From Vreelandella sedimenti (GTDB lineage: Bacteria > Pseudomonadota > Gammaproteobacteria > Pseudomonadales > Halomonadaceae), in contig NZ_JACCGK010000003.1 of the NCBI RefSeq assembly GCF_013416325.1, positions 1-64,000 on the forward strand: DNA of 64,000 bases. The letters run 5' to 3'. The notes under the pieces are model-generated. The model was not told where the DNA came from. It saw only the letters and a program-made list of their open reading frames with translations, and searched no databases. The translations under genes and the position numbers were made by a program. Positions 1-64,000 of this stretch are shown here, in pieces. Each line of letters starts with the position of its first letter. The first letter of the stretch is position 1.

Positions 1-325
1 TGGCTGAGGTACTATGAGAAATCCAGGCTAGAGCCTCGGGTATTCCGTCGATGGGCAGCAGTTCGGCGCGCATACGTTGCTCCATCAGGCGGCGCATCTC
101 ACTCTCCATTGCCAGGAAGTGTTCTTCGTCTAGAGCGCCGTTGCGCTCGCCAAGGTTGTCAACGATAGTACGAAAGCGCACGCCTCTGAATTCTTCCATG
201 TATTGACGGGCGGAGAAGGGCAGGCCGAAGGTCGGCAGAATATTGCCCATCACCTCGGCGAGAAGTATCTCGCTATCGACCAGAGTACCGTCGGAATCGA
301 AGAGCAGGCAGAGAGGTAAGGACAT
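1..325 (-). CDS. HAD-superfamily sugar-phosphatase-like hydrolase (3' part outside window)
   Basis: The minus-strand frame opens with an ATG at 325-323 and stays open to the window edge (108 codons seen). Residues 10-18 read DSDGTLVDS, the HAD motif I with its nucleophile Asp and acid/base Asp, followed by a helical cap typical of phosphoglycolate/beta-phosphoglucomutase-like phosphatases. The C-terminal motifs II-IV lie outside the window. It is the last gene of the run that contains the TRAP transporter and the ketogluconate genes, 66 bp after dctM, so a role in removing phosphate from a sugar acid such as 6-phosphogluconate is plausible. The substrate is inference. Confidence 0.85.
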   Translation of the reverse strand, partial: MSLPLCLLFDSDGTLVDSEILLAEVMGNILPTFGLPFSARQYMEEFRGVRFRTIVDNLGERNGALDEEHFLAMESEMRRLMEQRMRAELLPIDGIPEALAWISHSTSA

Positions 326-391
326 AGAGGTCTCACGATGTTGAGCAATGAAGCGCCGGCTCACTTTAATAGCAACCGGCGTCGGGGTAGA

Positions 392-1699
392 TCAGACGAA
401 GTCCGGCACCAAGGCACGGGGGATCGCCAGAATTAGCTGAGGGTAGAAAATCAGCAACAGGATCACCGCAAGCATCACTGCCAGATAGATCAAGGTGGTA
501 CCAAGCGCTTTGAGCAGTGGAATGCCACCAATCTTTGCCGAAATCATCAAGCACAGCCCGTAAGGCGGTGTAATGAGCCCAAGGCCCAGTGCCATTACGC
601 CAATTACCCCAAACTGCACTGGATGGATGCCCGCTTGCATAGCTAACGGCTGGAAGATTGGTGCCATGATCGCCATGGCCGGTAGCGAATCCATGAAGGT
701 GCCGATGAGAAGCATTACGGCAGTCATTACCAGTAGCAGTATTATCGGATCTGAGATGTTGACCCCAGCCATCAGCTTGGGTGGAATCTGGTAGAAGCTG
801 ATTAGGTAACCAAAAATCGCCGCCCCCACCAAGCTGAACAGCGATAGCGAGCAGAGCCTAACGGTCGCCGTGGAGGAATCCAAGACATCGCTGAACGTCA
901 GCTCGCGATAGACAAGAAAACCTAGTGCCAGGGCATAGAGCACGGCAATCATCGCCGCCTCGGTGGGGGTGACAATACCCAACGTAATGCCGCCAATGAT
1001 TACCACTGGAATGCCTGCTGCCATCAGGCCGTCCTTACCCGAGTGCAGCAGCTGGCGGAAGGTGGCACGCGGTCGAATCGGTACGTTATAACGGCGCACG
1101 TAGCCTAAGTTTAGCAAGAGTTGAGCTACGCCGATCATGATCCCGGGTAATATGCCGCCGAGGAAGAGGCCAGCGATGGACGTGTTGGTCAGGGCACCCC
1201 AAACAATCATGTTGATTGAGGGAGGAATGATGATGCCCATCACTGACGAGGCTGCTGTGACGGCTACGGCGAAGTGCGTCGGATAGCCTTCGCGCTTCAT
1301 GGCTGGGATTAGCACCGTGCCTATGCCAGCGCTGTCGGCAGTGGAGGAGCCGGAGACGCCCGCGAACAGCATGCTGACCATGACGTTAACGTGGGCCAAG
1401 GCGCCCTTAAAGTGACCCACTAATAGCATGCACAGCGTGATCAAACGATCCGTGATACGTGCTGCATTCATTAAGTTACCGGCCAGCAGGAAGAGCGGAA
1501 CGGCTAGTAGCACGAATGAGTCCATGCCGCTGTACATGCGCTGGAAGAGCACCCAAGTGGTCAGCCGCGGGTCGAGGAAGATTAGGCTGAATGAGGTCAG
1601 GATTAGCGCCATGGCGATGGGCACGCCTACCACGATGAGCACGGAGAGCAAGCCGAACAACAGCCAGGGCAATAGGAACATCCAGTCGGCAGGCATCAT
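392..1699 (-). CDS. dctM: TRAP transporter large permease subunit (DctM family)
   Basis: 435 residues, almost entirely hydrophobic, with about twelve membrane segments. This is the length and profile of the DctM subunit that forms the ion-coupled channel of tripartite periplasmic transporters. Recognisable family signatures include the ASSVMGIIIPPSI stretch in the first half and its pseudo-repeat GLGLITPPYGLCLM in the second. The start codon overlaps the dctQ stop (TAATG), so the two are translationally coupled. With dctQ and dctP it makes a complete importer driven by an ion gradient. The neighbours suggest a sugar acid such as 2-ketogluconate as substrate, which is inference because TRAP subunits do not reveal their ligand. 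Confidence 0.95.
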   Translation of the reverse strand: MMPADWMFLLPWLLFGLLSVLIVVGVPIAMALILTSFSLIFLDPRLTTWVLFQRMYSGMDSFVLLAVPLFLLAGNLMNAARITDRLITLCMLLVGHFKGALAHVNVMVSMLFAGVSGSSTADSAGIGTVLIPAMKREGYPTHFAVAVTAASSVMGIIIPPSINMIVWGALTNTSIAGLFLGGILPGIMIGVAQLLLNLGYVRRYNVPIRPRATFRQLLHSGKDGLMAAGIPVVIIGGITLGIVTPTEAAMIAVLYALALGFLVYRELTFSDVLDSSTATVRLCSLSLFSLVGAAIFGYLISFYQIPPKLMAGVNISDPIILLLVMTAVMLLIGTFMDSLPAMAIMAPIFQPLAMQAGIHPVQFGVIGVMALGLGLITPPYGLCLMISAKIGGIPLLKALGTTLIYLAVMLAVILLLIFYPQLILAIPRALVPDFV

Positions 1700-2316
1700 T
1701 AGCGGGGCTCTCCTTGTTCAGTGTGTGTCTTACTTCTGGGGGCCGGCTCAAGGCTTTCCACGCTGTGATCAGACGCGCTGACCTCCAGCGTCTCGATCTC
1801 GCTCGGCGTATTGAGTGACGCTTCCATGGCATCCAAACCGTGGAGAAGTGTATGCAGTAGGCGCTGTACACTGAATAGCAGAATGAACACCCCACTGACC
1901 AAGAAGGTGGAGTAGACGTAGATCATTGATAGCCCGGAGGCGGTAGCGTTACGGCGCAGCCCGGAAAGGGCAAATTCGTAGCCGTGGAAGACGAAGATAA
2001 TACCGATGGCCAAACACGCCAGGTCGCGAATCACCCGGGTAGCGAGATCGGCCCGTGAGCCGTGGGGGAAGGCTTCAAGTACAAAGTGGTCGGCGTGAAG
2101 CACTCCCACTGCGGCGCCCAGCATTACCATCCACTGGAAGGCGAAGCGGCTGAACTCCTCGGTCCAATAGAGGTTTGGCATGAACGCCAGATTTCGGCTG
2201 ATCACCTGGTAGATGACCATTAATATGAAGCCGAACACTAGCGACAGCAGAATCCAGTGGAGCACACGCTCCAGAAACCGGTTGAGCTGTGCCAAGCCAG
2301 CGAGCAGTCGGAACAT
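1699..2316 (-). CDS. dctQ: TRAP transporter small permease subunit (DctQ family)
   Basis: 205 residues with four hydrophobic segments, as expected for DctQ, plus a polar C-terminal tail of about 45 residues that is longer than usual. It contains the WTEEFSRFAFQW motif (about residues 51-62), a hallmark of the family. The small membrane subunit pairs with DctM (1-nt overlap) and docks the substrate-binding protein. It lies 50 bp after dctP, with a GC-rich inverted repeat in that gap that may lower expression of the membrane subunits relative to the binding protein. Confidence 0.93.
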   Translation of the reverse strand: MFRLLAGLAQLNRFLERVLHWILLSLVFGFILMVIYQVISRNLAFMPNLYWTEEFSRFAFQWMVMLGAAVGVLHADHFVLEAFPHGSRADLATRVIRDLACLAIGIIFVFHGYEFALSGLRRNATASGLSMIYVYSTFLVSGVFILLFSVQRLLHTLLHGLDAMEASLNTPSEIETLEVSASDHSVESLEPAPRSKTHTEQGEPR

Positions 2317-2338
2317 GGTGATTACCTATGGCAAGCGA

Positions 2339-2359
2339 GGCGCCAGCTAGGCCGGCGCC
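2339..2359 (-). other. GC-rich inverted repeat between dctP and dctQ
   Basis: Two GGCGCC blocks (2339-2344 and 2354-2359) enclose a 9-nt loop in the 50-bp gap between dctP and dctQ. There is no T-run. It could be an mRNA-stabilising or attenuating hairpin that gives more binding protein than membrane subunit, a common arrangement in transporter operons. The function is inference. Confidence 0.4.
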
Positions 2360-2366
2360 GGGTGGG

Positions 2367-3374
2367 TTATTCCGCGTTGATGATCATCTGGTGGTACTCG
2401 GTCAGTCCCATCTCGGCGATCACGCTCTCTAGCGGTCCTGCGACGGTTTCCATCATGGTCTCGCGATCCATTTCGTGCAGGGTGGCACCCTCTTCAACCA
2501 GCAGGTCGAGCGCTTCGGCATCTTGCTCTAGTTGCACGCTGCGAGCGTAGCTAGCGGATTCGGTGGCAGCCTCCATAACTTGCTCTTGCTGCGATTCGTC
2601 GAGGCGATCCCAGGTTGCCTGAGAGAGTGTCAGCAGTCGCACCGTAATATCGTGCTCGGAAAGGCCGATGTGTGGCGCAACTTCGTGAAAACGCATGCGG
2701 TGAATCCACTCTGCTTCATTGAGCAGTCCATCAATGGCACCCAGTTGCAGCCCGGTGTAGATCTCGCTCCACTGCATGACGGTGGGGTCTGTGCCAAGTG
2801 CCTCCCAAGCAGTGGTCAGTGGTTTGGTAGGGTTGGTGCGGATCTTTAAGCCTTCGAGATCATCAAGGCTCTCCAACGGCTCGGTACTAACAATCTGACG
2901 CTTGCCGCCACCGTAGAAAGCCAGTACGCGCACGTCGGTCTCCGCAGTGATCTGGTCGGCAATTGCGCGGCCCACTTCGCCGTCGAGCACCTGGCTCCAG
3001 TGATCCTCATCACGATACAAAAAAGGAATCGAGAAAACGTTGGCGGTGGGCGAAAATTCGGTGACCAGGCCGGGGTTGATGATCGACACGTCCAGTGCGC
3101 CGGCCATCTGCTGTTCAAACATTTCAGTCTCGTGGCCGAGCACTGAATTCCCCATGATCTGGACGCCCATCTCGCCATCGCTGGCCTCGGCAAGCAGCTC
3201 CTTGAATCGCTCGGCGCCCAATTGGTAAGCGGTGTCTTCGGTACCGCCGTGGCCGAAGCGAAGATCTAAGGCCTGGGCTGTGCCAGCGAACCCTAGAGCG
3301 GCCGTAGCCAGCAGGGTGGAGCCTAACAATCCACTAGTTGAGATGTTTTTTAGATCGATCCATTTTTTGGTCAT
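2367..3374 (-). CDS. dctP: TRAP transporter substrate-binding protein (DctP family)
   Basis: 335 residues with a basic, then hydrophobic, export signal ending near AGTAQALD. The mature part begins with LRFGHGG and contains the family core IRTNPTKPLTTAWEALG, in which the Arg is the conserved carboxylate-binding residue of TRAP receptors. I chose the ATG at 3374, which has an AAAGG ribosome site and puts the signal peptide at the start; an upstream ATG at 3425 would add 17 charged residues. It delivers the ligand to DctQM in the periplasm. It is 63 bp after the LacI gene on the same strand and has an operator-like palindrome in its first codons. Confidence 0.93.
   Translation of the reverse strand: MTKKWIDLKNISTSGLLGSTLLATAALGFAGTAQALDLRFGHGGTEDTAYQLGAERFKELLAEASDGEMGVQIMGNSVLGHETEMFEQQMAGALDVSIINPGLVTEFSPTANVFSIPFLYRDEDHWSQVLDGEVGRAIADQITAETDVRVLAFYGGGKRQIVSTEPLESLDDLEGLKIRTNPTKPLTTAWEALGTDPTVMQWSEIYTGLQLGAIDGLLNEAEWIHRMRFHEVAPHIGLSEHDITVRLLTLSQATWDRLDESQQEQVMEAATESASYARSVQLEQDAEALDLLVEEGATLHEMDRETMMETVAGPLESVIAEMGLTEYHQMIINAE
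3348..3365. promoter_or_regulatory. Operator-like half-palindrome inside the start of dctP
   Basis: The 18-bp sequence reads TTTTAGAT-CG-ATCCATTT. Its left arm is identical to that of the perfect palindrome at 4549-4566 and the right arm keeps ATC. It sits about 10 to 25 bp inside the dctP coding region, where a bound repressor would block transcription of the TRAP genes. A second site for the LacI protein encoded between the two is the simplest reading. Confidence 0.45.
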
Positions 3375-3436
3375 GATTCTACCTTTTTGTTGTCGCCGCT
3401 TTGAGCGGCGTTGAGTTGCTGGCATGGGACAGAACG

Positions 3437-4528
3437 CTAGGCGTGAGTCCCAGCCGCATGGTTTGCCAAGGTTGCATCTAATGTAGGCCTAGCGGCCCCG
3501 CAGGAGTCGCGAATCTGCAGTCGGGGTGCTAATACTACTTGCTCCCGTGCGCCTTCCGGATTGGCGATGCGACGCAGCGCTAAGCGCGCAGCCTCCTCGC
3601 CGATTGCATAAGGATGGGTGGCGATGCTGGTCAGCGACGGGTCACTCAGGCTGGCCTCCTCGACATCGTCGGTGCCGATCACTGCGCAGTCGACGCCTGG
3701 CACAAGCCCTAGGCGCTTAAGGCCGAGCATGGCACCGAAGGCCACCATGTCGTTGTGGCAAATCACGGCTGTAGGCGTTGGCGATTCAGCCATTAGCTGC
3801 ATAATCATTTCGACGCCATCGCGGCGAGTCACAGTGGAGCGCAGCAGGCGCTGGTAGGGGAGCTGATGGTGTTCCAGCGACTCCCGGTAGCCTTGCCACC
3901 GCTCGCAGGTTGCTGAGTGTTCGCTGTGGCCGCCAAGGAAGGCGATGCGATGATGGCCCAGCCTCACTAGGTGATCCATGGCTTGGCAGACCCCTTGGTA
4001 AAAGTTGGCGCCAGCATAGTCGAAGGGCGGTTCGGCCACGTGGCGCAGTACCTGCACGCAGGCCATACCCCAATTGTTGAGAGTGTCGATCAATCCTGGG
4101 TCGGTGCCCTCCGCTGGGCATAACAGGATGCCGTCGACACTGTGTTCGCGCATGCGCTCCAAAAAGCGTTGCTGACGCGCTGGCGAGTCCTCGCTGTTGG
4201 CCAGGAAGGAGACGTAGCCCTCGCGGTTCAGGGCGGCGTCGATGCCGGCCACCATGGCGCCGAAGAAGGGGTTGGCGATGTCGTAAACCACTACACCCAG
4301 GGTCGAGGTGCGGTTGCCGCGCAGGGCCGCCGCGCCGCGGTTATAGACGTAGCTCAATGCCTTGATCGAACGCTGTACCTTTAGCCGAGTTCGCTCGGCG
4401 ACCAGCGGGCTCTCGCGCAGCACCAGTGATACCGTTGAGCGGGACACCCCGGCGTGGGCGGCGATGTCCTGCAGGGTCACGCTGGCGGTATCTCGCTGAT
4501 CCTGTCGGGGCGAGGCATTCTGGCGCAT
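3437..4528 (-). CDS. LacI-family transcriptional regulator next to the TRAP genes
   Basis: 363 residues. An N-terminal helix-turn-helix (VTLQDIAAHAGVSRSTVS, about residues 16-33) with hinge helix is followed by a periplasmic-binding-protein-like effector domain (LGVVVYDIANPFF, IGTDDVEEASLSDP). I chose the ATG at 4528 because it has a GGAG ribosome site; the open frame runs 30 codons further upstream without support. It lies between kguD and dctP on the same strand and is preceded by a perfect 18-bp palindrome, so it probably represses itself and the TRAP genes. The effector may be the imported sugar acid or its phosphorylated form (inference). Confidence 0.92.
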   Translation of the reverse strand: MRQNASPRQDQRDTASVTLQDIAAHAGVSRSTVSLVLRESPLVAERTRLKVQRSIKALSYVYNRGAAALRGNRTSTLGVVVYDIANPFFGAMVAGIDAALNREGYVSFLANSEDSPARQQRFLERMREHSVDGILLCPAEGTDPGLIDTLNNWGMACVQVLRHVAEPPFDYAGANFYQGVCQAMDHLVRLGHHRIAFLGGHSEHSATCERWQGYRESLEHHQLPYQRLLRSTVTRRDGVEMIMQLMAESPTPTAVICHNDMVAFGAMLGLKRLGLVPGVDCAVIGTDDVEEASLSDPSLTSIATHPYAIGEEAARLALRRIANPEGAREQVVLAPRLQIRDSCGAARPTLDATLANHAAGTHA

Positions 4529-4548
4529 GGCGTCTCCGTTATAGTTGT

Positions 4549-4566
4549 TTTTAGATTGATCTAAAA
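4549..4566. promoter_or_regulatory. Palindromic operator upstream of the LacI-family gene
   Basis: TTTTAGAT-TG-ATCTAAAA has perfect 8-bp arms around a 2-bp centre, 21 bp upstream of the regulator start and 52 bp after the kguD stop. The size and symmetry suit a LacI-family dimer. A related sequence lies at the start of dctP (3348-3365). Confidence 0.65.
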
Positions 4567-4618
4567 CTAGCCGAGAAAAGGAGCTTCTACCAATCGTCTT
4601 TAGTCTAAGAATGTCCAA

Positions 4619-5608
4619 TTAAGCACCGCGACGCGACTCCCAGACTTCTTCGTTGACCAGGCTAATAGGACGGTTGCCGGATAGTGCCAAGATGAGGTTG
4701 TCTACCGCCCGTTGAGCCATGGCGTTGCGGGTCTCGTGGGTCGCAGAGCCGATGTGCGGCAGGGCCACCACATTGCTCATGTGAGGTAGCGGTGAATCCT
4801 GCGACAGCGGTTCATGATTGTAGACGTCGAGGCCAGCGGCGCGGATGCGTCCTTCCTCCAGAGCTTCAATCAGCGCTGTCTCATCCACTACTGGACCACG
4901 GGCAATATTGATCAGAATCGCGGAGGATTTCATGCGCGTGAGCTCATCAGCGCCGATCAGATGGTGGGTGGTGTCGGAGAGTGGGATAGTAACGCAAACG
5001 AAATCGGACTCGGCGAGCAACTCGTCAAGTGTACGGCGTTCCGCGCCCAACTCTTCTTCCAGGACTGGCTTGGGCGAGGCCATGGCGTAGCGCACCTGCA
5101 TACCGAAGCCCAACGCACCGCGCCGGGCCACAGCTGCGCCGATGCGCCCAAAGCCCACGAGGCCGAGAGTCTTACCATGTACGTCGCTGCCGAAGTGCTC
5201 AGGGCCAATGCTCTTCTGCCAGTCGCCGCGCCTGACAAAGTCGGCCAGTTCCACAACCCGGCGGGCGGTGGCCATGATCAATGCGAAGCCGGTATCGGCG
5301 GTGGTCTCGGTGAGCACGTCCGGGGTGTTGCAGAGCAGGATGCCGTGCTGGGTCAGGGCCTCAACCGGGTAATTATCAAAACCCACCGAGATGCTGGCGA
5401 TGGCCTCTAGGTGGGGAGCTTCGTCCAGCAGCTCTGCGGGGATTGCCACGCTGGAGCCGATCAGGCCATGAGCTTTGGCCAGGGCGGCGCGAAAAGCGGG
5501 GTCGTTTGCCGAGGTAAGGCCGTGAAACTGCTGGATCTCGAATTCGTTGGCAAGCTGTGCCAGCTGGGCTTCGCTCAGACGGCCATAGGCCAGGATGCGC
5601 TTCTTCAT
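4619..5608 (-). CDS. kguD: D-2-hydroxyacid dehydrogenase, probable 2-keto-(6-phospho)gluconate reductase
   Basis: 329 residues, the usual length for NAD(P)-dependent D-isomer 2-hydroxyacid dehydrogenases. It shows the Rossmann loop LVGFGRIGAAVARR in the middle, the catalytic Arg in INIARGPVVDE, the Glu in the following helix and the catalytic His in LPHIGSATHETR. Next to a ketogluconokinase, regulator and epimerase in the Pseudomonas kgu order, it most likely reduces 2-keto-6-phosphogluconate to 6-phosphogluconate, which then enters the Entner-Doudoroff route. A plain glyoxylate/hydroxypyruvate reductase is the alternative. It starts 10 bp after kguK with an AAGGAG ribosome site. Confidence 0.88.
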   Translation of the reverse strand: MKKRILAYGRLSEAQLAQLANEFEIQQFHGLTSANDPAFRAALAKAHGLIGSSVAIPAELLDEAPHLEAIASISVGFDNYPVEALTQHGILLCNTPDVLTETTADTGFALIMATARRVVELADFVRRGDWQKSIGPEHFGSDVHGKTLGLVGFGRIGAAVARRGALGFGMQVRYAMASPKPVLEEELGAERRTLDELLAESDFVCVTIPLSDTTHHLIGADELTRMKSSAILINIARGPVVDETALIEALEEGRIRAAGLDVYNHEPLSQDSPLPHMSNVVALPHIGSATHETRNAMAQRAVDNLILALSGNRPISLVNEEVWESRRGA

Positions 5609-5618
5609 GATGAACTCC

Positions 5619-6593
5619 TTATTTTAGTTGGGATGTCAGCTGATCCAGGCGGATCCGATCGGGTAGGCCTTCCATGTCTCCACGTACCTGTACCGCCAGA
5701 GCGCCGATCAGGTTGCCACGCTTCAGCGCCTCATGGGGAGAAAGACCGTCAAGCAAGGCGCTGATAACGCCCACGGCAAAGCCATCGCCGGCGCCCACGG
5801 TGTCGACAACTTCGGCGACCGGTACGCCTGGCATAGTGAAGTCAACCTGTTCACCGCCCCGGCTACCGCGATAATAGCTACCCTCAGGCCCTAGCTTAAT
5901 GATGACAGCTTGAGCACCCCGTTCCAGGTAGTAGTCGGCTATCGCCTCAGGGCTGTTGCGTCCGGTCAGCAGGCGGCCCTCAGCCAGGCCGGGCAGCACC
6001 CAGTCGGTGCGCACGGCTAGGGCGTTGAGGGTGTCGCGCATCTCGGCCTCGCTGTTCCACAGGCTAGGGCGCAGGTTGGGATCGAAGGAGAGGCTGGCGC
6101 CAGCGTCTCGGGCCCGATCAAGCATGGTCTCGGCGAGCTCGCGGGCGCTCGATGAGAGCGCTGGGGGGATACCGGTAGCGTGCAGATGACGCAGTGCTGA
6201 GAAGTCAACGCTGTCGGCGTCCGCTGGTGCCAAGTGGCTGGCGGCACTGCCACGGCGATAGTATTCCACGTGGGGATCGGCGCCGCCCAGGGCAAGCTCC
6301 TTGAACACAAGGCCTGTGGGGTGTTCGGGGTCGGTGCGCAGATGGCGGCAGTCGAGCCCCTCGACCTCCAGGGCTTGGCGAATGAAAGTGCCAAAGCCAT
6401 CGTCGCCAACCCGGCTCAACCAGCCCACATGAAAGCCTAGGCGGGCTAGGCCGATGGCCACGTTGGTGTCGGCGCCCGCAATGCGACGCTGAAAGTATTC
6501 GACGTCGGCCAGCTTACCGGACGCTTCAGCGACGAACATTGTCATTGCCTCGCCGAAAGCAAGAATTTCGGGAGCGGCAGAAGGGGAAGTCAT
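5619..6593 (-). CDS. kguK: PfkB-family sugar kinase, probable 2-ketogluconate kinase
   Basis: 324 residues. The PfkB signature near the C-terminus, VDTVGAGDGFAVGV, holds the anion hole and the catalytic Asp. The N-terminal signature around RRIAGADTNVAIGLARLG is also present. I chose the ATG at 6593, which follows an AGGAG box at the right distance; another ATG lies six codons upstream at 6611 without one. It resembles both 2-keto-3-deoxygluconate kinases and 2-ketogluconate kinases. The partner genes kguD, kguE and a ptxS-type regulator favour the second. Product: 2-keto-6-phosphogluconate in the cytoplasm. Confidence 0.88.
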   Translation of the reverse strand: MTSPSAAPEILAFGEAMTMFVAEASGKLADVEYFQRRIAGADTNVAIGLARLGFHVGWLSRVGDDGFGTFIRQALEVEGLDCRHLRTDPEHPTGLVFKELALGGADPHVEYYRRGSAASHLAPADADSVDFSALRHLHATGIPPALSSSARELAETMLDRARDAGASLSFDPNLRPSLWNSEAEMRDTLNALAVRTDWVLPGLAEGRLLTGRNSPEAIADYYLERGAQAVIIKLGPEGSYYRGSRGGEQVDFTMPGVPVAEVVDTVGAGDGFAVGVISALLDGLSPHEALKRGNLIGALAVQVRGDMEGLPDRIRLDQLTSQLK

Positions 6594-6621
6594 GGCAGTC
6601 TCCTGTTTCATGGTTGGGATG

Positions 6622-7434
6622 TCAGAGGCGGCGCAGCCGCGCCAGTTGTTCTGTAGTGATGGCCGCTAAATCCTGGCCTTGTAAGGGGTATTCGATAGCG
6701 CGCGGGACTTGAGTCGGTAAGTGGGCTAGAAACGTATGCCAAGTGGCGAGTTCGCCATCGTTGGGCAAGCTAGCTCTACGGTGTCCTTGATCGCACACGA
6801 CTCCCTTACAGTGTAGATAGCGCACGAAATGCCCCAGGCGCTGTGCCGCGGCCAACGGGTCATTGCCAGTCCAGTGCCAGTTGCCAATATCAAAGGTCAT
6901 GCCTAGCGGGCAGCCCGCTGAAGCGGCGTCTTCCAAGCAGGCGGACAGGGGTTCCAACGTGCCGCCTTCGGGGGTCTGGTCGTTTTCTATTAGTAGCGGC
7001 GGGGCGGCCGCGAGGCGTTCTCGCAGCGCTGCCCAATCAACCTGACTCCCAACGGGGTAGTGGCCCATGGGGATTTTGACCGCGACCGCGCCAAGTGCGG
7101 TGGCCTCGATCAGTTGCTTATCCAGATACGTAGCGAACTGGTCGACCTCCCAGAGCCTTTCGGGTGCGGAGTAAACGATGGCAAGGCCTAGGTCAGCGCA
7201 GGCCTGACCTAGGTCAATGAAGTCCGCGAAGTCAGGCGGCAGCAGCTCACGGCGGATCTCTACGCCGTCGGCGCCAGCCGCGGCGAGCCACGACAGCACT
7301 GCGGTATGGCCGTGGGCAGCGATGGCTTCGTGGCCATATGCAGAGGTGGCGACGAGGATGGCGGGTGCATCTGAAGCGCCAGAAAGCAACATTGGGAACG
7401 GTACCATTCGAGAGCGAGAAAATTGAAGGGACAT
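6622..7434 (-). CDS. kguE: Xylose-isomerase-like TIM-barrel protein of the ketogluconate operon
   Basis: 270 residues with the sugar phosphate isomerase/epimerase (AP endonuclease family 2) fold: LLIENDQTPEGG with the metal-binding Glu, MTFDIGNWHWTGNDP with Asp and His, and a YLHCKG strand. The family binds a divalent metal and isomerises keto sugars. The Pseudomonas gene kguE occupies the same place beside the regulator and the kinase, and its exact reaction is not settled to my knowledge. The ATG at 7434 follows an AGGACT-type site; a repressor site lies inside codons 10-15. Confidence 0.85.
   Translation of the reverse strand: MSLQFSRSRMVPFPMLLSGASDAPAILVATSAYGHEAIAAHGHTAVLSWLAAAGADGVEIRRELLPPDFADFIDLGQACADLGLAIVYSAPERLWEVDQFATYLDKQLIEATALGAVAVKIPMGHYPVGSQVDWAALRERLAAAPPLLIENDQTPEGGTLEPLSACLEDAASAGCPLGMTFDIGNWHWTGNDPLAAAQRLGHFVRYLHCKGVVCDQGHRRASLPNDGELATWHTFLAHLPTQVPRAIEYPLQGQDLAAITTEQLARLRRL
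7392..7407. promoter_or_regulatory. Second ptxS-type operator, inside the start of kguE
   Basis: TTGGGAACGGTACCAT matches the reverse complement of the site upstream of the regulator gene (ATGGGAACGGTTCCAT at 8492-8507) at 14 of 16 positions. It is a near palindrome around AACGGTAC and lies 28-43 bp inside kguE. It could serve as an auxiliary operator for looping or roadblock repression. Confidence 0.5.
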
Positions 7435-7455
7435 GAGGAGTCCTGAATGAGTGGG

Positions 7456-8478
7456 TTAGCGGCAGGTAGAGCCGCGTGGAATCAGATTGGCCTGAAAATG
7501 TACACGGCGCGCTGGCATGGTGTAGTTACCGATGTCGCGGCGACGCATTAGGCACTCGACTGCAGCACGACCGATCGCCTCGGTGGGCTGGGCCAGCGTG
7601 GTAATGCCAGGGCCGACGAGCTCGCACCAGTCGAGCTCGTCGATGCCCAGCAACCCCGTCTCGCCAAGTCGGGCGTCTAGAGCATGTAGTGCCCGGGTAG
7701 CGGCCAGGGTGGCGTTACCGTTGGCACAGAGCAACGCCTTGGGTAGCGTGCCGGGACGTGCCAAAAAGTTGCCGATAGCACGGTTCAGGGAATCAGTCTC
7801 GTCGAGTGGCTGGCAATGAACCTCACCGGCCATGGCGCGTGCAGCGACCCCTTGCTGGAAGCGAGTAAGGCGTGCCTGGCGTGGACTGGCCAGGCCCGGG
7901 GGTTCGCTCAGGTAGAGCAGTTCTCCATAACCTCTGCCCTGGAGGTGATCTAAAGCTAAGTCGAGCGCACGAGCATTGTCTAGGCCCACCACTTCAGCCT
8001 CTACCTGGCTCAACTCTCGCTCAAGGAGGACTAGCGGGGTGCCCTGTTCGACCAGCGCCTGCAGTTCGCGATCCAGGCTACCGACAGCGTTCATTACCAG
8101 ACCCTCTACTCGGTAAGAGGTGAGCAGGGCGAGATGTTCGCGCTCCAGTGCCGAGTTATTGTCGGTGTTGCAGACCATTAGTGAGAGGCCGCGCTCGCGG
8201 CAGGCTTGTTCCACACCGTGCATCACTGCCACCGAGAACGGGTTCCGAATGTCTGCCACAAGCATGCCTATGATCCGCGAGCGACCACCCTTGAGGCCAC
8301 TGGCCATCCGGTTGGGGTGGTAGTCTAGGCGCTGGGCCGCGGCGGCGATGCTCGTCTGCAGGTTCGGAGATAGCCGCTCACGCTCTCCACTGAAGAAGCG
8401 GGAAACACTGGTCTTGGAAGCCCCTGCCTCGCGTGCAACCTCAAGGATTGTCGAGTGTTGATGAGTAGGTGTTGTCAT
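7456..8478 (-). CDS. ptxS: LacI-family regulator of the ketogluconate genes (PtxS-like)
   Basis: 340 residues: an N-terminal helix-turn-helix (ILEVAREAGASKTSVSRF), the hinge LDYHPNRMASGLKGGRS, then the effector domain beginning IIGMLVADIRNPFSVAVMHGVEQ. The wording of that region is close to what I remember of Pseudomonas PtxS, the 2-ketogluconate-responsive repressor. It is the first gene of the run and sits 21 bp before kguE. A palindrome 15 bp upstream of its start, repeated within kguE, indicates autoregulation and control of the operon. Confidence 0.87.
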   Translation of the reverse strand: MTTPTHQHSTILEVAREAGASKTSVSRFFSGERERLSPNLQTSIAAAAQRLDYHPNRMASGLKGGRSRIIGMLVADIRNPFSVAVMHGVEQACRERGLSLMVCNTDNNSALEREHLALLTSYRVEGLVMNAVGSLDRELQALVEQGTPLVLLERELSQVEAEVVGLDNARALDLALDHLQGRGYGELLYLSEPPGLASPRQARLTRFQQGVAARAMAGEVHCQPLDETDSLNRAIGNFLARPGTLPKALLCANGNATLAATRALHALDARLGETGLLGIDELDWCELVGPGITTLAQPTEAIGRAAVECLMRRRDIGNYTMPARRVHFQANLIPRGSTCR

Positions 8479-8492
8479 TTTATCTCTACTTA

Positions 8493-8506
8493 TGGAACCG
8501 TTCCCA
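8493..8506. promoter_or_regulatory. PtxS/LacI-type operator upstream of ptxS
   Basis: TGGAACCGTTCCCA contains the odd-centred palindrome GGAACcGTTCC. It is placed 15 bp upstream of the regulator start codon, within the likely promoter. It has the AACCG/GTT character of known PtxS sites, and a second copy occurs at 7392-7407. Confidence 0.65.
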
Positions 8507-8751
8507 TCGTAGGCCCCAGGTGTTGATAAGGCAAATGCACAGAGTATTTCGTCAAGTAGAAGCTTCGGGTAAGTTTATTATTGTGACCGACAATGTACGC
8601 CGCTCTATTTAAGTTAGGCGTTATAAAGCGGACGAGCGGACTCCTCTTGAGCGACTCCGGGGCAGCATCATTGAGCTAAGGAAGCTCTGAAAAAGTCACT
8701 GCTATCAGTGATAATACGTCTATCGTCAACTGCATAGGATTCAGTGCTGCC

Positions 8752-9042
8752 ATGCTCCGCGTCCATTGCATGCAGTTGTTTTACAACCTGAGCGATCCGG
8801 CCATGGAAGACGCCCTCTACGAGATCGAGTCCATGGGCCAATTCGCCTGTTTGAAACTATACCGATTGCCGGACGAAACCACGATTCTCAAGTTTCGCCA
8901 TTTTCTGGAACACCACGGCCTTGGCACGGTCCGGCATCCACAACGCTGGTCGGGCAACACCCGAAACTGGGAGGTGCTCGGTTCGGTGTCGCTCAACCCT
9001 GGAAAAATGCACGAAATCGAGCGTAATAAACAGGCTGCTTAG
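8752..9042 (+). pseudogene. IS5-family transposase, N-terminal remnant
   Basis: The first 60 or so residues follow the N-terminal domain of IS5-type transposases ([37 protein letters not shown]). After that the frame runs into unrelated sequence and stops at residue 96, so the whole DDE catalytic core is missing. It abuts an IS30 remnant on the opposite strand. It is a dead relic marking the left edge of a region of repeated insertion and decay. Confidence 0.8.
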
Positions 9043-9539
9043 AGGCAGCCATTTGGACAACTGGGTTGAAAATCACCGCCTTGTCGCAAGCAGTGAATCA
9101 GTTCCTTGCGAAGGTGGCCAGCAGGCAAGGCATAAATGGCCGTGTAGATGGTCCCTCGGCAGACGTAGGCATCGCGCAAATCAGGTGGTTTCATCGTTTT
9201 GAACTTGCCGCTAATTTGTTCAGGAGACAAGCGTCGCCGCAACATATGCACGATGAGATCAAACCGCTCGGTGCCTAGCGAAAGCTTACGCGCAGGACGA
9301 TAGACCACTCGACGCTTTTCTCGCTGACGTTGGGCGTGCCGAGCGCAGTAACCATTCTGGGCCATTTGATTACGGCGTATTTCACGAGAGATGGTTGAAG
9401 GAGCTCGCCCCAGGAGCTGGGCAATATGCCGAAGGCTCATCCCTTGGGCTTGACCCACTTGGATGCTGGCACGTTCTTCAATACTGAGTTCGAGGTAAGA
9501 CGTGGGACAACACCTTAGCGAAATGCTCAGGTGTTGCAC
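9039..9539 (-). pseudogene. IS30-family transposase, N-terminal remnant
   Basis: The open frame encodes 166 residues: an IS30-type helix-turn-helix with LSIEERASIQVGQAQGMS and IAQLLGRAPSTISREIRRN, then the LSPEQISGKF and YVCRGTIYTAIYALP motifs. It breaks off after HCLRQG and ends in foreign residues (GGDFQPSCPNGCL). The C-terminal DDE domain is absent, so it cannot transpose. The break coincides with the end of the IS5 remnant, so one deletion or recombination event may have joined the two. Confidence 0.85.
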
Positions 9540-9660
9540 TCAGTTTCTGCAGCCAAGCTGCTTGTGCGTGTGATAAGCGACTTGTTCGTATCTTTGCGAA
9601 AGATTCGTTTTTCTCTTCGAGCCTTCTGACAGCAAGTTGTGCGCTGACGTTATGTTTTTA

Positions 9661-9872
9661 GCAGCTAGAGAAGTCCTCCTTGAGAAAATTAACGACTTTT
9701 ATGGGTTAAAAACGACTTGTGTGATTCTGCGTTAGATTTTTTAATAACTGATTTTAAAGATATTACTCATTAATCAATGTTCACTATTAATATTTTCCAG
9801 CAGATGGAACAGTCGTCTCTGAGGATTTTAACGACTTTTTTGGAGGGTAAACGACTCGTGTGTATTTCTGTG
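9661..9872. repeat. Degenerate direct repeat patch rich in CGACT/AGTCG
   Basis: A block of about 70 bp at 9661-9729 recurs imperfectly at 9800-9872 (139 bp apart). Both begin GCAG, contain TTAACGACTTTT and then AACGACT(T/C)GTGTG, and end near TTCTG. The TTTGCGAAAG sequence also occurs on both sides (about 9595 and 9901). CGACT or AGTCG appears about eight times within 9580-9920. There is no open frame of note. This accounts for the gene-free stretch 9540-9920; the nature of the element is unknown. Confidence 0.5.
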
Positions 9873-9920
9873 AATGAGTCGTTGCAAGCCTTTGTGTAGC
9901 TTTGCGAAAGAGTCGTGAAA

Positions 9921-10055
9921 CTAGACTTGGCAGGTATCCTCAGGATGGATGTGCCATTCCCCAATGTACTGAAGACAGCCGGAAGAACTTGAAAAGGCAT
10001 CATCGATAGCAGCTTGATGATAACGTCCTCGCCGATCAACAAAGCACCGGCGTCT
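9921..10055 (-). pseudogene. JAB/M67 (JAMM) metallopeptidase fragment
   Basis: Forty-four codons read RRRCFVDRRG, then YHQAAIDDAF and finally YIGEWHIHPED before a stop. The EWHxHP motif is the zinc-binding signature of prokaryotic JAB-domain proteins, in which the preceding strand also matches. The downstream SxxxxD part of the site is missing, and upstream the frame is not protein-like, so only the core of the domain survives. Such JAB proteins accompany E1/E2-like enzymes in CBASS-type defence and sulfur-carrier systems. Which of these it came from cannot be told. Confidence 0.6.
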
Positions 10056-10056
10056 G

Positions 10057-10212
10057 ATGTTGCTTGACGGTGAGGTGAACGATGCACTTGCCAAGGAGTT
10101 GCTTGAAGCATTGGAGGAGTGGTTACGTATCCTGCTTAAAGGTGAAACCACTTTCCGCCCTTTTGCTTTTTTTGAGGATGCCCAGGGTGACATAACGTTG
10201 CGCAATCGATAA
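10057..10212 (+). pseudogene. 51-codon orphan fragment with protein-like composition
   Basis: A plus-strand frame open from before 10057 ends at a TAA at 10212. It encodes an acidic amphipathic helix (ALAKELLEALEEWLRILLKG) followed by TTFRPFAFFEDAQGDITLRNR-like sequence. The composition is far more protein-like than other frames here, but there is no ribosome site and I do not recognise it. It meets the JAB fragment head to head, so it is probably the 3' end of a gene cut by a rearrangement. Confidence 0.3.
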
Positions 10213-10273
10213 CCTAGCAGCCAGTGGGTCAATAGACGGTCATCTGGCCAGCAAGCCTTGCAAAGGAATACGT

Positions 10274-10633
10274 ATGAGCGATTTCAGAAAATTTCAGCCG
10301 ATAGAGGCCACGCTGATGAAGATTTATATTGCACTGGTTGACTCGCGGCCAGTGAAATTCAGCGTATTGGCGGCATTCTCAGCGATTATATTGTTCTATT
10401 TTGACGTGTTTGGTAATAACTACCTAATACCCAATACAACAGATACGTTTTACCGAGTGAACATGATCGGCGTGCACATCGTTATCCTTCACTTCATCAC
10501 TTTATATGCTGTTCGATTTATCCAAGAGTCCCTCACCAATATCCTCGATACATGTACAGGAAAACTCGCATACGCGAATTATAAGACGATAGTCGAGCGT
10601 CATGGGAAGGAAGCACTTAGATACACCCAGTAG
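10274..10633 (+). CDS. Small two-helix membrane protein of unknown function
   Basis: 119 residues with an AAAGGA ribosome site 7 bp before the ATG. Two hydrophobic segments are visible (about residues 35-52 and 66-86), separated by a short polar loop with a YLIPNTTDTFYRVN stretch, and the C-terminal tail is basic and polar. It is not recognised. It is flanked by remnants of mobile elements and ends just before a GC-rich hairpin, so it is likely a cargo or leftover gene of the accessory region. Confidence 0.55.
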   Translation: MSDFRKFQPIEATLMKIYIALVDSRPVKFSVLAAFSAIILFYFDVFGNNYLIPNTTDTFYRVNMIGVHIVILHFITLYAVRFIQESLTNILDTCTGKLAYANYKTIVERHGKEALRYTQ

Positions 10634-10644
10634 ATTCACGAAAC

Positions 10645-10667
10645 AAGGCCCTTGAGGGTAGGGCCTT
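10645..10667. terminator. Hairpin between the two small membrane-protein genes
   Basis: AAGGCCC and GGGCCTT (10645-10651, 10661-10667) form a 7-bp stem with a 9-nt loop 11 bp after the end of the upstream gene, at the junction of two converging genes. No long T-run follows on either strand, so termination is only probable. Confidence 0.45.
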
Positions 10668-10684
10668 AACACCATCGTGTAGTA

Positions 10685-10879
10685 CTAGTCGAAGTATTCA
10701 TCTGGATCAGGGCATGTAATAAAGTACGAACGCATAATATTGATGGATGCACTGAAGATGCCCATTGCTAAGGTGAATCCTGCGTATACCCAATAGGGAT
10801 GGAAATCTTTCAACAAAATAGCGGTTGGAACAAATATAATACAAGCTATAGCAAAAATAGTGAGTAATCGTCCAAACAT
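10685..10879 (-). CDS. Small two-helix membrane protein of unknown function
   Basis: 64 residues: the first hydrophobic helix is at about 4-24, the second at about 30-50, and the tail TCPDPDEYFD is acidic. The upstream sequence has an AAAGG box about 9 bp before the ATG. It faces the other small membrane protein across a hairpin. It is not recognised and could be a decayed piece, but the clean start and two intact helices favour a real gene. Confidence 0.45.
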   Translation of the reverse strand: MFGRLLTIFAIACIIFVPTAILLKDFHPYWVYAGFTLAMGIFSASINIMRSYFITCPDPDEYFD

Positions 10880-10979
10880 CCAAAATACCTTTCGTGTGCC
10901 ATAGTGAGTCGTAAAGCTAATTATAGTTCAAGTGAAGACCATGTGCTACTGATGCATCAGCCCAACATCTGCTAAGTGG

Positions 10980-11912
10980 TTATGCAAAAGTTATTGAGTA
11001 ATCAGTACCGTAACCATTGCATACTTTTTTGACCGCTTCACAACGCTTATCGAACGAACTGTAGGCTGTTAACGGTAGCCACCGGTATTTGATTTCGCGC
11101 CAAAAGATTTCGACCAGGTTCAGCTCCGGCGAATACGGCGACGAATAGACTAGGTGAATGCGATGTGCCATCCAATCAATAAGTTTGCGCTGGAATGCCT
11201 TGGGGCGGTGCATTCTGGCATTATCCAGTATCACGATGGCGAATGCGTCAGGGGCTTTATGTGCCGCAAAATGATAAAAGGCTTCTATAACGGTCTCGGT
11301 GGTCATGTGGTGAAAAAAACTCACCTTCCCTGGTCAGAAAGCCCAGTACATTCAGCCGTTTGCTGTGTGAGTAGGCCGTGACTTCCCAGGGCTTGGCTAT
11401 CGGGCTCCATGCATAAGGAAGTGACGATGATTGCGAGAAACCGGCTTCATCAAAGAAATAGAGATCGCACTCACCACCATCTTCCTACTCCTTCAACACA
11501 TTGACCATCTCTTGCGTATGGCGGAAAACTGTCTCGTCACGCGTGCCCTAAATAAGCGGCGTAGCCGCTTACCGCTATAACCTTTTTCTAACGCGGGCCG
11601 CAACGTGTCCTGGCTGACGACGTTACTTGTCTACTCCTGAAACTTGGCATGGAGGGCAGACAATTGATGGGGATACTCTTCAACCAGTTGTTCTAACACA
11701 GCAAGTTCGCTTTCGCTAAGAAGGTGAGGGCGTCCTTCGCGAGGCTTGTTTTGAAGATCTTCAATACCGTCTGCTTCCCTCTAGGATAACCAAGTTGATA
11801 CCGTATCGCGCCTAACCCCAATAATATCGCGAATCTGGTTAATTGTATGGCCCTTGGGGTTGAGCAGAATGGCGTGAGCCCGACGACTATGATCAAGATA
11901 TTCGCCCGCCAT
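10980..11912 (-). pseudogene. IS630-family transposase, broken by stops and frameshifts
   Basis: Read on the minus strand, fragments of one IS630 transposase follow in order: an N-terminal domain from the ATG at 11912 (MAGEYLDHSRRAHAILL, then an HTH), a middle part with YPHQLSALHAKFQE and a stop, the first catalytic Asp in DLYFFDEAGFS, and the C-terminal half with VILDNARMHR and SSPYSPELNLVEIFW (second Asp and Glu). At least three frame breaks separate them. All DDE residues are still readable, so inactivation is fairly recent. The element interrupts an EEP-nuclease gene. Confidence 0.85.
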
Positions 11913-11913
11913 C

Positions 11914-12157
11914 TATGACCATGGCTCGCCGCTGGCTGCTTCAACCGCTTGCTGAAGTTTCGAGAGTGCGGTGGGATCCATTAATTCTTGGAGCGCCAGG
12001 AAATCAAAATGCTGTGCAATACGTGCGATATGCGGAATAGCTTTATTATTCAACCCATATTTCGAATATTCAAACTCACAATATGGATATCGGCCGCGGC
12101 AACGGTCGGTAAAAGTAGTGAAAAAATGACGGTCCAGATCCGTTTAGTCAATGTCAT
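11914..12157 (-). pseudogene. Secreted EEP-family nuclease/phosphatase, N-terminal remnant
   Basis: An AGGAAG ribosome site precedes an ATG at 12157. The first codons give a signal peptide (RIWTVIFSLLLPTVAAA) and DIHIVSLNIRNMG, the first strand of endonuclease/exonuclease/phosphatase domains. A stop follows, but losing one base there explains it: the next frame continues with NNKAIPHIARIAQHFDFLALQELMD, cut here to its key part FLALQELMD, whose Glu is the metal ligand, and runs to GEPWS. Then the IS630 remnant begins. So an extracellular or periplasmic nuclease gene was frameshifted and truncated. Confidence 0.7.
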
Positions 12158-12334
12158 GCAGACTTCCTGCTGGGTATAATGCCCTCTACAGTAACCCATA
12201 GAAGGCGTTAATTATTATTAGTAGCCGTTATCGAGACGCATTTGCTTGGTTACAACATACTCACCAATCAGATTTCCACCATTGTCTCTATAAGCAGCCC
12301 TTACGCTAAACAGCTCAGCGTGACGGTACCACCG

Positions 12335-13858
12335 TCAAAGCTTCAATGTCGCCAGGCGCTCAATAAATTGCTGTGAAAAGGCCATGTCGTGCTCCCACTG
12401 GGACTGAGCGGTAGCGGCTGCTGCATAGGTAGACATAGCTGGTCCAAACGTAATCCCTGCTGCATCATCGGGCGCCATTGTGGTGTCCTCTTCAGGCAGT
12501 ATGACGTTATCAAAGGGTGGCACGGGAGTGATGTTACCGTACCCCGCGGCAAGCGGCGCCTGGTCAGGTGGGATCACCGTGACAACAGAGTTTTCATCAG
12601 GAAGATCGTCAGCAATACGATGCGCATAGCGACGTAATAGCCTTTCATTGAGCACAAATAGGTAGCAGTCAGCGTCATGCAGCCCCATACGCCGAATAAT
12701 CCGCCCCAATACTTGCCGAAAATGCTGCTCAGTACGAATATGGCTCAGGTAACAGCACACGCGAAGACGCGGGATATCAACGCCTTCGCTGATCATCCCC
12801 ACGGACACAATCCATGACTGCATCGAACCACGAAACGCCTGCAACTTGACATGCCCATTGGGTGTTTTACTTGTCACCAAACAGACGTCTTCGCCCATGG
12901 CTTCCAGCTGCTCGGCGATGTCTTCGGCGTGAGTTATATCAGAGGCGACCACCAGACCACCCGCCGCTGACTGTGCCTGACGTAATCTCCTCAGCTGGGC
13001 GACCCCTTTCTTTAACAGCGCATCCATTGGCGTGTCATGGCGTAATAGGTCGGCATAGCTGACGCGGGGATCGCGAAGTAAGCGCGGAATGCTTGAAAAC
13101 TGCTTTTGCTCGGGTGGTTTTTTGCCCTTGAGGTGGCTGATCGTCAGCTGAATATGCGGGTTATCAATCAACTTGATAGTGGGCTTGCGACATACTCCAT
13201 CGCGTACCGCTTCTTGCAGCGTATAGACAAAATCCGGAACCAACCGCTGTTTGAGCAATGTTGCCTGACCTTCTTGGGTATCGCCGCCGTTGTCTGCTGA
13301 TGGCACATCGAGATAACGCAAGAGCGGCAGACAACTGCCATCGGTACGCCATGGCGTGCCGGATAGTGCCAGCGTGTATGTAATGTTGCGCTCCAGCAGC
13401 AGCAGCGCCTGCCCCCACTCATTTGCACCTTGCTGCGCACCGGGCACCCGGCCAGCGTGATGGCTTTCATCCCAGATTAAGAATACCCGGTAGTATTGTC
13501 CCAGTTGTTGGAATGCACGCAGGCGCGTGCGCAGCGATTGATAGGTGTAACACCCGCCCCGTGCGCCTAGATTGCCGCTCATAGCAAGCCCCGTGACGTC
13601 TGCGAGTGTTTCTTCAGCGCGGTTCACCACTTCGCAGCTCGGCCCCAGATAGATTACGAAATCGACATCACCACACTGGAGTAAATGGTTGGCTAACACT
13701 GCTGCCATCAACATTTTCCCCGCACCAGGCGTGGCTTGGCAGAGAAAGTGAGATTGTTCGGGGGATAGCTGAGCAATAGCATGTGAAAGGCAGCGCTGCT
13801 GCCAATCACGTAACGGCGGATGCTGAGTAGTATGGGTAGACGTGTCGCGGAGTTTCAT
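12335..13858 (-). CDS. Superfamily 2 DEAD/DEAH-type helicase
   Basis: 507 residues. Motif I is TPGAGKM (about 43-49), motif II is DESH (130-133), motif III SGTPWR (166-171) and motif VI QVLGRIIRR near residue 385, which together define a ResIII-type SF2 helicase/translocase. There is no attached nuclease or methyltransferase domain. It overlaps the upstream 184-residue gene by 4 nt and is the last of three coupled genes. A stand-alone helicase of this kind may belong to a mobile element's replication or to a defence module; the sequence does not decide. Confidence 0.88.
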   Translation of the reverse strand: MKLRDTSTHTTQHPPLRDWQQRCLSHAIAQLSPEQSHFLCQATPGAGKMLMAAVLANHLLQCGDVDFVIYLGPSCEVVNRAEETLADVTGLAMSGNLGARGGCYTYQSLRTRLRAFQQLGQYYRVFLIWDESHHAGRVPGAQQGANEWGQALLLLERNITYTLALSGTPWRTDGSCLPLLRYLDVPSADNGGDTQEGQATLLKQRLVPDFVYTLQEAVRDGVCRKPTIKLIDNPHIQLTISHLKGKKPPEQKQFSSIPRLLRDPRVSYADLLRHDTPMDALLKKGVAQLRRLRQAQSAAGGLVVASDITHAEDIAEQLEAMGEDVCLVTSKTPNGHVKLQAFRGSMQSWIVSVGMISEGVDIPRLRVCCYLSHIRTEQHFRQVLGRIIRRMGLHDADCYLFVLNERLLRRYAHRIADDLPDENSVVTVIPPDQAPLAAGYGNITPVPPFDNVILPEEDTTMAPDDAAGITFGPAMSTYAAAATAQSQWEHDMAFSQQFIERLATLKL

Positions 13859-14409
13859 GCTTCACCTCCCGCCTGAGCGAGCTTCCGCTGCACGTCGGCG
13901 TAAGCCTTTAGCTTTTCACCCAGCGCTTTTGCCTGTGCTTTTTCATGCTCGAAAAGCGGCTCAATTTCATCACGTGCGTCAGGGTACTTTTCTGCGATTT
14001 CCTGGAACGCCTGGAGCCGGTAATCACTCGTTTCTATCTGTGCACGCAGCTGCTGGCTATCACGGCTGAGCTTGACCGCTAGCGGTTCGACGTCGCTGGA
14101 AGCTTGTAGGGTATCTTGGTAAATGTTGTCAGCATTGAGGTCAGACGTCGCTATTAGCCGGAACACATAACGATTTTTAAATCCTTTTTGAAGCCCTACC
14201 CATTCCACAATGCCTTGTTTCACACGCTTATTGATTTGATCACGCACATAGAGACGCAGCGTTTTTTGATCAAAATCCGCTAATGCTTTTAGCTCAGCAA
14301 GTTGATCGCGCAATTCACAAACCGTAAACAAGGCATGTTCCTTGGCTTTCTGCTCTAACAACCCTTGTAGGTACGGAGAAGCAATCGGGTGGATGATGCG
14401 ACGACTCAT
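13855..14409 (-). CDS. Coiled-coil protein with winged-helix-like N-terminus, partner of the helicase
   Basis: 184 residues. The first 85 or so look like a winged-helix fold (LYVRDQINKRVKQGIVEWVG, then a hairpin NRYVFRL), and the remainder is a long charged helix likely to form a coiled coil (roughly 95-180). It starts 1 nt over the end of the preceding small gene and overlaps the helicase by 4 nt, so the three are translated together. I do not recognise the family. It probably binds DNA and recruits or loads the helicase (inference). Confidence 0.7.
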   Translation of the reverse strand: MSRRIIHPIASPYLQGLLEQKAKEHALFTVCELRDQLAELKALADFDQKTLRLYVRDQINKRVKQGIVEWVGLQKGFKNRYVFRLIATSDLNADNIYQDTLQASSDVEPLAVKLSRDSQQLRAQIETSDYRLQAFQEIAEKYPDARDEIEPLFEHEKAQAKALGEKLKAYADVQRKLAQAGGEA

Positions 14410-14609
14410 TAGCGCACCTCCTGCACAGTTGCAAAACGTGCTGATGATGCGGCTTTGGCGTCTAGTGCCTGAGCTTTTTGCATATGATACTGATAACGCT
14501 GATAGCGAACGCGAAGACTGCTATCGGAGAAGAGGGCAGCACGTGCCATAGCACGGTGGGCAGCTGCGCGGCCATTAAGGCTGCAAATAGGGAAGATCTT
14601 TAAACGCAT
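14409..14609 (-). CDS. Small basic protein, first gene of the helicase operon
   Basis: 66 residues from the ATG at 14609, which has a perfect AAGGAG box. The frame is open 30 codons further upstream but without a site. The protein is very rich in Arg and Ala (GRAAAHRAMARAAL, RVRYQRYQYHMQKAQALDAK), suggesting a helical nucleic-acid-binding protein. Its stop overlaps the next start. It is not recognised. Confidence 0.6.
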   Translation of the reverse strand: MRLKIFPICSLNGRAAAHRAMARAALFSDSSLRVRYQRYQYHMQKAQALDAKAASSARFATVQEVR

Positions 14610-15848
14610 CAAACAGCTCCTTGGATTTATCAGAGCCGTCTCCGCTGTCGCCAAACAGGAGGGAGGCGGCCGTACGCAGGTTGGCGAACCGGTATCCAAG
14701 GAAAAACCGGCAGACCCTAAGGTCTCCCACGCACGACCACCATAATCACAGCAAGCAAAAAAACGCCTACTATGTTCAGTGGCGCTTATGCGCCTTGGAT
14801 AATTTCAGGTCGCCAAACCTGGTTAAAGATATTGCTTTAACATTGTTAGATTACCCCGCGCACTAAATACTGTAAACCCTTACAGATCACTTGGCAGTAG
14901 TCGCTTATATGTGCCACAAACAGAATTACCAGTGATTAATGTTTTCAGTATGCGCTATTCGCAGGTTGAAGGTGGGGGTGCTGGTATACGTAGTGGTATA
15001 TTGTATTTTTCTTCTTTATATTTATCTTTTTAAAATCATGTTGTTATATGTTTTTTTATGCTCCTGCCAGGATTACATAGCGAGAAAAATTGCTGGAATA
15101 CTTGAAAGTCGAGCTCCTTGGCTCGCCAATGTATCGAGTGTCATCTTGCAGCAGGTCTTGCTGAATTAAATAATCCCTTTCGACATTCTCTTCAGCTCGA
15201 AGCTCAAAGCTAGGAATCGGCGTTAAGTGCTAGGATGATAAACAGCCCGTCCGATTAACAGCTGTGGGCATGCAATCGAAATCTACCGCTGTCACAGCGG
15301 CGTTGGCGTTGGCGCTGGCAGGCCGGTGGTGAGCGCCCTTAATGTGGTCTGAGGTGGCTTGCCTGCAGGTCAATATGATTTCCTGGGAGCACACCAGTGG
15401 GCGTGTTACTGCCTGAGTAAGGTAGTCTTTATGCGCTCAATTGGTTTTGAGTGTCTATACTAAAGTTAGAAAGAAATCTACGGCTGCTGTTGAAAATTAA
15501 TTTAATGATGCGTCTAGAGTTTTAGGTTGTAGTTTTTTAAGTCTTATAATGAAAAAAAGTATTTATTTGCTAATCTGAATTAGGTAAAATAATTCAGCAG
15601 GGAATTATAAGGTGTTGCGTAGGTGGTTGTTTTTACGTGGTTTTCAGTGCTTTATAAAAACCTTGTGCGTTAGCAGGGTGATTTCAAAGTTCTGGAAAAT
15701 AAAGGCGAAAAGTTGTTAAAGTTTGGCAAATAGCGTTGTCTGGCATCATTTCGACGTGCAGTTTTTCTATATGCTCTAATAATATTTCTATCTTAAAAAA
15801 CAGCAGCAACTTACTAGTGCTGAATGATAAAAAAACAAGGGAACAGGC
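14610..15848. other. AT-rich stretch without a convincing gene
   Basis: The first 150 bp (14610-14760) hold, on the minus strand, the leader of the helicase operon, whose reading (for example GYRFANLRTAA) reminds me of leaders found in P4-like satellite phages. From 14850 to 15170 the sequence is very AT-rich with one hydrophobic 76-codon frame that has no ribosome site. About 15240-15460 is more GC-balanced and may be gene debris. The final 370 bp are again AT-rich and must carry the promoter of the srf-type operon, whose elements I cannot pin down. Confidence 0.5.
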
Positions 15849-17363
15849 ATGCAGGGTGCATTGCTACGCAGCGGTAAAAGTGAGCGGTTTTCGGCGTTGG
15901 GGGAGACCGGACAGCCTGTCTTTCGTTCGGCTCTTCAGCTCAGAGAGTCCATTCGTCGTGAGGCACGCAAGCGCAAGTCACAAGAACCCGACTTCCCGCA
16001 TATGGAGCTGCATCTGGCAATTCCACAAAGCGATCAGCAGGGCGAACGCCTGGACTGGTATAGCGGAATGGAGGGCGATGTTATTCCCTGGAGTGCTGCT
16101 AGCGAAGAGGAACGAGCACCCGCCCGTCAAGAGCTGCGTCACTTTGAAACCTTTCTTGAAAGTTTTAGCGATTCTTCGTTGGCCAAAGCAGAAGGAACTC
16201 ATAATGACCGGGGCGTGCTGGCCAAATTGCTAAAGCAAGTCATTCGAATTCCCGATCAAGATTATGTTTATCTCGTCAATGGAACGCCTGTGCTTACCTT
16301 TTGGGGATTTGAGCATCCTGATGCCAAGCGTACTACCGACCCCTTACATTTTCTTTATCCGCAAGATACTGCCCCGGCACCAGCGCCAGGCCCCAACCCA
16401 GAAGTGCCGTTGGCAGGTACTCCTTCAACTGAGCCAGTCATCGAACAGAAATCCGTGTTGGAAGAGCGACGCCCTTGGTGGCGACGCTGGTGGCCGTTAG
16501 CTCTGCTGTTGTTATTGTTGTTGCTCTTGTTAACATTTTTCGGTCTGCGTAGTTGCACGCCACAAGCCAACCTGCCTGAAGTTGGGACTGGAAATTTGCA
16601 AGCGCCTGATTTTCAGACGTCTGATGTGAGCCTGAACAATCTGAACATGCCTACGTTACCGACTCTGAATTTTCCTGCTATTTCCTTACCTGATCTGTCC
16701 AATCCACATTGGTGGGGCGGTGCCAGTAATGGCGGAGCTGGAAGCAGCGGGATGGCACTTGATGGAAGCGGTGCAGGAGTTCCAGAAGCTGATTTACCTG
16801 AGATACAAGCTCCAGACCTTGGTATGGAGGCGAGTGTGCCCGAAGTGACTGCCTTGCCTGAAATGGGGGGTGCGGCAAGTGAACTGCCTGTCGAGGAGAA
16901 CTTAACTGCGTCGCCGGTTGCACCGCCTGAACTGGGGCAGGGGACGCCGCCAGCGAACTCCGAGGCATCGCCTTCAACAACGTTCGAACCGCTTACTATT
17001 CCTCCTCAGGCTGAGGATGGTCCCGCCGATTTCATGAACGGTAATTGGCGTGCAGCGGGTGTAATGGATAGCGAGACGGGACGCCCGTTACGCGTTTCCT
17101 ATGCATTTGAAAAAGGACAAGGGCAGGTACAGTTGCGCCATGCCGGCGATCAGGGTGGGGTTACCTGCACCGGCCCGATAGAGGCGGCAATGCAAGAGGG
17201 CGCGCTTTCGATACAAAGCCAGGGGCAGGCCAGTTGTGAAGATGGCAGCTTTTACGATATGCCCGAAGTGCTGTGTGAGCAGGGTGCCACCGACATGGCC
17301 GACTGCGCTGTCAGTTACGCCAACGAGACCTTTCCCATGCAAATGTGGAAAGACAACGAATAA
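15849..17363 (+). CDS. srfA: SrfA-like single-pass membrane protein, first gene of the srf-type operon
   Basis: 504 residues. A cytoplasmic domain of about 170 residues contains LDWYSG (68-73), EEERAPARQEL (86-96) and YVYLVNGTPVLTFWGF (139-154). A Pro-rich linker, a Trp/Arg patch and one membrane helix (about 215-231) follow. Then comes a long Pro/Gly/Asn-rich periplasmic linker (235-390) and a small C-terminal beta domain (about 395-504) with four or more cysteines. The positive charges before the helix place the N-terminus inside. Order and neighbours (srfB, srfC) identify it as the SrfA-like member. The domain at 60-155 recurs in the last gene of the operon. Function unknown. Confidence 0.75.
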   Translation: MQGALLRSGKSERFSALGETGQPVFRSALQLRESIRREARKRKSQEPDFPHMELHLAIPQSDQQGERLDWYSGMEGDVIPWSAASEEERAPARQELRHFETFLESFSDSSLAKAEGTHNDRGVLAKLLKQVIRIPDQDYVYLVNGTPVLTFWGFEHPDAKRTTDPLHFLYPQDTAPAPAPGPNPEVPLAGTPSTEPVIEQKSVLEERRPWWRRWWPLALLLLLLLLLLTFFGLRSCTPQANLPEVGTGNLQAPDFQTSDVSLNNLNMPTLPTLNFPAISLPDLSNPHWWGGASNGGAGSSGMALDGSGAGVPEADLPEIQAPDLGMEASVPEVTALPEMGGAASELPVEENLTASPVAPPELGQGTPPANSEASPSTTFEPLTIPPQAEDGPADFMNGNWRAAGVMDSETGRPLRVSYAFEKGQGQVQLRHAGDQGGVTCTGPIEAAMQEGALSIQSQGQASCEDGSFYDMPEVLCEQGATDMADCAVSYANETFPMQMWKDNE

Positions 17364-17391
17364 TTACGGAATGTGGGAGAAGAGTTGCGAC

Positions 17392-20300
17392 ATGTTGCCT
17401 GAAGTCACTCAGTTCCAAGACGTTGTCCCGTTGGTCAACGATACCGGTGTCCAGTTTCTAGATTTTGCCTTGACGCTCGACCCTCGTAAGGAAACCGGCG
17501 GTGAGTTTGCCAAGTTAGCAGATGATCTTCTAGTGCGCCTGCTGACCAATGAAGAAGATGGCACCACTTTTTATGAACCCGAGCCCAACAAGGTCGAGCG
17601 GGTGAGTAAGCCATATCTTGATATGGACATGGAGTCGAGTTTGTCGCTCTTGGATCGTCAGTGGGTACCAATACCGTTTTTTCGGCACATGCCGCCGCAT
17701 CGTTTTGATGAAGGCCCCAGTAACTGGTCTCGCATGCGCTTGGTGAAACTGGATACGCCGGATGTCGATGGTCACAGCCATCGCCTGACCTTGGCGTTTG
17801 ATACTCGCAGCATGGCCAAGCGCGAAGGCACGGCTTACCTGGCGCCTAATGAAGAAGATGTCCGTTCAGGTGAGACGTTCAAACTTGCCTTGACTCCCCA
17901 TGAAATGGGTTGGTTCATGGATCTAGCATGGGTAAAGGAATGGCTTAACGATCTATACCGGGAAGGCCACCCGGAAATGGATCAGAATGAGTTGGATGAC
18001 GACATCAAGGCGTTACATCCTCAGGCACATTATTTGAACCTGCTAAGCCTGCTGTGGAAGCCGATTCCTGCTGAGCGAACTCAGCGAAAGCCCAAGATAC
18101 GAGTGCCTGAGGTTCGCTTGGCGGGTAAGGATGCCAGTCAAAAAACCCCGATTTCCGTCGATCTTGTTCTGGATGTAGGTAACTCACGTACCTGCGGTAT
18201 TTTGATCGAGCATCATGCGCAATCAGGCTCCGGCCTCAAGCAGAATTATGTGCTGGAGTTGCGTGACTTGGTCGATCCAGAATTCGTTTATACCGAGCCC
18301 TTCGAAAGCCGCATTGAGTTTTCGCAGACTTTCTTTGGTAAGGATCATCTCTCGGTCAAGAGCGGTCGTCATGATGCTTTTCGCTGGCCCACGATCGCTC
18401 GCGTGGGAGGGGAAGCGGGCCGTCTAGCCAGTCGTCGTCGTGGAACCGAAGGGTCTACCGGTCTCTCCAGTCCGAAGCGCTATTTGTGGGATGGCAGCCG
18501 TTATACGCATGGTTGGCGTTTCAATAGCGCCTACGTCAAGGCAGACAAGGAGCCCTTTGCCACAGCCGCCCCTTTCTCCAACCTGATTAATGAGCGTGGC
18601 AAGGCGATCTACGCGGTCATGCGTGATGGTGAAGACGACGATCTCCCTGTCTTCAAGCCTCACTATTCGCGTAGTTCCTTGATGACATTCATGCTCTCGG
18701 AAGTATTGGCTCAGGCGTTGATGCAGATCAATAGCCCGGCTCAACGTTCCCGCCAGGGAAATATAGATATACCTCGCCGGCTACGCTCAATCATTCTGAC
18801 GGTGCCTCCGGCCATGCCGCTGGCAGAGCGGAGTATTTTGGATCAGCGAATGCGTGAAGCGGCTGGGCTGATTTGGCAGGGTATGGGCTGGTACCAAGGC
18901 GAAGATGACCCCTATCATCCGGAAGAAGCCGCCACGCCGACCCCCCCTTTACCAGAGATCCGTGTCGAGTGGGACGAAGCCACTTGCGGCCAATTGGTGT
19001 ATCTGTACACCGAGATCAATGAGAATTTTGCCGGTCATCCTGAAGAGTTTTTTGACACATTGGCGCGTCCTGAAAAGTTACAGCGTGACCGTATTACACT
19101 TGCCAGTATCGATATAGGCGGGGGGACGACTGACTTGGTGATTACCGATTACCGCGTCGAAAGTGGAGAGGGAAGCGGTAACAGTAGCAATGTACATATC
19201 GTTCCTGAGCAGCGCTTCCGTGATGGATTTCGTATTGCTGGAGATGACATCCTGCTTGATGTCATCCAGACCTTCGTGCTGAAAAGTTTCGAAGAATCCT
19301 TACAGCAAGCTGGCGTCTCGTCACCGGATGCCATGATGTCACGCCTGTTGGGTGGAGAGAGCCTGAGCGCCCAGGATCAGGTATTGCGTCAGCAGCTCAA
19401 TTTGCAGGTTTTCACCCCTCTGGGGCTGAAGTTGCTGAGTTACTACGAGGGATTTGATCCTCAGGAAAAGGAAAGCGAGGGGAACCCTCATATTATCACC
19501 GCCACGTATCGCGAGCTGCTGGGAGATCACGCAGCCAGCGAAGCAGTTAGAGAATATGTGCATGGTGCCGTGCGTCGTGACTTGAAAACCAATGGCACTA
19601 CTTCGTTTGAGCTAATGGATATACCGATCACCTTCAACCTGCCTCAGGTACATCGGGCTTTCTTGGGGGATGGTATCAACATTGGCAAGACCCTCGGCGC
19701 CCTATGCGAGGTGATCTACCAGTACGGCTGCGACATGTTGCTGCTGACCGGACGTCCTTCTCGGCTGCCGGGTATTCAGGCTTTTTTGCGCAAGATGTTG
19801 CCGTTGCCTCCAGGACGCATTTTGCCGATGCAGAACTACCGCACTGGTAATTGGTATCCCTTCCATAGCAATGGCGAGATCGACGATCCCAAAAGCACCG
19901 CGGCAGTTGGTGCCATGTTGTGCCTGCTATGCGATCAGTTGGATTTGCCCAGTTTCTATTTCCGTACGCAGGCACTCAAACCTTACTCATTGATTCGTCA
20001 TCTGGGCTCGATTGACAACAATAACGTTATGAAAAGCGATGACGTGGTCTATCGCGATATTAAGGCCAATGAAAATGGCACGGCGATTGAGCTGCCGGAA
20101 GAGGATGAACCCAAGGTGCAGGTACGTGGGGGCATTGTGCGCATTGGATATCGTCAGTTGGATGCCGAGCGTTGGGTGGCCTCGCCACTCTATACGCTGG
20201 AACTGACCGAGTCGGGCAAGGGGAAATATAAGCAGGCGGTGGTAAGTGAGGGAAACGGCAGTCAGCCGGTGGTCGAGGTGGAGCTTAAAGTTGTTGAAAA

Positions 20301-20472
20301 CAACACCAAGGGCGGCTTGATTAGTGATGAGCTGAAGGTCAGTCGAGTCACTGATAACACCAACAAATCATTTGGCAAAGCCGACGTTAACCTTCAGCTC
20401 AATACCATGATCGATGCCGGACTGGGCGATTCCAATTACTGGCTGGACAGTGGGAGTGTGAAGCGCAAATGA
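17392..20472 (+). CDS. srfB: SrfB-family actin-like ATPase
   Basis: 1026 residues from the ATG at 17392 (GGAG box; the N-terminal NDTGVQFLDFAL wording fits the family; the open frame begins further upstream inside srfA). Actin/Hsp70-fold signatures occur in order: phosphate-1 loop VLDVGNSRTC (Asp about 261), phosphate-2 loop SIDIGGGTTDLV (Asp about 574) and the adenosine motif LLLTGRPSRLPG (about 783-794). Length matches Salmonella SrfB, about 1000 residues, a protein long labelled virulence factor without known mechanism. No signal peptide: cytoplasmic. It overlaps srfC by 4 nt. Confidence 0.9.
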   Translation: MLPEVTQFQDVVPLVNDTGVQFLDFALTLDPRKETGGEFAKLADDLLVRLLTNEEDGTTFYEPEPNKVERVSKPYLDMDMESSLSLLDRQWVPIPFFRHMPPHRFDEGPSNWSRMRLVKLDTPDVDGHSHRLTLAFDTRSMAKREGTAYLAPNEEDVRSGETFKLALTPHEMGWFMDLAWVKEWLNDLYREGHPEMDQNELDDDIKALHPQAHYLNLLSLLWKPIPAERTQRKPKIRVPEVRLAGKDASQKTPISVDLVLDVGNSRTCGILIEHHAQSGSGLKQNYVLELRDLVDPEFVYTEPFESRIEFSQTFFGKDHLSVKSGRHDAFRWPTIARVGGEAGRLASRRRGTEGSTGLSSPKRYLWDGSRYTHGWRFNSAYVKADKEPFATAAPFSNLINERGKAIYAVMRDGEDDDLPVFKPHYSRSSLMTFMLSEVLAQALMQINSPAQRSRQGNIDIPRRLRSIILTVPPAMPLAERSILDQRMREAAGLIWQGMGWYQGEDDPYHPEEAATPTPPLPEIRVEWDEATCGQLVYLYTEINENFAGHPEEFFDTLARPEKLQRDRITLASIDIGGGTTDLVITDYRVESGEGSGNSSNVHIVPEQRFRDGFRIAGDDILLDVIQTFVLKSFEESLQQAGVSSPDAMMSRLLGGESLSAQDQVLRQQLNLQVFTPLGLKLLSYYEGFDPQEKESEGNPHIITATYRELLGDHAASEAVREYVHGAVRRDLKTNGTTSFELMDIPITFNLPQVHRAFLGDGINIGKTLGALCEVIYQYGCDMLLLTGRPSRLPGIQAFLRKMLPLPPGRILPMQNYRTGNWYPFHSNGEIDDPKSTAAVGAMLCLLCDQLDLPSFYFRTQALKPYSLIRHLGSIDNNNVMKSDDVVYRDIKANENGTAIELPEEDEPKVQVRGGIVRIGYRQLDAERWVASPLYTLELTESGKGKYKQAVVSEGNGSQPVVEVELKVVENNTKGGLISDELKVSRVTDNTNKSFGKADVNLQLNTMIDAGLGDSNYWLDSGSVKRK

Positions 20473-23207
20473 GCAACCTGACTGATAAACAACACCAATT
20501 GGGCCAAGGCTGGGACGCTGTGCACGCTGGGGCTGGTCAGGCCATCGAGTGGATCGAAGACGTTCGCAACAATGCCCCGCGCCTGGATAGTGAAGCCGAT
20601 AATCTGATCCTGGAATTGCACAAAGCGCGCAATCTTGCATCAAGCTTAGGGCGGGCTGCGGGTACCCCAATGACCATTGGTTTTTTTGGGTTGTCTCAAG
20701 CGGGGAAATCGTACTTGATCTCGGCATTGGCCGCAGGCCATAACGGCAAGCTGGAAACCGATTATGGTGGCAAGCGTCTCGACTTCATCGAGCACGTGAA
20801 TCCAGTTGGTGGGGGTAAGGAAGCTACGGGGCTAGTGACACGGTTTAGTCGCACGGCTAATAGCGGGCCGACTGATACACCTGTTGAACTGCGCCTATTC
20901 AGTGAAGTTGAGATCGCCAAGATACTGGCCAATGCCTGGTTCAATGACTTTGACCATGAGCAGTTGCACTATGAGTTGGATGAAGCGCGCATTGAGCGCA
21001 TTCTCAAGCCGTTTGAGGGTGTCGAGGTCACCGCAGAAACACAGCCCGGGCTGAGCGGTGATGACGTGGTATCCCTATGGGACTACCTCACTGGCAGCTT
21101 CAAAAAGTCAATTAGTAAGCTTGAAGCGCGCTACTGGCCCCGGGTTCTCAAACTGGCACCGCGTCTCTCCTGCGAACAGCGCGCTGATTTGTTTTCTCTG
21201 TTGTGGGGCGAGCAAGAAGAGCTCACTCGCCTTTATGTACAGCTAGCAGCCACCTTACGCCGTCTAGGTAATGCCTCTACTGTGTATGCGCCGCTTACTT
21301 GTCTAGTCACGCCTGAAGGCGACGGGTATAGCCAGCGTGACAGTATTATGAATGTGGATATTCTTGAGCGTCTGGGTAGCGCCGATGATCACAGTCTGGA
21401 CGTGAGACCTTTAGAGCAAGAAACGCTTGGCCATTACGTCGCGGTTTCGGTGGCTCAGTTGGCAGCGTTGACTGCCGAGCTCACGTTTCCTCTCATTGAG
21501 CCGACGCAGGATCCTCAGGTCGAAAAAGTCGATCTGCTTGATTTCCCCGGTTATCGCGGACGCCTAAGCCTAAAAAGTGTCAACGAAGCCGCCAGCCAAG
21601 CGAGTAGCCAAGGGGGCAACCCAGTTTCTCAGTTGATATTGCGCGGCAAGGTGGCGTACCTGTTTGAACGTTATACGGACAGCCAGGAAATGAACGCCTT
21701 GGTGGTGTGTACAAGTTCGGATAAACAGAGTGACGTGACCTCGGTCGGCCCAGTACTGACACGCTGGATTGAAAAGACTCAAGGATTGACCAGTCAAGAT
21801 CGTGCAGACAAGGCGCCAGGATTGATCTGGACGCTTACCATGTTTGATAAGCGCATCAGTGGGGCGCTGAACTTGACGGAAAGTCAGTTGCGCGAAGGCT
21901 GGGAAGGGTTGATTAAAATGACCTTATTGGAGCGCTTTGGCCAGTACGACTGGATGAATGAATGGGCTCCAGGACAGCCATTCAACAATACTTTCCTAGT
22001 TCGGAAGCCACGCCTGCCTGTTTCTTTTCTCAACAGTCGTGATAACGAAGAACTCGGTATCAATGACGACTACGAAGCGCCGCTTGAACGTATGGCATCC
22101 ACTTTTGGCGAGAATGCCAGTGTGCAAAAGCATGTGCAGGCTCCTGGCGAGGCCTGGGAGGCGATGCTGGCACTTAACGATGGCGGCATCAAGCGTATCA
22201 GCCAGTATCTCGGCCGTATCGCTACCCTGGAGTTCAAGCTGGCCAGCATTGAAAAGCAGCTGAATGAAACACTGAGTTCTTTGGTAGAAAAACGCTTGGC
22301 CCCCCTTCACCAGACGGATGGCAGCGGCGAAGTGGCTAAAAAACGGGAGGTCGCCAAGCTGTTATGGCAAAGCCTACAACAACGCCTGGCAACCCTGGGT
22401 GAGCTGCAGCACCAACTTGAGCTTCCTCAGCAAACGGTACGCGATCTTTACTTGAGCGATAGCGAAGAGGATGGAGTAACAGCTACTGAAGACGACGTGG
22501 ATAACGAGCCGAAGGTAGCCGATAGTCTTTATTGCAACAGTGGTTTTAACCTGAGTGATGATCCCTTCGCAGGTAGCATGCCGTTTGGTGAAGATGCATC
22601 CGCCGTACCTGCAGTGAAAAACGAGCCGGTGCTACAAGGGGCGGATCACCGTTTTGCTCGCAAGGTCTTTCAAGCATGGGTCGCCCATTTGCGAGAAATC
22701 CCCGGACGCCAGTCTCTGCTGCAACTGCTGGGGCTGGAAAAGGTAGTCGTTGAATCCTTGACCGATGAATTGATCACGGCAGCCAATCGCATGGCACTGC
22801 AACAACGCCTGGATCAAGCACTTCTGAGACGCGCCCAAAGTAGCGCCAAACGTGACCAGTTGGTGGAGCGTCAAGTATTGGCCGCCCAGTTGGTGCTGCG
22901 CGATTTTATTGCTTGGCTGGGCTACCAAGAAATGCCAATTGATGAGCGGCCGAATAGTCTTGCAGGCAAGAAGGACAAACTGTTCTTGCCGAGCGCACCG
23001 ATTTTATCGGGTGAGCTGCCCCATCTAGCGCCTCAGCCCGTCAATCAAGCTGTCCTTTATCTGGCCGATTGGCTTTCAGGAATTTGCATCGTGACGCAGG
23101 AAAATGCAGGACATACCGTCGGACGGGAAATTACCATGGAGCAGAACGAGCGCTTGGGCGCAGTGTTGTCATCCTTTCGCCAACTGGAGGTGACCTATGC
23201 GGGTTGA
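20469..23207 (+). CDS. srfC: SrfC-family dynamin-like GTPase
   Basis: 912 residues. A P-loop GLSQAGKS sits at 74-81 after an N-terminal helix bundle, and a Walker B/G3-like DFPG at 358-361 (VDLLDFPGYRGR). TMFDKR in LIWTLTMFDKR may play the G4 role. Large helical regions follow, as in dynamin-like proteins. It matches Salmonella SrfC in position and character. There is no membrane helix, but a dynamin-like enzyme next to an actin-like ATPase and membrane partners suggests action at the inner membrane (inference). The start overlaps the srfB stop (ATGA) and the end overlaps the next gene by 11 nt. Confidence 0.88.
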   Translation: MSNLTDKQHQLGQGWDAVHAGAGQAIEWIEDVRNNAPRLDSEADNLILELHKARNLASSLGRAAGTPMTIGFFGLSQAGKSYLISALAAGHNGKLETDYGGKRLDFIEHVNPVGGGKEATGLVTRFSRTANSGPTDTPVELRLFSEVEIAKILANAWFNDFDHEQLHYELDEARIERILKPFEGVEVTAETQPGLSGDDVVSLWDYLTGSFKKSISKLEARYWPRVLKLAPRLSCEQRADLFSLLWGEQEELTRLYVQLAATLRRLGNASTVYAPLTCLVTPEGDGYSQRDSIMNVDILERLGSADDHSLDVRPLEQETLGHYVAVSVAQLAALTAELTFPLIEPTQDPQVEKVDLLDFPGYRGRLSLKSVNEAASQASSQGGNPVSQLILRGKVAYLFERYTDSQEMNALVVCTSSDKQSDVTSVGPVLTRWIEKTQGLTSQDRADKAPGLIWTLTMFDKRISGALNLTESQLREGWEGLIKMTLLERFGQYDWMNEWAPGQPFNNTFLVRKPRLPVSFLNSRDNEELGINDDYEAPLERMASTFGENASVQKHVQAPGEAWEAMLALNDGGIKRISQYLGRIATLEFKLASIEKQLNETLSSLVEKRLAPLHQTDGSGEVAKKREVAKLLWQSLQQRLATLGELQHQLELPQQTVRDLYLSDSEEDGVTATEDDVDNEPKVADSLYCNSGFNLSDDPFAGSMPFGEDASAVPAVKNEPVLQGADHRFARKVFQAWVAHLREIPGRQSLLQLLGLEKVVVESLTDELITAANRMALQQRLDQALLRRAQSSAKRDQLVERQVLAAQLVLRDFIAWLGYQEMPIDERPNSLAGKKDKLFLPSAPILSGELPHLAPQPVNQAVLYLADWLSGICIVTQENAGHTVGREITMEQNERLGAVLSSFRQLEVTYAG

Positions 23208-24324
23208 ACTGCGTCCATTGGAGTCCGGTACGCCGGGTGAAGGCCGTTTGCTGCTCAAGGGGTGGAAAGGGGAAACGGCTTCTCTGCAACTGTCGATTCA
23301 AGAAAGCCAGGATCAACAGTTTTTGCACCCGGGAAAAACGTGGAGTACTAAGGCTCACACCTTTGAATTGGCTAGCCTGGAGGAGGCCGGTGACCAGCGT
23401 CTCCAAGTGCTCCTCGACAGTACTATCATAGATCCTCTGTTGGAGCTTCCCGGCTCTACACAATATTTGCTGACCTTGCAGGATGCCCAGGGCATAAAAG
23501 ACCAAGGTGTGATAAAGCTTTCACGCGATTTGATGCCCTCTAGTGCTTCGGGTTCCACGCCTTCTACGGGGGGGAGCAGCGTCCTGCATTCACCATCGGT
23601 TGCGGAAAAGGCACCCGAACCGACGCCAGAGCCGGAAATAAAGGTGGATGCTGAGCCGGAGCCTGCTCAGGTGCCGGAAGTGGAAGTGCCACCCGTGCCT
23701 GCCAGTAAGGCAAGTAAGCGCGGCCCATTGCTATTTATATTACTGGGGCTTTTGCTCCTGGCAGCAGTGGCTTTAGGTGCTTGGTATTGGTTCAGTAATA
23801 ACGCTGATAATTCAGGGGCCGATCCGGTTGAACAAGAAAACGTCGAGGAAGAAGAGACTAACGGAGCAGAGGAAAGCACTCTAACGGAAGAAAATATCGA
23901 GGTCGGCAACGAGGACGCTGACGTACCCTCTGAGGAAAACACAGAAGACGTCATTACAGCCACTCCCCCTGGCCCAGCCCCGGCATGTTCGATTGAAGCT
24001 CTTGAAGAGCAGGACGAACTGGCGTTCGTGCAGGGATGTTCCCAAGCTGAGCTGACTCCTGAAGCACTGCTTTCTGTGATCGAAGCTGCTCGTGATGCAG
24101 AGCATTGTGGGATAGCACGACGGCTTTATGCCAACCGTGCTATCGCAGGCGATGCCAATATTGCTCTGGCCTATGCCCGTGAATACGACCCAGCTTATCA
24201 CCAGACAAGTACCTGCTTTACGGAAGCTGATGCCGAAACTGCTAGCTATTGGTACCAGATTGTATTGGACATCGAACCCGACAATAGCGAAGCGCAGGCA
24301 CGTTTTGAGGAGCTGGGCGAATGA
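23197..24324 (+). CDS. Single-pass membrane protein with cytoplasmic beta domain and periplasmic helical-repeat domain
   Basis: 375 residues. Residues 1-115 look beta-rich and cytoplasmic. A Pro/Glu linker leads to KASKRGP and one membrane helix (about 178-201), then a highly acidic linker (205-255), then about 115 residues of short helices with paired cysteines resembling TPR/Sel1-like repeats (AEHCGIARRLYANRAI, ETASYWYQIVLDIEPDN). The N-in/C-out topology is the same as the SrfA-like protein. It overlaps both neighbours (11 and 4 nt), so it is an integral part of the operon. I do not recognise a named family. Confidence 0.8.
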   Translation: MRVELRPLESGTPGEGRLLLKGWKGETASLQLSIQESQDQQFLHPGKTWSTKAHTFELASLEEAGDQRLQVLLDSTIIDPLLELPGSTQYLLTLQDAQGIKDQGVIKLSRDLMPSSASGSTPSTGGSSVLHSPSVAEKAPEPTPEPEIKVDAEPEPAQVPEVEVPPVPASKASKRGPLLFILLGLLLLAAVALGAWYWFSNNADNSGADPVEQENVEEEETNGAEESTLTEENIEVGNEDADVPSEENTEDVITATPPGPAPACSIEALEEQDELAFVQGCSQAELTPEALLSVIEAARDAEHCGIARRLYANRAIAGDANIALAYAREYDPAYHQTSTCFTEADAETASYWYQIVLDIEPDNSEAQARFEELGE

Positions 24325-26321
24325 TACGCAACGCACTCGCGACCTTAATGTTCTCAACTGTCGCTTTATCGGTAACTGGGCTTTGTGCCACGGCTACGCT
24401 AGCTGATCCACGTCCTCTACTGCAGGAAGGCAAGCAAACCTTACATCAACGTGTCCTGACCACGCCTGGGTGCGAGTTAACTGATACAGCGGGAATTAGT
24501 GGCGAATTGCAACCTGCTTTCACCCGTTTCTATGTGTATGAGCGCAGCGAGGTGGATGGGCGCGAATGGTTGAAGGTTGGGCCGGATAGTTACGGCACTA
24601 TCAGCGGCTGGCTGCCAGCAGACTGTAGCGTGGCTTGGAAGATGCAACTTACGCTGGCATTCACTAATCCAGCTAACCGTCAGCGACTGCTGTTCTTCCG
24701 TGAAAGAGACGCGCTTCAAGATATTCTCGATGAGTTTGAGCCTTCCAGTCGCGTTGTTCCTTTGCATGCCGCCCTAGATCGTGAGGAAGAGATCCCCGAT
24801 ATATTGGCGCGGGAGCCTGAGTACTTTGTCGACCTTCAGGAACAATTCTATTTGTTACCGATACTCGAAGGCGAAGAAGTTTTTACCGAAGCCGGATTTC
24901 GCGCACGACTGTTGAACGTGGCGTCGGTAAGCAAGGCCGGTGAGCCTGACCCTGCCGACACTGAAATTGACCCTGAAGATGACATACCAGCCAGTCAATT
25001 GCGTGAGTTCAATGCAGGTGTCGTCTTCGTGATCGACTCGACGATTTCCATGGGCCCATATATCGAACGTACCCGCGAGGCGGTGAGTAAGATACTCGAT
25101 CGAATTGAGTCGGAAAACCTGGAGGAGCAGGTCAAGTTCGGCCTGGTCTCTTATCGTGATAGCGTGGAAAGCGTACCTGAGCTCGAATACATCAGCCGTA
25201 TGTATGCCAACCCGATGGAAGTGCAAGGCAGGCAGGACTTGATGGCGCGCATGGACGAACTTCATGAAGCCACGGTGTCCACACCTGGGTTTGAAGAAGA
25301 TGCTTACGCTGGGGTAATGCAGGCAATTGATGAAGTGGAGTGGAGCCAATATGGTGCCCGCTATATCGTTCTGATTACCGATGCCAGCGCCATTGATGGT
25401 GACAATGAACGCTCCTCTACAGGGTTGAGTGCCGATCAGGTGCGTCTGGAAGCGGCTAATCCGGGGGTGGCGATCTATACGCTGCATCTGAAAACCGAGA
25501 GTGGCGAGCGCTTTGGCGACCACACCAGAGCCGCGGCGCAATATGCCAATCTTTCCACTTATGCGGGAACCAATACCTCGCTGTATTACCCGGTGGAAGC
25601 GGGGGATGTAGAGGCATTTGGTGCCAAGGTGGATGCCTTGGCTGAGGCGATCACTTCTCAGGTGCGTGCTGCTTATATCGGCGATGAGGCTATTGGCAGT
25701 GCTTTGAATGCACATCAGTCTGATTCTAGCGAGGTTGATCCGGATCAACAGCAATTACTGGAAGATGCGGATCTTATTGGCCACGCCATGCAGCTTGCCT
25801 ATCTGGGGCAGCAGGCTGGCAGCAAGGCACCGCCGGTTTTTCAAGCCTGGATCAGTGATCGCGACTTGGTACAGCAGAACCGTCCAAGTACGGACGTTCG
25901 AGTGTTGCTGACCAAATCTCAGTTGAGTGACCTGAGTGATGTGGTGGCGCAGATTCTGGATGCTGGTAATCAAGGCCTGATTTCACCCACTGACATGTTT
26001 GAACGCTTGCGCTCGGTAGCGGCTGCAATGGGCACCGACCCCAATCAGCTACAGCAAAATGAATCCACTCAGATAGCCGAGCTGGGGCTGATGGGGGAGT
26101 ATTTGGAAGATTTACCTTATCAGAGTGAGGTGCTCAACCTGGATGAAGCCACCTGGAAGAGCTGGGACGGTCTTTCTCAAGAGAGGTTCATCCGCAATCT
26201 GAGCATTAAGTTGCGCCACTATCAACGCTATAACGAGGATGTTGACCGCTGGGTCTCTCTTGCCGAAGGCAGTGATCCACGGGATGACGTCTATCCGGTT
26301 CCTCTTGAAATGATGCCGTAA
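24321..26321 (+). CDS. Secreted von Willebrand A domain protein of the srf-type operon
   Basis: 666 residues with a signal peptide ending near TATLADP. Residues about 45-110 could be an SH3-like module (RSEVDGREWLKVGPDSYG, SGWLPADC). A vWA domain follows at about 230-430: VVFVIDSTISMG, where the metal-site triad reads D239-S-T-I-S with Thr in place of the usual middle Ser, later TPGFEEDAYAGVMQAI and YIVLITDASAID. The C-terminal 200 residues are helical. It is likely periplasmic, binding a partner through its metal site. The start overlaps the previous gene by 4 nt. Confidence 0.85.
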   Translation: MIRNALATLMFSTVALSVTGLCATATLADPRPLLQEGKQTLHQRVLTTPGCELTDTAGISGELQPAFTRFYVYERSEVDGREWLKVGPDSYGTISGWLPADCSVAWKMQLTLAFTNPANRQRLLFFRERDALQDILDEFEPSSRVVPLHAALDREEEIPDILAREPEYFVDLQEQFYLLPILEGEEVFTEAGFRARLLNVASVSKAGEPDPADTEIDPEDDIPASQLREFNAGVVFVIDSTISMGPYIERTREAVSKILDRIESENLEEQVKFGLVSYRDSVESVPELEYISRMYANPMEVQGRQDLMARMDELHEATVSTPGFEEDAYAGVMQAIDEVEWSQYGARYIVLITDASAIDGDNERSSTGLSADQVRLEAANPGVAIYTLHLKTESGERFGDHTRAAAQYANLSTYAGTNTSLYYPVEAGDVEAFGAKVDALAEAITSQVRAAYIGDEAIGSALNAHQSDSSEVDPDQQQLLEDADLIGHAMQLAYLGQQAGSKAPPVFQAWISDRDLVQQNRPSTDVRVLLTKSQLSDLSDVVAQILDAGNQGLISPTDMFERLRSVAAAMGTDPNQLQQNESTQIAELGLMGEYLEDLPYQSEVLNLDEATWKSWDGLSQERFIRNLSIKLRHYQRYNEDVDRWVSLAEGSDPRDDVYPVPLEMMP

Positions 26322-26355
26322 AGCACCGGCTTCTCAGACAATTGAGGAAGATAGG

Positions 26356-27054
26356 ATGTTGGCGATAAAGGGCATGATGGCTCAGCGTGGTCATGGCGAC
26401 CATGCGCATCGAATTCGACTACCCGAGCTATCTCTGGCGCCGGGCCAGTGCTTGGCTATTACCGGTCCTAGCGGGTGTGGCAAGAGCACTTTGTTAGAAA
26501 CGGTGGGGCTGTTGTTAGCACCAAGTGAGCTTGAATGCTTCATGCTGGGAAAACCGCAAAAAGATGTGGCAACACTTTGGCGTACCCGCGAGCAAGGCGA
26601 GCTGGCCAAGCTGCGCGCGCGCGACCTTGGTTTTGTACTTCAAAGTGGGGGGCTCCTGCCATTTTTAAGTGTGGCTGACAATATCGCCTTGCCGCGCCGT
26701 ATACAAAGTCTGCCCATTAAGAGTGACCGTATCACTCAAGCAGTCGATCGTTTAGGGCTGATACCGCTGATGGAAAAGCGGCCAGCAATGCTGTCTATTG
26801 GTGAGCGTCAGCGGGTAGCCTTCGTGCGCGCCCTGGCTCATGAGCCACAACTGCTGTTGGCTGATGAACCCACAGCAGCGCTTGATCCGCATAGTGCGCA
26901 TGGGCTCTTCGCACTATTTATGGAAGTAGTGAAAGAGCTACAAATCGCCGCTTTGGTGGTCTCTCACGACTGGGCTCTTGTAGAGACATTTGGAGTGCCG
27001 CGTTTTGATGCCGTCACGGTAAAAGGGGAGACCGTCTTTGAACCTCGCCCTTAA
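26356..27054 (+). CDS. ABC transporter ATP-binding protein, MacB/LolD type
   Basis: 232 residues. Walker A GPSGCGKST (37-45), Q-loop region GFVLQSGGLLPFLS, signature LSIGERQRV and Walker B LLLADEPTAALDP are all present, so it should hydrolyse ATP. The order of elements and length fit the MacB/LolD subfamily that drives FtsX-like permeases rather than substrate import. It has a GAGGAAG-type ribosome site, and the permease start lies within its last codons (17-nt overlap), so the pair works together. Confidence 0.9.
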   Translation: MLAIKGMMAQRGHGDHAHRIRLPELSLAPGQCLAITGPSGCGKSTLLETVGLLLAPSELECFMLGKPQKDVATLWRTREQGELAKLRARDLGFVLQSGGLLPFLSVADNIALPRRIQSLPIKSDRITQAVDRLGLIPLMEKRPAMLSIGERQRVAFVRALAHEPQLLLADEPTAALDPHSAHGLFALFMEVVKELQIAALVVSHDWALVETFGVPRFDAVTVKGETVFEPRP

Positions 27055-28267
27055 GCGTTTGCGCCTGCTGGCATTGTTAGCGCTGCAGGATATCTGGCAT
27101 GACCGCAAGGTATCAATGTGTATTGCAGCAGCACTAGTTGCCGTGATCGCGCCACTGCTATTGCTGTTCGGTCTCAAGTATGGGGTGGTCAGTCAATTAC
27201 AGTCCGAACTACTTGATGATCCGCGGAACTTGGAAATCGGTATGGTTTCCAGTGGAAGGTATGACGCTGCCTGGCTCGATAGTTTGCGTAGCCGCCCCGA
27301 TGTAGGGTTTGCGATTGGAATGACACGTTCACTCAATACCCAGGCAGATTTGGTCGCCGACCCTCAACATTTCCTGGATAACGCTGAAATCATCCCAACG
27401 GCAGAAGGAGACCCTCTGCTGTCGTCATTAACGCTTTCAGAGCCGCTTCAAGGGCCGGAAGTGGTGCTTAGTGAGTCGGCTGCACGGCGCTTGAATGTTG
27501 ATGTGAATGACCCACTGAGCCTGTTCGTCAGCCGTCGACTCGATGGCAGAGCGGAGCGTGGCAGGCAATTTATTGTCGTGGCAGGTATTTTGCCACCTGA
27601 CGTCTTTCCACGTCCGGCTGCCTTTGTTCCTTTGCCGCTCTTGATCGCGCTTGAGGAGTTTCGCGATGGCTATCACATCGATGCTCTTGGCGTGGGCACT
27701 GGCGAGCCACGAGGCGAAAGGGAAACACAGTTTTCACGTGCCCGTATGTATGCCGCCGATATTGATCAAGTGGCGGAGTTGGAGCAGTGGCTCAATGCCC
27801 AGCATATAGATACAGTTAGCCGCCTCGCGGAGATTGAGAATGTCAGGGCAATCAGTCACGTGCTGGGGCTAGTGTTTGGCGTGATTGCTATTACCGCGCT
27901 GGTGGGCTGCCTAGCCTCAATGTTGGGCGCTTTTCTGGCCAATATCGACCGGAAGCGCAAGGATCTGGCGGTGTTGCGTCTGCTGGGGTTCGATCGTCCG
28001 GCAATTGCGGGGTATATCGTGTTACAGGCTGGGACATTGACACTAGCTGCCTATGCAGTAGGGCTAGTCCTCTATGGACTGGGAAGCCAGGTGTTCAACC
28101 AAGCGTTGGCGACTAGCTCGACAACTGGAAGTGTTGTCTGTCGAATCACCTTCATGCACGGCGTAATAGCACTTTTATTGGCTTTGCTGGTTGCGCTCAT
28201 GGTGGCGGTGATCGGTGTGCTGCGCGCCTTTAGTATCGAACCTGCGGAGAGTCTGCGTGAATTATAA
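27038..28267 (+). CDS. FtsX/MacB-like ABC permease
   Basis: 409 residues: one membrane helix near residues 26-48, a periplasmic domain of about 220 residues, then three helices (about 275-400) with LAVLRLLGFDRPAIAGY between them, as in LolC/LolE/MacB/FtsX. The start is a TTG within the ATPase gene, preceded by GGGGAG at a good distance. Such permeases do mechanical work across the envelope, moving lipoproteins or controlling periplasmic enzymes. No binding protein or outer-membrane channel gene is nearby; instead two lipoproteins follow. Confidence 0.88.
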   Translation: MNLALKRLRLLALLALQDIWHDRKVSMCIAAALVAVIAPLLLLFGLKYGVVSQLQSELLDDPRNLEIGMVSSGRYDAAWLDSLRSRPDVGFAIGMTRSLNTQADLVADPQHFLDNAEIIPTAEGDPLLSSLTLSEPLQGPEVVLSESAARRLNVDVNDPLSLFVSRRLDGRAERGRQFIVVAGILPPDVFPRPAAFVPLPLLIALEEFRDGYHIDALGVGTGEPRGERETQFSRARMYAADIDQVAELEQWLNAQHIDTVSRLAEIENVRAISHVLGLVFGVIAITALVGCLASMLGAFLANIDRKRKDLAVLRLLGFDRPAIAGYIVLQAGTLTLAAYAVGLVLYGLGSQVFNQALATSSTTGSVVCRITFMHGVIALLLALLVALMVAVIGVLRAFSIEPAESLREL

Positions 28268-29828
28268 ATCTTCTAGACGTTTTGCTGGGCTCTATGGCAA
28301 TGCCTGTTGGGTTGCTGTCTTGCTGTTGCAGGCGGGAAGCGCTTCGGCCGAATGGGATGAGCGGCTCTATAATCCCATGCCTCTGGATGACGACATCATA
28401 CTGCCGATGCCTTGCGATGGTGCCATGGCGTTTCGCAAAATCCATATTCCCTCTGCTGGGCCGCTTGACGATTATCCCATCAATATTGGCCAGGATGGTA
28501 CCGGGTGGGGCTATGTAGAACAGCGTCGCCCCTCTTATGTTTCAGGCAACTTCAGTGAGGTCGAAGGAGGCTCGCGCTACTACTTGCTGGCCAAGTATGA
28601 AACAACTCAGTTGCAGTATGAGGCCTTGATGGCTGAAGAGTGCCCGTCACCTTCTACTCGCTTGCGCTTACCGGCGGTATCGGTAAGTTGGTTCGATGCA
28701 ACAGCGGCGGCTGATCGTTACAACTTGTGGCTGCGCCAAAATACTGAAGATATTTTACCCCAAGAGGACGGTGTGCTGGGTTTTGTACGCTTACCGACAG
28801 AAATAGAGTGGGAGTATGCCGCACGAGGTGGCTTGGAAGTTGGCACCGCCGAATTTCGCGACAGCCGCTACCCCATGCCAGAGGGCTTGAATGGTCATGA
28901 GTGGTTCGCTGGCCCTCAGTCAGCTAATGGTCAATTACAACTGGCGGGTTTATTACAACCCAACCCGTTGGGGCTGCATGACGTCCTTGGCAACGTGGCA
29001 GAAATGATGTTTGAACCTTTTCGTCTCAATAAACTGGATCGCCAGCATGGTCAAGCGGGTGGTTTTGTGGTGCGAGGGGGTAATTATTTAACGCCCCAAA
29101 GTGATATCCGCACTTCTCTTCGCGGCGAAGAGCCTTATTACCGAGAAGCTGGTCAATCCCAGAGTGGTCAAGTGGGCTTTCGCTTATCACTCGTTGCTCC
29201 CACATTGACCTCTCGAGAACGCATAGCCGCTATTGATGAGAGTTGGCAGCATTTGGGAAAGGACTTAGCTGATGGAGACGCAACGCAAGATACACCGGGA
29301 ACCGTTGAGCAGTTGAGCAGCTTAGCTGCTGAACAAGAAGACATTGCATTGCAAGAGCAGTTACAGGACTTAGAGAACCAGTTAAGAGCAAGTAATCAGC
29401 GCCAAGAGGAAGCGCGAAACTTAGCGGTTCGCGCCAGTCTCAATTTAGGGAGCTTCCTTTGTACTAAGTTAGAGGATGACGGCGTTTTTCTCGATTTTCT
29501 GCACAATAATTATCAGATGAATTGTGGGGTAGACAGTACTGACACTAGTTGTGATATGCGTCAACAACGTCTGGAAGAGCAAGATGCGAGACTGGAAGCA
29601 CTAAGCCGTTATTACGCCAGTAGTCTAGTCGAATCTGCCACCTTATATGGTGAAAATCTACTGGGAGAGCAAGTGGGAGTGTTCGAAGAGATCATTACTC
29701 ACAATAAACAGCTTACTCAACTAAAGCCATATCTACATACTCACTGGGAAAACCAACGCGAATATCTGCAACAACAACACATTTCCACCAATGATTGGCT
29801 GGAAAACTGTAAAGCCATGGCAAATTAA
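28257..29828 (+). CDS. Secreted FGE/SUMF1-fold protein with C-terminal coiled coil, probably non-catalytic
   Basis: 523 residues from a GTG at 28257 with a GGAG site, overlapping the permease stop by 11 nt. A signal peptide (VAVLLLQAGSASA) is followed by a formylglycine-generating-enzyme fold: RLPTEIEWEYAARGG, NPLGLHDVLGNVAEM, VVRGGNYLTPQSDIRTSLR and VGFRLSL. The two cysteines that the true enzyme carries after RGG are missing, so sulfatase activation is unlikely and a binding role is probable. From about residue 340 the protein is a charged coiled coil. FGE-fold domains of this kind occur in bacterial conflict systems (family knowledge). Confidence 0.85.
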   Translation: MNYKSSRRFAGLYGNACWVAVLLLQAGSASAEWDERLYNPMPLDDDIILPMPCDGAMAFRKIHIPSAGPLDDYPINIGQDGTGWGYVEQRRPSYVSGNFSEVEGGSRYYLLAKYETTQLQYEALMAEECPSPSTRLRLPAVSVSWFDATAAADRYNLWLRQNTEDILPQEDGVLGFVRLPTEIEWEYAARGGLEVGTAEFRDSRYPMPEGLNGHEWFAGPQSANGQLQLAGLLQPNPLGLHDVLGNVAEMMFEPFRLNKLDRQHGQAGGFVVRGGNYLTPQSDIRTSLRGEEPYYREAGQSQSGQVGFRLSLVAPTLTSRERIAAIDESWQHLGKDLADGDATQDTPGTVEQLSSLAAEQEDIALQEQLQDLENQLRASNQRQEEARNLAVRASLNLGSFLCTKLEDDGVFLDFLHNNYQMNCGVDSTDTSCDMRQQRLEEQDARLEALSRYYASSLVESATLYGENLLGEQVGVFEEIITHNKQLTQLKPYLHTHWENQREYLQQQHISTNDWLENCKAMAN

Positions 29829-29849
29829 AAAAACGCAAGGGAACATATT

Positions 29850-30614
29850 ATGAAAATCAAGAAAATTTCAAAGAAAACAATCAATTCTGGCTGGAAAAAA
29901 GCACTGATGGTATCCGCTGTTGCTGGCAGTATGCTGGTACTAAGTGGTTGCGTCACAACGGGAAGTTCGCTGTTATCCGGTAATTCATCCGGATCATCAG
30001 CGGATCCGCGTCTAACCCAGGGCAATGACGCTCAGTTCTTCAGTCGTTCAGGTTATCAAGCTTGTGCTGCAGGTGCTGCTGCAGGCCTATTAGGTTGTGC
30101 ACTTACTAACCCTGGGAACAAGACACAGTGCATGATCGTGGCAGGTATTGGAGCATGTGGCGTCGCCATGGGAGCTAATTACTACCTAGATCAACGACGC
30201 AGCGAATATGCAAATACAAGTGAGCGTTTGGAGGCAATGAGCGCTGATATTCAAGAAGATACACGTAAGGTTATTGCACGAACTGAAACCGCGCGTGAAG
30301 TGATGCGAGAGGATGAGGCTCGCCTTCAGCGTATTCAGCGTGAAATTGAGACGCAACAACTTGATCAAGCGGCGGCTGAACGTGACTTAGCTGCGATCGA
30401 CGGTAACATCGGAATTTTGCGTCGCGAGTTGGTTAATATGCGCAATAAAGCAGAAGAATATCAAGAAGTCGCAGATGCAGAGCGTGTAGAGGCAAGCCCA
30501 GAGGAAATAGCCCGTATCGAGCAGGATATCGACTTGATGAACCAGCAAGTGCTGGCGTTGCAGCAAGAAGTGGATGATCTCTACAACATGCGTTCCGCTA
30601 TTACTTTAGGTTAA
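29850..30614 (+). CDS. Coiled-coil lipoprotein with glycine-zipper-like segment
   Basis: 254 residues. The basic start and hydrophobic core end in a lipobox, LSGC (Cys about 33), so the mature protein is lipid-anchored. A small-residue segment, CAAGAAAGLLGCALTNPGN and the following IGACGVAMGANYY, may pack in or on a membrane. Residues 115-250 form a long charged coiled coil. It is 21 bp after the FGE-fold gene with an AAGGGA site. It may bridge the membrane-anchored partners in the periplasm (inference). Confidence 0.82.
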   Translation: MKIKKISKKTINSGWKKALMVSAVAGSMLVLSGCVTTGSSLLSGNSSGSSADPRLTQGNDAQFFSRSGYQACAAGAAAGLLGCALTNPGNKTQCMIVAGIGACGVAMGANYYLDQRRSEYANTSERLEAMSADIQEDTRKVIARTETAREVMREDEARLQRIQREIETQQLDQAAAERDLAAIDGNIGILRRELVNMRNKAEEYQEVADAERVEASPEEIARIEQDIDLMNQQVLALQQEVDDLYNMRSAITLG

Positions 30615-30630
30615 GAAATCAGGTGCTACC

Positions 30631-31125
30631 ATGATGAATAAAACCGTGTTGATCGCCAGCAGCATGATTCTGCTGGCGGGTTGCGCTACCTCCCCAGAAC
30701 AGTGCGATCCCTACAATCGCGATGCGAGTCTTGTGGCCAAATTTTCCTGCGACACTTCAGGTGCCTATCGTGCACAAGTCGAGCAGCGGGAGCAGCAGGT
30801 ACGACTTGATCAAGAAGAGAATGCTCTGTTTCGTCAGGTATATGCTGATATTAAGGCCCAGCAGAATGCAACCCGACAAGATATGAATGTTCAGCTAGAA
30901 AAGCAGCAAGCATTGAACGAATCTCTGCAAACGCTTCTAACACGCCTTAATGCACGTACTGGAGAGGAGTTAGGCCTACAGCACCGTCTAAATGATCTTG
31001 AACAGCAGCTACAAGCAAACCAAGAACCTGCCAATGGTGAAGCTGAGATTGAGGCTCGTAGAGCCCGGCTGACCGAGCTTGAACAACAAGTTAATCGCCT
31101 ACATCAAAGTCTCGGCTATGAATAA
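30631..31125 (+). CDS. Small coiled-coil lipoprotein
   Basis: 164 residues. The lipobox LAGC is at about 16-19. After a short Cys-containing segment (EQCDPYNRD, FSCDTSG) nearly all of the rest is a Gln/Glu-rich coiled coil, similar in style to the preceding lipoprotein. The start is one of two adjacent ATGs at 30631 and 30634. It lies 16 bp after the first lipoprotein and 15 bp before the terminal vWA gene, clearly the same transcript. No family recognised. Confidence 0.78.
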   Translation: MMNKTVLIASSMILLAGCATSPEQCDPYNRDASLVAKFSCDTSGAYRAQVEQREQQVRLDQEENALFRQVYADIKAQQNATRQDMNVQLEKQQALNESLQTLLTRLNARTGEELGLQHRLNDLEQQLQANQEPANGEAEIEARRARLTELEQQVNRLHQSLGYE

Positions 31126-31140
31126 GGCGAAAGACTAATC

Positions 31141-32430
31141 ATGCAACGTATCCTGCGCGACTCCCAGGAGAGGCTGGGTGGTACCTTCGAGAGCTATCAG
31201 TCCAAGGTCGCTCTTATCCATCGCCACTTTCCTCCTAGCATTGGCAATATGTTTGCTATGCCGCGTAACGGTCAGGGCGATACGCTGGAGTGGTGGACGG
31301 AACTGCCAGGTCAGCCGATACGTTTTGATGCCTTAGATGAAGAGCAGCAGGCTGCTTTGCTGGAGCGTTATCAACAGCGTCAGCAAAGTCTGGGGCACCT
31401 AGCCGATGAGCTTATTCGGCGAGGGGACTCCGATGGTGGCAAGAGTTTGAAAACCTTGGTTGGCCCAGCTGACGAGCAACATCTCTACAGTCTTAATGGA
31501 GAGCCCGTCGTGATTCGCTGGGGAGCTGAAAAGGTGAAAGCCACTGCTTCAGATTTTATACCTCAGTCTGTGCCAATTGCTTCAACAGTTGCGCCTGTAA
31601 CGTCTTCCTCTCGTAGATCTTTCAGGTCACTAATGTGGTTGTTGCCGGTGCTTCTCCTTTTTTTCCTGGGATGGCTACTGTATCTATTTTGGCCACTGGA
31701 TCGCTTTTGGTCAGACGGCTTAACTAATGCTTCCGAGAAAGAGGTCGTCCCTTATGCTTGCCGTGAAGAGGGGAGTTTACCACCAGAGTTTGTAATGATA
31801 TTTGATACATCAGGGTCAATGAATATCAATATTGCTGCAACTCAAGAAGATGAAGACTGGTATTTCAGTATGACCGAATTGCATATGATGTTGTTGCGGA
31901 ATATGGGCAATGAGCGTCTCAGAACTCTGGAAACAGGTACTTCACGACTGGAAGTTGCTAAGGATGCTATTTCTGGAATTATTAATCAGCTTCACTCTGA
32001 TATTGACACTGGGCTAATTACTTATGCCGGGTGTGGAGCCCCTGTCAAACAGGGAGTATTTAGTGGATCCCAGCGTGAACAATTGATAGATGGAATAAAG
32101 GCACTAAATGCCTACGATGGTACACCCCTTGCGGCCAGTTTAGTATCTGCGGCAGAAATGGTAGATGGACGTGAACGTGATGCAGTCATCATTGCCTTTG
32201 TTGATGGAACCGACGGTTGCGAACAAGATCAGTGCCAAGTGGTAGCAAACATCATAAAAAAACAGCCACGTATTACAATTAACGTTGTTGACGTAACTAC
32301 AGGTGGTCTTTCCAATTGTTTAGCAGAGCAAACTGGTGGCCAAGTTTTCAGTTCAAAGAATGCTGATGAGATTGCTCGAATGATGGAGCAAGCTAGCTCA
32401 CAGATGCTAAATGCTAGCCATTGCGAATAG
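31141..32430 (+). CDS. Membrane-anchored vWA protein with SrfA-like N-terminal domain
   Basis: 429 residues. Residues 48-130 align by eye with residues 68-155 of the SrfA-like protein: LEWWTELPGQPI against LDWYSGMEGDVI, and LYSLNGEPVVIRWG against VYLVNGTPVLTFWG. One membrane helix (about 164-184) follows, then a vWA domain from about 215 with a perfect metal site, DTSGSM (222-227), DGTPLAASL and the strand IIAFVDGTDG. So the vWA part lies outside the inner membrane. It closes the operon, which appears to begin and end with proteins sharing one cytoplasmic module. Confidence 0.87.
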   Translation: MQRILRDSQERLGGTFESYQSKVALIHRHFPPSIGNMFAMPRNGQGDTLEWWTELPGQPIRFDALDEEQQAALLERYQQRQQSLGHLADELIRRGDSDGGKSLKTLVGPADEQHLYSLNGEPVVIRWGAEKVKATASDFIPQSVPIASTVAPVTSSSRRSFRSLMWLLPVLLLFFLGWLLYLFWPLDRFWSDGLTNASEKEVVPYACREEGSLPPEFVMIFDTSGSMNINIAATQEDEDWYFSMTELHMMLLRNMGNERLRTLETGTSRLEVAKDAISGIINQLHSDIDTGLITYAGCGAPVKQGVFSGSQREQLIDGIKALNAYDGTPLAASLVSAAEMVDGRERDAVIIAFVDGTDGCEQDQCQVVANIIKKQPRITINVVDVTTGGLSNCLAEQTGGQVFSSKNADEIARMMEQASSQMLNASHCE

Positions 32431-32938
32431 TCATGATTTACCCGCTTCAGGAGTTGGTGTTTCTGCTGGAGTGACTGTTTTGGTATATTTTTATTTCGCC
32501 ATAATTGGAATTTTATTGTTAAAATAAGATTTGATTATAGTGCTATAAATTGCATTAAATATGGGGTGATTAGTCAATAATGAGTGATGAATTTTCTGCC
32601 CTTTTAGTATTTAAAATATTTTTTTTGTTCGATAGTTAAACTCAATCTGCATGACTTTTGACAGATGAGTAAGCAGTTAAAAAAGGGCTGTTGTTTACCA
32701 TCTGTGCCATAATATTTTGCTCAGGTGGTCCCCATCCCGAACGTACGGCCTCGTCCCTGATATAGCCGAGAGTGAGAGCAGGTAGCTTTGTTCACTGTCC
32801 GGTCACCCTCATGCATCCTAATACGACACATGCCAGCTGCTTCAGCACCTGCAGCTTAATATCCACGACCTTCCTCCTGGATTAACGTATTCTCTACGCT
32901 TTGTCCCTCTCGGCTGACTATTGCCAAGGAAATGCCCC
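32431..32938. other. AT-rich gap after the srf-type operon
   Basis: About 500 bp with no credible gene. The first 270 bp are strongly AT-rich. I see no clean hairpin with T-run directly after the last stop. From about 32720 the base composition rises to that of the flanking genes, and the end must contain the creA promoter. The AT-rich zones on both sides of 15849-32430 resemble the borders of an acquired island. Confidence 0.5.
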
Positions 32939-33427
32939 ATGTTTTTCCCAAAACGCGTTGCTCTCACGTCGTTCATTGCAATGTTTGCGCTACAGCCGCC
33001 TATGCTATTTGCTCAGGATGCTCATATTGGCAGCGTGCGTACCGAGTTCAAGCTGCTGGGCCCGAACAACACTATTGAAGTGGAGCGCTTCGATGACCCG
33101 AAGGTTCAGGGTATCTCCTGTTACCTCTCCTACTCACAGATTGGCGGGATCTCTGGGGCGGTGGGGCTTGCTGAGGAGGCCAGTGAGGCGAGCGTGGCGT
33201 GTCGGCAGACAGGAGAGGTTGTCTTCGATCCTGCTGAAGTAGAGGAGCAAGAGGTGATTTTTAGTCAACGCCGCTCGGCGCTTTTCAAAAATATGCGCGT
33301 CGTTCGCATGCATGACGCGGAAACCCAGACCTTTGTGTACCTGACGTATAGCACCAAGCTGGTCGATGGCTCGCCTAAAAACGCGATTACTGCTGTCCAC
33401 TACGGTGAGCTAGGAGTCGGGCAATAA
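32939..33427 (+). CDS. creA: CreA-family periplasmic protein
   Basis: 162 residues from the ATG at 32939, with AAGGA 8 bp upstream. A signal peptide (VALTSFIAMFALQPPMLFA) is followed by the CreA-domain wording IGSVRTEFKLLGPNNTIEVERFDDPKV (in part: VERFDDPKV), GISCYLSYSQIGG, EASVACRQTG and LVDGSPKNAITAV. CreA proteins are conserved, exported and of unknown role. It stands alone and converges with the CAP-domain gene 15 bp away. Confidence 0.92.
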   Translation: MFFPKRVALTSFIAMFALQPPMLFAQDAHIGSVRTEFKLLGPNNTIEVERFDDPKVQGISCYLSYSQIGGISGAVGLAEEASEASVACRQTGEVVFDPAEVEEQEVIFSQRRSALFKNMRVVRMHDAETQTFVYLTYSTKLVDGSPKNAITAVHYGELGVGQ

Positions 33428-33442
33428 CTGACTCGTGTGCGC

Positions 33443-34015
33443 TTAGCGCGGGTTGCCTAGCGTTTGTGTCCAGTAGGTTGAGTAGCGCGACTCCGAACCC
33501 TCGGCTTTTGCCATGCCCATCTCGGTAAAGGCATCATTCATGATGTTGCGGCAGTGGCCGGGGCTGTCTAGCCAGCCTTCCACCACGGCGGAAGCAGAGG
33601 TGAGGCCAGCGGCGATATTTTCGCCCACGGCTTGCCACACATAATCCTGATTACCCACACGCTGCTCAATGCCAGCGCCCTCCGGGCCGGTATGGCTAAA
33701 ATAGTCATTCTCGGCCATGTCTTCAGAGTGGCTCTTGGCCGCTGCTTCCAGCTTGCAGCTCCATGCTAACGACTCTACGGCCTCATACTGCTGGTTACCG
33801 CATTGTCGCGCTTGGCTACGCGCCTTGTTGATTTGAGATAGCATTGCCTGCTGCTGATCGTTCAGTTCGCATTCACCCTGACGGGTAGCATCATCACTCT
33901 GGGACTGATCATTGGCCCATGAGGTGGATGAACCCATGAGCATGATAACGATCAGGCCGTAAAGCGCCCCAGCAGCGGGGCGCTTGGGAAGGAAGTTACC
34001 CACCGAACTTTTCAT
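33443..34015 (-). CDS. CAP/SCP-domain secreted protein
   Basis: 190 residues from the ATG at 34015 (GGTGAG box inside the end of the upstream gene). A signal peptide (LYGLIVIMLMGSSTSWA) is followed by a bacterial CAP domain: LAWSCKLEAAAKSHSEDMA, YFSHTGPEG, VGENIAAG and SPGHCRNIMN, holding the conserved His/Glu cavity residues. Four cysteines suggest disulfides. Bacterial CAP proteins are extracellular or periplasmic with roles that are largely unassigned. Its start overlaps the upstream gene by 20 nt. Confidence 0.88.
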   Translation of the reverse strand: MKSSVGNFLPKRPAAGALYGLIVIMLMGSSTSWANDQSQSDDATRQGECELNDQQQAMLSQINKARSQARQCGNQQYEAVESLAWSCKLEAAAKSHSEDMAENDYFSHTGPEGAGIEQRVGNQDYVWQAVGENIAAGLTSASAVVEGWLDSPGHCRNIMNDAFTEMGMAKAEGSESRYSTYWTQTLGNPR

Positions 34016-34484
34016 TCTCACCAAGGTTTGGCGTGGCGTCCTTTTTGAGGTTGGCTTTGGCAATTTCGTAAAGCTGGAATGTCTTGCTCTCTTTGGCTTT
34101 CCAGTGCTCACCCATCTGCACTTTGATCTCTAGCAGGGCGACGTCTGGGTCATCTTTACCTTCCGGGAACCAAGCAGCGATGAAGGGGCTCCAGTATTTT
34201 TCGATCAGTTCACGATTATCTGTCAGGTTGGCTTTACCCGATAGCGAAACGTAGACGCCAACTTCCTGGTCGGAAAAGCTAAGGCATACATCGTGGTCGC
34301 TTTTGGTTTCAAATACTTTTTCGGCACTGCGGCGGGTGAAGAACCACAGAGTGCCGTCGTACTCATCTTGCACAAGGTGCATGGGCCGGGCGCGTGGGGT
34401 GTCGTTATCCAACGTCACGAGCATGCCGACTTTGATATCTTTGATCATCTTCCAGATCTTCTGCTTATGTTCCGGGCTGGACAT
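33996..34484 (-). CDS. Pyridoxamine 5'-phosphate oxidase-fold stress protein (general stress protein 26 type)
   Basis: 162 residues with the split-barrel flavin-binding wording GMLVTLDNDTPRARPMHLVQDE and LWFFTRRSAEKV, ending in LLEIKVQMGEHW. The family reads like B. subtilis GSP26: small cytoplasmic proteins that bind FMN or similar. It has a strong AAGGAG ribosome site. The CAP-domain gene starts within its last 20 bp. Confidence 0.9.
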   Translation of the reverse strand: MSSPEHKQKIWKMIKDIKVGMLVTLDNDTPRARPMHLVQDEYDGTLWFFTRRSAEKVFETKSDHDVCLSFSDQEVGVYVSLSGKANLTDNRELIEKYWSPFIAAWFPEGKDDPDVALLEIKVQMGEHWKAKESKTFQLYEIAKANLKKDATPNLGENEKFGG

Positions 34485-34719
34485 AGCGTCACTCTCCTTA
34501 TGAATACGATCCTGGCCTTATGAATTAGATCCTGAAATAGTCATAGACAATGCTTGTACATCGAAGATGACTAGCTACAGCCTAGCTACCATTTTCCATA
34601 TCAGCAAACGCTCTTCGAATAATCATATCTCTTGCCCACTAACATCCTGCTTGATGTATCTGCGGTTACTCACCAGAATCAAAGTGATGCTGAACTGTAT
34701 GCTTAGGCGGGAGGTTTCA

Positions 34720-34974
34720 ATGCTAACAGGATCTACATACCGCTATTGCCCAATTGTAGCGTTACTGATGCTCGGCGGTTGTGCCACGGGCGGGGGAGAC
34801 CCCCATTCTCAAAATCAGATGACCCAATACGCGGCTGAATACTGTAGAAGCCTCGGCGGGCAGAATGAAATTAGCGAAAGCAGCCTAGGCACTGGCCGCT
34901 ACTGCCGATTGCCTGATGGCCGGGTTGAAAATGAGTGGCAGCTTTATCGTACTGAGCGCCTTGATAATGACTAG
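34720..34974 (+). CDS. DUF333 putative lipoprotein
   Basis: 84 residues. The ATG at 34720 is preceded by GGGAGG and gives an immediate signal with lipobox LGGC, while the open frame begins 51 codons earlier without a site. The mature part contains YCRSLGG and GRYCRLPDGRVENEWQLYR, the DUF333 signature with its two conserved cysteines. Such proteins are sometimes labelled hemolysin-like without support. It is probably an outer-membrane lipoprotein. Confidence 0.85.
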   Translation: MLTGSTYRYCPIVALLMLGGCATGGGDPHSQNQMTQYAAEYCRSLGGQNEISESSLGTGRYCRLPDGRVENEWQLYRTERLDND

Positions 34975-35022
34975 TCGCCACCTTTTATCGCACATGGGTC
35001 AGCCATTGGGTGTGCAAAAGGC

Positions 35023-35340
35023 CTAGCTGTTTTTGGCTGTATGCCTTTTTTTAAAGCCAATCATAAGCGCTAGCAGCCCGCACGCCAGTGCTGGCAGCAG
35101 AACATCAAGCGCTGAGTCTAACGTCCACCCACGCCAGACGCCCTCAAACATACCTACCGGTAGCGTTTCGCCCCAGGCCCAACCTCGTTGGATGCCTAGC
35201 CTGTATTCGTGCTGAGCAATCTCGCGGCCAAGCAGTATCGCCACCGGGATAACACCCGCCACGCGAGCAGAAACAAATGGTAATAGTGAGAGCTGCATGA
35301 TCAAAGCGATAACGACGTGCTCTAAATGTGTGACGTCCAT
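35023..35340 (-). CDS. Small membrane protein, probably a phage-holin-like or YaiY-like integral protein of unknown role
   Basis: 105 residues from an ATG at 35340 with a GGGAG site; an alternative start at 35418 would add 26 polar residues but is preceded by a hairpin and no ribosome site. Two or three hydrophobic segments (about 10-40 and 80-98) flank a polar stretch with REIAQHEYRLG and WAWGETLPVGMFEG. I do not recognise it with confidence; the naming is only descriptive. It lies after the GAK operon on the same strand. Confidence 0.6.
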   Translation of the reverse strand: MDVTHLEHVVIALIMQLSLLPFVSARVAGVIPVAILLGREIAQHEYRLGIQRGWAWGETLPVGMFEGVWRGWTLDSALDVLLPALACGLLALMIGFKKRHTAKNS

Positions 35341-35420
35341 TTCCACGCTCCCATAGTCTTTCGCCCATAGCTTTTCTTTCGTGAGCCTAAAGGGCTCTGG
35401 CACGAACATGGGCATCATAC

Positions 35421-35438
35421 ACCCACATTCATGTGGGT
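35421..35438. terminator. Hairpin at the 3' end of the GAK operon
   Basis: ACCCACA-TTCA-TGTGGGT is a perfect 7-bp stem with 4-nt loop (8 bp if the loop closes), 20 bp after the stop of the amphi-Trp gene. It is not followed by a T-run on the minus strand, so termination may be weak. Confidence 0.4.
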
Positions 35439-35458
35439 AGGGCTCGAGGCCTCAGCCC

Positions 35459-35740
35459 CTAACGTTTACCCGCTTTTGTTTTAATTTTGGGAGGTGTACC
35501 GGAAAGCTCTTTCTCTTTGGTGCGCCATTTAATCTTTACTTCCACCTCCTGTTTATCGCCTTCATCACTGGCGCGCAGGGAGACTTGCAGTAACTGCTGG
35601 GGGGAAAGTACCAGCTCACCTTCACTTTCCTGGAAGGCTAATTCGCCTTTATTGATCGCATTTGCCAGGGTAACCAGTAACTCTTGGGTTGACTGACGAT
35701 CCAGCAGGGAATCGTGACTGAATTTCGTTTTTGACTTCAT
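35459..35740 (-). CDS. Amphi-Trp domain protein of the GAK system
   Basis: 93 residues: KFSHDSLLDRQSTQELLVTLANAI, cut here to its core KFSHDSLLDR, then a beta part ending VEVKIKWRTKE with the typical Trp, and a Lys-rich tail. This matches the amphi-Trp domain, small proteins that recur next to HprK-related kinase B, ATP-grasp and CofD-like genes. No biochemical role is known. It starts directly at the stop of the phosphoesterase gene (adjacent bases), so it is cotranslated. Confidence 0.85.
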   Translation of the reverse strand: MKSKTKFSHDSLLDRQSTQELLVTLANAINKGELAFQESEGELVLSPQQLLQVSLRASDEGDKQEVEVKIKWRTKEKELSGTPPKIKTKAGKR

Positions 35741-37090
35741 TTAGCGGGCTCCCACCCATTTTCCTTTGCGGCCGGGCTTGAATACTTTTGCCTGAGGGTA
35801 ATCGCAGCTAAGGCCGATCACTCCACGGTTTTTGTCGATTAACGTTACCCCTACACCGTAGCCATCTAGCCCCTCATTTTTACGCGAGTGAGTGTCCAGG
35901 GTGATATCGGCTTCGATATGGATAAGCCCGTTTTTGAGCGTGACCCGCTGGCCAAAGTGTTGGTTGATATGGCCGTGAACCAGCACCTGAATGCCTGCTC
36001 GCCGGGCAACGTAGGCGCCGCGCGGCGTAAGGGGAAGATCGGCTTTACGGTATTTGGTTCTAAAGGTATTGGCCAAAGAGCCATAATAAAAACTGAACAG
36101 GTTTTGGTGCATTAGGTTTTTTTTGAAAGCCCGGTTGGCATGTTTTACGCCGTACTTGGCCAGCAGTTCAGCCATATGATCATCGAGGCCGGCATGCAGA
36201 AACAGGAAGGAACCGCGCTTTTTAACCAGCTGCATGCGGCGGAAAAACCAGCTAAATTCCCCCGATTTGTTAAGAAATAGCGAACGACACTTCATTGCGG
36301 CGGCGTAGACTTGGGTGAGCGACAGGCCGTTTTTTGCACAGTGCGCCTCGAAGCTCTGCGCCTTGGTGGTCATCTTACTGATTTCACGCTCTATACCCTC
36401 GGGGGTGAGAAACCCTGCGGCATAGAAGGGGAAATTCTCGAACCAGTCGTTGCCTGGAAACAGCGCGTGTCGGCACGCCTGCTCGGACGGTAATCCTTTG
36501 TCCCACTGGGTATCGGCCAGGTATTGATCGAATACCTCTTTAAACAGCGGTATCACCTTCTTACCCATACGCACAAAGAGATGTTGGCTACCGGCGTCAG
36601 TGTCGCGTTCCAGCGATAGCAGCCCCATCAGCAAGCGGAGGTCATGGTTACCGGCCAACAGAGTGATATCTGCTTTGAGGCGGTATAAGTGGGCCAGGCT
36701 GCGCAGCATCATCAGATTGCTGGGGCCTTTGTCCAGGCAGTCTCCGCCCACCACGATTTCGGCTTTTTTGCCGAATTTCGTCAGTGCATATTCACATAGA
36801 TGGGAGCTTTCGCGTTCGATGACGCCTGCAGCAATTAGTGAGGCTTCAAATGCCTCGGCGTCCGCATGGGGGTCTGAGATGAATGCCACTGGCTTTTTGG
36901 GCCAGGCGAAGCCCTTTTTTCGCGAGCGCTTAATAAAGGTGCTTAGCGCCTCATCGTGATTGACCGAGGTCGCGTCATCGGGCCAGGGCGCCCACTCTGT
37001 CGGAAGGCGCGTCAAGATGGCGTTGTGATACGGTTGTTTGCTTACCTTTGGAATAACATTGAACGCGGTCATAGAAGCCATCTTATTCAT
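35741..37090 (-). CDS. Calcineurin-like metallophosphoesterase of the GAK cluster
   Basis: 449 residues. Metal-site motifs occur in the usual order: FISDPHADAEA (D-x-H), VVGGDCLDKGPSN (GD), LLAGNHDLRLL (GNHD) and, near residue 375, VHGHINQHFG (H-x-H). It is longer than bare domains, with a helical insert between the third and fourth motif. It lies 9 bp after the histidine phosphatase and adjacent to the amphi-Trp gene. Together they suggest that the system adds and removes phosphoryl groups on an unknown molecule. Confidence 0.88.
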   Translation of the reverse strand: MNKMASMTAFNVIPKVSKQPYHNAILTRLPTEWAPWPDDATSVNHDEALSTFIKRSRKKGFAWPKKPVAFISDPHADAEAFEASLIAAGVIERESSHLCEYALTKFGKKAEIVVGGDCLDKGPSNLMMLRSLAHLYRLKADITLLAGNHDLRLLMGLLSLERDTDAGSQHLFVRMGKKVIPLFKEVFDQYLADTQWDKGLPSEQACRHALFPGNDWFENFPFYAAGFLTPEGIEREISKMTTKAQSFEAHCAKNGLSLTQVYAAAMKCRSLFLNKSGEFSWFFRRMQLVKKRGSFLFLHAGLDDHMAELLAKYGVKHANRAFKKNLMHQNLFSFYYGSLANTFRTKYRKADLPLTPRGAYVARRAGIQVLVHGHINQHFGQRVTLKNGLIHIEADITLDTHSRKNEGLDGYGVGVTLIDKNRGVIGLSCDYPQAKVFKPGRKGKWVGAR

Positions 37091-37099
37091 CGCTATCGT

Positions 37100-37828
37100 C
37101 TAATCGAGTGGGTCTGCTGGCTGGCGCTGTTTCCAGTTTCCGTACAGTCGGTGCCAGCCTTGGTTATGCCGCTCGAAAACGACCGGATGACCATGAAACA
37201 TACTTAACCGTTTAATATCGCTGAAGGGTATGACATTTAAATGATAGCTTGCGTGCCGAATGGAGGCGCCGTGGCCCACCACCAGCTGTAGTTGTTTAAA
37301 TTGTTTAAGTTGCTTGAGTTGATTCTGTTGCTTCGTTGTCTCGATTCGCGGCTGTGGCTCTAAAAGTGCTTGTAAATGGGCAGCGACCCTTGCACCTGCC
37401 TCCAACAGGGATTCCGCGCCGTCGAAGGGCAGTCTGAAATCGCTGGCTGATTTCCACCCCTTAGGTAAGGGCTCAAGGCGAGGGTCGAGGGTGACGATGC
37501 GTTCTATTTCCTGAATGCTAAGATTGGCCAGCGCCCCAACGCTGCGTTCACAAAGGGCCGAAAAGCTGCGCGAACGGGGCGGCTCCGCAAACAGCGGCGT
37601 TAGCTCTTCGCGGAAGATTTCGGCTGTTTGCCAGGCTCTTAGCAGCGTCGAGCAGTGTATCTCCGCATTGAGCTGATAGCCTGAAGTGGTTAGCCACGCG
37701 CCGAATCGCCGCGCCTGCTCCCGAACGTCCTCTGCACCCTTTTCCGTGAGCGGGTAGGGTTGCAGGGCGCTGGGTGTATCCGCCAGTTGTGAATATTCAC
37801 CGTGCCGAATCAGCGCCAGTGCCACCAT
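37100..37828 (-). CDS. Histidine phosphatase (phosphoglycerate mutase-like) of the GAK cluster
   Basis: 242 residues. The N-terminal LIRHGEYSQL carries the phospho-accepting His in RHG, and the second His is in VVGHGASIRHA near residue 192. A Gln/Lys-rich stretch just before it (KQQNQLKQLKQFKQLQ) is an unusual insert. It starts at TGATG overlapping the kinase stop. In the GAK neighbourhood it probably hydrolyses a phosphoester or phosphoprotein product of the kinase genes (inference). Confidence 0.87.
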   Translation of the reverse strand: MVALALIRHGEYSQLADTPSALQPYPLTEKGAEDVREQARRFGAWLTTSGYQLNAEIHCSTLLRAWQTAEIFREELTPLFAEPPRSRSFSALCERSVGALANLSIQEIERIVTLDPRLEPLPKGWKSASDFRLPFDGAESLLEAGARVAAHLQALLEPQPRIETTKQQNQLKQLKQFKQLQLVVGHGASIRHASYHLNVIPFSDIKRLSMFHGHPVVFERHNQGWHRLYGNWKQRQPADPLD

Positions 37829-38937
37829 CAGAGAAGGCCTTTGGCTTGGAGTAGCGCAATAGCACGCTCAAAATTGATGGCACCGGTGAGGCGCAGCACT
37901 TCAACGCGTTCTAGATGTTCGGCATAGACCTTGACAGATTGGGCTTGCTCGGTGGGAAAGTGGCCATCCGCATGCTGAAAAAATGGCCCTGGGCTTTTGC
38001 GTAAGCCCTCTAGCGCCTCAGGTGTTTGGTCGATATCCACGCTACTTAGGGCTGTCGGGGCGGTAGCGTCTAATGCCCAGTCAAGCAGTATCAGGTGTTT
38101 GAGCGTGCCGGATAGGGCAGTTTTACCCTCGCCATAGGTGTTAGGAATCAACACGTCGTACTTCTGCTCAATATCCCATAGCTGGCTTTTGGGCATGCCG
38201 GTAAATCGGGCGTGCTCGTCAGTGGGTAGTATGTCGCTCAAGCGGGGGGAGTTGATCAGCGTGCCCGGGTTAACGCGGGGGTGCTTGGCGACACCAAGAA
38301 CGTTTACCTGGTGGTTGTCAGGCTTAAACAGAATCCGGTCATTGGAGAGAAAGCGCGCCTTTGCGGTTTCCAGCGCTTTCAGCATTAGCGTCGATTTACC
38401 GCCACCGGAGCTGGCGGCAATGGCCGTGACGTTGCCATCGATATCAAAGGCGGAGGCGTGGCCGAGCAGGTAACCATGGCGCTGATGGTGATTGAGGAAC
38501 TGGTTGTTAATAAAGTTGATGACTTGCGATGAGTGCTTGCTTAACTCGCCAATCGCGACCGGTGCCGTTAACGATTGCAACAGCACCATCCCCGTGCGTA
38601 CTTTATGAATCCAGCGCCCTTGAGGCGTATCCACGTAGGCCTCTTTCAGCCCTAGAGCACTGGTTTTGGCCCGTTTTACCGCTGTCCACTCGCGGCCGCT
38701 GGTATCCGCTTGCTGATCCAACAGCCATACCGGTTGCTCTGGCTGGTCAATGGTATGGACTTCTTTCGGGAGCAAACCAGACGCCGTTAAACCAGCATAG
38801 TAAACCTCAAGGTGGTCAAGAATGGCTGGATGGTCGGCCAGCACACGAATTGTTAAACCATTGAACGTCAGTGGTAACGCATAGGTGCAGGCGGCCTTTG
38901 CCTGGTTGATCTGTTGATTATCAAAAAGGTTGATCAT
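37828..38937 (-). CDS. HprK-related kinase B (GAK system)
   Basis: 369 residues with a P-loop AASSGGGKST (about residues 173-182) and the downstream FLSNDRI and VLGVAKHPRVNPGT, in the pattern of HPr kinase-type folds. The protein family is known from genome surveys as HprK-related kinase B, always near the ATP-grasp and CofD-like partners. No HPr or PTS gene is nearby, so the substrate must be something else, possibly one of the small neighbours. It overlaps both flanking genes (4 nt and 1 nt). Confidence 0.88.
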   Translation of the reverse strand: MINLFDNQQINQAKAACTYALPLTFNGLTIRVLADHPAILDHLEVYYAGLTASGLLPKEVHTIDQPEQPVWLLDQQADTSGREWTAVKRAKTSALGLKEAYVDTPQGRWIHKVRTGMVLLQSLTAPVAIGELSKHSSQVINFINNQFLNHHQRHGYLLGHASAFDIDGNVTAIAASSGGGKSTLMLKALETAKARFLSNDRILFKPDNHQVNVLGVAKHPRVNPGTLINSPRLSDILPTDEHARFTGMPKSQLWDIEQKYDVLIPNTYGEGKTALSGTLKHLILLDWALDATAPTALSSVDIDQTPEALEGLRKSPGPFFQHADGHFPTEQAQSVKVYAEHLERVEVLRLTGAINFERAIALLQAKGLL

Positions 38938-39860
38938 TCACCTGCCTCTGCTGTCTCTGTCTCTGCTGTCTCGGCCTCAAGCTGACTAAGCACATAACCA
39001 CACAGCTTCTCAGCAGCATCGATACCACATCCTTTTTTCGCGCCGCTAAATCCGCCAAAGGCCGAGACCTCAAAGACCACGGGCCCTTCATCGGTCAATG
39101 CGATGTCCACAGTGGTAAAGCTTAGATCGAAGCATGACTGGGCTTTTAGGCCAAGCTCAATCAGCTCAGGGCTTGCATCAAAGGTTCGATATTTGCCCCC
39201 GCTGTGTATCGTTGTATTCCACGACTTGTCATCGCCGACACGGGCATAGGTGCACAGGTACTTGCCGCCTAGAAATACCATGCCTAGATCCTGACCACCC
39301 AGGTTGACGAACTTCTGAAGGTAAAAAAGGCCATGCTTAGTCTTAAATTTATTCAGTAGTTGGGTATTGGCTTTAACACCATCTGCGGCTTTTAACACCA
39401 CCATGCCGCGGGCTTTGGTTGAGTAGAGCGGTTTTAGGATTGCCTTTCCGAACGTCTGGATAGCCTCCAGCGCTGCATCAGTGCTCTCGGTGACTCGCGT
39501 CGCGGGCAGCGGGATACCGCCGGATGCCAGGGCGGCGGTGCCCTCAAGACGATTAATCAAACGGCTTACTTGGTTTGGACTGCTAAAACAGCGCACCCCA
39601 TCCGCCTCAAGGCTGCTAAGCATGCGAAGTCGGTCGTCTGCGGCGGGGGAGTAGGTTTCGCTTATTTTTTTGATGATCACCCCGTCAAGCGCGTTGAGCA
39701 GGGTGCCCCGATAACGTAACTCGCCGGTTTCAAGCTCCAGCGCTACGTCGGCCATATCGACGACGCAGCGGTAGCCGGTGCGTTGTTCCAAATGATTCGC
39801 CAATACCTCGGTTGACCATTTGCCAGGTATCCCGATGACCGCAATCCGCTTATTAATCAC
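38934..39860 (-). CDS. ATP-grasp enzyme of the GAK system
   Basis: 308 residues. An N-terminal Rossmann-like part (IAVIGIPGKWSTEVLANHL) is followed by the ATP-grasp: AILKPLYSTKARGMVVL, LFYLQKFVNLGGQDLGM, and the Mg-binding FTTVDIALTDEGPVVFEVSAFGG, cut here to VFEVSAFGG. It resembles RimK/lysine biosynthesis-type ligases that join a carboxylate to an amine. It overlaps the kinase by 4 nt and the phosphotransferase by 8 nt. The ligation product is unknown. Confidence 0.88.
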   Translation of the reverse strand: MINKRIAVIGIPGKWSTEVLANHLEQRTGYRCVVDMADVALELETGELRYRGTLLNALDGVIIKKISETYSPAADDRLRMLSSLEADGVRCFSSPNQVSRLINRLEGTAALASGGIPLPATRVTESTDAALEAIQTFGKAILKPLYSTKARGMVVLKAADGVKANTQLLNKFKTKHGLFYLQKFVNLGGQDLGMVFLGGKYLCTYARVGDDKSWNTTIHSGGKYRTFDASPELIELGLKAQSCFDLSFTTVDIALTDEGPVVFEVSAFGGFSGAKKGCGIDAAEKLCGYVLSQLEAETAETETAEAGE

Positions 39861-41472
39861 TAAAAATATCCTCTAGGGGAAGCCTGTACTTCTCTATTTT
39901 CTCAGGGGTTAGAAGCGTTATGGCCTCTAGCAGGTAGCTCGCTCTAAGGGCGAGTCGGTTGGCAAAAAGCTTGTCGTAAATAAAGCGCGTAGAGGTGGCA
40001 AAGGAGCGACCTAGCGCGATGGCTAGCCGCGCATCAAAGCTTACATCGTTATTCTCTTTGGCGAACCGGCGCGCAAACTGATAGAGCTGTCTGATCAATC
40101 CCATTAGTTCGGCTCTAGGGGCCGCATCCATAATGGGCAGCCGATAAATTGACGCCATCAGAACGGATAAATCCTGAACATAATCAGAATAGGAGGCGCG
40201 GTGCAGGTCGATAAAGTAGATGCGATTTTTGAGTTCATCATAGATGAGGTTGTCGACGTTAAAGTCGCCGTGGATCAGCACGGAAAATGGCGCCCTAAGC
40301 TGATGCTCTAGGGGTTCTACGCGATCGATCAACTCATCAAAACTGGGGCGGAGAAGTTCGCAAATGGTTTGGTGTGTATGAAACAGTGTCGGGTGCGTGT
40401 GGCGGGTTTCGGGCATGCGTTTACGCAACTGCTGCATATACTCGGGTTGAGCCGGCTCGTTAGTAAGTGATGTCTTCCAGATCTTTCTCAACGTCCGTTG
40501 GAGTGTGTGGGCAAGTTGCTTGGCGGATTTCCATTGGCCGTTTAACAGCAGTGACTCAAGCGTTCGGCCGGGGAGGTGTTCGATCACCATTGAACCCAGT
40601 TCATCCCCCTGCTCGACATGGTGCGAGAGCACCGTTGGAGCCACCTTAGGATAGACCCGTTTCCATTGATCTACCCCGTAAAGCTCTTCAATGACTTTCT
40701 GGCTTTCACCCTCTTTGTAGACTGCCATCATCTTGCCAGAGGCGGCGTGCTCGGCTCTCAGTGTGGCAATGGTGCTGCCGCTGCGGGTAAGCGCCAGCCG
40801 TTCAACGGTAAAGTCGTCATTCTGGGCGGTCATCGCGTGGGCGGCATTTTTCAGTTGCTTGTAGTTTTGCAAGCGTACGGCAGGACCGAAGTTGGCAGCG
40901 AGTAGGGCGTCGGCAAGCTCCGCAAGCAGATGGATCATGCGGTGAAGCTGAAAATCCACCACGGAGCTGTTACGCATGCCTGAAGCGTCCTGCTCAAAAG
41001 CAGTGGTTAAGCGGGCGGTTATTTTGGGAATTCGGCGTCCAATTTTCAGGCCTTGGCGAGTGTTTGCATCATCGGTATTAATGATCACCAGCTTCAATGA
41101 TTTACCCACCAATCGAATGAGCTTGGCGTACTCTTTTCGCGATTTATCGGGAAGCTGCTTCAGGGCCTTGATGGCGGTGAATTCAAGACAGGATTGGCCT
41201 AACTGGTCAAGCAGTCGGGCTAAGCGCTCAAGGGATTTGGATTGTTGAAAACCCTGCCCATCGACTTTGCGTCGCTGCACATCCATAGCGACGGCAAGCT
41301 CAACTTTCTCCACCAGCGTGCTTCTATAGCCTTTGCGATTGATCAGACGTCGAGAAACGGATTCACTTGGCTGAGTCACATAACCTTCAACTAACTCGAA
41401 GTGATTTTCAACTTCGAATCGTAGAAAATAGAAATGCTCCAAAATCGACGTATTGATACGCTGCCTCACCAA
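39853..41472 (-). CDS. Large phosphotransferase (APH/choline kinase fold) of the GAK cluster
   Basis: 539 residues. The C-terminal half has the kinase-like active site: SVLIHGDFNVDNLIYD (catalytic Asp in HGD) and FIDLHRASYSDY (metal Asp). The N-terminal 240 residues are helical and charged with no recognised domain; they may hold a CHAD-like helical bundle, judged by the many Arg/Lys pairs. It is the first gene of the minus-strand GAK operon, divergent from the CofD-like gene across 99 bp that must hold both promoters. Confidence 0.83.
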   Translation of the reverse strand: MVRQRINTSILEHFYFLRFEVENHFELVEGYVTQPSESVSRRLINRKGYRSTLVEKVELAVAMDVQRRKVDGQGFQQSKSLERLARLLDQLGQSCLEFTAIKALKQLPDKSRKEYAKLIRLVGKSLKLVIINTDDANTRQGLKIGRRIPKITARLTTAFEQDASGMRNSSVVDFQLHRMIHLLAELADALLAANFGPAVRLQNYKQLKNAAHAMTAQNDDFTVERLALTRSGSTIATLRAEHAASGKMMAVYKEGESQKVIEELYGVDQWKRVYPKVAPTVLSHHVEQGDELGSMVIEHLPGRTLESLLLNGQWKSAKQLAHTLQRTLRKIWKTSLTNEPAQPEYMQQLRKRMPETRHTHPTLFHTHQTICELLRPSFDELIDRVEPLEHQLRAPFSVLIHGDFNVDNLIYDELKNRIYFIDLHRASYSDYVQDLSVLMASIYRLPIMDAAPRAELMGLIRQLYQFARRFAKENNDVSFDARLAIALGRSFATSTRFIYDKLFANRLALRASYLLEAITLLTPEKIEKYRLPLEDIFSD

Positions 41473-41571
41473 GATAACGTGCGCTTAGGTGGTTACTGCT
41501 TCTGAGAGTCAACAGTATAAATAACAGTGCCATCTTTTACGTTACATGTTTCTTACAGTTCAAAGAGTTGT

Positions 41572-42783
41572 ATGAAAAAAAGACGTTTTATCGGTACCCG
41601 AATGTGCCTGCCCCGTGAGATTGGCAAGGGGTGGGATCTGCGTCTGGCCAGATACCGAAAAGCCCCCGAGCTAGGGCCGAAAATACTCTTCTTTAGTGGC
41701 GGTACGGCACTGAGACATTTTTCTGAGGTGTTGACGGACTATACCCATAATTCCATTCATCTGGTTACCCCTTTTGATTCAGGAGGTAGCTCGGCAGAGT
41801 TACGCCGGGCCTTCGCGATGCCTGCGGTGGGCGACCTAAGGGCACGTCTGCTTGCTCTGGCTGATGATTCAGTCACCGGGCACCCTGAGGTGGCTGCGCT
41901 TTTTTCACATCGACTAGGGGAAAAAGCAGCACTTAAGCAAAGCCTACAGGCCCTTGTCAGTGCTAAGCACCCGCTGCTCAAGGCAATTGCTGAGCCCATG
42001 CGGTCGCTGATCCAGAGCTATATCGCCGTATTCCACAACCATATGCCCAAGGATTTTAACCTCGCTGGTGCCAGTGTCGGGAACCTTATCTTGACCGGCG
42101 GCTATTTGATTCATGATCGCTCTCTGGATCCGATCGCCTTTCTCTTTGGCCAACTGATCAAGACCCGCGGCACCGTTCGGACTACGACGGATGCCAACCT
42201 TCAACTGGAGGTATTGTTAGAGAGCGGTCGAACGATTATTGGCCAACACTGCTTTACCGGCAAAGAGACGGCTCAAATCGATTCGCCTATCAAAGCTATA
42301 AAATTATCAGGCGAGGCGGACGATATCGACACCTTGGATGCCTCCAAAGTGTGTAAAGAGACCCGTAAGCTCATTGATTCGGCAGAGCTGTTGGTTTTCC
42401 CGCCGGGCAGTTTTTATAGCAGTGTCATTGCCAACCTATTGCCCAAGGGGGTTGATAAGGCATTGGCTAAAAACCCGTCACCCAAGGTGTATGTGCCAAG
42501 CCTGGGAACTGATCTTGAAACGCTTGGCATGACGTTGGTGGATCAGGTGCAAGTGCTCAATGAGCATTTGTCTGGCACACTCGAACCCTTATCGTCTAAG
42601 CGGTCTTCAATCGATTTTTTACTGTTTGATTCACAGCTCCTGAGTGTTTCGGCTGATCAGATTGAGACGCTACGCGATGAAATGGGTATTCAAATTATTG
42701 ATCTAGATCTTGCGCCGGAGAATGCTGATACCCAACGTTATGATGACGTTAAGCTGGCTGAAGCGCTGCTTGGGTTGACCTGA
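41572..42783 (+). CDS. CofD-like protein of the GAK system
   Basis: 403 residues from the ATG at 41572 (AAAGAG upstream; a GTG at 41527 is less likely). It begins with KILFFSGGTALRHFSEVL and VTPFDSGGSSAELRRAF, the nucleotide/phosphate-binding GGT and DSGGSS motifs shared with YvcK and the F420-pathway transferase CofD. A later VFPPGSFYSSV stretch is also typical. CofD transfers a phospho-lactyl-type unit, and this branch is known only from its GAK neighbourhood. It is divergent from the rest of the system and converges on nothing; cdhR follows 16 bp later on the same strand. Confidence 0.87.
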   Translation: MKKRRFIGTRMCLPREIGKGWDLRLARYRKAPELGPKILFFSGGTALRHFSEVLTDYTHNSIHLVTPFDSGGSSAELRRAFAMPAVGDLRARLLALADDSVTGHPEVAALFSHRLGEKAALKQSLQALVSAKHPLLKAIAEPMRSLIQSYIAVFHNHMPKDFNLAGASVGNLILTGGYLIHDRSLDPIAFLFGQLIKTRGTVRTTTDANLQLEVLLESGRTIIGQHCFTGKETAQIDSPIKAIKLSGEADDIDTLDASKVCKETRKLIDSAELLVFPPGSFYSSVIANLLPKGVDKALAKNPSPKVYVPSLGTDLETLGMTLVDQVQVLNEHLSGTLEPLSSKRSSIDFLLFDSQLLSVSADQIETLRDEMGIQIIDLDLAPENADTQRYDDVKLAEALLGLT

Positions 42784-42799
42784 CACCGACATACTCTAA

Positions 42800-43807
42800 A
42801 TGACCTTGGGCATTGCTATGCGTCTTAGTTACCAGGGCCCGCTGCCTGAAATGGTGGGGTTTTTGCTATTGCCGCAGTACTCGATGATGGCCTTCTTTGC
42901 GGCGGTGGAGCCGCTGCGAATTGCCAACCGCATTGCCCATCGGCCGCTGTTCGACTGGATGTTGATTAGCGCTGATGGCGGGCCGGTGACGGCGTCGAAC
43001 GGTATGACCTTGATGGTGGATCACGCAACGGCGGATGTTCACCATTTGCCCTCGCTGGCGGTATGCAGCGGTTTTACTCCCGAGGCGCACCTTACCCGGC
43101 CATTAATGGCCTGGCTTCATCAGTTGGATCAGGCAGGCTGCTGTTTGGGTGGCATCGATACGGGGGCCTTTTTGCTCGCCGCCACCGGGTTGTTAAAGCA
43201 CGAGCGGGTGGCTCTGCACTGGGAGAGTCTGCCCGCTTTTCGTGAACGCTTTCCGGGTATTGATACTACCGATGAGCTTTACGAGTTGGGCGAGCGGCGC
43301 TTCTCCTGTGCGGGCGGGGCAGCGGCGATGGATATGGCGCTGGAAGTGATTGCCAGACGGCATGGCGCAAAGTTGGCCATCGATGTCTCCGAGCAACTGA
43401 TCCATGACCGAATTCGCACCCGCAGTGATCAGCAGCGCATGGCGTTGGTGAAGCGCTTAGGTACGCATAACCGGCGCGTTGTGGAGGCGGTTGCCCTCAT
43501 GGAGCAGAACCTGGAAGAGCCGCTCCCCCTTGACGAGATAGCCAGCCAAGTAGAGGTGTCGGTACGTCAGTTGCAGCGTCTGTTTGAGCAGGAGCTTAAC
43601 ATGACCCCGCGTCAATGGTATTTGCAACTGCGCGTTAAGCGCGCCCAGCGACTGCTTGCCGAGACCGACTTAGCGGTATTAGAGGTGGGCGTGGCCTGTG
43701 GGTTTAGTTCGTCGTCGAGCTTTGCGCGTACGTTTCGTGCGCATTACGGCTACTCGCCTCGGCAGGTGCGTTCTGCCATAGCGGAGAAGACCTTTAAAGC
43801 GCAATAA
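42800..43807 (+). CDS. cdhR: GlxA-type AraC-family regulator, probable carnitine regulator CdhR
   Basis: 335 residues: an N-terminal DJ-1/PfpI-like domain (residues about 15-190) and a C-terminal AraC DNA-binding domain with two HTHs (PLPLDEIASQVEVSVRQLQRL in part: IASQVEVSVRQLQR; GVACGFSSSSSFARTFRAHYG in part: GFSSSSSFARTFR). This architecture is shared by the quaternary-amine regulators GbdR, CdhR and SouR. Being just upstream of caiX and the cdh genes it is most likely CdhR, activating on carnitine. The exact start (42800 or 42818) is unsure because neither has a strong ribosome site. Confidence 0.87.
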   Translation: MTLGIAMRLSYQGPLPEMVGFLLLPQYSMMAFFAAVEPLRIANRIAHRPLFDWMLISADGGPVTASNGMTLMVDHATADVHHLPSLAVCSGFTPEAHLTRPLMAWLHQLDQAGCCLGGIDTGAFLLAATGLLKHERVALHWESLPAFRERFPGIDTTDELYELGERRFSCAGGAAAMDMALEVIARRHGAKLAIDVSEQLIHDRIRTRSDQQRMALVKRLGTHNRRVVEAVALMEQNLEEPLPLDEIASQVEVSVRQLQRLFEQELNMTPRQWYLQLRVKRAQRLLAETDLAVLEVGVACGFSSSSSFARTFRAHYGYSPRQVRSAIAEKTFKAQ

Positions 43808-43808
43808 G

Positions 43809-43841
43809 TGTCGCTTAATGCCTGATAAGCGTCGCTTAGTG
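43809..43841. promoter_or_regulatory. Direct repeat of GTCGCTTA, candidate CdhR site before caiX
   Basis: GTCGCTTA occurs at 43810-43817 and 43831-43838, exactly 21 bp (two helical turns) apart in the same orientation, as expected for the two HTHs of AraC-family dimers. A related copy lies before cdhC (48176-48189). The site is 63-95 bp upstream of caiX. Confidence 0.55.
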
Positions 43842-43903
43842 TCTAGTGATAGGGGAGTAGCCGCGCATACTAACTAAACCCAACTAATAAAGAGGTTTGC
43901 CAA

Positions 43904-44887
43904 ATGTCGGTCACAGCTATTTCTATCACTGCCAGCTCTGCCACCATCAACTCTACCACTACTAAGACGCTGTCGTTGACAGCGGGCTTTGTGCTCGCTG
44001 CGTTTGCTGCTACACCCGCCATGGCAGAGCTTGATGAACTGCGCTTTGGGGTGCCGCCGTGGCCTGGGGTGACGGTAAAGTCTGAAGTGGCGGCCCAGCT
44101 ACTGGAGACCATGGGGTACGAGACCCGACAGCAAGATTTAGCCGTGAGCGTTATCCTCGAAGGCTTAACGCGGAACGACTTGGAAATTTATCTAGGCGGC
44201 TGGTACCCCGTACAGACCGATATGGTCGAGCCCTTGGTGGCTGACGGCAAAGTCGAAAAAGTGGTTTCCAATATCCGCGGCGCCAATTCCGGGCTAGTGG
44301 TTCCCCAGTATGTTTACGATGCAGGCGTCACCACGGTGGCTGAGCTGGCAGAACACCATGACCGTTTCGATGGTGAAATTCAGGGCATTGAAGCGGGCAC
44401 CGGCATTAACGATGCGATTCTCAATGCCATCGATAATGATATTGCAGGTTTGGGGGATTGGCAGCTCCGCGAAAGCTCGACTTCGGCCATGCTGGCCCAG
44501 GCTGAACAAAAAATGGCCGATGAGGAGTGGGTGACCTTTGTCGGCTGGGAGCCTCACTGGATGAACGTGAGCTTCGATCTGGCCTATTTAGCCGATAGCG
44601 ATGACGCGGGCGTGGCCTCCATTGAAAGCACGGTGTGGACCATTACCCCTGCCAGCCTGGCGGAAGAAGCACCCGAGGTTCACCGCTTTCTGTCGCAGTA
44701 CGTGATCGATATCGAAGATCAAAACGATTGGGTGCACGAGTACAGCTACGAAGAGCGCCCGGCGGATGAAGTGGCTAATGAGTGGATCGGCAATAACTTA
44801 GATACCGTTGCCGAGTGGCTGGAGGGAGTTGAAACCCGCGATGGCGAACCCGCCATTGAGCAAGTGCGGGCCCAATACGGTTCTTAA
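43904..44887 (+). CDS. caiX: Carnitine/betaine ABC substrate-binding protein
   Basis: 327 residues with an N-terminal export signal (LSLTAGFVLAAFAATPAMA) after a Ser/Thr-rich start. The mature protein reads LRFGVPPWPGVTVKSEVA and later GGWYPVQTD and FVGWEPHWMN, where the Trp residues form the aromatic box for quaternary ammonium groups (family knowledge of ChoX/CaiX/CbcX). No ATPase or permease gene accompanies it; in Pseudomonas such orphan binding proteins share one core transporter, and that may be the case here. Ribosome site AAAGAGG. Confidence 0.88.
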   Translation: MSVTAISITASSATINSTTTKTLSLTAGFVLAAFAATPAMAELDELRFGVPPWPGVTVKSEVAAQLLETMGYETRQQDLAVSVILEGLTRNDLEIYLGGWYPVQTDMVEPLVADGKVEKVVSNIRGANSGLVVPQYVYDAGVTTVAELAEHHDRFDGEIQGIEAGTGINDAILNAIDNDIAGLGDWQLRESSTSAMLAQAEQKMADEEWVTFVGWEPHWMNVSFDLAYLADSDDAGVASIESTVWTITPASLAEEAPEVHRFLSQYVIDIEDQNDWVHEYSYEERPADEVANEWIGNNLDTVAEWLEGVETRDGEPAIEQVRAQYGS

Positions 44888-44938
44888 TAGTACGGCTTTT
44901 AATCGCACGACTCGTAAAGACTAAGCAGCGATAATGCC

Positions 44939-44969
44939 AAACAGCGCCTTATTAATTAAGGCGCTGTTT
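44939..44969. terminator. Bidirectional terminator between caiX and the esterase gene
   Basis: A 13-bp perfect stem (44939-44951 with 44957-44969) and 5-nt loop, GC-rich in the middle (AGCGCC), flanked by A and T runs suitable for both strands (TTTTAGTTTTT follows on the plus strand). It ends caiX transcription and also the minus-strand carnitine operon. The esterase stop codon lies within the loop. Confidence 0.88.
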
Positions 44970-45770
44970 TAGTTTTTGGCAAAAGTCCTGCCAAGCGGTA
45001 CTCATATCGGGTAGCCGCGCGTGGGCGTGAAGGGCAGCGTGTACCATGTGTGGTGCGCAGCGATAACCTACCGAGGCGCCTTCCTCGCGCCACTTTGCTA
45101 TTGTGACTTCGATGGGTAGTGTCAGTGGGTCTCTCTCTACGGTCAGCATTTCAATGCTTGTGGCAGGCGGGCGGCGATCCCGCTGAGTAGCAATGATTTC
45201 AGGACACTGTTGACGAATGCTGAGCACCTCGTCGCGTGAAAGTAGCGGCGCATCTTCTCCCAAGCATTCAAGGGAAAGCGCGCCAACGGTTGGGTAGATC
45301 AATCCTAGCGGTGGCGCTTCATTGCGCTGATGGGCAAGGTCGATAGCCAATCGCCCGCCTGCGCTGTCACCCACCAGCGCGACAGGTTGAATCGCTTCTA
45401 GCACCGTACGGCAGTCTGCCAACATGGCGGGGTAATCTACCTCTGGTGCCAGCCGATAGTTAACGCTTACCACTTCACGCTCAAGCATCTGGGCCAAGCT
45501 GGCGGCGGGGCCATGGTGGCTCTCTGTTGAGCCGATGGTAAAACCGCCGCCATGGATAAACAGCACGCAGCCTGGCATTCGCCGTTGGGGAATAAAGCGG
45601 CGCACGCTAACGCCTCCCAAAACGCTATTGTCGATCTGCATACCGGCAGGGTCGGGTGGGGCGAAGGTGTAACAAAGCTTATCGTAGGCGCGCCGTGTTT
45701 GAGGTAGGGGTAGCTCCTCCATCACGGCCAGCCCTGCGCTAAAGCGCTGAATAAAGGCGTCTACGTTCAT
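44952..45770 (-). CDS. Alpha/beta hydrolase (HSL family), likely acyl-carnitine esterase
   Basis: 272 residues. The oxyanion motif LFIHGGGFTIGS (about 69-80) and nucleophile elbow GDSAGG (about 139-144) define the hormone-sensitive-lipase group; the catalytic His would be in HMVHAALHAH near the end. It is the last gene of the minus-strand carnitine operon, 14 bp after the thioesterase gene. The matching position in Pseudomonas holds a lipolytic enzyme linked to short-chain acyl-carnitine use, so release of carnitine from acyl-carnitines is the likely job (inference). Confidence 0.85.
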   Translation of the reverse strand: MNVDAFIQRFSAGLAVMEELPLPQTRRAYDKLCYTFAPPDPAGMQIDNSVLGGVSVRRFIPQRRMPGCVLFIHGGGFTIGSTESHHGPAASLAQMLEREVVSVNYRLAPEVDYPAMLADCRTVLEAIQPVALVGDSAGGRLAIDLAHQRNEAPPLGLIYPTVGALSLECLGEDAPLLSRDEVLSIRQQCPEIIATQRDRRPPATSIEMLTVERDPLTLPIEVTIAKWREEGASVGYRCAPHMVHAALHAHARLPDMSTAWQDFCQKLKQRLN

Positions 45771-45784
45771 CTTTGCTGTAACCC

Positions 45785-46240
45785 TTAGCGTCGAATACCG
45801 ATGGTGCGGCCAGCAAGCTCCGGCCAGGCATCGTTATTTGCCTGTGACAGTGCAGCCACATGATTCGCAACCGCTTCTGGAAACGGGCTTGGTCGTCCTG
45901 AGGCTTGCTTCATGCCCATCAGCATCTGTTCGCTGGTTGCCAGCAGGTTGCCTTCGTCATCGAACATGGCGAAAAACACGTGCAGGCGTTTTGCATCGCT
46001 ATCGAGCAGCGTTAGATCAATATTCAGCGGCTGGCCTTGGTGCGCCTCGCGGCGATAGCAGAGGTGAGTTTCCAGCGTATAGATCGTGTAGCCATAGTGT
46101 TCACGGCCTGCTTCATCCAACCCAATGGTGTCGATAAGCGCCTCGCTGGCCTGGGAGAAGACGCGGGCGTACTCCGCGTCGTTCATATGCCCGTTGTAGT
46201 CGACCCACTCAGGGGCGACGTGGGTTTCATGGATGATCAT
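45785..46240 (-). CDS. cdhB: Hotdog-fold thioesterase, probable betainyl-CoA thioesterase
   Basis: 151 residues of the 4HBT thioesterase family: VAPEWVDYNGHMNDAEYARVF has the conserved Asp-Tyr-Asn-Gly-His-Met start (cut: DYNGHMNDAEY) and the rest is the helix plus sheet hotdog. In carnitine breakdown, dehydrocarnitine is cleaved to betainyl-CoA, which this enzyme hydrolyses to glycine betaine, a compatible solute. It overlaps cdhA by 1 nt (TAATG). Confidence 0.87.
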   Translation of the reverse strand: MIIHETHVAPEWVDYNGHMNDAEYARVFSQASEALIDTIGLDEAGREHYGYTIYTLETHLCYRREAHQGQPLNIDLTLLDSDAKRLHVFFAMFDDEGNLLATSEQMLMGMKQASGRPSPFPEAVANHVAALSQANNDAWPELAGRTIGIRR

Positions 46241-47193
46241 TAAATGCGCTCCTGTAGGCCTTCGGCTTCCGGCCAGTATTTTTGCACTACTTCCAGCAGC
46301 TCGACTAAAAAGTCATCCCGGCGCCGGTCCAGCGTGGCCACTGAACGGCCCGCGGCCTGGTGCTCACAGCCTTCGACCACTTTATCAATCAGTTCATCGG
46401 TGAGTTCTGGGGCTTCCAGCTTGGTCCAGGGCAGTTTAAGCGCTGGGCCAAATTGCTCCAGCATATGGCGCATGCCTGGTTCGCCGCCCGCTAGGTGAAA
46501 GGTTAAGAACGTGCCCATTAACGGCCAGCGGAGTCCACAGCCGTAAACCACGGCGGCATCGATCTCTTCGGTGGTCGCCACGCCATCGTTAACCAGATGC
46601 AGGGCTTCCCGCCACAACGCTTCCATTAAGCGGTCGGCGATGTGACCCTCAATTTCACGGCGAACCACCAGTGGGCGCATGGCGAGCGCCTGATACAGCT
46701 CTTGGGCGCTGGCGATCTGTGCGGGCTGGGTGGCCTCACCGCCAACAAGCTCTACCAATGGCAGTAAATACACCGGGTTGAAGGGGTGAGCGACGATCAC
46801 GCGCCCAGGCGCTTGTTGGCACTGCTGCTGCAGGTCGGTGGGCTTAAAGCCGGAGGTAGACGAGCCAATAATGACGCCCGGTGAGGCAGCAGCGTCAATA
46901 GCGGCTAAAATCTCTTGCTTTAGTGGTAGGCGCTCGGGCACGTTTTCCTGAATCAGGTCAGCGCCATCCACAGCTTTTTCAATCGTATCCGCAAAGGTTA
47001 GCCGCTCAGGGTTAGCATCGGGCGCTAAACCGAGCTGGGTTAACGAGGGCCAGGCATTGTCGATAAACGATTGGGTACGCGCCGGTGCCTTGGGATCTGG
47101 GTCGAAGGCAACGACGTCCCATCCTTGGGCGAGGGCGCGGGCAATCCAACCGTTGCCAATCACGCCGGTACCAATCACGGCTAAGCGGCTCAT
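46240..47193 (-). CDS. cdhA: L-carnitine 3-dehydrogenase
   Basis: 317 residues of the 3-hydroxyacyl-CoA dehydrogenase fold: NAD loop [16 protein letters not shown] at residues 5-20, catalytic His in [15 protein letters not shown] and the following Glu/Asn ([12 protein letters not shown]). It oxidises L-carnitine to 3-dehydrocarnitine. In some bacteria this enzyme is fused to the thioesterase; here the two are separate, adjacent genes. It overlaps cdhC by 4 nt. Confidence 0.92.
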
Positions 47194-48110
47194 ACAGCAC
47201 CTCCTGCTGTGTTACCCATGATACGTCCGGTCATCGGATCGCGTAGTTTGAGATGAGCGCGGGTTTCTGCAGGTGTCATTACTCGGGCGCCGAGGTTTTC
47301 AATAATGGTCGACGCTTTCTCGACCAGTTGGCCGTTGTTAGCCAGCACGCCTTTCTCTAAAAACAGGTTATCTTCCAACCCAACCCGAGCGTGACCACCC
47401 AGCAGCACCGCCTGGGCGACCATAGGCATTTGATGGCGGCCAATGCCAAAAGCGGCCCAGTTAGCGTTGGCAGGTAATTTGTTACGCATGGCCAGCATCG
47501 TTTCTGTGTCTGCTTCGGCACCCCAGGGAATACCCAGACAGAGCTGATAGAGCGGGTCGCCATCGATCAAGCCCTCTTGCTGAAGCTGGCGGGCAAACCA
47601 GACGTGGCCCAGATCAAAGCACTCCAGCTCAGGCTTAACGCCTGCGGCCTGAACCAGGCGGGCGTGTTCGCGCAGCCAGTCTGCGGGGTTTACGTAGACC
47701 ATATCGCCAAAATTGAGGCTGCCGCAGTCCAGTGTGCACAGCTCGGGAAGCAGTTCGCCGACCGGGGCGTGACGCTCGGCGGGTGTTTGGATATCGGTGC
47801 CTGGGCCGCCGCGCGTTGGGTCGGTGACATCGGGTATCCAGTCGCCGCCGCCGCCAGCGGTGATGTTCATCACAATATCCACATCGGCCTCACGTACACG
47901 CTCCATCACTTCGCGGAACTGTTCAGTAGAGTGGCTGATGCCGCCGGTCTCTGGGTCGCGAACATGGATATGCGCGATGCTTGCCCCGGCATGCGCCGCT
48001 TCAATACAGGAAGCTGCAATGGCCTTGGGTGTAACAGGCACATTGGGGTTTTTTGCGGTGGTATCTCCCGCGCCTGTCACGGCACAGGTGAGAATGACAT
48101 TGCGGTTCAT
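47190..48110 (-). CDS. cdhC: Dehydrocarnitine cleavage enzyme (BKACE family, DUF849)
   Basis: 306 residues. [16 protein letters not shown] opens the TIM barrel, [10 protein letters not shown] holds the two zinc-binding His, and the third ligand Glu lies near [16 protein letters not shown] enzymes condense a beta-keto acid with acetyl-CoA and split it; next to cdhA the substrate should be 3-dehydrocarnitine, giving betainyl-CoA and acetoacetate. It is the first gene of the minus-strand carnitine operon. Confidence 0.92.
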
Positions 48111-48175
48111 GGCGTGCTCTTTAGTCAGCAGTTTATTCGCTTACTAGTGTGTCGCCCTGTGCAGACATTAGTTGT

Positions 48176-48189
48176 CATAAAGCGACATT
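48176..48189. promoter_or_regulatory. Candidate CdhR half-site upstream of cdhC
   Basis: CATAAAGCGACATT is the reverse complement of AATGTCGCTTTATG, which matches TGTCGCTTAATG upstream of caiX at 11 of 12 positions. It is about 70 bp upstream of the cdhC start. Shared sites would let one regulator drive both carnitine transcripts. Confidence 0.45.
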
Positions 48190-48394
48190 CGCTATACACA
48201 ATGTGCGGTTTTTGATCTCCACTAATTAATCTACTCCTCCTCACTCTCAACGATGGGGATCACTCACTTAAAAAGTGCTGATTAGAAACTTGGGTAGCGG
48301 GAAATATTGACCGCCATGGTTGCCGATCTAAACTAAATAAGCCCGTGGCAAAGCTGATAACAAGTACAAACAACGTTATGAAGGAGTGCCTTCA

Positions 48395-49672
48395 ATGACC
48401 CATAAACCCGTTCTGCGGCCGCTATCTGCGTTCATCGCTTCTGCGGTGATCATCGGCTTACCCGCCGTTGCGACTGCCAATGAGCCTGAACTCAGCCAGA
48501 CTGAGGTGTTAACCGGTCTTGAAAACCCGTGGGATATGGCTTTTCTGCCTGATGGGACGATGTTTTACACCGAACGCTGTCGAGGGTTGTCGGTACGGCT
48601 ACCCGATGGTGAGGTAGAGCACCTGCTAGGCATGGAAGGCACGGACGAGTATGCCACCACCGCCGATGATCTTGTTTGCGAGGGACAGGCGGGGATGAAC
48701 GGTGTGGCGATCGACCCCGATTTTGACGAAAACCGGACAGTCTACGTTTACTCTGCTTCTAACATGTCTGAGCCACGCACCAATCGTGTGCTGCGTCTGA
48801 CGGTAAACAGTGAGTTTAATGAGGTATCGGATCGTACCGATATTGTCGAGGATATTCCGTACAAGCCTGCCGCCACCGACCATCCGTTCGGTGATGCTGG
48901 CGCCCATAATGGAGGACGTATCCGCTTCAGCCCTGAGGACGGTTACCTCTACGTGACCACCGGCGATAACCATAACAGCGAGATCCCCCAGTCTCCGAAA
49001 CTTCTAGGGGGCAAAGTTCTGCGCATTGACCGGGATGGCGAGGCTGCCGAGGGTAACGAACCGCCTGAGGGCTTTGATCCGCGGATTTATACCTATGGTC
49101 ACCGCAACGTACAGGGCATTACCTTCCACCCGAACACCGGCCAGCCCATAGTGACGGAACACGGCCCCTGGCATTCGGATGAAATCAATGCGCTGGTCAA
49201 TGGTGGTAACAGTGGCTGGGATCCGAAACCCAACATGGCTGGTCGCGGCGACTGCCCGGACGATTACTGCGGTTATGAGCCTAATCAGACCGAGGGGATG
49301 GACCCTAAAGAGCGTGCGGCCTATATGCCGGTGACCGACACCGAAACCTACCCCGACGCCATGAAACCGGCCTGGGGCAATGATGGCCTTTCTCAAGGCA
49401 TGGCGCCTGCCGAATTTCTGGTTGGTGAGCAGTGGGGCGATTGGGATGGTCGTCTGATTGTGGGGTTTATGGGCATCGGTTTCGGAGGCACCTCGGTAGG
49501 TCAGCGCATTAACCTGATTGATATTGCGGAGGATGGTCTTTCGGTCAATGACGTTGCCGAAATGCCGGTGCCTATGGGGGCAGCTCGTTTTCGGTCGCTA
49601 GTGCTGGGCCCGGATGGTGATCTTTATACGGCGGTTGATGAAGGCAGTATTTACCGCATCACACCGGAGTGA
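48395..49672 (+). CDS. Secreted PQQ-dependent sugar (aldose/sorbosone) dehydrogenase
   Basis: 425 residues from the ATG at 48395 (AAGGAG site). A signal peptide (AFIASAVIIGLPAVATA) is followed by a six-blade propeller of the soluble glucose/sorbosone dehydrogenase family: NPWDMAFLPDGTMFYTER, GAHNGGRIRFSPEDGYLY in part GAHNGGRI, with the catalytic His, YTYGHRNVQGITFHP and VTEHGPWHSDEINAL. It oxidises free sugars in the periplasm using PQQ and calcium. No PQQ synthesis genes are in the window. The small cytochrome c 99 bp downstream is the likely electron acceptor. Confidence 0.9.
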   Translation: MTHKPVLRPLSAFIASAVIIGLPAVATANEPELSQTEVLTGLENPWDMAFLPDGTMFYTERCRGLSVRLPDGEVEHLLGMEGTDEYATTADDLVCEGQAGMNGVAIDPDFDENRTVYVYSASNMSEPRTNRVLRLTVNSEFNEVSDRTDIVEDIPYKPAATDHPFGDAGAHNGGRIRFSPEDGYLYVTTGDNHNSEIPQSPKLLGGKVLRIDRDGEAAEGNEPPEGFDPRIYTYGHRNVQGITFHPNTGQPIVTEHGPWHSDEINALVNGGNSGWDPKPNMAGRGDCPDDYCGYEPNQTEGMDPKERAAYMPVTDTETYPDAMKPAWGNDGLSQGMAPAEFLVGEQWGDWDGRLIVGFMGIGFGGTSVGQRINLIDIAEDGLSVNDVAEMPVPMGAARFRSLVLGPDGDLYTAVDEGSIYRITPE

Positions 49673-49771
49673 GCTATTGGCAGCCGCGCTGGCGTATGCC
49701 TGTGCGGCTGCGAGCTCTTCAAGCCGCCTTAAGTTTTTTGATCAAGATCACTCCAATGGGAAAAGGTCACT

Positions 49772-50089
49772 ATGAAGGTATCACTGTTTTGCGCTATTGC
49801 GACGACGCTGCTAATGGGGTCGGCTCCTCTGCAGGCGGCAGATAAGTCGGCTGGAGAAACACTCTATGCGGACGCATGCGCTCAGTGTCACGGCCCAAAT
49901 GCACAAGGGATGGCTAGCTTTCCATCGCTTAGTGGTCGGGACGCGGAGTATATTACTTCTCGCCTTGAAACGTATCGGGCTGGTGAAAAGGTGGGGTCAA
50001 ACTCTTTTCTGATGATCCCCAACGCCACCGATTTGTCGGATGATGATATTGCTAACCTTGCCGCCTTTATCACTGAGAGTGGCGAGTGA
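49772..50089 (+). CDS. Small periplasmic class I cytochrome c
   Basis: 105 residues: signal peptide (LFCAIATTLLMGSAPLQAA), haem-binding CAQCHG at about 36-41 and an axial Met in SFLMIPNATDLSDDDI near residue 78, with the terminal helix IANLAAFI. Size and wording fit short c5/c553-type carriers. It probably takes electrons from the PQQ dehydrogenase upstream. Confidence 0.92.
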   Translation: MKVSLFCAIATTLLMGSAPLQAADKSAGETLYADACAQCHGPNAQGMASFPSLSGRDAEYITSRLETYRAGEKVGSNSFLMIPNATDLSDDDIANLAAFITESGE

Positions 50090-50165
50090 CTCTCTGCTTT
50101 GTACATTAGCTTCTAGGTTTGACCTGTGTATTTCATGGGGTTATTCCTCATCATAAGGAACAGTG

Positions 50166-50921
50166 TCAGCCTGCGTGGGAACTGGCATCGACAGGGTACC
50201 GACTACCCAGCCGATAGCGCGTGGAGGGATGCAAAAACTTAACGTAGGTGACCACCCGTGAAGAACTCCATGTGCGGCGCATTAACGCTAGGCATGGCTC
50301 GTCGGTATCGATCTCAAGCGCTTTAGCGTCTTCATCCGAGGGCAGTAGCGCGTCTACGATATGTTCTATTTCGTCTACGGGAATAGTGTTGAGTAAGTAG
50401 CGCGAAGGTTGGAGCGTGTCATCAAACTGCTGGAGAATAAAATCAGGAGCCATGGCTGGTGAAACGTAGCGATCCTCAAGCTGGACGGCGAGATCTTCCT
50501 CATAGTGAACACAGCGTAGGTGATAAACCGAGCTACCGGTCGTAAGCTCTAAGGCTGAGGCAATGGTGAACGGTGCTGCGACTCGTCCCAGTTCGAGTAC
50601 TTCACAATGATAGCGATGGCCGCGGGAAATGATCTCGTCGGCGATATTGGCTATTTGCAATAAATTGGAGTGAGGCTTGCGCTCCGCAATAAACGTACCT
50701 ACACCGCTGGTTCGTTCTAAGTAGCCCTCGTTCGTCAGCTCCCGCAAAGCCCGGTTTATCGTCATTCGCGACATCCCGAGTTCGTTAACCAACTGGTTTT
50801 CAGATGGAATCATATCACCAGGCTTCCAGAAACCTGAAGCCGTGCGCTCTAATACAAACTGTTTAGCCTGTAAATAGAGTGCTTTTGGGGCAGTCGTGCT
50901 ATCAGTATCGGTTTTTTTCAT
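50166..50921 (-). CDS. HutC-type GntR regulator (first of two paralogues)
   Basis: 251 residues: winged helix (MIPSENQLVNELGMSRMTINRAL in part ELGMSRMTINRAL; GYLERTSGVGTFIAE) and UTRA effector domain (QLEDRYVSPAMAPDF, RTWSSSRVVTYVKFLHP). It is clearly related to the protein at 62557-63270 over its whole length. HutC binds urocanate. It is the last gene of the transporter/aminotransferase run, 35 bp after the dioxygenase gene, so it is probably cotranscribed with them. Having two such regulators suggests two related but different inducers. Confidence 0.88.
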   Translation of the reverse strand: MKKTDTDSTTAPKALYLQAKQFVLERTASGFWKPGDMIPSENQLVNELGMSRMTINRALRELTNEGYLERTSGVGTFIAERKPHSNLLQIANIADEIISRGHRYHCEVLELGRVAAPFTIASALELTTGSSVYHLRCVHYEEDLAVQLEDRYVSPAMAPDFILQQFDDTLQPSRYLLNTIPVDEIEHIVDALLPSDEDAKALEIDTDEPCLALMRRTWSSSRVVTYVKFLHPSTRYRLGSRYPVDASSHAG

Positions 50922-50956
50922 TCGCTATTCCGGTGATGATAAAATAGGCCTAGCTT

Positions 50957-51766
50957 CTAGGGGAGCCGGTAGACAATTGGGAACTCAGACCCTGTTAATG
51001 CATCGCCGTTCTGCAAGGTGAGATGGGCAAAAGGCGGAGACCCTTTGCCGCCCCGATCAACAAAGCGGGCATTGTCACCCAACCAGCGAGCGGAGAACAC
51101 CCTGCGACGCTGGAGAGAAGTGTTGGCAGAGGCACCGTGAACCGTACGAAAATCAAAAGCAACTGCATCTCCAGGCGATAAAGCCCACTGCAGGATGCGG
51201 TACTGGGAATGGTCGGCATCAATGTCCGGCAGCTCTTCACGAGTATCTCCTTGATAAAGATCGCTGCCGTCAAAGCGTTTGGGACGGTGAAGCTTATTCC
51301 AGCGGTGTGACCCTGCAATACATTTTAGAGATGTCTCACATGCTACGGCATCCAAGGGGATCCAAAAGCTAATGCACTGTGTGCTCTCAACACAATAATA
51401 GGGTTGATCCTGATGCCATGGGGTCACTTGCGAGGAGCCGGGCTCTTTGACGAGCACGTGATCGTGGAAAAACTGCGCCTGTCTTGAACCCATTAATTTG
51501 CAGGCCAGTTCAGCAACAGAAGACTCGGTAACAAAACGCGAAAATGGTTCGATGCGCTGCCAGTTGCATAAATCCTGAAAGAAGGGGGCCGAACCATCAT
51601 TGGGCTGATAGGAACGCTCCAGAGGGCTTGGCGATTCAATCAGCGTATCGACCCCTTCGCGCAGTGGTTCAACCCACGCGCTGAACAGGCCGCGAAGCAC
51701 CACGGCTCCTTCTCGCTGGAAGGTTTCAACGAGTGAGTCATCTAGATTGGTGCTGGAAATGTCCAT
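50957..51766 (-). CDS. Phytanoyl-CoA dioxygenase (PhyH)-family Fe(II)/2-oxoglutarate oxygenase
   Basis: 269 residues from the ATG at 51766 (AGAGG site; a TTG seven codons upstream is weaker). The iron site is TPWHQDQPY (H-x-D) and FRTVHGAS (distal His), with a 2-oxoglutarate Arg in RRRVFSARW. Members hydroxylate or demethylate small molecules, such as ectoine or N-methyl compounds. Placement between a HisC-type aminotransferase and a HutC-type regulator suggests an imidazole or methylated amino-acid substrate (inference). Confidence 0.85.
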   Translation of the reverse strand: MDISSTNLDDSLVETFQREGAVVLRGLFSAWVEPLREGVDTLIESPSPLERSYQPNDGSAPFFQDLCNWQRIEPFSRFVTESSVAELACKLMGSRQAQFFHDHVLVKEPGSSQVTPWHQDQPYYCVESTQCISFWIPLDAVACETSLKCIAGSHRWNKLHRPKRFDGSDLYQGDTREELPDIDADHSQYRILQWALSPGDAVAFDFRTVHGASANTSLQRRRVFSARWLGDNARFVDRGGKGSPPFAHLTLQNGDALTGSEFPIVYRLP

Positions 51767-51804
51767 TGGATTAACCTCTGTGTTCAAGCATTGAGCTATC
51801 TAGG

Positions 51805-52959
51805 TCAGGGAGTATTAAGGCCGTGAGCGAAGGCGGCTGGTGCGGGTTGAAGAGAAGCTGACAGCGCGGCAAGAAATTGATCGTTCTGATCTCGGCTGCC
51901 AATCGAGACCCGCACCCAGTGGGTGTATCCCGTTTCGAGCCATGGTTTAACGATCACTCCATGGGTCAGTAGCACTTCATGCAAGGCGTCTGATACCTGA
52001 TCTGTTCTGAAAAATAGGAAGTTAGCCCGAGAAGGCACTACCGTTAGATGCATGTCTTTAAGCACCTTGGTAACACGCTCGCGTTCGCGAATGGTCGCTT
52101 CAAGCCCTATATTTAGGTGGGTCTCATCCTGCAGTGCGGCTAGCGCAGCCACTTGAGCGAGACGGTTGACGTTAAATGGCGTGCGTAGGCGATCAATCAG
52201 GTCGGCAAGCGCTGGACTACTCACAATGCCATAGCCCAGGCGTAATCCTGCCAGGGCGTAGGCTTTTGAGAAGGTGCGCAAAACGATCCATGGTGTCTGC
52301 TGTTGGGATAGTCGAGCCAGTACATCTGGGTAGTCGGGGCTCGCCTGGGCGTACTCGTAATAGGCCTCGTCGAAGACGAGTAGGGTGGCGGGTGTTAACG
52401 CATTAAGCAGCCGATCTAACTGATTGGCTGATAGCGTGCTGCCAACCGGATTGGAAGGTGAAGAGAACATCAGCATACGTGGTGGCTCAATGAGTGCTTC
52501 AAGCAGCCCATCAATATCGAAACGTCCGCCATCCAACATGGGGACAGCGTGAATATGCGCCCCAAGCGAGTGCGGATATAGCGTGTGCAGGCCGAAGGCT
52601 GGGGTGATAGTGACCAAGGTGTCACCGTGATCAAGAAACACCCGGCACAAAATCGCAATCAGATCTTCCGAGCCATTTCCAAATACCAGCCGCTCGGGTT
52701 CAATCTCAAAGCGTGCCACGAGCGCATCTCGTAACAGGCCACAGGAGGCGTCAGGGTAAAGGCCGCTATCGGTGATAGCACTAGAGATGGCGGTGGCTAC
52801 CTGGGGGGAGGGGCCATACGGGTTTTCATTGCTACCGAGTTTGGCAATTTTTGACACGCCAAAGCGCTTGCCTACCTGCTCGCTGGAAAGCCCAGCATTG
52901 TAGCCTTCGAGTTCGCGAACTTCTCGGCGCGCGAGAGGAGTGGGGTCGAGAGGCAGCAT
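51805..52959 (-). CDS. Histidinol-phosphate-aminotransferase-like enzyme, probably catabolic
   Basis: 384 residues, a fold-type I PLP aminotransferase: LGSNENPYGPSP near the start, VFDEAYYEYA (PLP Asp), RTFSKAYALAGLRLGYG (PLP Lys) and the substrate Arg in WVRVSIGSRDQN. It belongs with HisC enzymes, but it sits with uptake and degradation genes rather than with his biosynthesis. It could transaminate imidazole-pyruvate to histidine. The start overlaps the ATPase stop by 1 nt (TAATG). Confidence 0.85.
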   Translation of the reverse strand: MLPLDPTPLARREVRELEGYNAGLSSEQVGKRFGVSKIAKLGSNENPYGPSPQVATAISSAITDSGLYPDASCGLLRDALVARFEIEPERLVFGNGSEDLIAILCRVFLDHGDTLVTITPAFGLHTLYPHSLGAHIHAVPMLDGGRFDIDGLLEALIEPPRMLMFSSPSNPVGSTLSANQLDRLLNALTPATLLVFDEAYYEYAQASPDYPDVLARLSQQQTPWIVLRTFSKAYALAGLRLGYGIVSSPALADLIDRLRTPFNVNRLAQVAALAALQDETHLNIGLEATIRERERVTKVLKDMHLTVVPSRANFLFFRTDQVSDALHEVLLTHGVIVKPWLETGYTHWVRVSIGSRDQNDQFLAALSASLQPAPAAFAHGLNTP

Positions 52960-53843
52960 TAGTTCTCTTGCTCCGTTGTGGTATGCCAGAAGGCGTTGCG
53001 GTCGAGATAGTTCTGCAAAAATTGGCGCAGGCGGGGATGCTGGGTGTCGCGGAATACTTCGCTGGGCGTACCACGGGTAACGATACTGCCTTGATCAAGA
53101 AAGACGACGGTGTCAGCAACTTGGGCGGCAAAGCCCATCTCGTGAGTCACTACCACCATGGTCATGCCTTCAAGAGCGAGCTGTTTCATCACTGCCAACA
53201 CCTCGCCAACCAGTTCAGGGTCGAGTGCCGAGGTAGGCTCATCGAAGAGCATAATCTTGGGCTCCATCGCCAGTGCTCGGGCAATGGCCACGCGCTGCTG
53301 TTGGCCACCGGAAAGACGCGCTGGGTACTCTTTTGCTTTCTCAGCCAAGCCAACTTTGTCGAGCACCTCCATGGCGCGCTTTTCAGCCTCGTTGCGTTTT
53401 ATTCCACGTACTCTAACCAAGGCCTCGGTAACATTGCCCAGCGCTGTCATATGCGGCCATAGGTTGAACTGCTGAAAAACGATACCAAGATTGCGCCGGG
53501 CCTGATTGAGTCGGGTGCGTCCGGCGTGCTTGCGGCGACCCCGGTCATCAATTTCCCAGCCGAGTAAGCGCCCTTCAATATGAATTTCCCCTTCGTCATA
53601 CTCCTCAAGGAAAGCCATGCTGCGCAACAGCGTGCTCTTACCCGAGCCCGATGGGCCGATCAAACAGACGACCTCCGAGTGATGCACGCTTAAATTAATA
53701 TCAGCGAGTACTTGATGATTGCCAAAGCGCTTGCCAACGGCGGAAAGGTGAATGATGGGTGACGCCTTATCCGGCCCTTTTGGCGTGGCTTCAAGGTTAG
53801 AAGCAGCAGGGGGAGACGTAGAAGGGGATAGGGAAAGCGGCAT
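52959..53843 (-). CDS. Polar amino-acid ABC transporter ATP-binding protein
   Basis: 294 residues from the ATG at 53843 (AGGAG site; the open frame extends 48 codons further without support). Walker A is GPSGSGKST, signature [15 protein letters not shown], Walker [15 protein letters not shown]-loop VVTHEMGFA. This is the HisP/GlnQ branch for histidine and other polar amino acids. About 30 residues of low-complexity Ser/Pro sequence precede the domain, an unusual extension. Confidence 0.92.
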
Positions 53844-53856
53844 AGCTAGCTCCTGT

Positions 53857-54519
53857 TCAACGCTGCAAGTAGGTGCCGACGCGGCGCTCAAGCCACCTGC
53901 CCGCCCGTGAGGTGATCTCAATGAGTAGCAGGTAGGCGATGCAGAGAACCAATAGCGTTTCAATAAAGGTAAACGTGCGGGTACCAATGCCCGTAAGCAC
54001 GGCGGTTAACTCAGGCACTGTGATAATCGAGAGAACGGCGGTCTCTTTGCATAGGATTGTCAGCATATTGATGATCGATGGCAGGATTAGTACCAGCATT
54101 TGCGGCAGCTGTACTCGCCACATAAGTTGTAGTCGACCTAGTCCCAGGCACTCGCCTGCTTCCAGTTGCCCGCGGGGAACCGCGGCGAAGCCGCTACGAA
54201 AAATCTCAGCGAAATAGACGCTGCTATAGCCCGCGATACACACCACCCCAGCGGTGATGGCACCGAGACGAAGGCCGAACGATGGGCCACCGTAGTAGAC
54301 CAGAAACAGAATCACCAAAAAGGGAGTACCGCGTACTAGCTCGATGAATACTCTGAGCAAGCGTTGCAATGGTCGACCACCAAATAGCATCAGCGCTGCG
54401 ATAAGTAACCCTGCAATAAGGCCCAGCACGCTACCTGCCAGCCAGGTGTAAATGGTGACTAAAAATGCGTTCCAGATCGCGTCGGCATTGGCAGTAATAA
54501 TGGATAGATCGAAAGTCAC
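53857..54519 (-). CDS. Polar amino-acid ABC transporter permease (second)
   Basis: 220 residues with five hydrophobic segments and the HisMQ-type loop [21 protein letters not shown] in part [14 protein letters not shown], which contacts the ATPase. The ATG overlaps the upstream permease stop by 4 nt. It forms a heterodimer with that permease for import of a histidine-like amino acid. Confidence 0.92.
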
Positions 54520-55181
54520 GCCAGACTCCTCTCTAGGTGACGCTCAAGTCGGCGTCCGAACATGGTCAACGGTATGTTGATCAGGCAGTAGATCCCGGCC
54601 AGCACCAGGTAGTGCTGGAAGAACAAGTAGTCTGAAGAGGCTAGGTTCTGGGCCACTCGGGTAAGATCCGCTAACCCGACGACTGATACCAACGCCGAAG
54701 ATTTAATCAGCAACACCAGCTCGTTAACCAGTGAGGGCAGGGTGCTTTGAACCGCTTGGGGCAGTTCAACGCGCAGTAAAATAGCGGGGCGGCTCATGCC
54801 TAATAAGTGGGCTGCTTCACGCTGACCAGAGGGGATCGCCAACAGCCCTCCGCGTAAAATCTCTGCGATATAGGCGCCTGAGCAGAGTGAGAGCGCCATA
54901 ATGGCGGCTACCATAGGAGGCAGATTGGGTAGCCCGAACATCGGTGCCAAGTAGTAGATAACCAGTAGCTGCACGAGCAGCGGCACCCCTCGAAAGATAA
55001 AGATATAGCTGCCGCCGAGGCGACGTAGCAAAGGCATTTTGGCTAATTGCATGCTGGCAATAAGAGTGCCGATAACAAAGCCAATGGCATTGCCTAGCAG
55101 TGACGTCTGAAGCGTGATAAGGAGTGCCTTACCCAGCAGCGGCAGGCTAAAGAGAAAAGTCGGCCAGTCGAACATTGGCAA
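54516..55181 (-). CDS. Polar amino-acid ABC transporter permease (first)
   Basis: 221 residues, five hydrophobic segments, with the conserved IPSGQREAAHLLGMS loop near the middle and the His/Glu/Gln permease start (LPLLGKALLITLQTSLLGN in part). Paired with the next gene by a 4-nt overlap; 72 bp after the binding-protein gene. Confidence 0.92.
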   Translation of the reverse strand: MPMFDWPTFLFSLPLLGKALLITLQTSLLGNAIGFVIGTLIASMQLAKMPLLRRLGGSYIFIFRGVPLLVQLLVIYYLAPMFGLPNLPPMVAAIMALSLCSGAYIAEILRGGLLAIPSGQREAAHLLGMSRPAILLRVELPQAVQSTLPSLVNELVLLIKSSALVSVVGLADLTRVAQNLASSDYLFFQHYLVLAGIYCLINIPLTMFGRRLERHLERSLA

Positions 55182-55253
55182 GATCCCCGGAGGTGAGGGA
55201 GTGCGTGCTGGGCGGCATGCGCAGCGGTTGCCCCAGCACGCGTTGAAGGCAGA

Positions 55254-56087
55254 TTAGATCTCGGGTTCAAAATCTTCGCTGGGAATGTCCATTGGTGCGC
55301 CGAACCACTTAGTTTGCAGCTCCGAGAGGCTGCCATCTTCGTGCATGGATAGAAGTACCTCGTTGATAGCTTCAACCAATGAAGCGGACTCCTCATCATT
55401 GCGTGCCATATAGCCAAAGAAGGCGGGTTGACCAAAAGGTGGTTGGACAACCTCGAACATGGGGCGCTGCGTCGCGGTATAAGCAATATTGGGTAGCGAG
55501 TTCGCCACTGCGTCGATACGCCCAGCGGCAAGGTCGGCGTAGGTTTGGCTATAATCAACATACTCGGTAATGGTGGGCGGCTCTGGCAGTTCAGCAGCAA
55601 ACGCCTTCAGCTGTTCCAATTGGGCTGTTCCGCGCCCACCGCCGGCCGCTTTGCCAGAAATATCTTCAGGCGTTTGAATAGAGTCATCGTCAGCACGTTT
55701 CAGAATAGCGACAGTGGCATCGGCGATTGGCAAGGTGAAGTTGTAGCGTAGTTTGCGCTCTTGGGTAATCATCGCGGGGCCAGCAACGAAATCGTAATTT
55801 CCAGCCTCAAGACCGGGAAGTACGCTGGGCCAGGGTAGGTCGATCCAATTAATAGAGACCCCGAGTTCACTACCGACACGCTCCATAAGCTCGAGGTTGA
55901 GGCCGCTCTGTTGACCAGCATCTAAATATGCGAAGGGGGCGAAGTGAAACTCTGTGCCGACGTTGAGTACGCCCCGCTCCTTGACATCGTCAAGCAGGTC
56001 TGCAGAAGCAGAGGTGGCTGCTAAACAGAGGCCAAGGGCTAGCGTTAGCTTAGAGAGTGACAGCTTGAGTAGATTGGGCTTTTTCAT
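55254..56087 (-). CDS. Polar amino-acid ABC transporter substrate-binding protein
   Basis: 277 residues from the ATG at 56087. Signal peptide (LTLALGLCLAATSASA), then GVLNVGTEFHFAPFAYLDA, the family 3 binding-protein start (part: FHFAPFAYLD), LVPGLEAGNYDF-like and DATVAILKRADD. It captures an amino-acid-like ligand in the periplasm. It is first in a minus-strand run of seven genes; a HutC-type operator lies 108-127 bp upstream, so uptake is part of the hut-type regulon. Confidence 0.9.
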   Translation of the reverse strand: MKKPNLLKLSLSKLTLALGLCLAATSASADLLDDVKERGVLNVGTEFHFAPFAYLDAGQQSGLNLELMERVGSELGVSINWIDLPWPSVLPGLEAGNYDFVAGPAMITQERKLRYNFTLPIADATVAILKRADDDSIQTPEDISGKAAGGGRGTAQLEQLKAFAAELPEPPTITEYVDYSQTYADLAAGRIDAVANSLPNIAYTATQRPMFEVVQPPFGQPAFFGYMARNDEESASLVEAINEVLLSMHEDGSLSELQTKWFGAPMDIPSEDFEPEI

Positions 56088-56194
56088 TGAGTAATGACTC
56101 CATGGGACTCGGAACGGTGTGACTGACAGCACATGTCAGCGCTTCAACGATGCAAACTTCCCCTATGTAAAAGCAAACTACATGCCAAAAAGTA

Positions 56195-56214
56195 CTTACC
56201 TGTATATACATAAT
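56195..56214. promoter_or_regulatory. HutC-type operator upstream of the transporter operon
   Basis: CTTACCTGTATATACATAAT contains the perfect palindrome TGTATATACA (56201-56210), the core known for HutC-type regulators. The full 20 bp recurs exactly, inverted, at 60597-60616 upstream of hutH. Confidence 0.75.
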
Positions 56215-56338
56215 GGTTTTGCAGATTTTGACCTCAAATCGTCAATCACACTTTGCACAATTTGGGTGCGTACTGACTTCAACGGAGGGATTAACAGAAC
56301 CATTGTTTAACTGAAATGTTGTTTAACTGAGCTACTAC

Positions 56339-57727
56339 TTAATTAAGTAACTTGCCAGGATTGAGAATGCCGTTAGGGTCGAGGGTATGTTTGAGGGCGC
56401 GCATAACGTCCATCACTTCGGGGTGGACACTGTGGTGTAAGAAATCGCGCTTGAGTAGGCCGATACCATGTTCGGCAGAAATTGAGCCGTGGTATTCGCC
56501 GACCAATCGATAGATCTCAGCTTCGATAGCATGGCGAGTCTCTGGTGTATCCTCGGCTAGCGTGCGGCCATTTACGGTTAGGTGTAGATTGCTGTCGCCG
56601 ATATGGCCGAAGTTGACGATGCTGATGCCCGGCCAGCGCTGCTGCAGCATCGCGCCAGCGGCTTCGACGAAGGCGCCGATCGTGGGAATCGGCAGGCTGA
56701 GATCGAAGTTGATCGGCGCTAGCTTGAGTGGAAATTCTCCGGTCGCCTCGCGAATCGCCCATAGTGCCTGGGCTTGTGGGATGCTGCTTGCCAATACGGC
56801 ATCTGCCACCTCGCCTGTTTCAATGGCGGCTGCTAGTGCCGTCTCCAGATGATTTGCATCGCCTTCGGCCTCGCACAACACGTAAAGAGCGTGGCTTGTG
56901 GGCAACGGTGGCTGACTATCTCGCCAATCGCAGCTCATGGTGTAAAAGTCTTGCCACATCACCTCAAATGCTTCTAGCGCCAACCCTGCGCCGCGTAGGC
57001 GGTGGAGCAACGCTACTGCTGCCTTATAGTTGGGCAGTCCACACAGCATTGTATGGGGTTCGCCTTGGGGCGGTGCCATACACAGCACGGCACGGGTGAT
57101 AATACCTAGGGTGCCTTCGGCACCGATAAAGCAGTGCTTAAGGTCGTAACCGGTATTGTTCTTGATCATGCCGTTCATCAAGTCGAGAATCCGGCCATCT
57201 GCTAGCACTACCTCCAGGCCGAGCACCTGGTCGCGGGTCATGCCGTGACGAATAACCCCATGGCCTCCAGCGTTAGTGGCAATAGTGCCGCCAATCTGGC
57301 AGCTTCCCCGAGCGCCAAAATCGACCGGATAGCGAAAGCCAGCCTCCTTAGCCGCGTTCTGCACCACTTCAAGCGTGGTGCCCGCCCGTACCGTCAGCGT
57401 GGCGGCGTCGCGATCAACGCTCTCCACCCCGGTGAGCCGGGAAAGCGATACCGCGATGCTATCGGCATTGGGCACTGCCGCGCCCGCTAAGCCGGTCATT
57501 CCCCCCTGAGGAACCACCGCGCGGCGATGTTCATGACATAGACGTAGCAGCCTGGAGACCTCTTCACTACTGGTAGGGCGTACTAGCGCCAGAGGTCGGC
57601 AGGCGGCATGGCCCGTCCAGTCGCTGAAGCAGGACTCAGGAATCGCCTCACCCAGCAGCACGCTGTCGCCAAAGCCATCGCGTAGTAAGTCCAAGAAGAC
57701 GTCCTTATTGGCTGGATCAACACTCAC
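56339..57727 (-). CDS. FAD-linked D-2-hydroxyacid oxidoreductase (GlcD-like)
   Basis: 462 residues. The FAD-binding PCMH domain shows VVPQGGMTGLAGAAVP and the pyrophosphate loop IGGTIATNAGGHGVIRHG; the C-terminal half has IVNFGHIGDSNLHL and ISAEHGIGLLKR. This is the GlcD/D-lactate/D-2-hydroxyglutarate dehydrogenase group, which oxidises D-2-hydroxyacids to 2-oxo acids. It overlaps the FMN oxidase gene by 4 nt, an interesting pair because the two act on opposite stereoisomers. Confidence 0.88.
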   Translation of the reverse strand: MSVDPANKDVFLDLLRDGFGDSVLLGEAIPESCFSDWTGHAACRPLALVRPTSSEEVSRLLRLCHEHRRAVVPQGGMTGLAGAAVPNADSIAVSLSRLTGVESVDRDAATLTVRAGTTLEVVQNAAKEAGFRYPVDFGARGSCQIGGTIATNAGGHGVIRHGMTRDQVLGLEVVLADGRILDLMNGMIKNNTGYDLKHCFIGAEGTLGIITRAVLCMAPPQGEPHTMLCGLPNYKAAVALLHRLRGAGLALEAFEVMWQDFYTMSCDWRDSQPPLPTSHALYVLCEAEGDANHLETALAAAIETGEVADAVLASSIPQAQALWAIREATGEFPLKLAPINFDLSLPIPTIGAFVEAAGAMLQQRWPGISIVNFGHIGDSNLHLTVNGRTLAEDTPETRHAIEAEIYRLVGEYHGSISAEHGIGLLKRDFLHHSVHPEVMDVMRALKHTLDPNGILNPGKLLN

Positions 57728-58992
57728 GGTAGATCTCCCATGGTTGGTTGCACGGTTGCTATGTGGGAATGCACCGAATTAGCGGTGGGATAGTCTGGGA
57801 AGTAGCGTGGAATATGGAGGGGAGGGCCCAGGCAGCTACGGTCGAGCTGGTTTAGGCGAGGGCGCCCCAGCAAGGCAAGGGTGTTACGCAATTGTTGGTG
57901 GAGTAGCGTCAGAGCATGTGCGGCACCCGCCTCGCCGCCGACCGAGAGCCCATACAGTGTGGCCCGCCCGCTGAGTACTCCATTTGCGCCCAGGGCTAGC
58001 GCTTTTGCGATATCGCTGCCTCGACGGATGCCGCTATCAAGCAGGATTTCACACTGTTTCCCCACCGCCTCTACAATCAATGGCAGGCAGTCGAGGCTGG
58101 CGGGAGAGTCATCAAGTTGGCGTCCGCCATGGTTGGTGACCACGATGGCGTCAGCCCCCAGTCGCTGGCAGTGACGGGCATCTTCAGCATTGAGGATACC
58201 TTTGACGATCAGCTTGCCTGACCATTGCTGGCGAATCTCGGCTAACGATTCCCATGTGAAGTCGGTAGCCATCTGTTGGCTAATATAGGTAGCCGCGCTG
58301 GCTGCACTATGCTCTCCATGGGGCAAGTACTTGAGCAAGTTGCCCAGCGTCGGCAGACCGTGGGGCCATAGCGCCTGAGCTGCCCAGTACGGGTGAAAAA
58401 AGGCGTCAAAAGCGTGGCGAAGTGTTAGCCGCCGGGGATTCTGGTAGCTGCGATTATCCCATTCACGCCGGCCCAGCACCACCGCGTCAGTAGTTACCAC
58501 AAGGGCCTCTGCATTGGCCACTTGAGCACGCTCGATTAGATCCCTGGTTGCCTGCTTATCACGTAAGGGGTAGAGCTGAAACCAAAGCCGACCGGCCGGG
58601 ACGGCTGCGGCGATCTCTTCAAGGCTGTTGCAGGAAACGGTGCTGAGCGTGAAAGGAATATCGTGTTGCTGTGCTGCTCGCGCCAGTGCTATGTCGGCAT
58701 CACGCCACAACATACCGTTGTAGCCGGTAGGGGCAATGGCTAATGGCATTGCGCACTCTTTTCCCAGCAGTGTAGCGCTGCTATCGATTTCGCTTAGGTC
58801 AATGAGCGTACGAGGTCGCCACTGCCAGCGTTGAAAGGCCCTGCGGTTGTCGTTAAGGGTGCGCTCGTCCTCGGCACCGGCGTTGAGATACTCCCAGGCA
58901 AAGGCAGGAAGTCGCTTGCTGGCCATTGCAGCAAGTTCATCGATACTTTGCGCCTGGCGCCAGCGGTGGCTAGGTGCGTAGCGTCGTTGCAT
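57724..58992 (-). CDS. FMN-dependent L-2-hydroxyacid dehydrogenase/oxidase
   Basis: 422 residues from the ATG at 58992 (GAGGAA site; 41 further codons are open upstream inside hutH without support). Features: IAPTGYNGMLWRDADIALA, LIVKGILNAEDA with the FMN Lys, VVTNHGGRQLDDSPAS with the catalytic His, and ILLDSGIRRGSD. It belongs with L-lactate/mandelate/glycolate enzymes. It starts one base after the hutH stop region, so histidine lyase and hydroxyacid oxidation are tied in one operon. Confidence 0.88.
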   Translation of the reverse strand: MQRRYAPSHRWRQAQSIDELAAMASKRLPAFAWEYLNAGAEDERTLNDNRRAFQRWQWRPRTLIDLSEIDSSATLLGKECAMPLAIAPTGYNGMLWRDADIALARAAQQHDIPFTLSTVSCNSLEEIAAAVPAGRLWFQLYPLRDKQATRDLIERAQVANAEALVVTTDAVVLGRREWDNRSYQNPRRLTLRHAFDAFFHPYWAAQALWPHGLPTLGNLLKYLPHGEHSAASAATYISQQMATDFTWESLAEIRQQWSGKLIVKGILNAEDARHCQRLGADAIVVTNHGGRQLDDSPASLDCLPLIVEAVGKQCEILLDSGIRRGSDIAKALALGANGVLSGRATLYGLSVGGEAGAAHALTLLHQQLRNTLALLGRPRLNQLDRSCLGPPLHIPRYFPDYPTANSVHSHIATVQPTMGDLP

Positions 58993-58993
58993 G

Positions 58994-60526
58994 TTATTCC
59001 TCAGCGTAGAGCCGTGAGCGGGGCAGTAGCGTCTCGAAGGCAGCGTCAGCGACGAATCGCTGAGCGGCAACCAGATCGGGTGCGAAATAGCGATCCCGTT
59101 CATAACGTGCCACATCGCGGCGAATAGTTGCCAGAGCTTCTTCGAGGGAGGGGGAGGAAGTTAGGGGGCGATGGAACTCAACCCCCTGGGCCGCTGCCAG
59201 CAATTCAATAGCCACCACGGCGCTGGAATTGAACGCCATATCGGCCAGCCGCCTTGCCGCGAAGGTGGCCATGGAGACGTGATCCTCTTGATTGGCTGAG
59301 GTGGGTAAGCTATCGACCGAGGCTGGGTGCGCCAGGGTTTTGTTCTCTGAGGCCAATGCGGCGGCGCTGACCTGAGCGATCATAAAACCGGAGTTGAGTC
59401 CGCTCTCTTCGACCAGGAAGGCTGGCAAGCCTGACAGCGCCGGATCGACTAGTTGGGCGATGCGGCGTTCCGACAGTGCACCGATTTCAGAGATCACCAG
59501 CGCCAACACATCCGACGCCATAGCCACCGGCTCGGCATGGAAGTTGCCGCCGGAAAGCACATCACCATTATCGAAGACCAGTGGGTTGTCGGAGACCGCG
59601 TTGGCCTCGCGCAGAAACACGTTGGCAGCGAAACGAAGATGATCCAGGCAGGCGCCCATCACCTGGGGCTGACAGCGCAGCGAGTATGGGTCTTGAACCC
59701 TTGGGCAGTCGCGGTGCGATTCACGTACGCTGCTGCCAGCCAGCAATTCACGGTAGAAAACGGCTACATCCCGCTGACCGGGATGACCACGAACTGCCTG
59801 AATACGCTCGTCAAATGGGGTATCCGACCCTTTTAAGGCATCCACCGACAGGCTTCCTGCCACCACGGCAGCGGTAAATAGCTTCTCGGTGGCGAACAGC
59901 CCACGAAGCGCCAGCGCGGTGGATACCTGGGTGCCGTTGATCAGTGCCAATCCTTCCTTGGGTGCTAGCGTTAGCGGTTCGATACCTGCCAGCGCAAGCC
60001 CCTCAGCGGCGGGCATCTCTCGACCTTGATGACGCATGTGGCCTTCGCCAAGCAGGGTGGCCGCCATATGCGCCAGCGGCGCGAGATCCCCAGACGCGCC
60101 CACCGAGCCTTTAGCAGGAATACATGGGTAGACCCGCGCATTGTAAAGCGCCAATAGCGCTTCAATAATCAACCAGCGTACGCCCGAGTAGCCACGCGCC
60201 AACGAAGTTGCTTTCAGCGCCAGAATCAGCCCCACGGTGGCGTCATCCAGATTGTCGCCGACCCCGGTGCTGTGTGACAGCACCAGGTTCCGCTGCAGCT
60301 CGGTTAGCGATGCGCGTGGGATGGAGGTTTGGGCTAGGACGCCAAAGCCAGTGTTAATGCCGTAAACGGTGCGGCCGCTGTCCAGAATGTCGCTGACCGT
60401 GGCTTCGGCCCGAGCAACCTGATCCCGGCTCTCCTCGCCGAGCGCGAGAGTGGGACTGCCCTCGAAAAGCTCCCGCAGTGTAGCGAGCGTTATTTGGCCT
60501 GGGGAGAGTCGTTGTATCGATGTCAT
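58994..60526 (-). CDS. hutH: Histidine ammonia-lyase
   Basis: 510 residues from the ATG at 60526. The self-made MIO cofactor comes from the Ala-Ser-Gly in [14 protein letters not shown] (about 143-145). Other family landmarks are [12 protein letters not shown] with the active Tyr region, [16 protein letters not shown] and SADQEDHVSM-like [14 protein letters not shown]. It deaminates L-histidine to urocanate; a methylated or otherwise modified histidine cannot be excluded. Upstream lies a HutC-type operator 71-90 bp before the start. Unlike most hut operons, hutU and hutI are not adjacent. Confidence 0.92.
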
Positions 60527-60596
60527 GGTTACCTCTATTGGCGCTTGGTAAACAGTATGCCGTGATGAAAGTGGTGGTGATGAAGTGAATGCCTTT

Positions 60597-60616
60597 ATTA
60601 TGTATATACAGGTAAG
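60597..60616. promoter_or_regulatory. HutC-type operator upstream of hutH
   Basis: ATTATGTATATACAGGTAAG is the exact reverse complement of the 20 bp at 56195-56214 and includes TGTATATACA at 60601-60610. It is placed where a repressor would control the minus-strand hutH transcript. Confidence 0.75.
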
Positions 60617-60756
60617 TGGGTTTGATGCAAGCGTAAAAGTAGATGCTAAGGCATGAATCATGAATTTATAATTTTTGCGTATTTTAAGTGCGATATTTAT
60701 CTTTATGTCTCATTTTTGTGCACTTTTATTTTCTGGTAGGTCTTAGTTGCTCGTCG

Positions 60757-60773
60757 ATATGTATATACTTACT
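60757..60773. promoter_or_regulatory. Third HutC-type site, next to the sigma-54 promoter
   Basis: ATATGTATATACTTACT shares TGTATATAC and the following TTAC spacing with the other two sites, though the palindrome is imperfect at its end. It lies 26 bp before the sigma-54 elements, in position to control the plus-strand genes. Confidence 0.6.
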
Positions 60774-60798
60774 GATTATTTAGCCTCTTGATGTCTTT

Positions 60799-60814
60799 TG
60801 GCACGCTCATTGCA
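60799..60814 (+). promoter_or_regulatory. Sigma-54 promoter for the plus-strand hut genes
   Basis: TGGCAC-GCTCA-TTGCA fits the -24/-12 consensus completely, with GG and GC at the required spacing. It is about 100 bp upstream of the oxygenase gene. Sigma-54 control of histidine use through CbrAB or NtrBC is established in Pseudomonas, so nitrogen or carbon/nitrogen balance probably gates this operon. TCATTGCAAA occurs twice here (60807-60816, 60821-60830). Confidence 0.75.
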
Positions 60815-60912
60815 AAATCGTCATTGCAAAGCCCTCACTATCATTTTTGAAAAACAAAACAGCTAAGAGGATGTGCGCAAGTACGTTCTATTAACGTTAG
60901 GAGACACAGCAG

Positions 60913-61884
60913 ATGAGCAACTCAGCAATGACCATTCCTCTTGTTGATATGCAGGGCGTGCGGGAGGGGGACGCCCAATGCCTCGCTCGGGCAGGTGAGG
61001 CAATCCATGCTGCCTGTACCCAGGTGGGCTTTTTTTACATCATCAATCATGGGCTTCCCCAGGCGGTGATAGATGATGCTATGAAGGCCGCTCAACGCTT
61101 TTTTGGCGAGCCGCTTGAACGCAAGGTGGAGGTGGCGGTTAATAAGCGCCACCGCGGTTTTCATCGTCGTGGAGGTGCGACCATGTACCAGGCGACTCAC
61201 CCCGATGAGAAAGAGTTTTATAGCTTTGGGTTGGATCTGGCCGAGGATGACCCGAGCGTGCTGGCGGGGGAGGCGTTGCGCGGACCGAACCAGTGGCCGA
61301 GTTTTATGCCTGAATTTCAGCAGGCGATGGATTGCTACTTTGTGGAAGTAGGTCGCTGTGGGGCAGACCTATTGCGTGCGATTGCGGTGAGTCTAGGGAT
61401 CGACCCTGAGTTCTTTGCGGCTAAATACACCAAGCCGTTGCAGCGCACCCAAGCGGTCTACTATCCCGTTCAGGCTGATGATCGACCAGCGGATCAATTT
61501 GGCGTTGCGCCGCATACTGACTATGGCTGCGTAACGTTGCTCTACCAAGACGCTGTCGGTGGTTTACAGGTGCGTGAGCTAGGTAGCGAGCGCTGGGTCG
61601 ACGCCCCCTTTATTGAGGGCTCGCTGGTGGTTAATGTCGGTGATTTGTTGGCGCGATGGTCTAATGACCGCTTCCGCTCTACGTTACATCGTGTCATCAA
61701 TACCAGTGGCCGCGAACGCTACTCCATTGCGACCTTTTATGACCCCGATTATGCTGCTCGCGTTGATCCTGCCGACCTCGGTGTACCGGCAGCAGAAGCC
61801 CACTATCCGCCAGTAGCTGCGGGTGATTACATCTTGGGTCGCATTGATGCCTCAATGAGCTACCGCAAGGCTGCCGCATCCTGA
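60913..61884 (+). CDS. Isopenicillin-N-synthase-family Fe(II)/2-oxoglutarate oxygenase
   Basis: 323 residues, with the non-haem DIOX_N region (CTQVGFFYIINHGLP) and the 2OG-FeII core: iron ligands His and Asp in APHTDYG, distal His in STLHRV, and the oxoglutarate Arg-x-Ser as RYSIATF. AGGAG precedes the ATG. It heads the plus-strand operon with hutD. Members of this family often act on amino acids or secondary metabolites; here an N-demethylation or ring oxidation of a histidine relative is possible (inference). Confidence 0.88.
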   Translation: MSNSAMTIPLVDMQGVREGDAQCLARAGEAIHAACTQVGFFYIINHGLPQAVIDDAMKAAQRFFGEPLERKVEVAVNKRHRGFHRRGGATMYQATHPDEKEFYSFGLDLAEDDPSVLAGEALRGPNQWPSFMPEFQQAMDCYFVEVGRCGADLLRAIAVSLGIDPEFFAAKYTKPLQRTQAVYYPVQADDRPADQFGVAPHTDYGCVTLLYQDAVGGLQVRELGSERWVDAPFIEGSLVVNVGDLLARWSNDRFRSTLHRVINTSGRERYSIATFYDPDYAARVDPADLGVPAAEAHYPPVAAGDYILGRIDASMSYRKAAAS

Positions 61885-61897
61885 TGGGGAGCAATCA

Positions 61898-62500
61898 ATG
61901 ACGCTGCCTGAAAGGTTATGCTTTAGTGAACTTTTGCCCGTCGCTTGGCAAAATGGCGGTGGAGTAACACGTGAAGTGGCGCGCCAGGAGGGCGATGGGA
62001 AATCGCCGGGCTGGCGGGTTTCGGTGGCTGAACTTGATAGAGAGGGGCCATTCTCGATTATTGCTGGGGTCAGGCGTCACTTTACGGTGATAGGCGAGTA
62101 TCCGGTCACACTTGTTTTGCCTGATCAGCGTGCTGTTTTGGCGCCTCGGGAAAGCTTTATCTTCGAAGGTGAAGCAGCGGTGAATTGCTTGTTGCCTGAA
62201 GGGCCGAGCCGGGCGCTGAATTTAATGTACAATCCAGCAAACTGGCAGGCTTCTGTTCGCTGGCTAACGTCTGGGGGGCCGCTAAGGCAAGCCCCAAGTG
62301 CTGAGACACTTATCTTAGCCGTTGACGGGCAGGCGTGGCTGGTCGGTGAGTCGTCACTGCCCATTACCAGTGGTGATATTTGGCACTGGCCCAGGCTGAA
62401 CGCTGCTTACGAGCTAGCGACCGATAGCGGTAACACAATGACATTTGAGACGCTGCCTGCAACGCACTTGATTAGGGTCGACCTGTCTCCGCGGGTTTGA
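61898..62500 (+). CDS. hutD: HutD-family cupin protein
   Basis: 200 residues beginning LCFSELLPVAWQNGGGVTREVA, the HutD start (core WQNGGGVTREV), then WRVSVAELDREGPFS. HutD is a two-cupin protein found in hut operons, thought to limit the pathway by binding formylglutamate or similar; its role is not fully settled. It is 13 bp after the oxygenase gene with a GGGAG site. Confidence 0.9.
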   Translation: MTLPERLCFSELLPVAWQNGGGVTREVARQEGDGKSPGWRVSVAELDREGPFSIIAGVRRHFTVIGEYPVTLVLPDQRAVLAPRESFIFEGEAAVNCLLPEGPSRALNLMYNPANWQASVRWLTSGGPLRQAPSAETLILAVDGQAWLVGESSLPITSGDIWHWPRLNAAYELATDSGNTMTFETLPATHLIRVDLSPRV

Positions 62501-62556
62501 TAATTCTTTTCAGAGTGTTCATGAGCGGGGTGGTGAAAGGGATTTGAGGAGAGCAC

Positions 62557-63270
62557 GTGGGACGCCAACCGCCCCGGTATCAACAGATTAAGCAGTACTT
62601 GCTGGATAATATCCAAACGGGGCATTTTCCCGTCGATCATAAGATCCCGCCTGAGGAGCAGCTTGCGGTTACCTTCGGTGTCAGCAGAATGACTGCCAAC
62701 AAGGCAATTCGCGACCTAGTGCAGGAAGGCTATCTGGTGCGTCAATCGGGGATCGGCACTTTTGTGACGGATCGTCGCTCTGAATCGCCATTGGCCGAAA
62801 TAAATAATATCGCTGATGAGGTACGCAGCCGTGGCCACGAATACACTAATCGTGTGGTGAGTTGCGAAGCGCTGAATGCTGACGATGAAATCGCCCTGCG
62901 GATGGGCGTTCGTATCGGGACCAGGTTGTTTCATTCGATTCTTATTCACTTGGAAAATGGCCTTCCGATCCAGCTCGAAGAGCGCTACGTCAATCCGCGC
63001 TGGGTGCCCGGCTATCTGGAAGCAAATTTTGCGCGCCAGACGCCCAACGAGGTGTTGGTTGCTGCCTGCCCGATTACCGATATGGAGCACGTGGTAGAGG
63101 CGGTGCTGCCAGAAGCGGGGGCGGCAGAGTGGCTAGAAATCGATGCTGCGCTACCCTGCCTTAGCGTTCGTCGGCGCACTTGGTCAGGCGACCGCCTAAT
63201 TAGCTATGCTCACCTGCTGCATCCCGGTGACCGCTATAAATTGCGTACTATGGCGAGCTCTTCTAAGTAG
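62557..63270 (+). CDS. hutC: HutC-type GntR histidine-utilisation repressor (second paralogue)
   Basis: 237 residues from a GTG at 62557 with GAGGAG at good distance. Winged helix: VTFGVSRMTANKAIRDLVQEGYL (core FGVSRMTANKAIRDL) and SGIGTFVTDRR. The UTRA domain contains LEERYVNPRWVPGY and RRTWSGDRLISYAHLLHPGDRY, as in HutC. It follows hutD in the usual hut order and is the best candidate to bind the TGTATATACA sites. Effector in the family: urocanate. Confidence 0.9.
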   Translation: MGRQPPRYQQIKQYLLDNIQTGHFPVDHKIPPEEQLAVTFGVSRMTANKAIRDLVQEGYLVRQSGIGTFVTDRRSESPLAEINNIADEVRSRGHEYTNRVVSCEALNADDEIALRMGVRIGTRLFHSILIHLENGLPIQLEERYVNPRWVPGYLEANFARQTPNEVLVAACPITDMEHVVEAVLPEAGAAEWLEIDAALPCLSVRRRTWSGDRLISYAHLLHPGDRYKLRTMASSSK

Positions 63271-63297
63271 TCGTTCTTGCAAAGCAGCTTAAGTCGT

Positions 63298-63362
63298 TCT
63301 CGCGAAACATTCTCCCGAAACATTCTCCCGAAACATTCTCGCGAAACATTCTCGCGAAACAA
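63298..63362. repeat. Five tandem copies of a 13-bp unit after hutF
   Basis: The unit TCTC(G/C)CGAAACA(T/A) is repeated five times without gaps (63298, 63311, 63324, 63337, 63350). A sixth, degenerate copy (TCTCACGAAACAG, 63374-63386) lies within the final codons of hutF, so the array seems to be an expansion of the hutF 3' end. It fills the gap between the converging hutC and hutF genes. Confidence 0.85.
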
Positions 63363-63365
63363 TAA

Positions 63366-64000
63366 CTAACCTATCTCACGAAACAGTTTGGCAAGCGCCA
63401 CACTGTTGGCTTCATCAAGGGCGTGACGACGCGCCTGGATAACCCAGCGGCCTGCGACCATGACATCGCGTATCTGTTGCTTGGAACCGCCAAACAGCCA
63501 ACGGCCTAGCCGTGTTTCGTCTGTACTAGTGGCGAGGTAGGGGTCGCTGCCATCGAGGACGACAATATCGGCTCGCTTGCCCGCTTCGAGCGCGCCGATG
63601 GGTTGTCCAGAGGCCTGGGCGCCTCCTGCTAAGGCATGGCGATAAAGCCAGTCGCCCACCGGGCGTATTTCGCTATTGTGCAGGCAGTTGCGCTGTTGCG
63701 TGGCAAGTCGCTGGCCATACTCAAGCAGCCGTAGCTCTTCAACCACATCGAGTGAGACGTGACTGTCGGAGCCAATACCCAGGCGTCCACCCTGGGTGGC
63801 ATACTCAACTGCGCGGAAAATACCGTCGCCCAGATTGGCCTCGGTGGTCGGGCAGAGTCCAGCCACGGCGCCGCTAGCGGCAAGGTCACGTACTTCTGCA
63901 TCGTCTAGGTGTGTGGCATGGATCAAACACCAGTGCTCATCTACCTCAACATTATCCAGTAGCCATCGGACGGGGCGTTTTCCTGAATAGACGAGGCTGT
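63366..64000 (-). CDS. hutF: Formimidoylglutamate deiminase, C-terminal part (start outside window)
   Basis: The frame is open from the window edge to a stop at 63366 (about 210 codons). It starts within the amidohydrolase barrel: DEHWCLIHATHL, GLCPTTEANLGDG and GIGSDSHVSLDVVEELRLLEY (core GSDSHVSLD with a metal Asp), then the beta-sandwich end GALEAGKRADIVVLDG. This is HutF of the five-step histidine route, giving formylglutamate. It converges with hutC; the remaining hut genes are presumably beyond 64000. Confidence 0.92.
   Translation of the reverse strand, partial: SLVYSGKRPVRWLLDNVEVDEHWCLIHATHLDDAEVRDLAASGAVAGLCPTTEANLGDGIFRAVEYATQGGRLGIGSDSHVSLDVVEELRLLEYGQRLATQQRNCLHNSEIRPVGDWLYRHALAGGAQASGQPIGALEAGKRADIVVLDGSDPYLATSTDETRLGRWLFGGSKQQIRDVMVAGRWVIQARRHALDEANSVALAKLFREIG

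Follow-up and report, generated by a model that had tools for sequence, protein, structure and literature searches.

The window, by which is meant the whole stretch of 64,000 nucleotides of Vreelandella sedimenti DNA that was analysed (contig NZ_JACCGK010000003.1), contains eleven open reading frames on the same strand at 15849-32430, all of them without internal stops. Two family scans, each covering ten of the eleven proteins, and comparisons with related loci gave the following assignments.

15849..17363, + strand: gene 1, SrfA (NF040486, E 1.3e-103)
17392..20472, + strand: gene 2, SrfB (PF07520, 1300 bits)
20469..23207, + strand: gene 3, SrfC (PF10139, 1089 bits; P-loop GLSQAGKS)
23197..24324, + strand: gene 4 (alignment A4; standalone relatives)
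24321..26321, + strand: gene 5, exported vWA protein (PF00092; 568-589 bits against PpkA C-termini, n=8)
26356..27054, + strand: gene 6, TagT-type ABC ATPase (PF00005; 228-236 bits against TPP TagT, n=8)
27038..28267, + strand: gene 7, TagS-type FtsX/MacB permease (PF02687; 344-381 bits against TPP TagS)
28257..29828, + strand: gene 8, TagR-type exported FGE-fold protein (PF03781; 279-298 bits against TPP TagR)
29850..30614, + strand: gene 9, TagQ-type coiled-coil lipoprotein, lipobox LSGC-V (35-59 bits against TPP TagQ)
30631..31125, + strand: gene 10, second lipoprotein, coiled coil (lipobox LAGC-A)
31141..32430, + strand: gene 11 (NF040486 partial match, E 1.4e-9; PF13519, E 2.2e-8)

Successive genes are separated by 28, -4, -11, -4, 34, -17, -11, 21, 16 and 15 bp, values that rest on the starts chosen for SrfB (17392) and TagR (28257). 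The eleven-gene srf locus recognised in a preliminary description of this DNA was borne out, the frames being intact and tightly packed and the SrfA, SrfB and SrfC families matched, and its calls of a vWA protein, an ABC ATPase, an FtsX/MacB permease, an FGE fold, two lipoproteins and a membrane vWA protein agree with the families found. It had also proposed an island; the gaps on both sides are AT-rich (GC 0.40), but the GC of the operon, 0.523, is close to the 0.538 of the window, and no tRNA was found in the window. That the operon is a genomic island is possible. Genes of the right flank recur near the srf locus in one of four Halomonadaceae genomes (G125, of the same genus) and not in the other three. 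Debris of insertion sequences and phage lies to the left of the operon. Scans for promoters and terminators gave no excess over shuffled sequences (7 against 16.6 and 16 against 17.5, respectively).

Comparison of genes 4-9 with the TagQRST-PpkA (TPP) module employed eight TPP loci picked by the TagQ model NF041250. A profile of gene 5 matched the C-terminus of PpkA from end to end in all eight, and in each of them PpkA was followed by TagT, TagS, TagR and TagQ, which is the order of genes 6-9. Judged from these alignments, gene 5 is a homologue of the whole periplasmic region of PpkA with the kinase absent, and genes 6-9 are TagT-S-R-Q arranged as in TPP. A kinase domain was found in both PpkAs scanned (two of the eight), and no relative of the PpkA kinase was found among the open reading frames of the srf loci searched. 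Gene 9 has the position of TagQ and a lipobox, its similarity being weak (35-59 bits with TPP TagQ and 15.5 bits with NF041250, against a cut-off of 300). The FGE fold of gene 8 stands as first described, with the qualification that the protein is predicted to be non-catalytic because 75 of 76 relatives have no cysteine within 34 residues past 'RGG'. In trees of gene 5 and of TagS the srf versions formed one clade and the TPP versions another. A search of PDB sequences with the gene 5 profile gave no match.

Gene 4, with a cytoplasmic N-domain, a proline-rich linker, a transmembrane segment and a Sel1/TPR-like periplasmic C-domain, occupies the slot of the kinase and transmembrane segment in PpkA. 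Its identification as a piece of PpkA was considered and dropped, since the profile match (15-26 bits) seems confined to the transmembrane and proline-rich part. Long frames in two loci (L019 and L093) had raised the suspicion of a fusion of genes 4 and 5, which is not claimed because the two sit in overlapping frames. SrfA has a cytoplasmic N-domain, which it shares with gene 11, one transmembrane segment (a hydrophobic stretch identified by eye) and a periplasmic C-domain; in gene 11 the SrfA-like N-domain is followed by a transmembrane segment and a periplasmic vWA domain. Neither TssB nor TssC was found in the genome that carries the window, and among 39 other srf genomes TssB was absent from 16 and present in 23.

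The AF2 model of SrfB (pLDDT 87.8) contains an Hsp70-type nucleotide-binding domain, and its alignment extends to residue 505 of DnaK at an rmsd of ~7. Among the Foldseek matches listed, 48 of 50 were named as Hsp70-class, the remaining two being chains of a ciliary complex, and the VIA-align rows were likewise Hsp70-class; a profile search of PDB sequences gave no match. SrfB is predicted to be an Hsp70-like ATPase with an additional N-terminal part of ~250 residues. The actin-like ATPase of the preliminary description holds if the actin superfamily is taken broadly, the nearest predicted fold being that of Hsp70/DnaK, and an actin-type filament former is not the preferred reading because of that preponderance of Hsp70-class matches. 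For SrfC the earlier call of a dynamin-like GTPase was upheld by the presence of the GTPase motifs and by an AF2 model (pLDDT 85.3) that matched SynDLP, BDLP and mitofusin, and SrfC is predicted to be a bacterial dynamin-like GTPase. SrfA, SrfB and SrfC form a complex according to the available text of PMC6950479.

Studies of the wider distribution of these genes showed both joined and split forms. Among the best 80 of 509 relatives, a sample in which loci with srfABC alone are under-represented, SrfB was followed by SrfC, gene 4, gene 5, TagT and TagS, in that sequence, in 69 of the 74 named loci whose downstream flank was long enough, and TagR came after TagS in 67 of 70. The preliminary description had taken the eleven genes for one envelope-spanning machine, and this conservation of the core order, which argues for one system in those loci, together with the homology of the sensor half to a trans-envelope signalling system, supports it; elsewhere the set is modular. 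Separate occurrence of the halves had been named there as evidence against a single system, and it was found in part: of the 40 Enterobacteriaceae loci fetched, 37 had srfABC by itself, and of the 19 non-srf loci fetched, 18 had gene 5, TagT and TagS in that order with srfABC absent. The 37 ABC-only loci formed one clade in the SrfB tree (rows <900 aa excluded), and all 37 SrfCs lacked an 80-residue segment. All 79 complete loci had an intact SrfC P-loop, as did 7 of the 37 ABC-only loci (broken in 30), with three P-loop changes within the clade; rows of <=650 aa were excluded, and L065 thereby dropped out of the set of 80 complete loci. In the phosphate-1 loop of SrfB an arginine is replaced by histidine in ABC-only loci. 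The loss of the segment and the Arg-to-His change are each compatible with one ancestral event rather than 37. It looks as if the joined form is general and the split form derived, since the ABC-only loci are a single clade with decayed SrfC. Outside these two groups stood six more SrfC rows, which were interrupted, divergent or truncated at a contig end, and every one of them had kept the P-loop. The divergent SrfB-SrfC pair L024 retains P-loop and segment with no gene 5 match found in its genome, so the GTPase can stay intact where this sensor is missing, and because many enterobacteria retain srfABC without the sensor, srfABC has some role that does not depend on it. The locus is patchy in the host's family (6 of 151 genomes) and common among Halomonas and Pseudomonas. 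Non-pathogenic carriers of the core locus include Pseudomonas umsongensis DSM 16611 and P. jessenii DSM 17150 (loci L026 and L028). Many Halomonas and Pseudomonas that carry it are free-living.

The joining of kinase-less sensor relatives to predicted Hsp70-like and dynamin-like proteins points to damage sensing with membrane reshaping or repair and no weapon. The module TagQRST-PpkA responds to outer-membrane damage, as stated in the available part of PMC11881912. Our preferred reading, held with about even confidence, is that a kinase-less sensor of this type acts with SrfB and SrfC to detect outer-membrane or periplasmic damage and bring about membrane remodelling without firing a T6SS; the homology is seen in the sequences, and the signal and the output are inferred. 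TagQ and the gene 10 lipoprotein would signal damage of the outer membrane to the vWA protein and TagR, the TagTS pair would carry the signal across the inner membrane, and gene 4, SrfA and gene 11 would pass it on by way of their N-domains in the cytoplasm. At the membrane SrfB may then act as an Hsp70-type clamp by which SrfC is loaded or recycled, with SrfC remodelling or sealing the inner membrane. A broader and distinctly tentative proposal is that one ancient envelope-damage sensor has two swappable outputs, a T6SS-firing kinase or a membrane-repairing SrfB-SrfC pair, with Salmonella srfABC a decayed remnant that has lost sensor and GTPase.

Several other explanations must be weighed against damage-gated remodelling. 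The locus could be constitutive envelope housekeeping rather than triggered by damage, with TagTS, TagR and TagQ moving or sorting lipoproteins in MacB/Lol-like fashion, SrfB a chaperone and SrfC a membrane organiser. We regard this as unlikely: the FtsX/MacB permease family, the two lipoproteins and the Hsp70-like SrfB would suit it, but the patchy distribution does not and the closest characterised relative is a signalling module. That SrfABC is a secreted tripartite toxin exported by the other eight genes is suggested by a report, in the text available from PMC6950479, that Xenorhabdus SrfABC is cytotoxic to HeLa cells. This is improbable here, as no signal peptide was seen by eye in SrfB or SrfC, whose models look like Hsp70 and dynamins of the cytosol, no outer-membrane channel family was matched by any of the remaining eight proteins in the family scans, and many of the Halomonas and Pseudomonas among which the locus is common are free-living. 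An anti-phage role, in which the sensor would respond to phage injection and SrfC would hold back lysis, has the dynamin-like fold, the adjoining phage and IS debris and a precedent in DynA, a bacterial dynamin that protects membranes from antibiotics and phage (PMC8844932, available part), but appears no less improbable. PADLOC, run on 10 of the 11 proteins, gave as its sole strong match mad3 on the ABC ATPase (78.6 bits), read as a generic ABC hit, the others being weak, and the gene order is stable across several classes. Typical defence islands differ from this stable order. Surface or contact sensing that tunes the envelope for swarming would follow from Salmonella srfABC, which is FlhDC-controlled and affects swarming (PMC4219756, in its available text), but it too has little to commend it, as rows named Salmonella have the short SrfC typical of ABC-only loci (Salmonella being judged by SrfC length in a listing alone) and the role there is possibly derived. 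Finally, that only chance or shared history has placed srfABC beside the Tag-like genes, with no system formed, is very hard to credit, since, although each half is also found alone, the order is kept in the great majority of loci and gene 5 and TagS of srf type are each one clade.

The srfABC genes have so far been assigned to virulence, to motility and to toxin action, with a mechanism missing. Tying a T6SS damage sensor and an Hsp70/dynamin pair to them would offer a single testable function, explain the use of these genes by bacteria without a T6SS and, if true, amount to a bacterial dynamin system gated by a sensor. Enterobacterial srfABC may be a poor object of study, its GTPase motifs being broken in most cases.

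With the srfABC operon of Salmonella and its relatives the locus shares the SrfA, SrfB and SrfC families, whereas the ABC-only operon lacks the other eight genes, has a shorter SrfC with a mostly broken P-loop and carries His for Arg in SrfB. The preliminary description held that the larger set had no agreed function and missed both the TagQRST/PpkA identity and a published neighbourhood. Campbell et al. 2013 (PMC3608642) found srfABC beside tagQ, 'ppkA', 'ligA' and mostly tagRST in host-associated Deltaproteobacteria, only one of which had T6SS machinery; these loci are compared here by the paper's description. They read ppkA as a threonine kinase possibly triggering SrfC export, whereas the counterpart gene here is the kinase-less vWA part. 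A prior link of srf and TPP genes was found only there and in one line of the available text of PMC6950479. The standalone cassette of genes 4, 5, TagT and TagS in other Gammaproteobacteria has the same genes and order without SrfABC, with TagR in 2 of 19 fetched loci and TagQ in 0 of 19, two contigs stopping right after TagS. TPP of the Pseudomonas H1-T6SS type shares five gene families and their order, and gene 5 is homologous over its full length to the periplasmic region of PpkA; the srf locus differs in having no kinase domain, a separate gene 4 and the extra SrfABC, gene 10 and gene 11, and in lying in a genome without T6SS sheath genes. The predicted fold of SrfC is that of the bacterial dynamin-like proteins SynDLP, BDLP and IniA, with an identity of only ~8-16% in structural alignments, and what sets SrfC apart from these and from LeoA and DynA is its operon partners, a predicted Hsp70-like ATPase and a putative envelope sensor.

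The packed, eleven-gene srf-type locus of the preliminary description was borne out, as follows.

15849-32430, + strand: srf locus, eleven genes, intergenic spacing of -17 to +34 bp

Strong family matches were obtained for SrfA (NF040486), SrfB (PF07520) and SrfC (PF10139). The remaining eight products are a single-TM protein (gene 4), an exported vWA protein (gene 5), an ABC ATPase (TagT-type), an FtsX/MacB permease (TagS-type), an FGE-fold protein (TagR-type), two lipoproteins (TagQ-type gene 9 and gene 10) and a membrane vWA protein (gene 11), the N-terminus of which is similar to that of SrfA. The closest named relatives were Halomonas/Vreelandella.

An alignment search with SrfB found 509 relatives, the best 80 of which supplied the named loci; these belong to Pseudomonas, Stutzerimonas, Halomonas, Aeromonas, Erwinia, Pantoea, Proteus, Xenorhabdus, Gilliamella, Pasteurella, Alcaligenaceae, alphaproteobacteria and one Stygiobacter MAG. 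Among the 74 of these with at least 7.6 kb downstream of SrfB, SrfC, genes 4 and 5, TagT and TagS followed SrfB immediately in 69, as scored with profiles seeded from the window and the very loci being scored; the exceptions were L057 and L082, both ORF-calling cases, and L067, L102 and L104. TagR followed TagS in 67 of 70 named loci from the same best 80 of 509, and in the Aeromonas, Siccibacter, Erwinia and Pantoea loci TagQ and genes 10 and 11 were placed upstream of SrfA instead. Because this list is biased to loci near that of the window, the form consisting of srfABC without the other eight genes (ABC-only) is under-sampled in it. A Symbiopectobacterium srf locus (L065) was split into many pieces, as expected for a decaying symbiont genome.

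A survey of 369 Gammaproteobacteria found a strong gene 5 match (E <=1e-50) in 26 genomes, SrfB above its cut-off in seven and both in four. Loci were fetched from 19 of the 22 genomes with gene 5 only, and 18 of the 19 carried gene 5, TagT and TagS in order without SrfABC. A gene 4 relative lay immediately upstream of gene 5 in 15/19 and TagR was present in two (L152 and L153), with a 20-bit TagR match to an 83-residue ORF in L150; TagQ was found in none of the 19, of which contigs L140 and L151 stop just after TagS. The standalone cassette of L135-L152 comprises a Sel1/TM protein, a vWA protein, an ABC ATPase and an FtsX permease, with no srf genes. SrfB was divergent (34-39% identity) in the three genomes that had it without a gene 5 match; it occurred alone or, in L024, with a divergent SrfC, and the divergent SrfB of L022, L023 and L024 is possibly an older branch. 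In the family of Silvania, the Enterobacteriaceae, SrfB was present in 46 of 99 genomes sampled, and the 40 loci fetched from 37 of these were srfABC only in 37 cases, complete in two (L242 and L244) and divergent in one. Two enterobacterial genomes each held a complete and a separate srfABC-only locus (L242 with L230, L244 with L232). The preliminary description had proposed a single system, against which srfABC alone, with the other eight genes elsewhere, would speak; the conserved order upholds the association, but srfABC and the 5-T-S cassette each also occur separately.

All 37 ABC-only rows fell into a single clade (support 100) in a FastTree phylogeny of 130 SrfB rows, and this clade adjoined complete Proteus, Xenorhabdus and Silvania loci; since the root is a midpoint, the direction of change rests on the attachment of the divergent rows. 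The SrfC P-loop was intact in 79/79 complete loci versus 7/37 ABC-only loci, SrfC residues 469-548 were present in 79/79 versus 0/37, and the SrfB phosphate-1 Arg, retained in 80/80 complete loci, was His in 37/37 ABC-only. The P-loop state requires three changes inside the clade; loss of the segment and Arg-to-His, both fixed across it, count as single events each. SrfC was 703-835 aa in ABC-only and about 883 to 969 aa in complete loci, and Salmonella-named SrfC rows among the best 120 of 297 were 661-719 aa, bar an 870 aa annotated fusion and a 571 aa partial. The ABC-only form appears to be a derived, decayed one. In L024 the divergent SrfC retains its P-loop in a genome with no gene 5 match, which speaks against a strict link between the two.

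The flanks contained the following features.

9039-11324: AT-rich, apparent fragments of one HTH_38-type and one DDE_3-type transposase
14659-14854, - strand: C4 antisense RNA (RF01695, 75 bits) upstream of a phage-type helicase, accompanied by isrK and a1/b1 target matches, both sub-threshold
32700-32790: by eye similar to a 5S rRNA fragment, though without a match in Rfam at E <=1
32921-33427: CreA-family gene, right of the operon
33443-34111: CAP-domain gene, likewise right of the operon

The 14659-14854 region is likely left over from a phage or satellite immunity region. An island had been suggested earlier. On the left are IS fragments together with a helicase and matches to C4/isrK RNA, right-flank genes recurred near the srf locus in one same-genus genome (G125) and were missing from the inspected srf-locus flanks of three other relatives, and SrfB was present in 6/151 family genomes; gain, loss or movement is therefore likely. 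Operon GC is ordinary, and a mobile island is only possible.

The TagQ model NF041250 was run on 59 Pseudomonadaceae genomes, and the region around each of the eight matches above its cut-off was inspected. All eight TagQ-selected loci had the order PpkA-TagT-TagS-TagR-TagQ, as read with profiles built from srf loci, which scored 228-236 bits for TagT, 344-381 for TagS, 279-298 for TagR and 35-59 for TagQ. Their PpkA ORFs were 756-1164 aa, the shortest truncated by a contig end, and the C-terminal ~620 residues aligned with srf gene 5 end to end (568-589 bits). A kinase domain lay within residues 8-254 in both of the PpkAs scanned, two of the eight, and no relative of the PpkA kinase turned up when the ORFs of the srf and standalone loci were searched with it. 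The window's own genome has a single gene 5 match and three kinase-domain proteins, all away from the srf locus, and a search of it found neither TssB nor TssC; TssB was present in 23 and absent in 16 of 39 other srf genomes searched, which represent a subset of the srf loci. Quick trees of gene 5 and TagS, with 54 rows each, placed the 27 srf rows in one clade (support 99 and 96, respectively), the eight T6SS-type rows in another (99 and 99) and, of the 19 standalone rows, 16 in a third (100 and 95); L151 joined the T6SS-type rows, whereas long branches led to L152 and L153. The sensor module thus comprises at least three lineages.

The srf/tag neighbourhood is not new, as it was described by Campbell et al. 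2013 (PMC3608642), who report srfABC alongside hap, ligA, ppkA and tagQRST in host-associated Deltaproteobacteria, T6SS machinery in just one of them, and PpkA as a possible trigger of SrfC export. A search of the open-licence literature yielded no account of the missing kinase, of gene 5 as the PpkA equivalent, of the standalone cassette, of decay in the ABC-only clade or of an Hsp70/dynamin pairing. According to other papers, TagQ and PpkA are required for the response to mechanical or polymyxin-nonapeptide outer-membrane damage (PMC11881912), Xenorhabdus SrfA, B and C form one complex (PMC6950479 section 2.5) and DynA contributes to membrane integrity (PMC8844932). The srf locus may retain the sensor, with gene 4, SrfA and gene 11 standing in for kinase signalling and relaying the signal onward to SrfB and SrfC. 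The residue after the lipobox Cys was mostly Ala or Gln in TagQ rows, Val in the window TagQ and Ala in gene 10 rows; a simple pattern search detected no lipobox in 11 TagQ rows. Under the +2 rule for lipoprotein sorting, these residues are in keeping with outer-membrane sorting. Judged by sequence and gene order, window genes 5-9 are relatives of the PpkA periplasmic part and TagTSRQ, arranged alike, with the end-to-end match at gene 5 and the lowest scores at TagQ; PpkA of the T6SS-type loci has an N-terminal kinase domain (2/2 scanned, of eight), whereas the srf version is without it.
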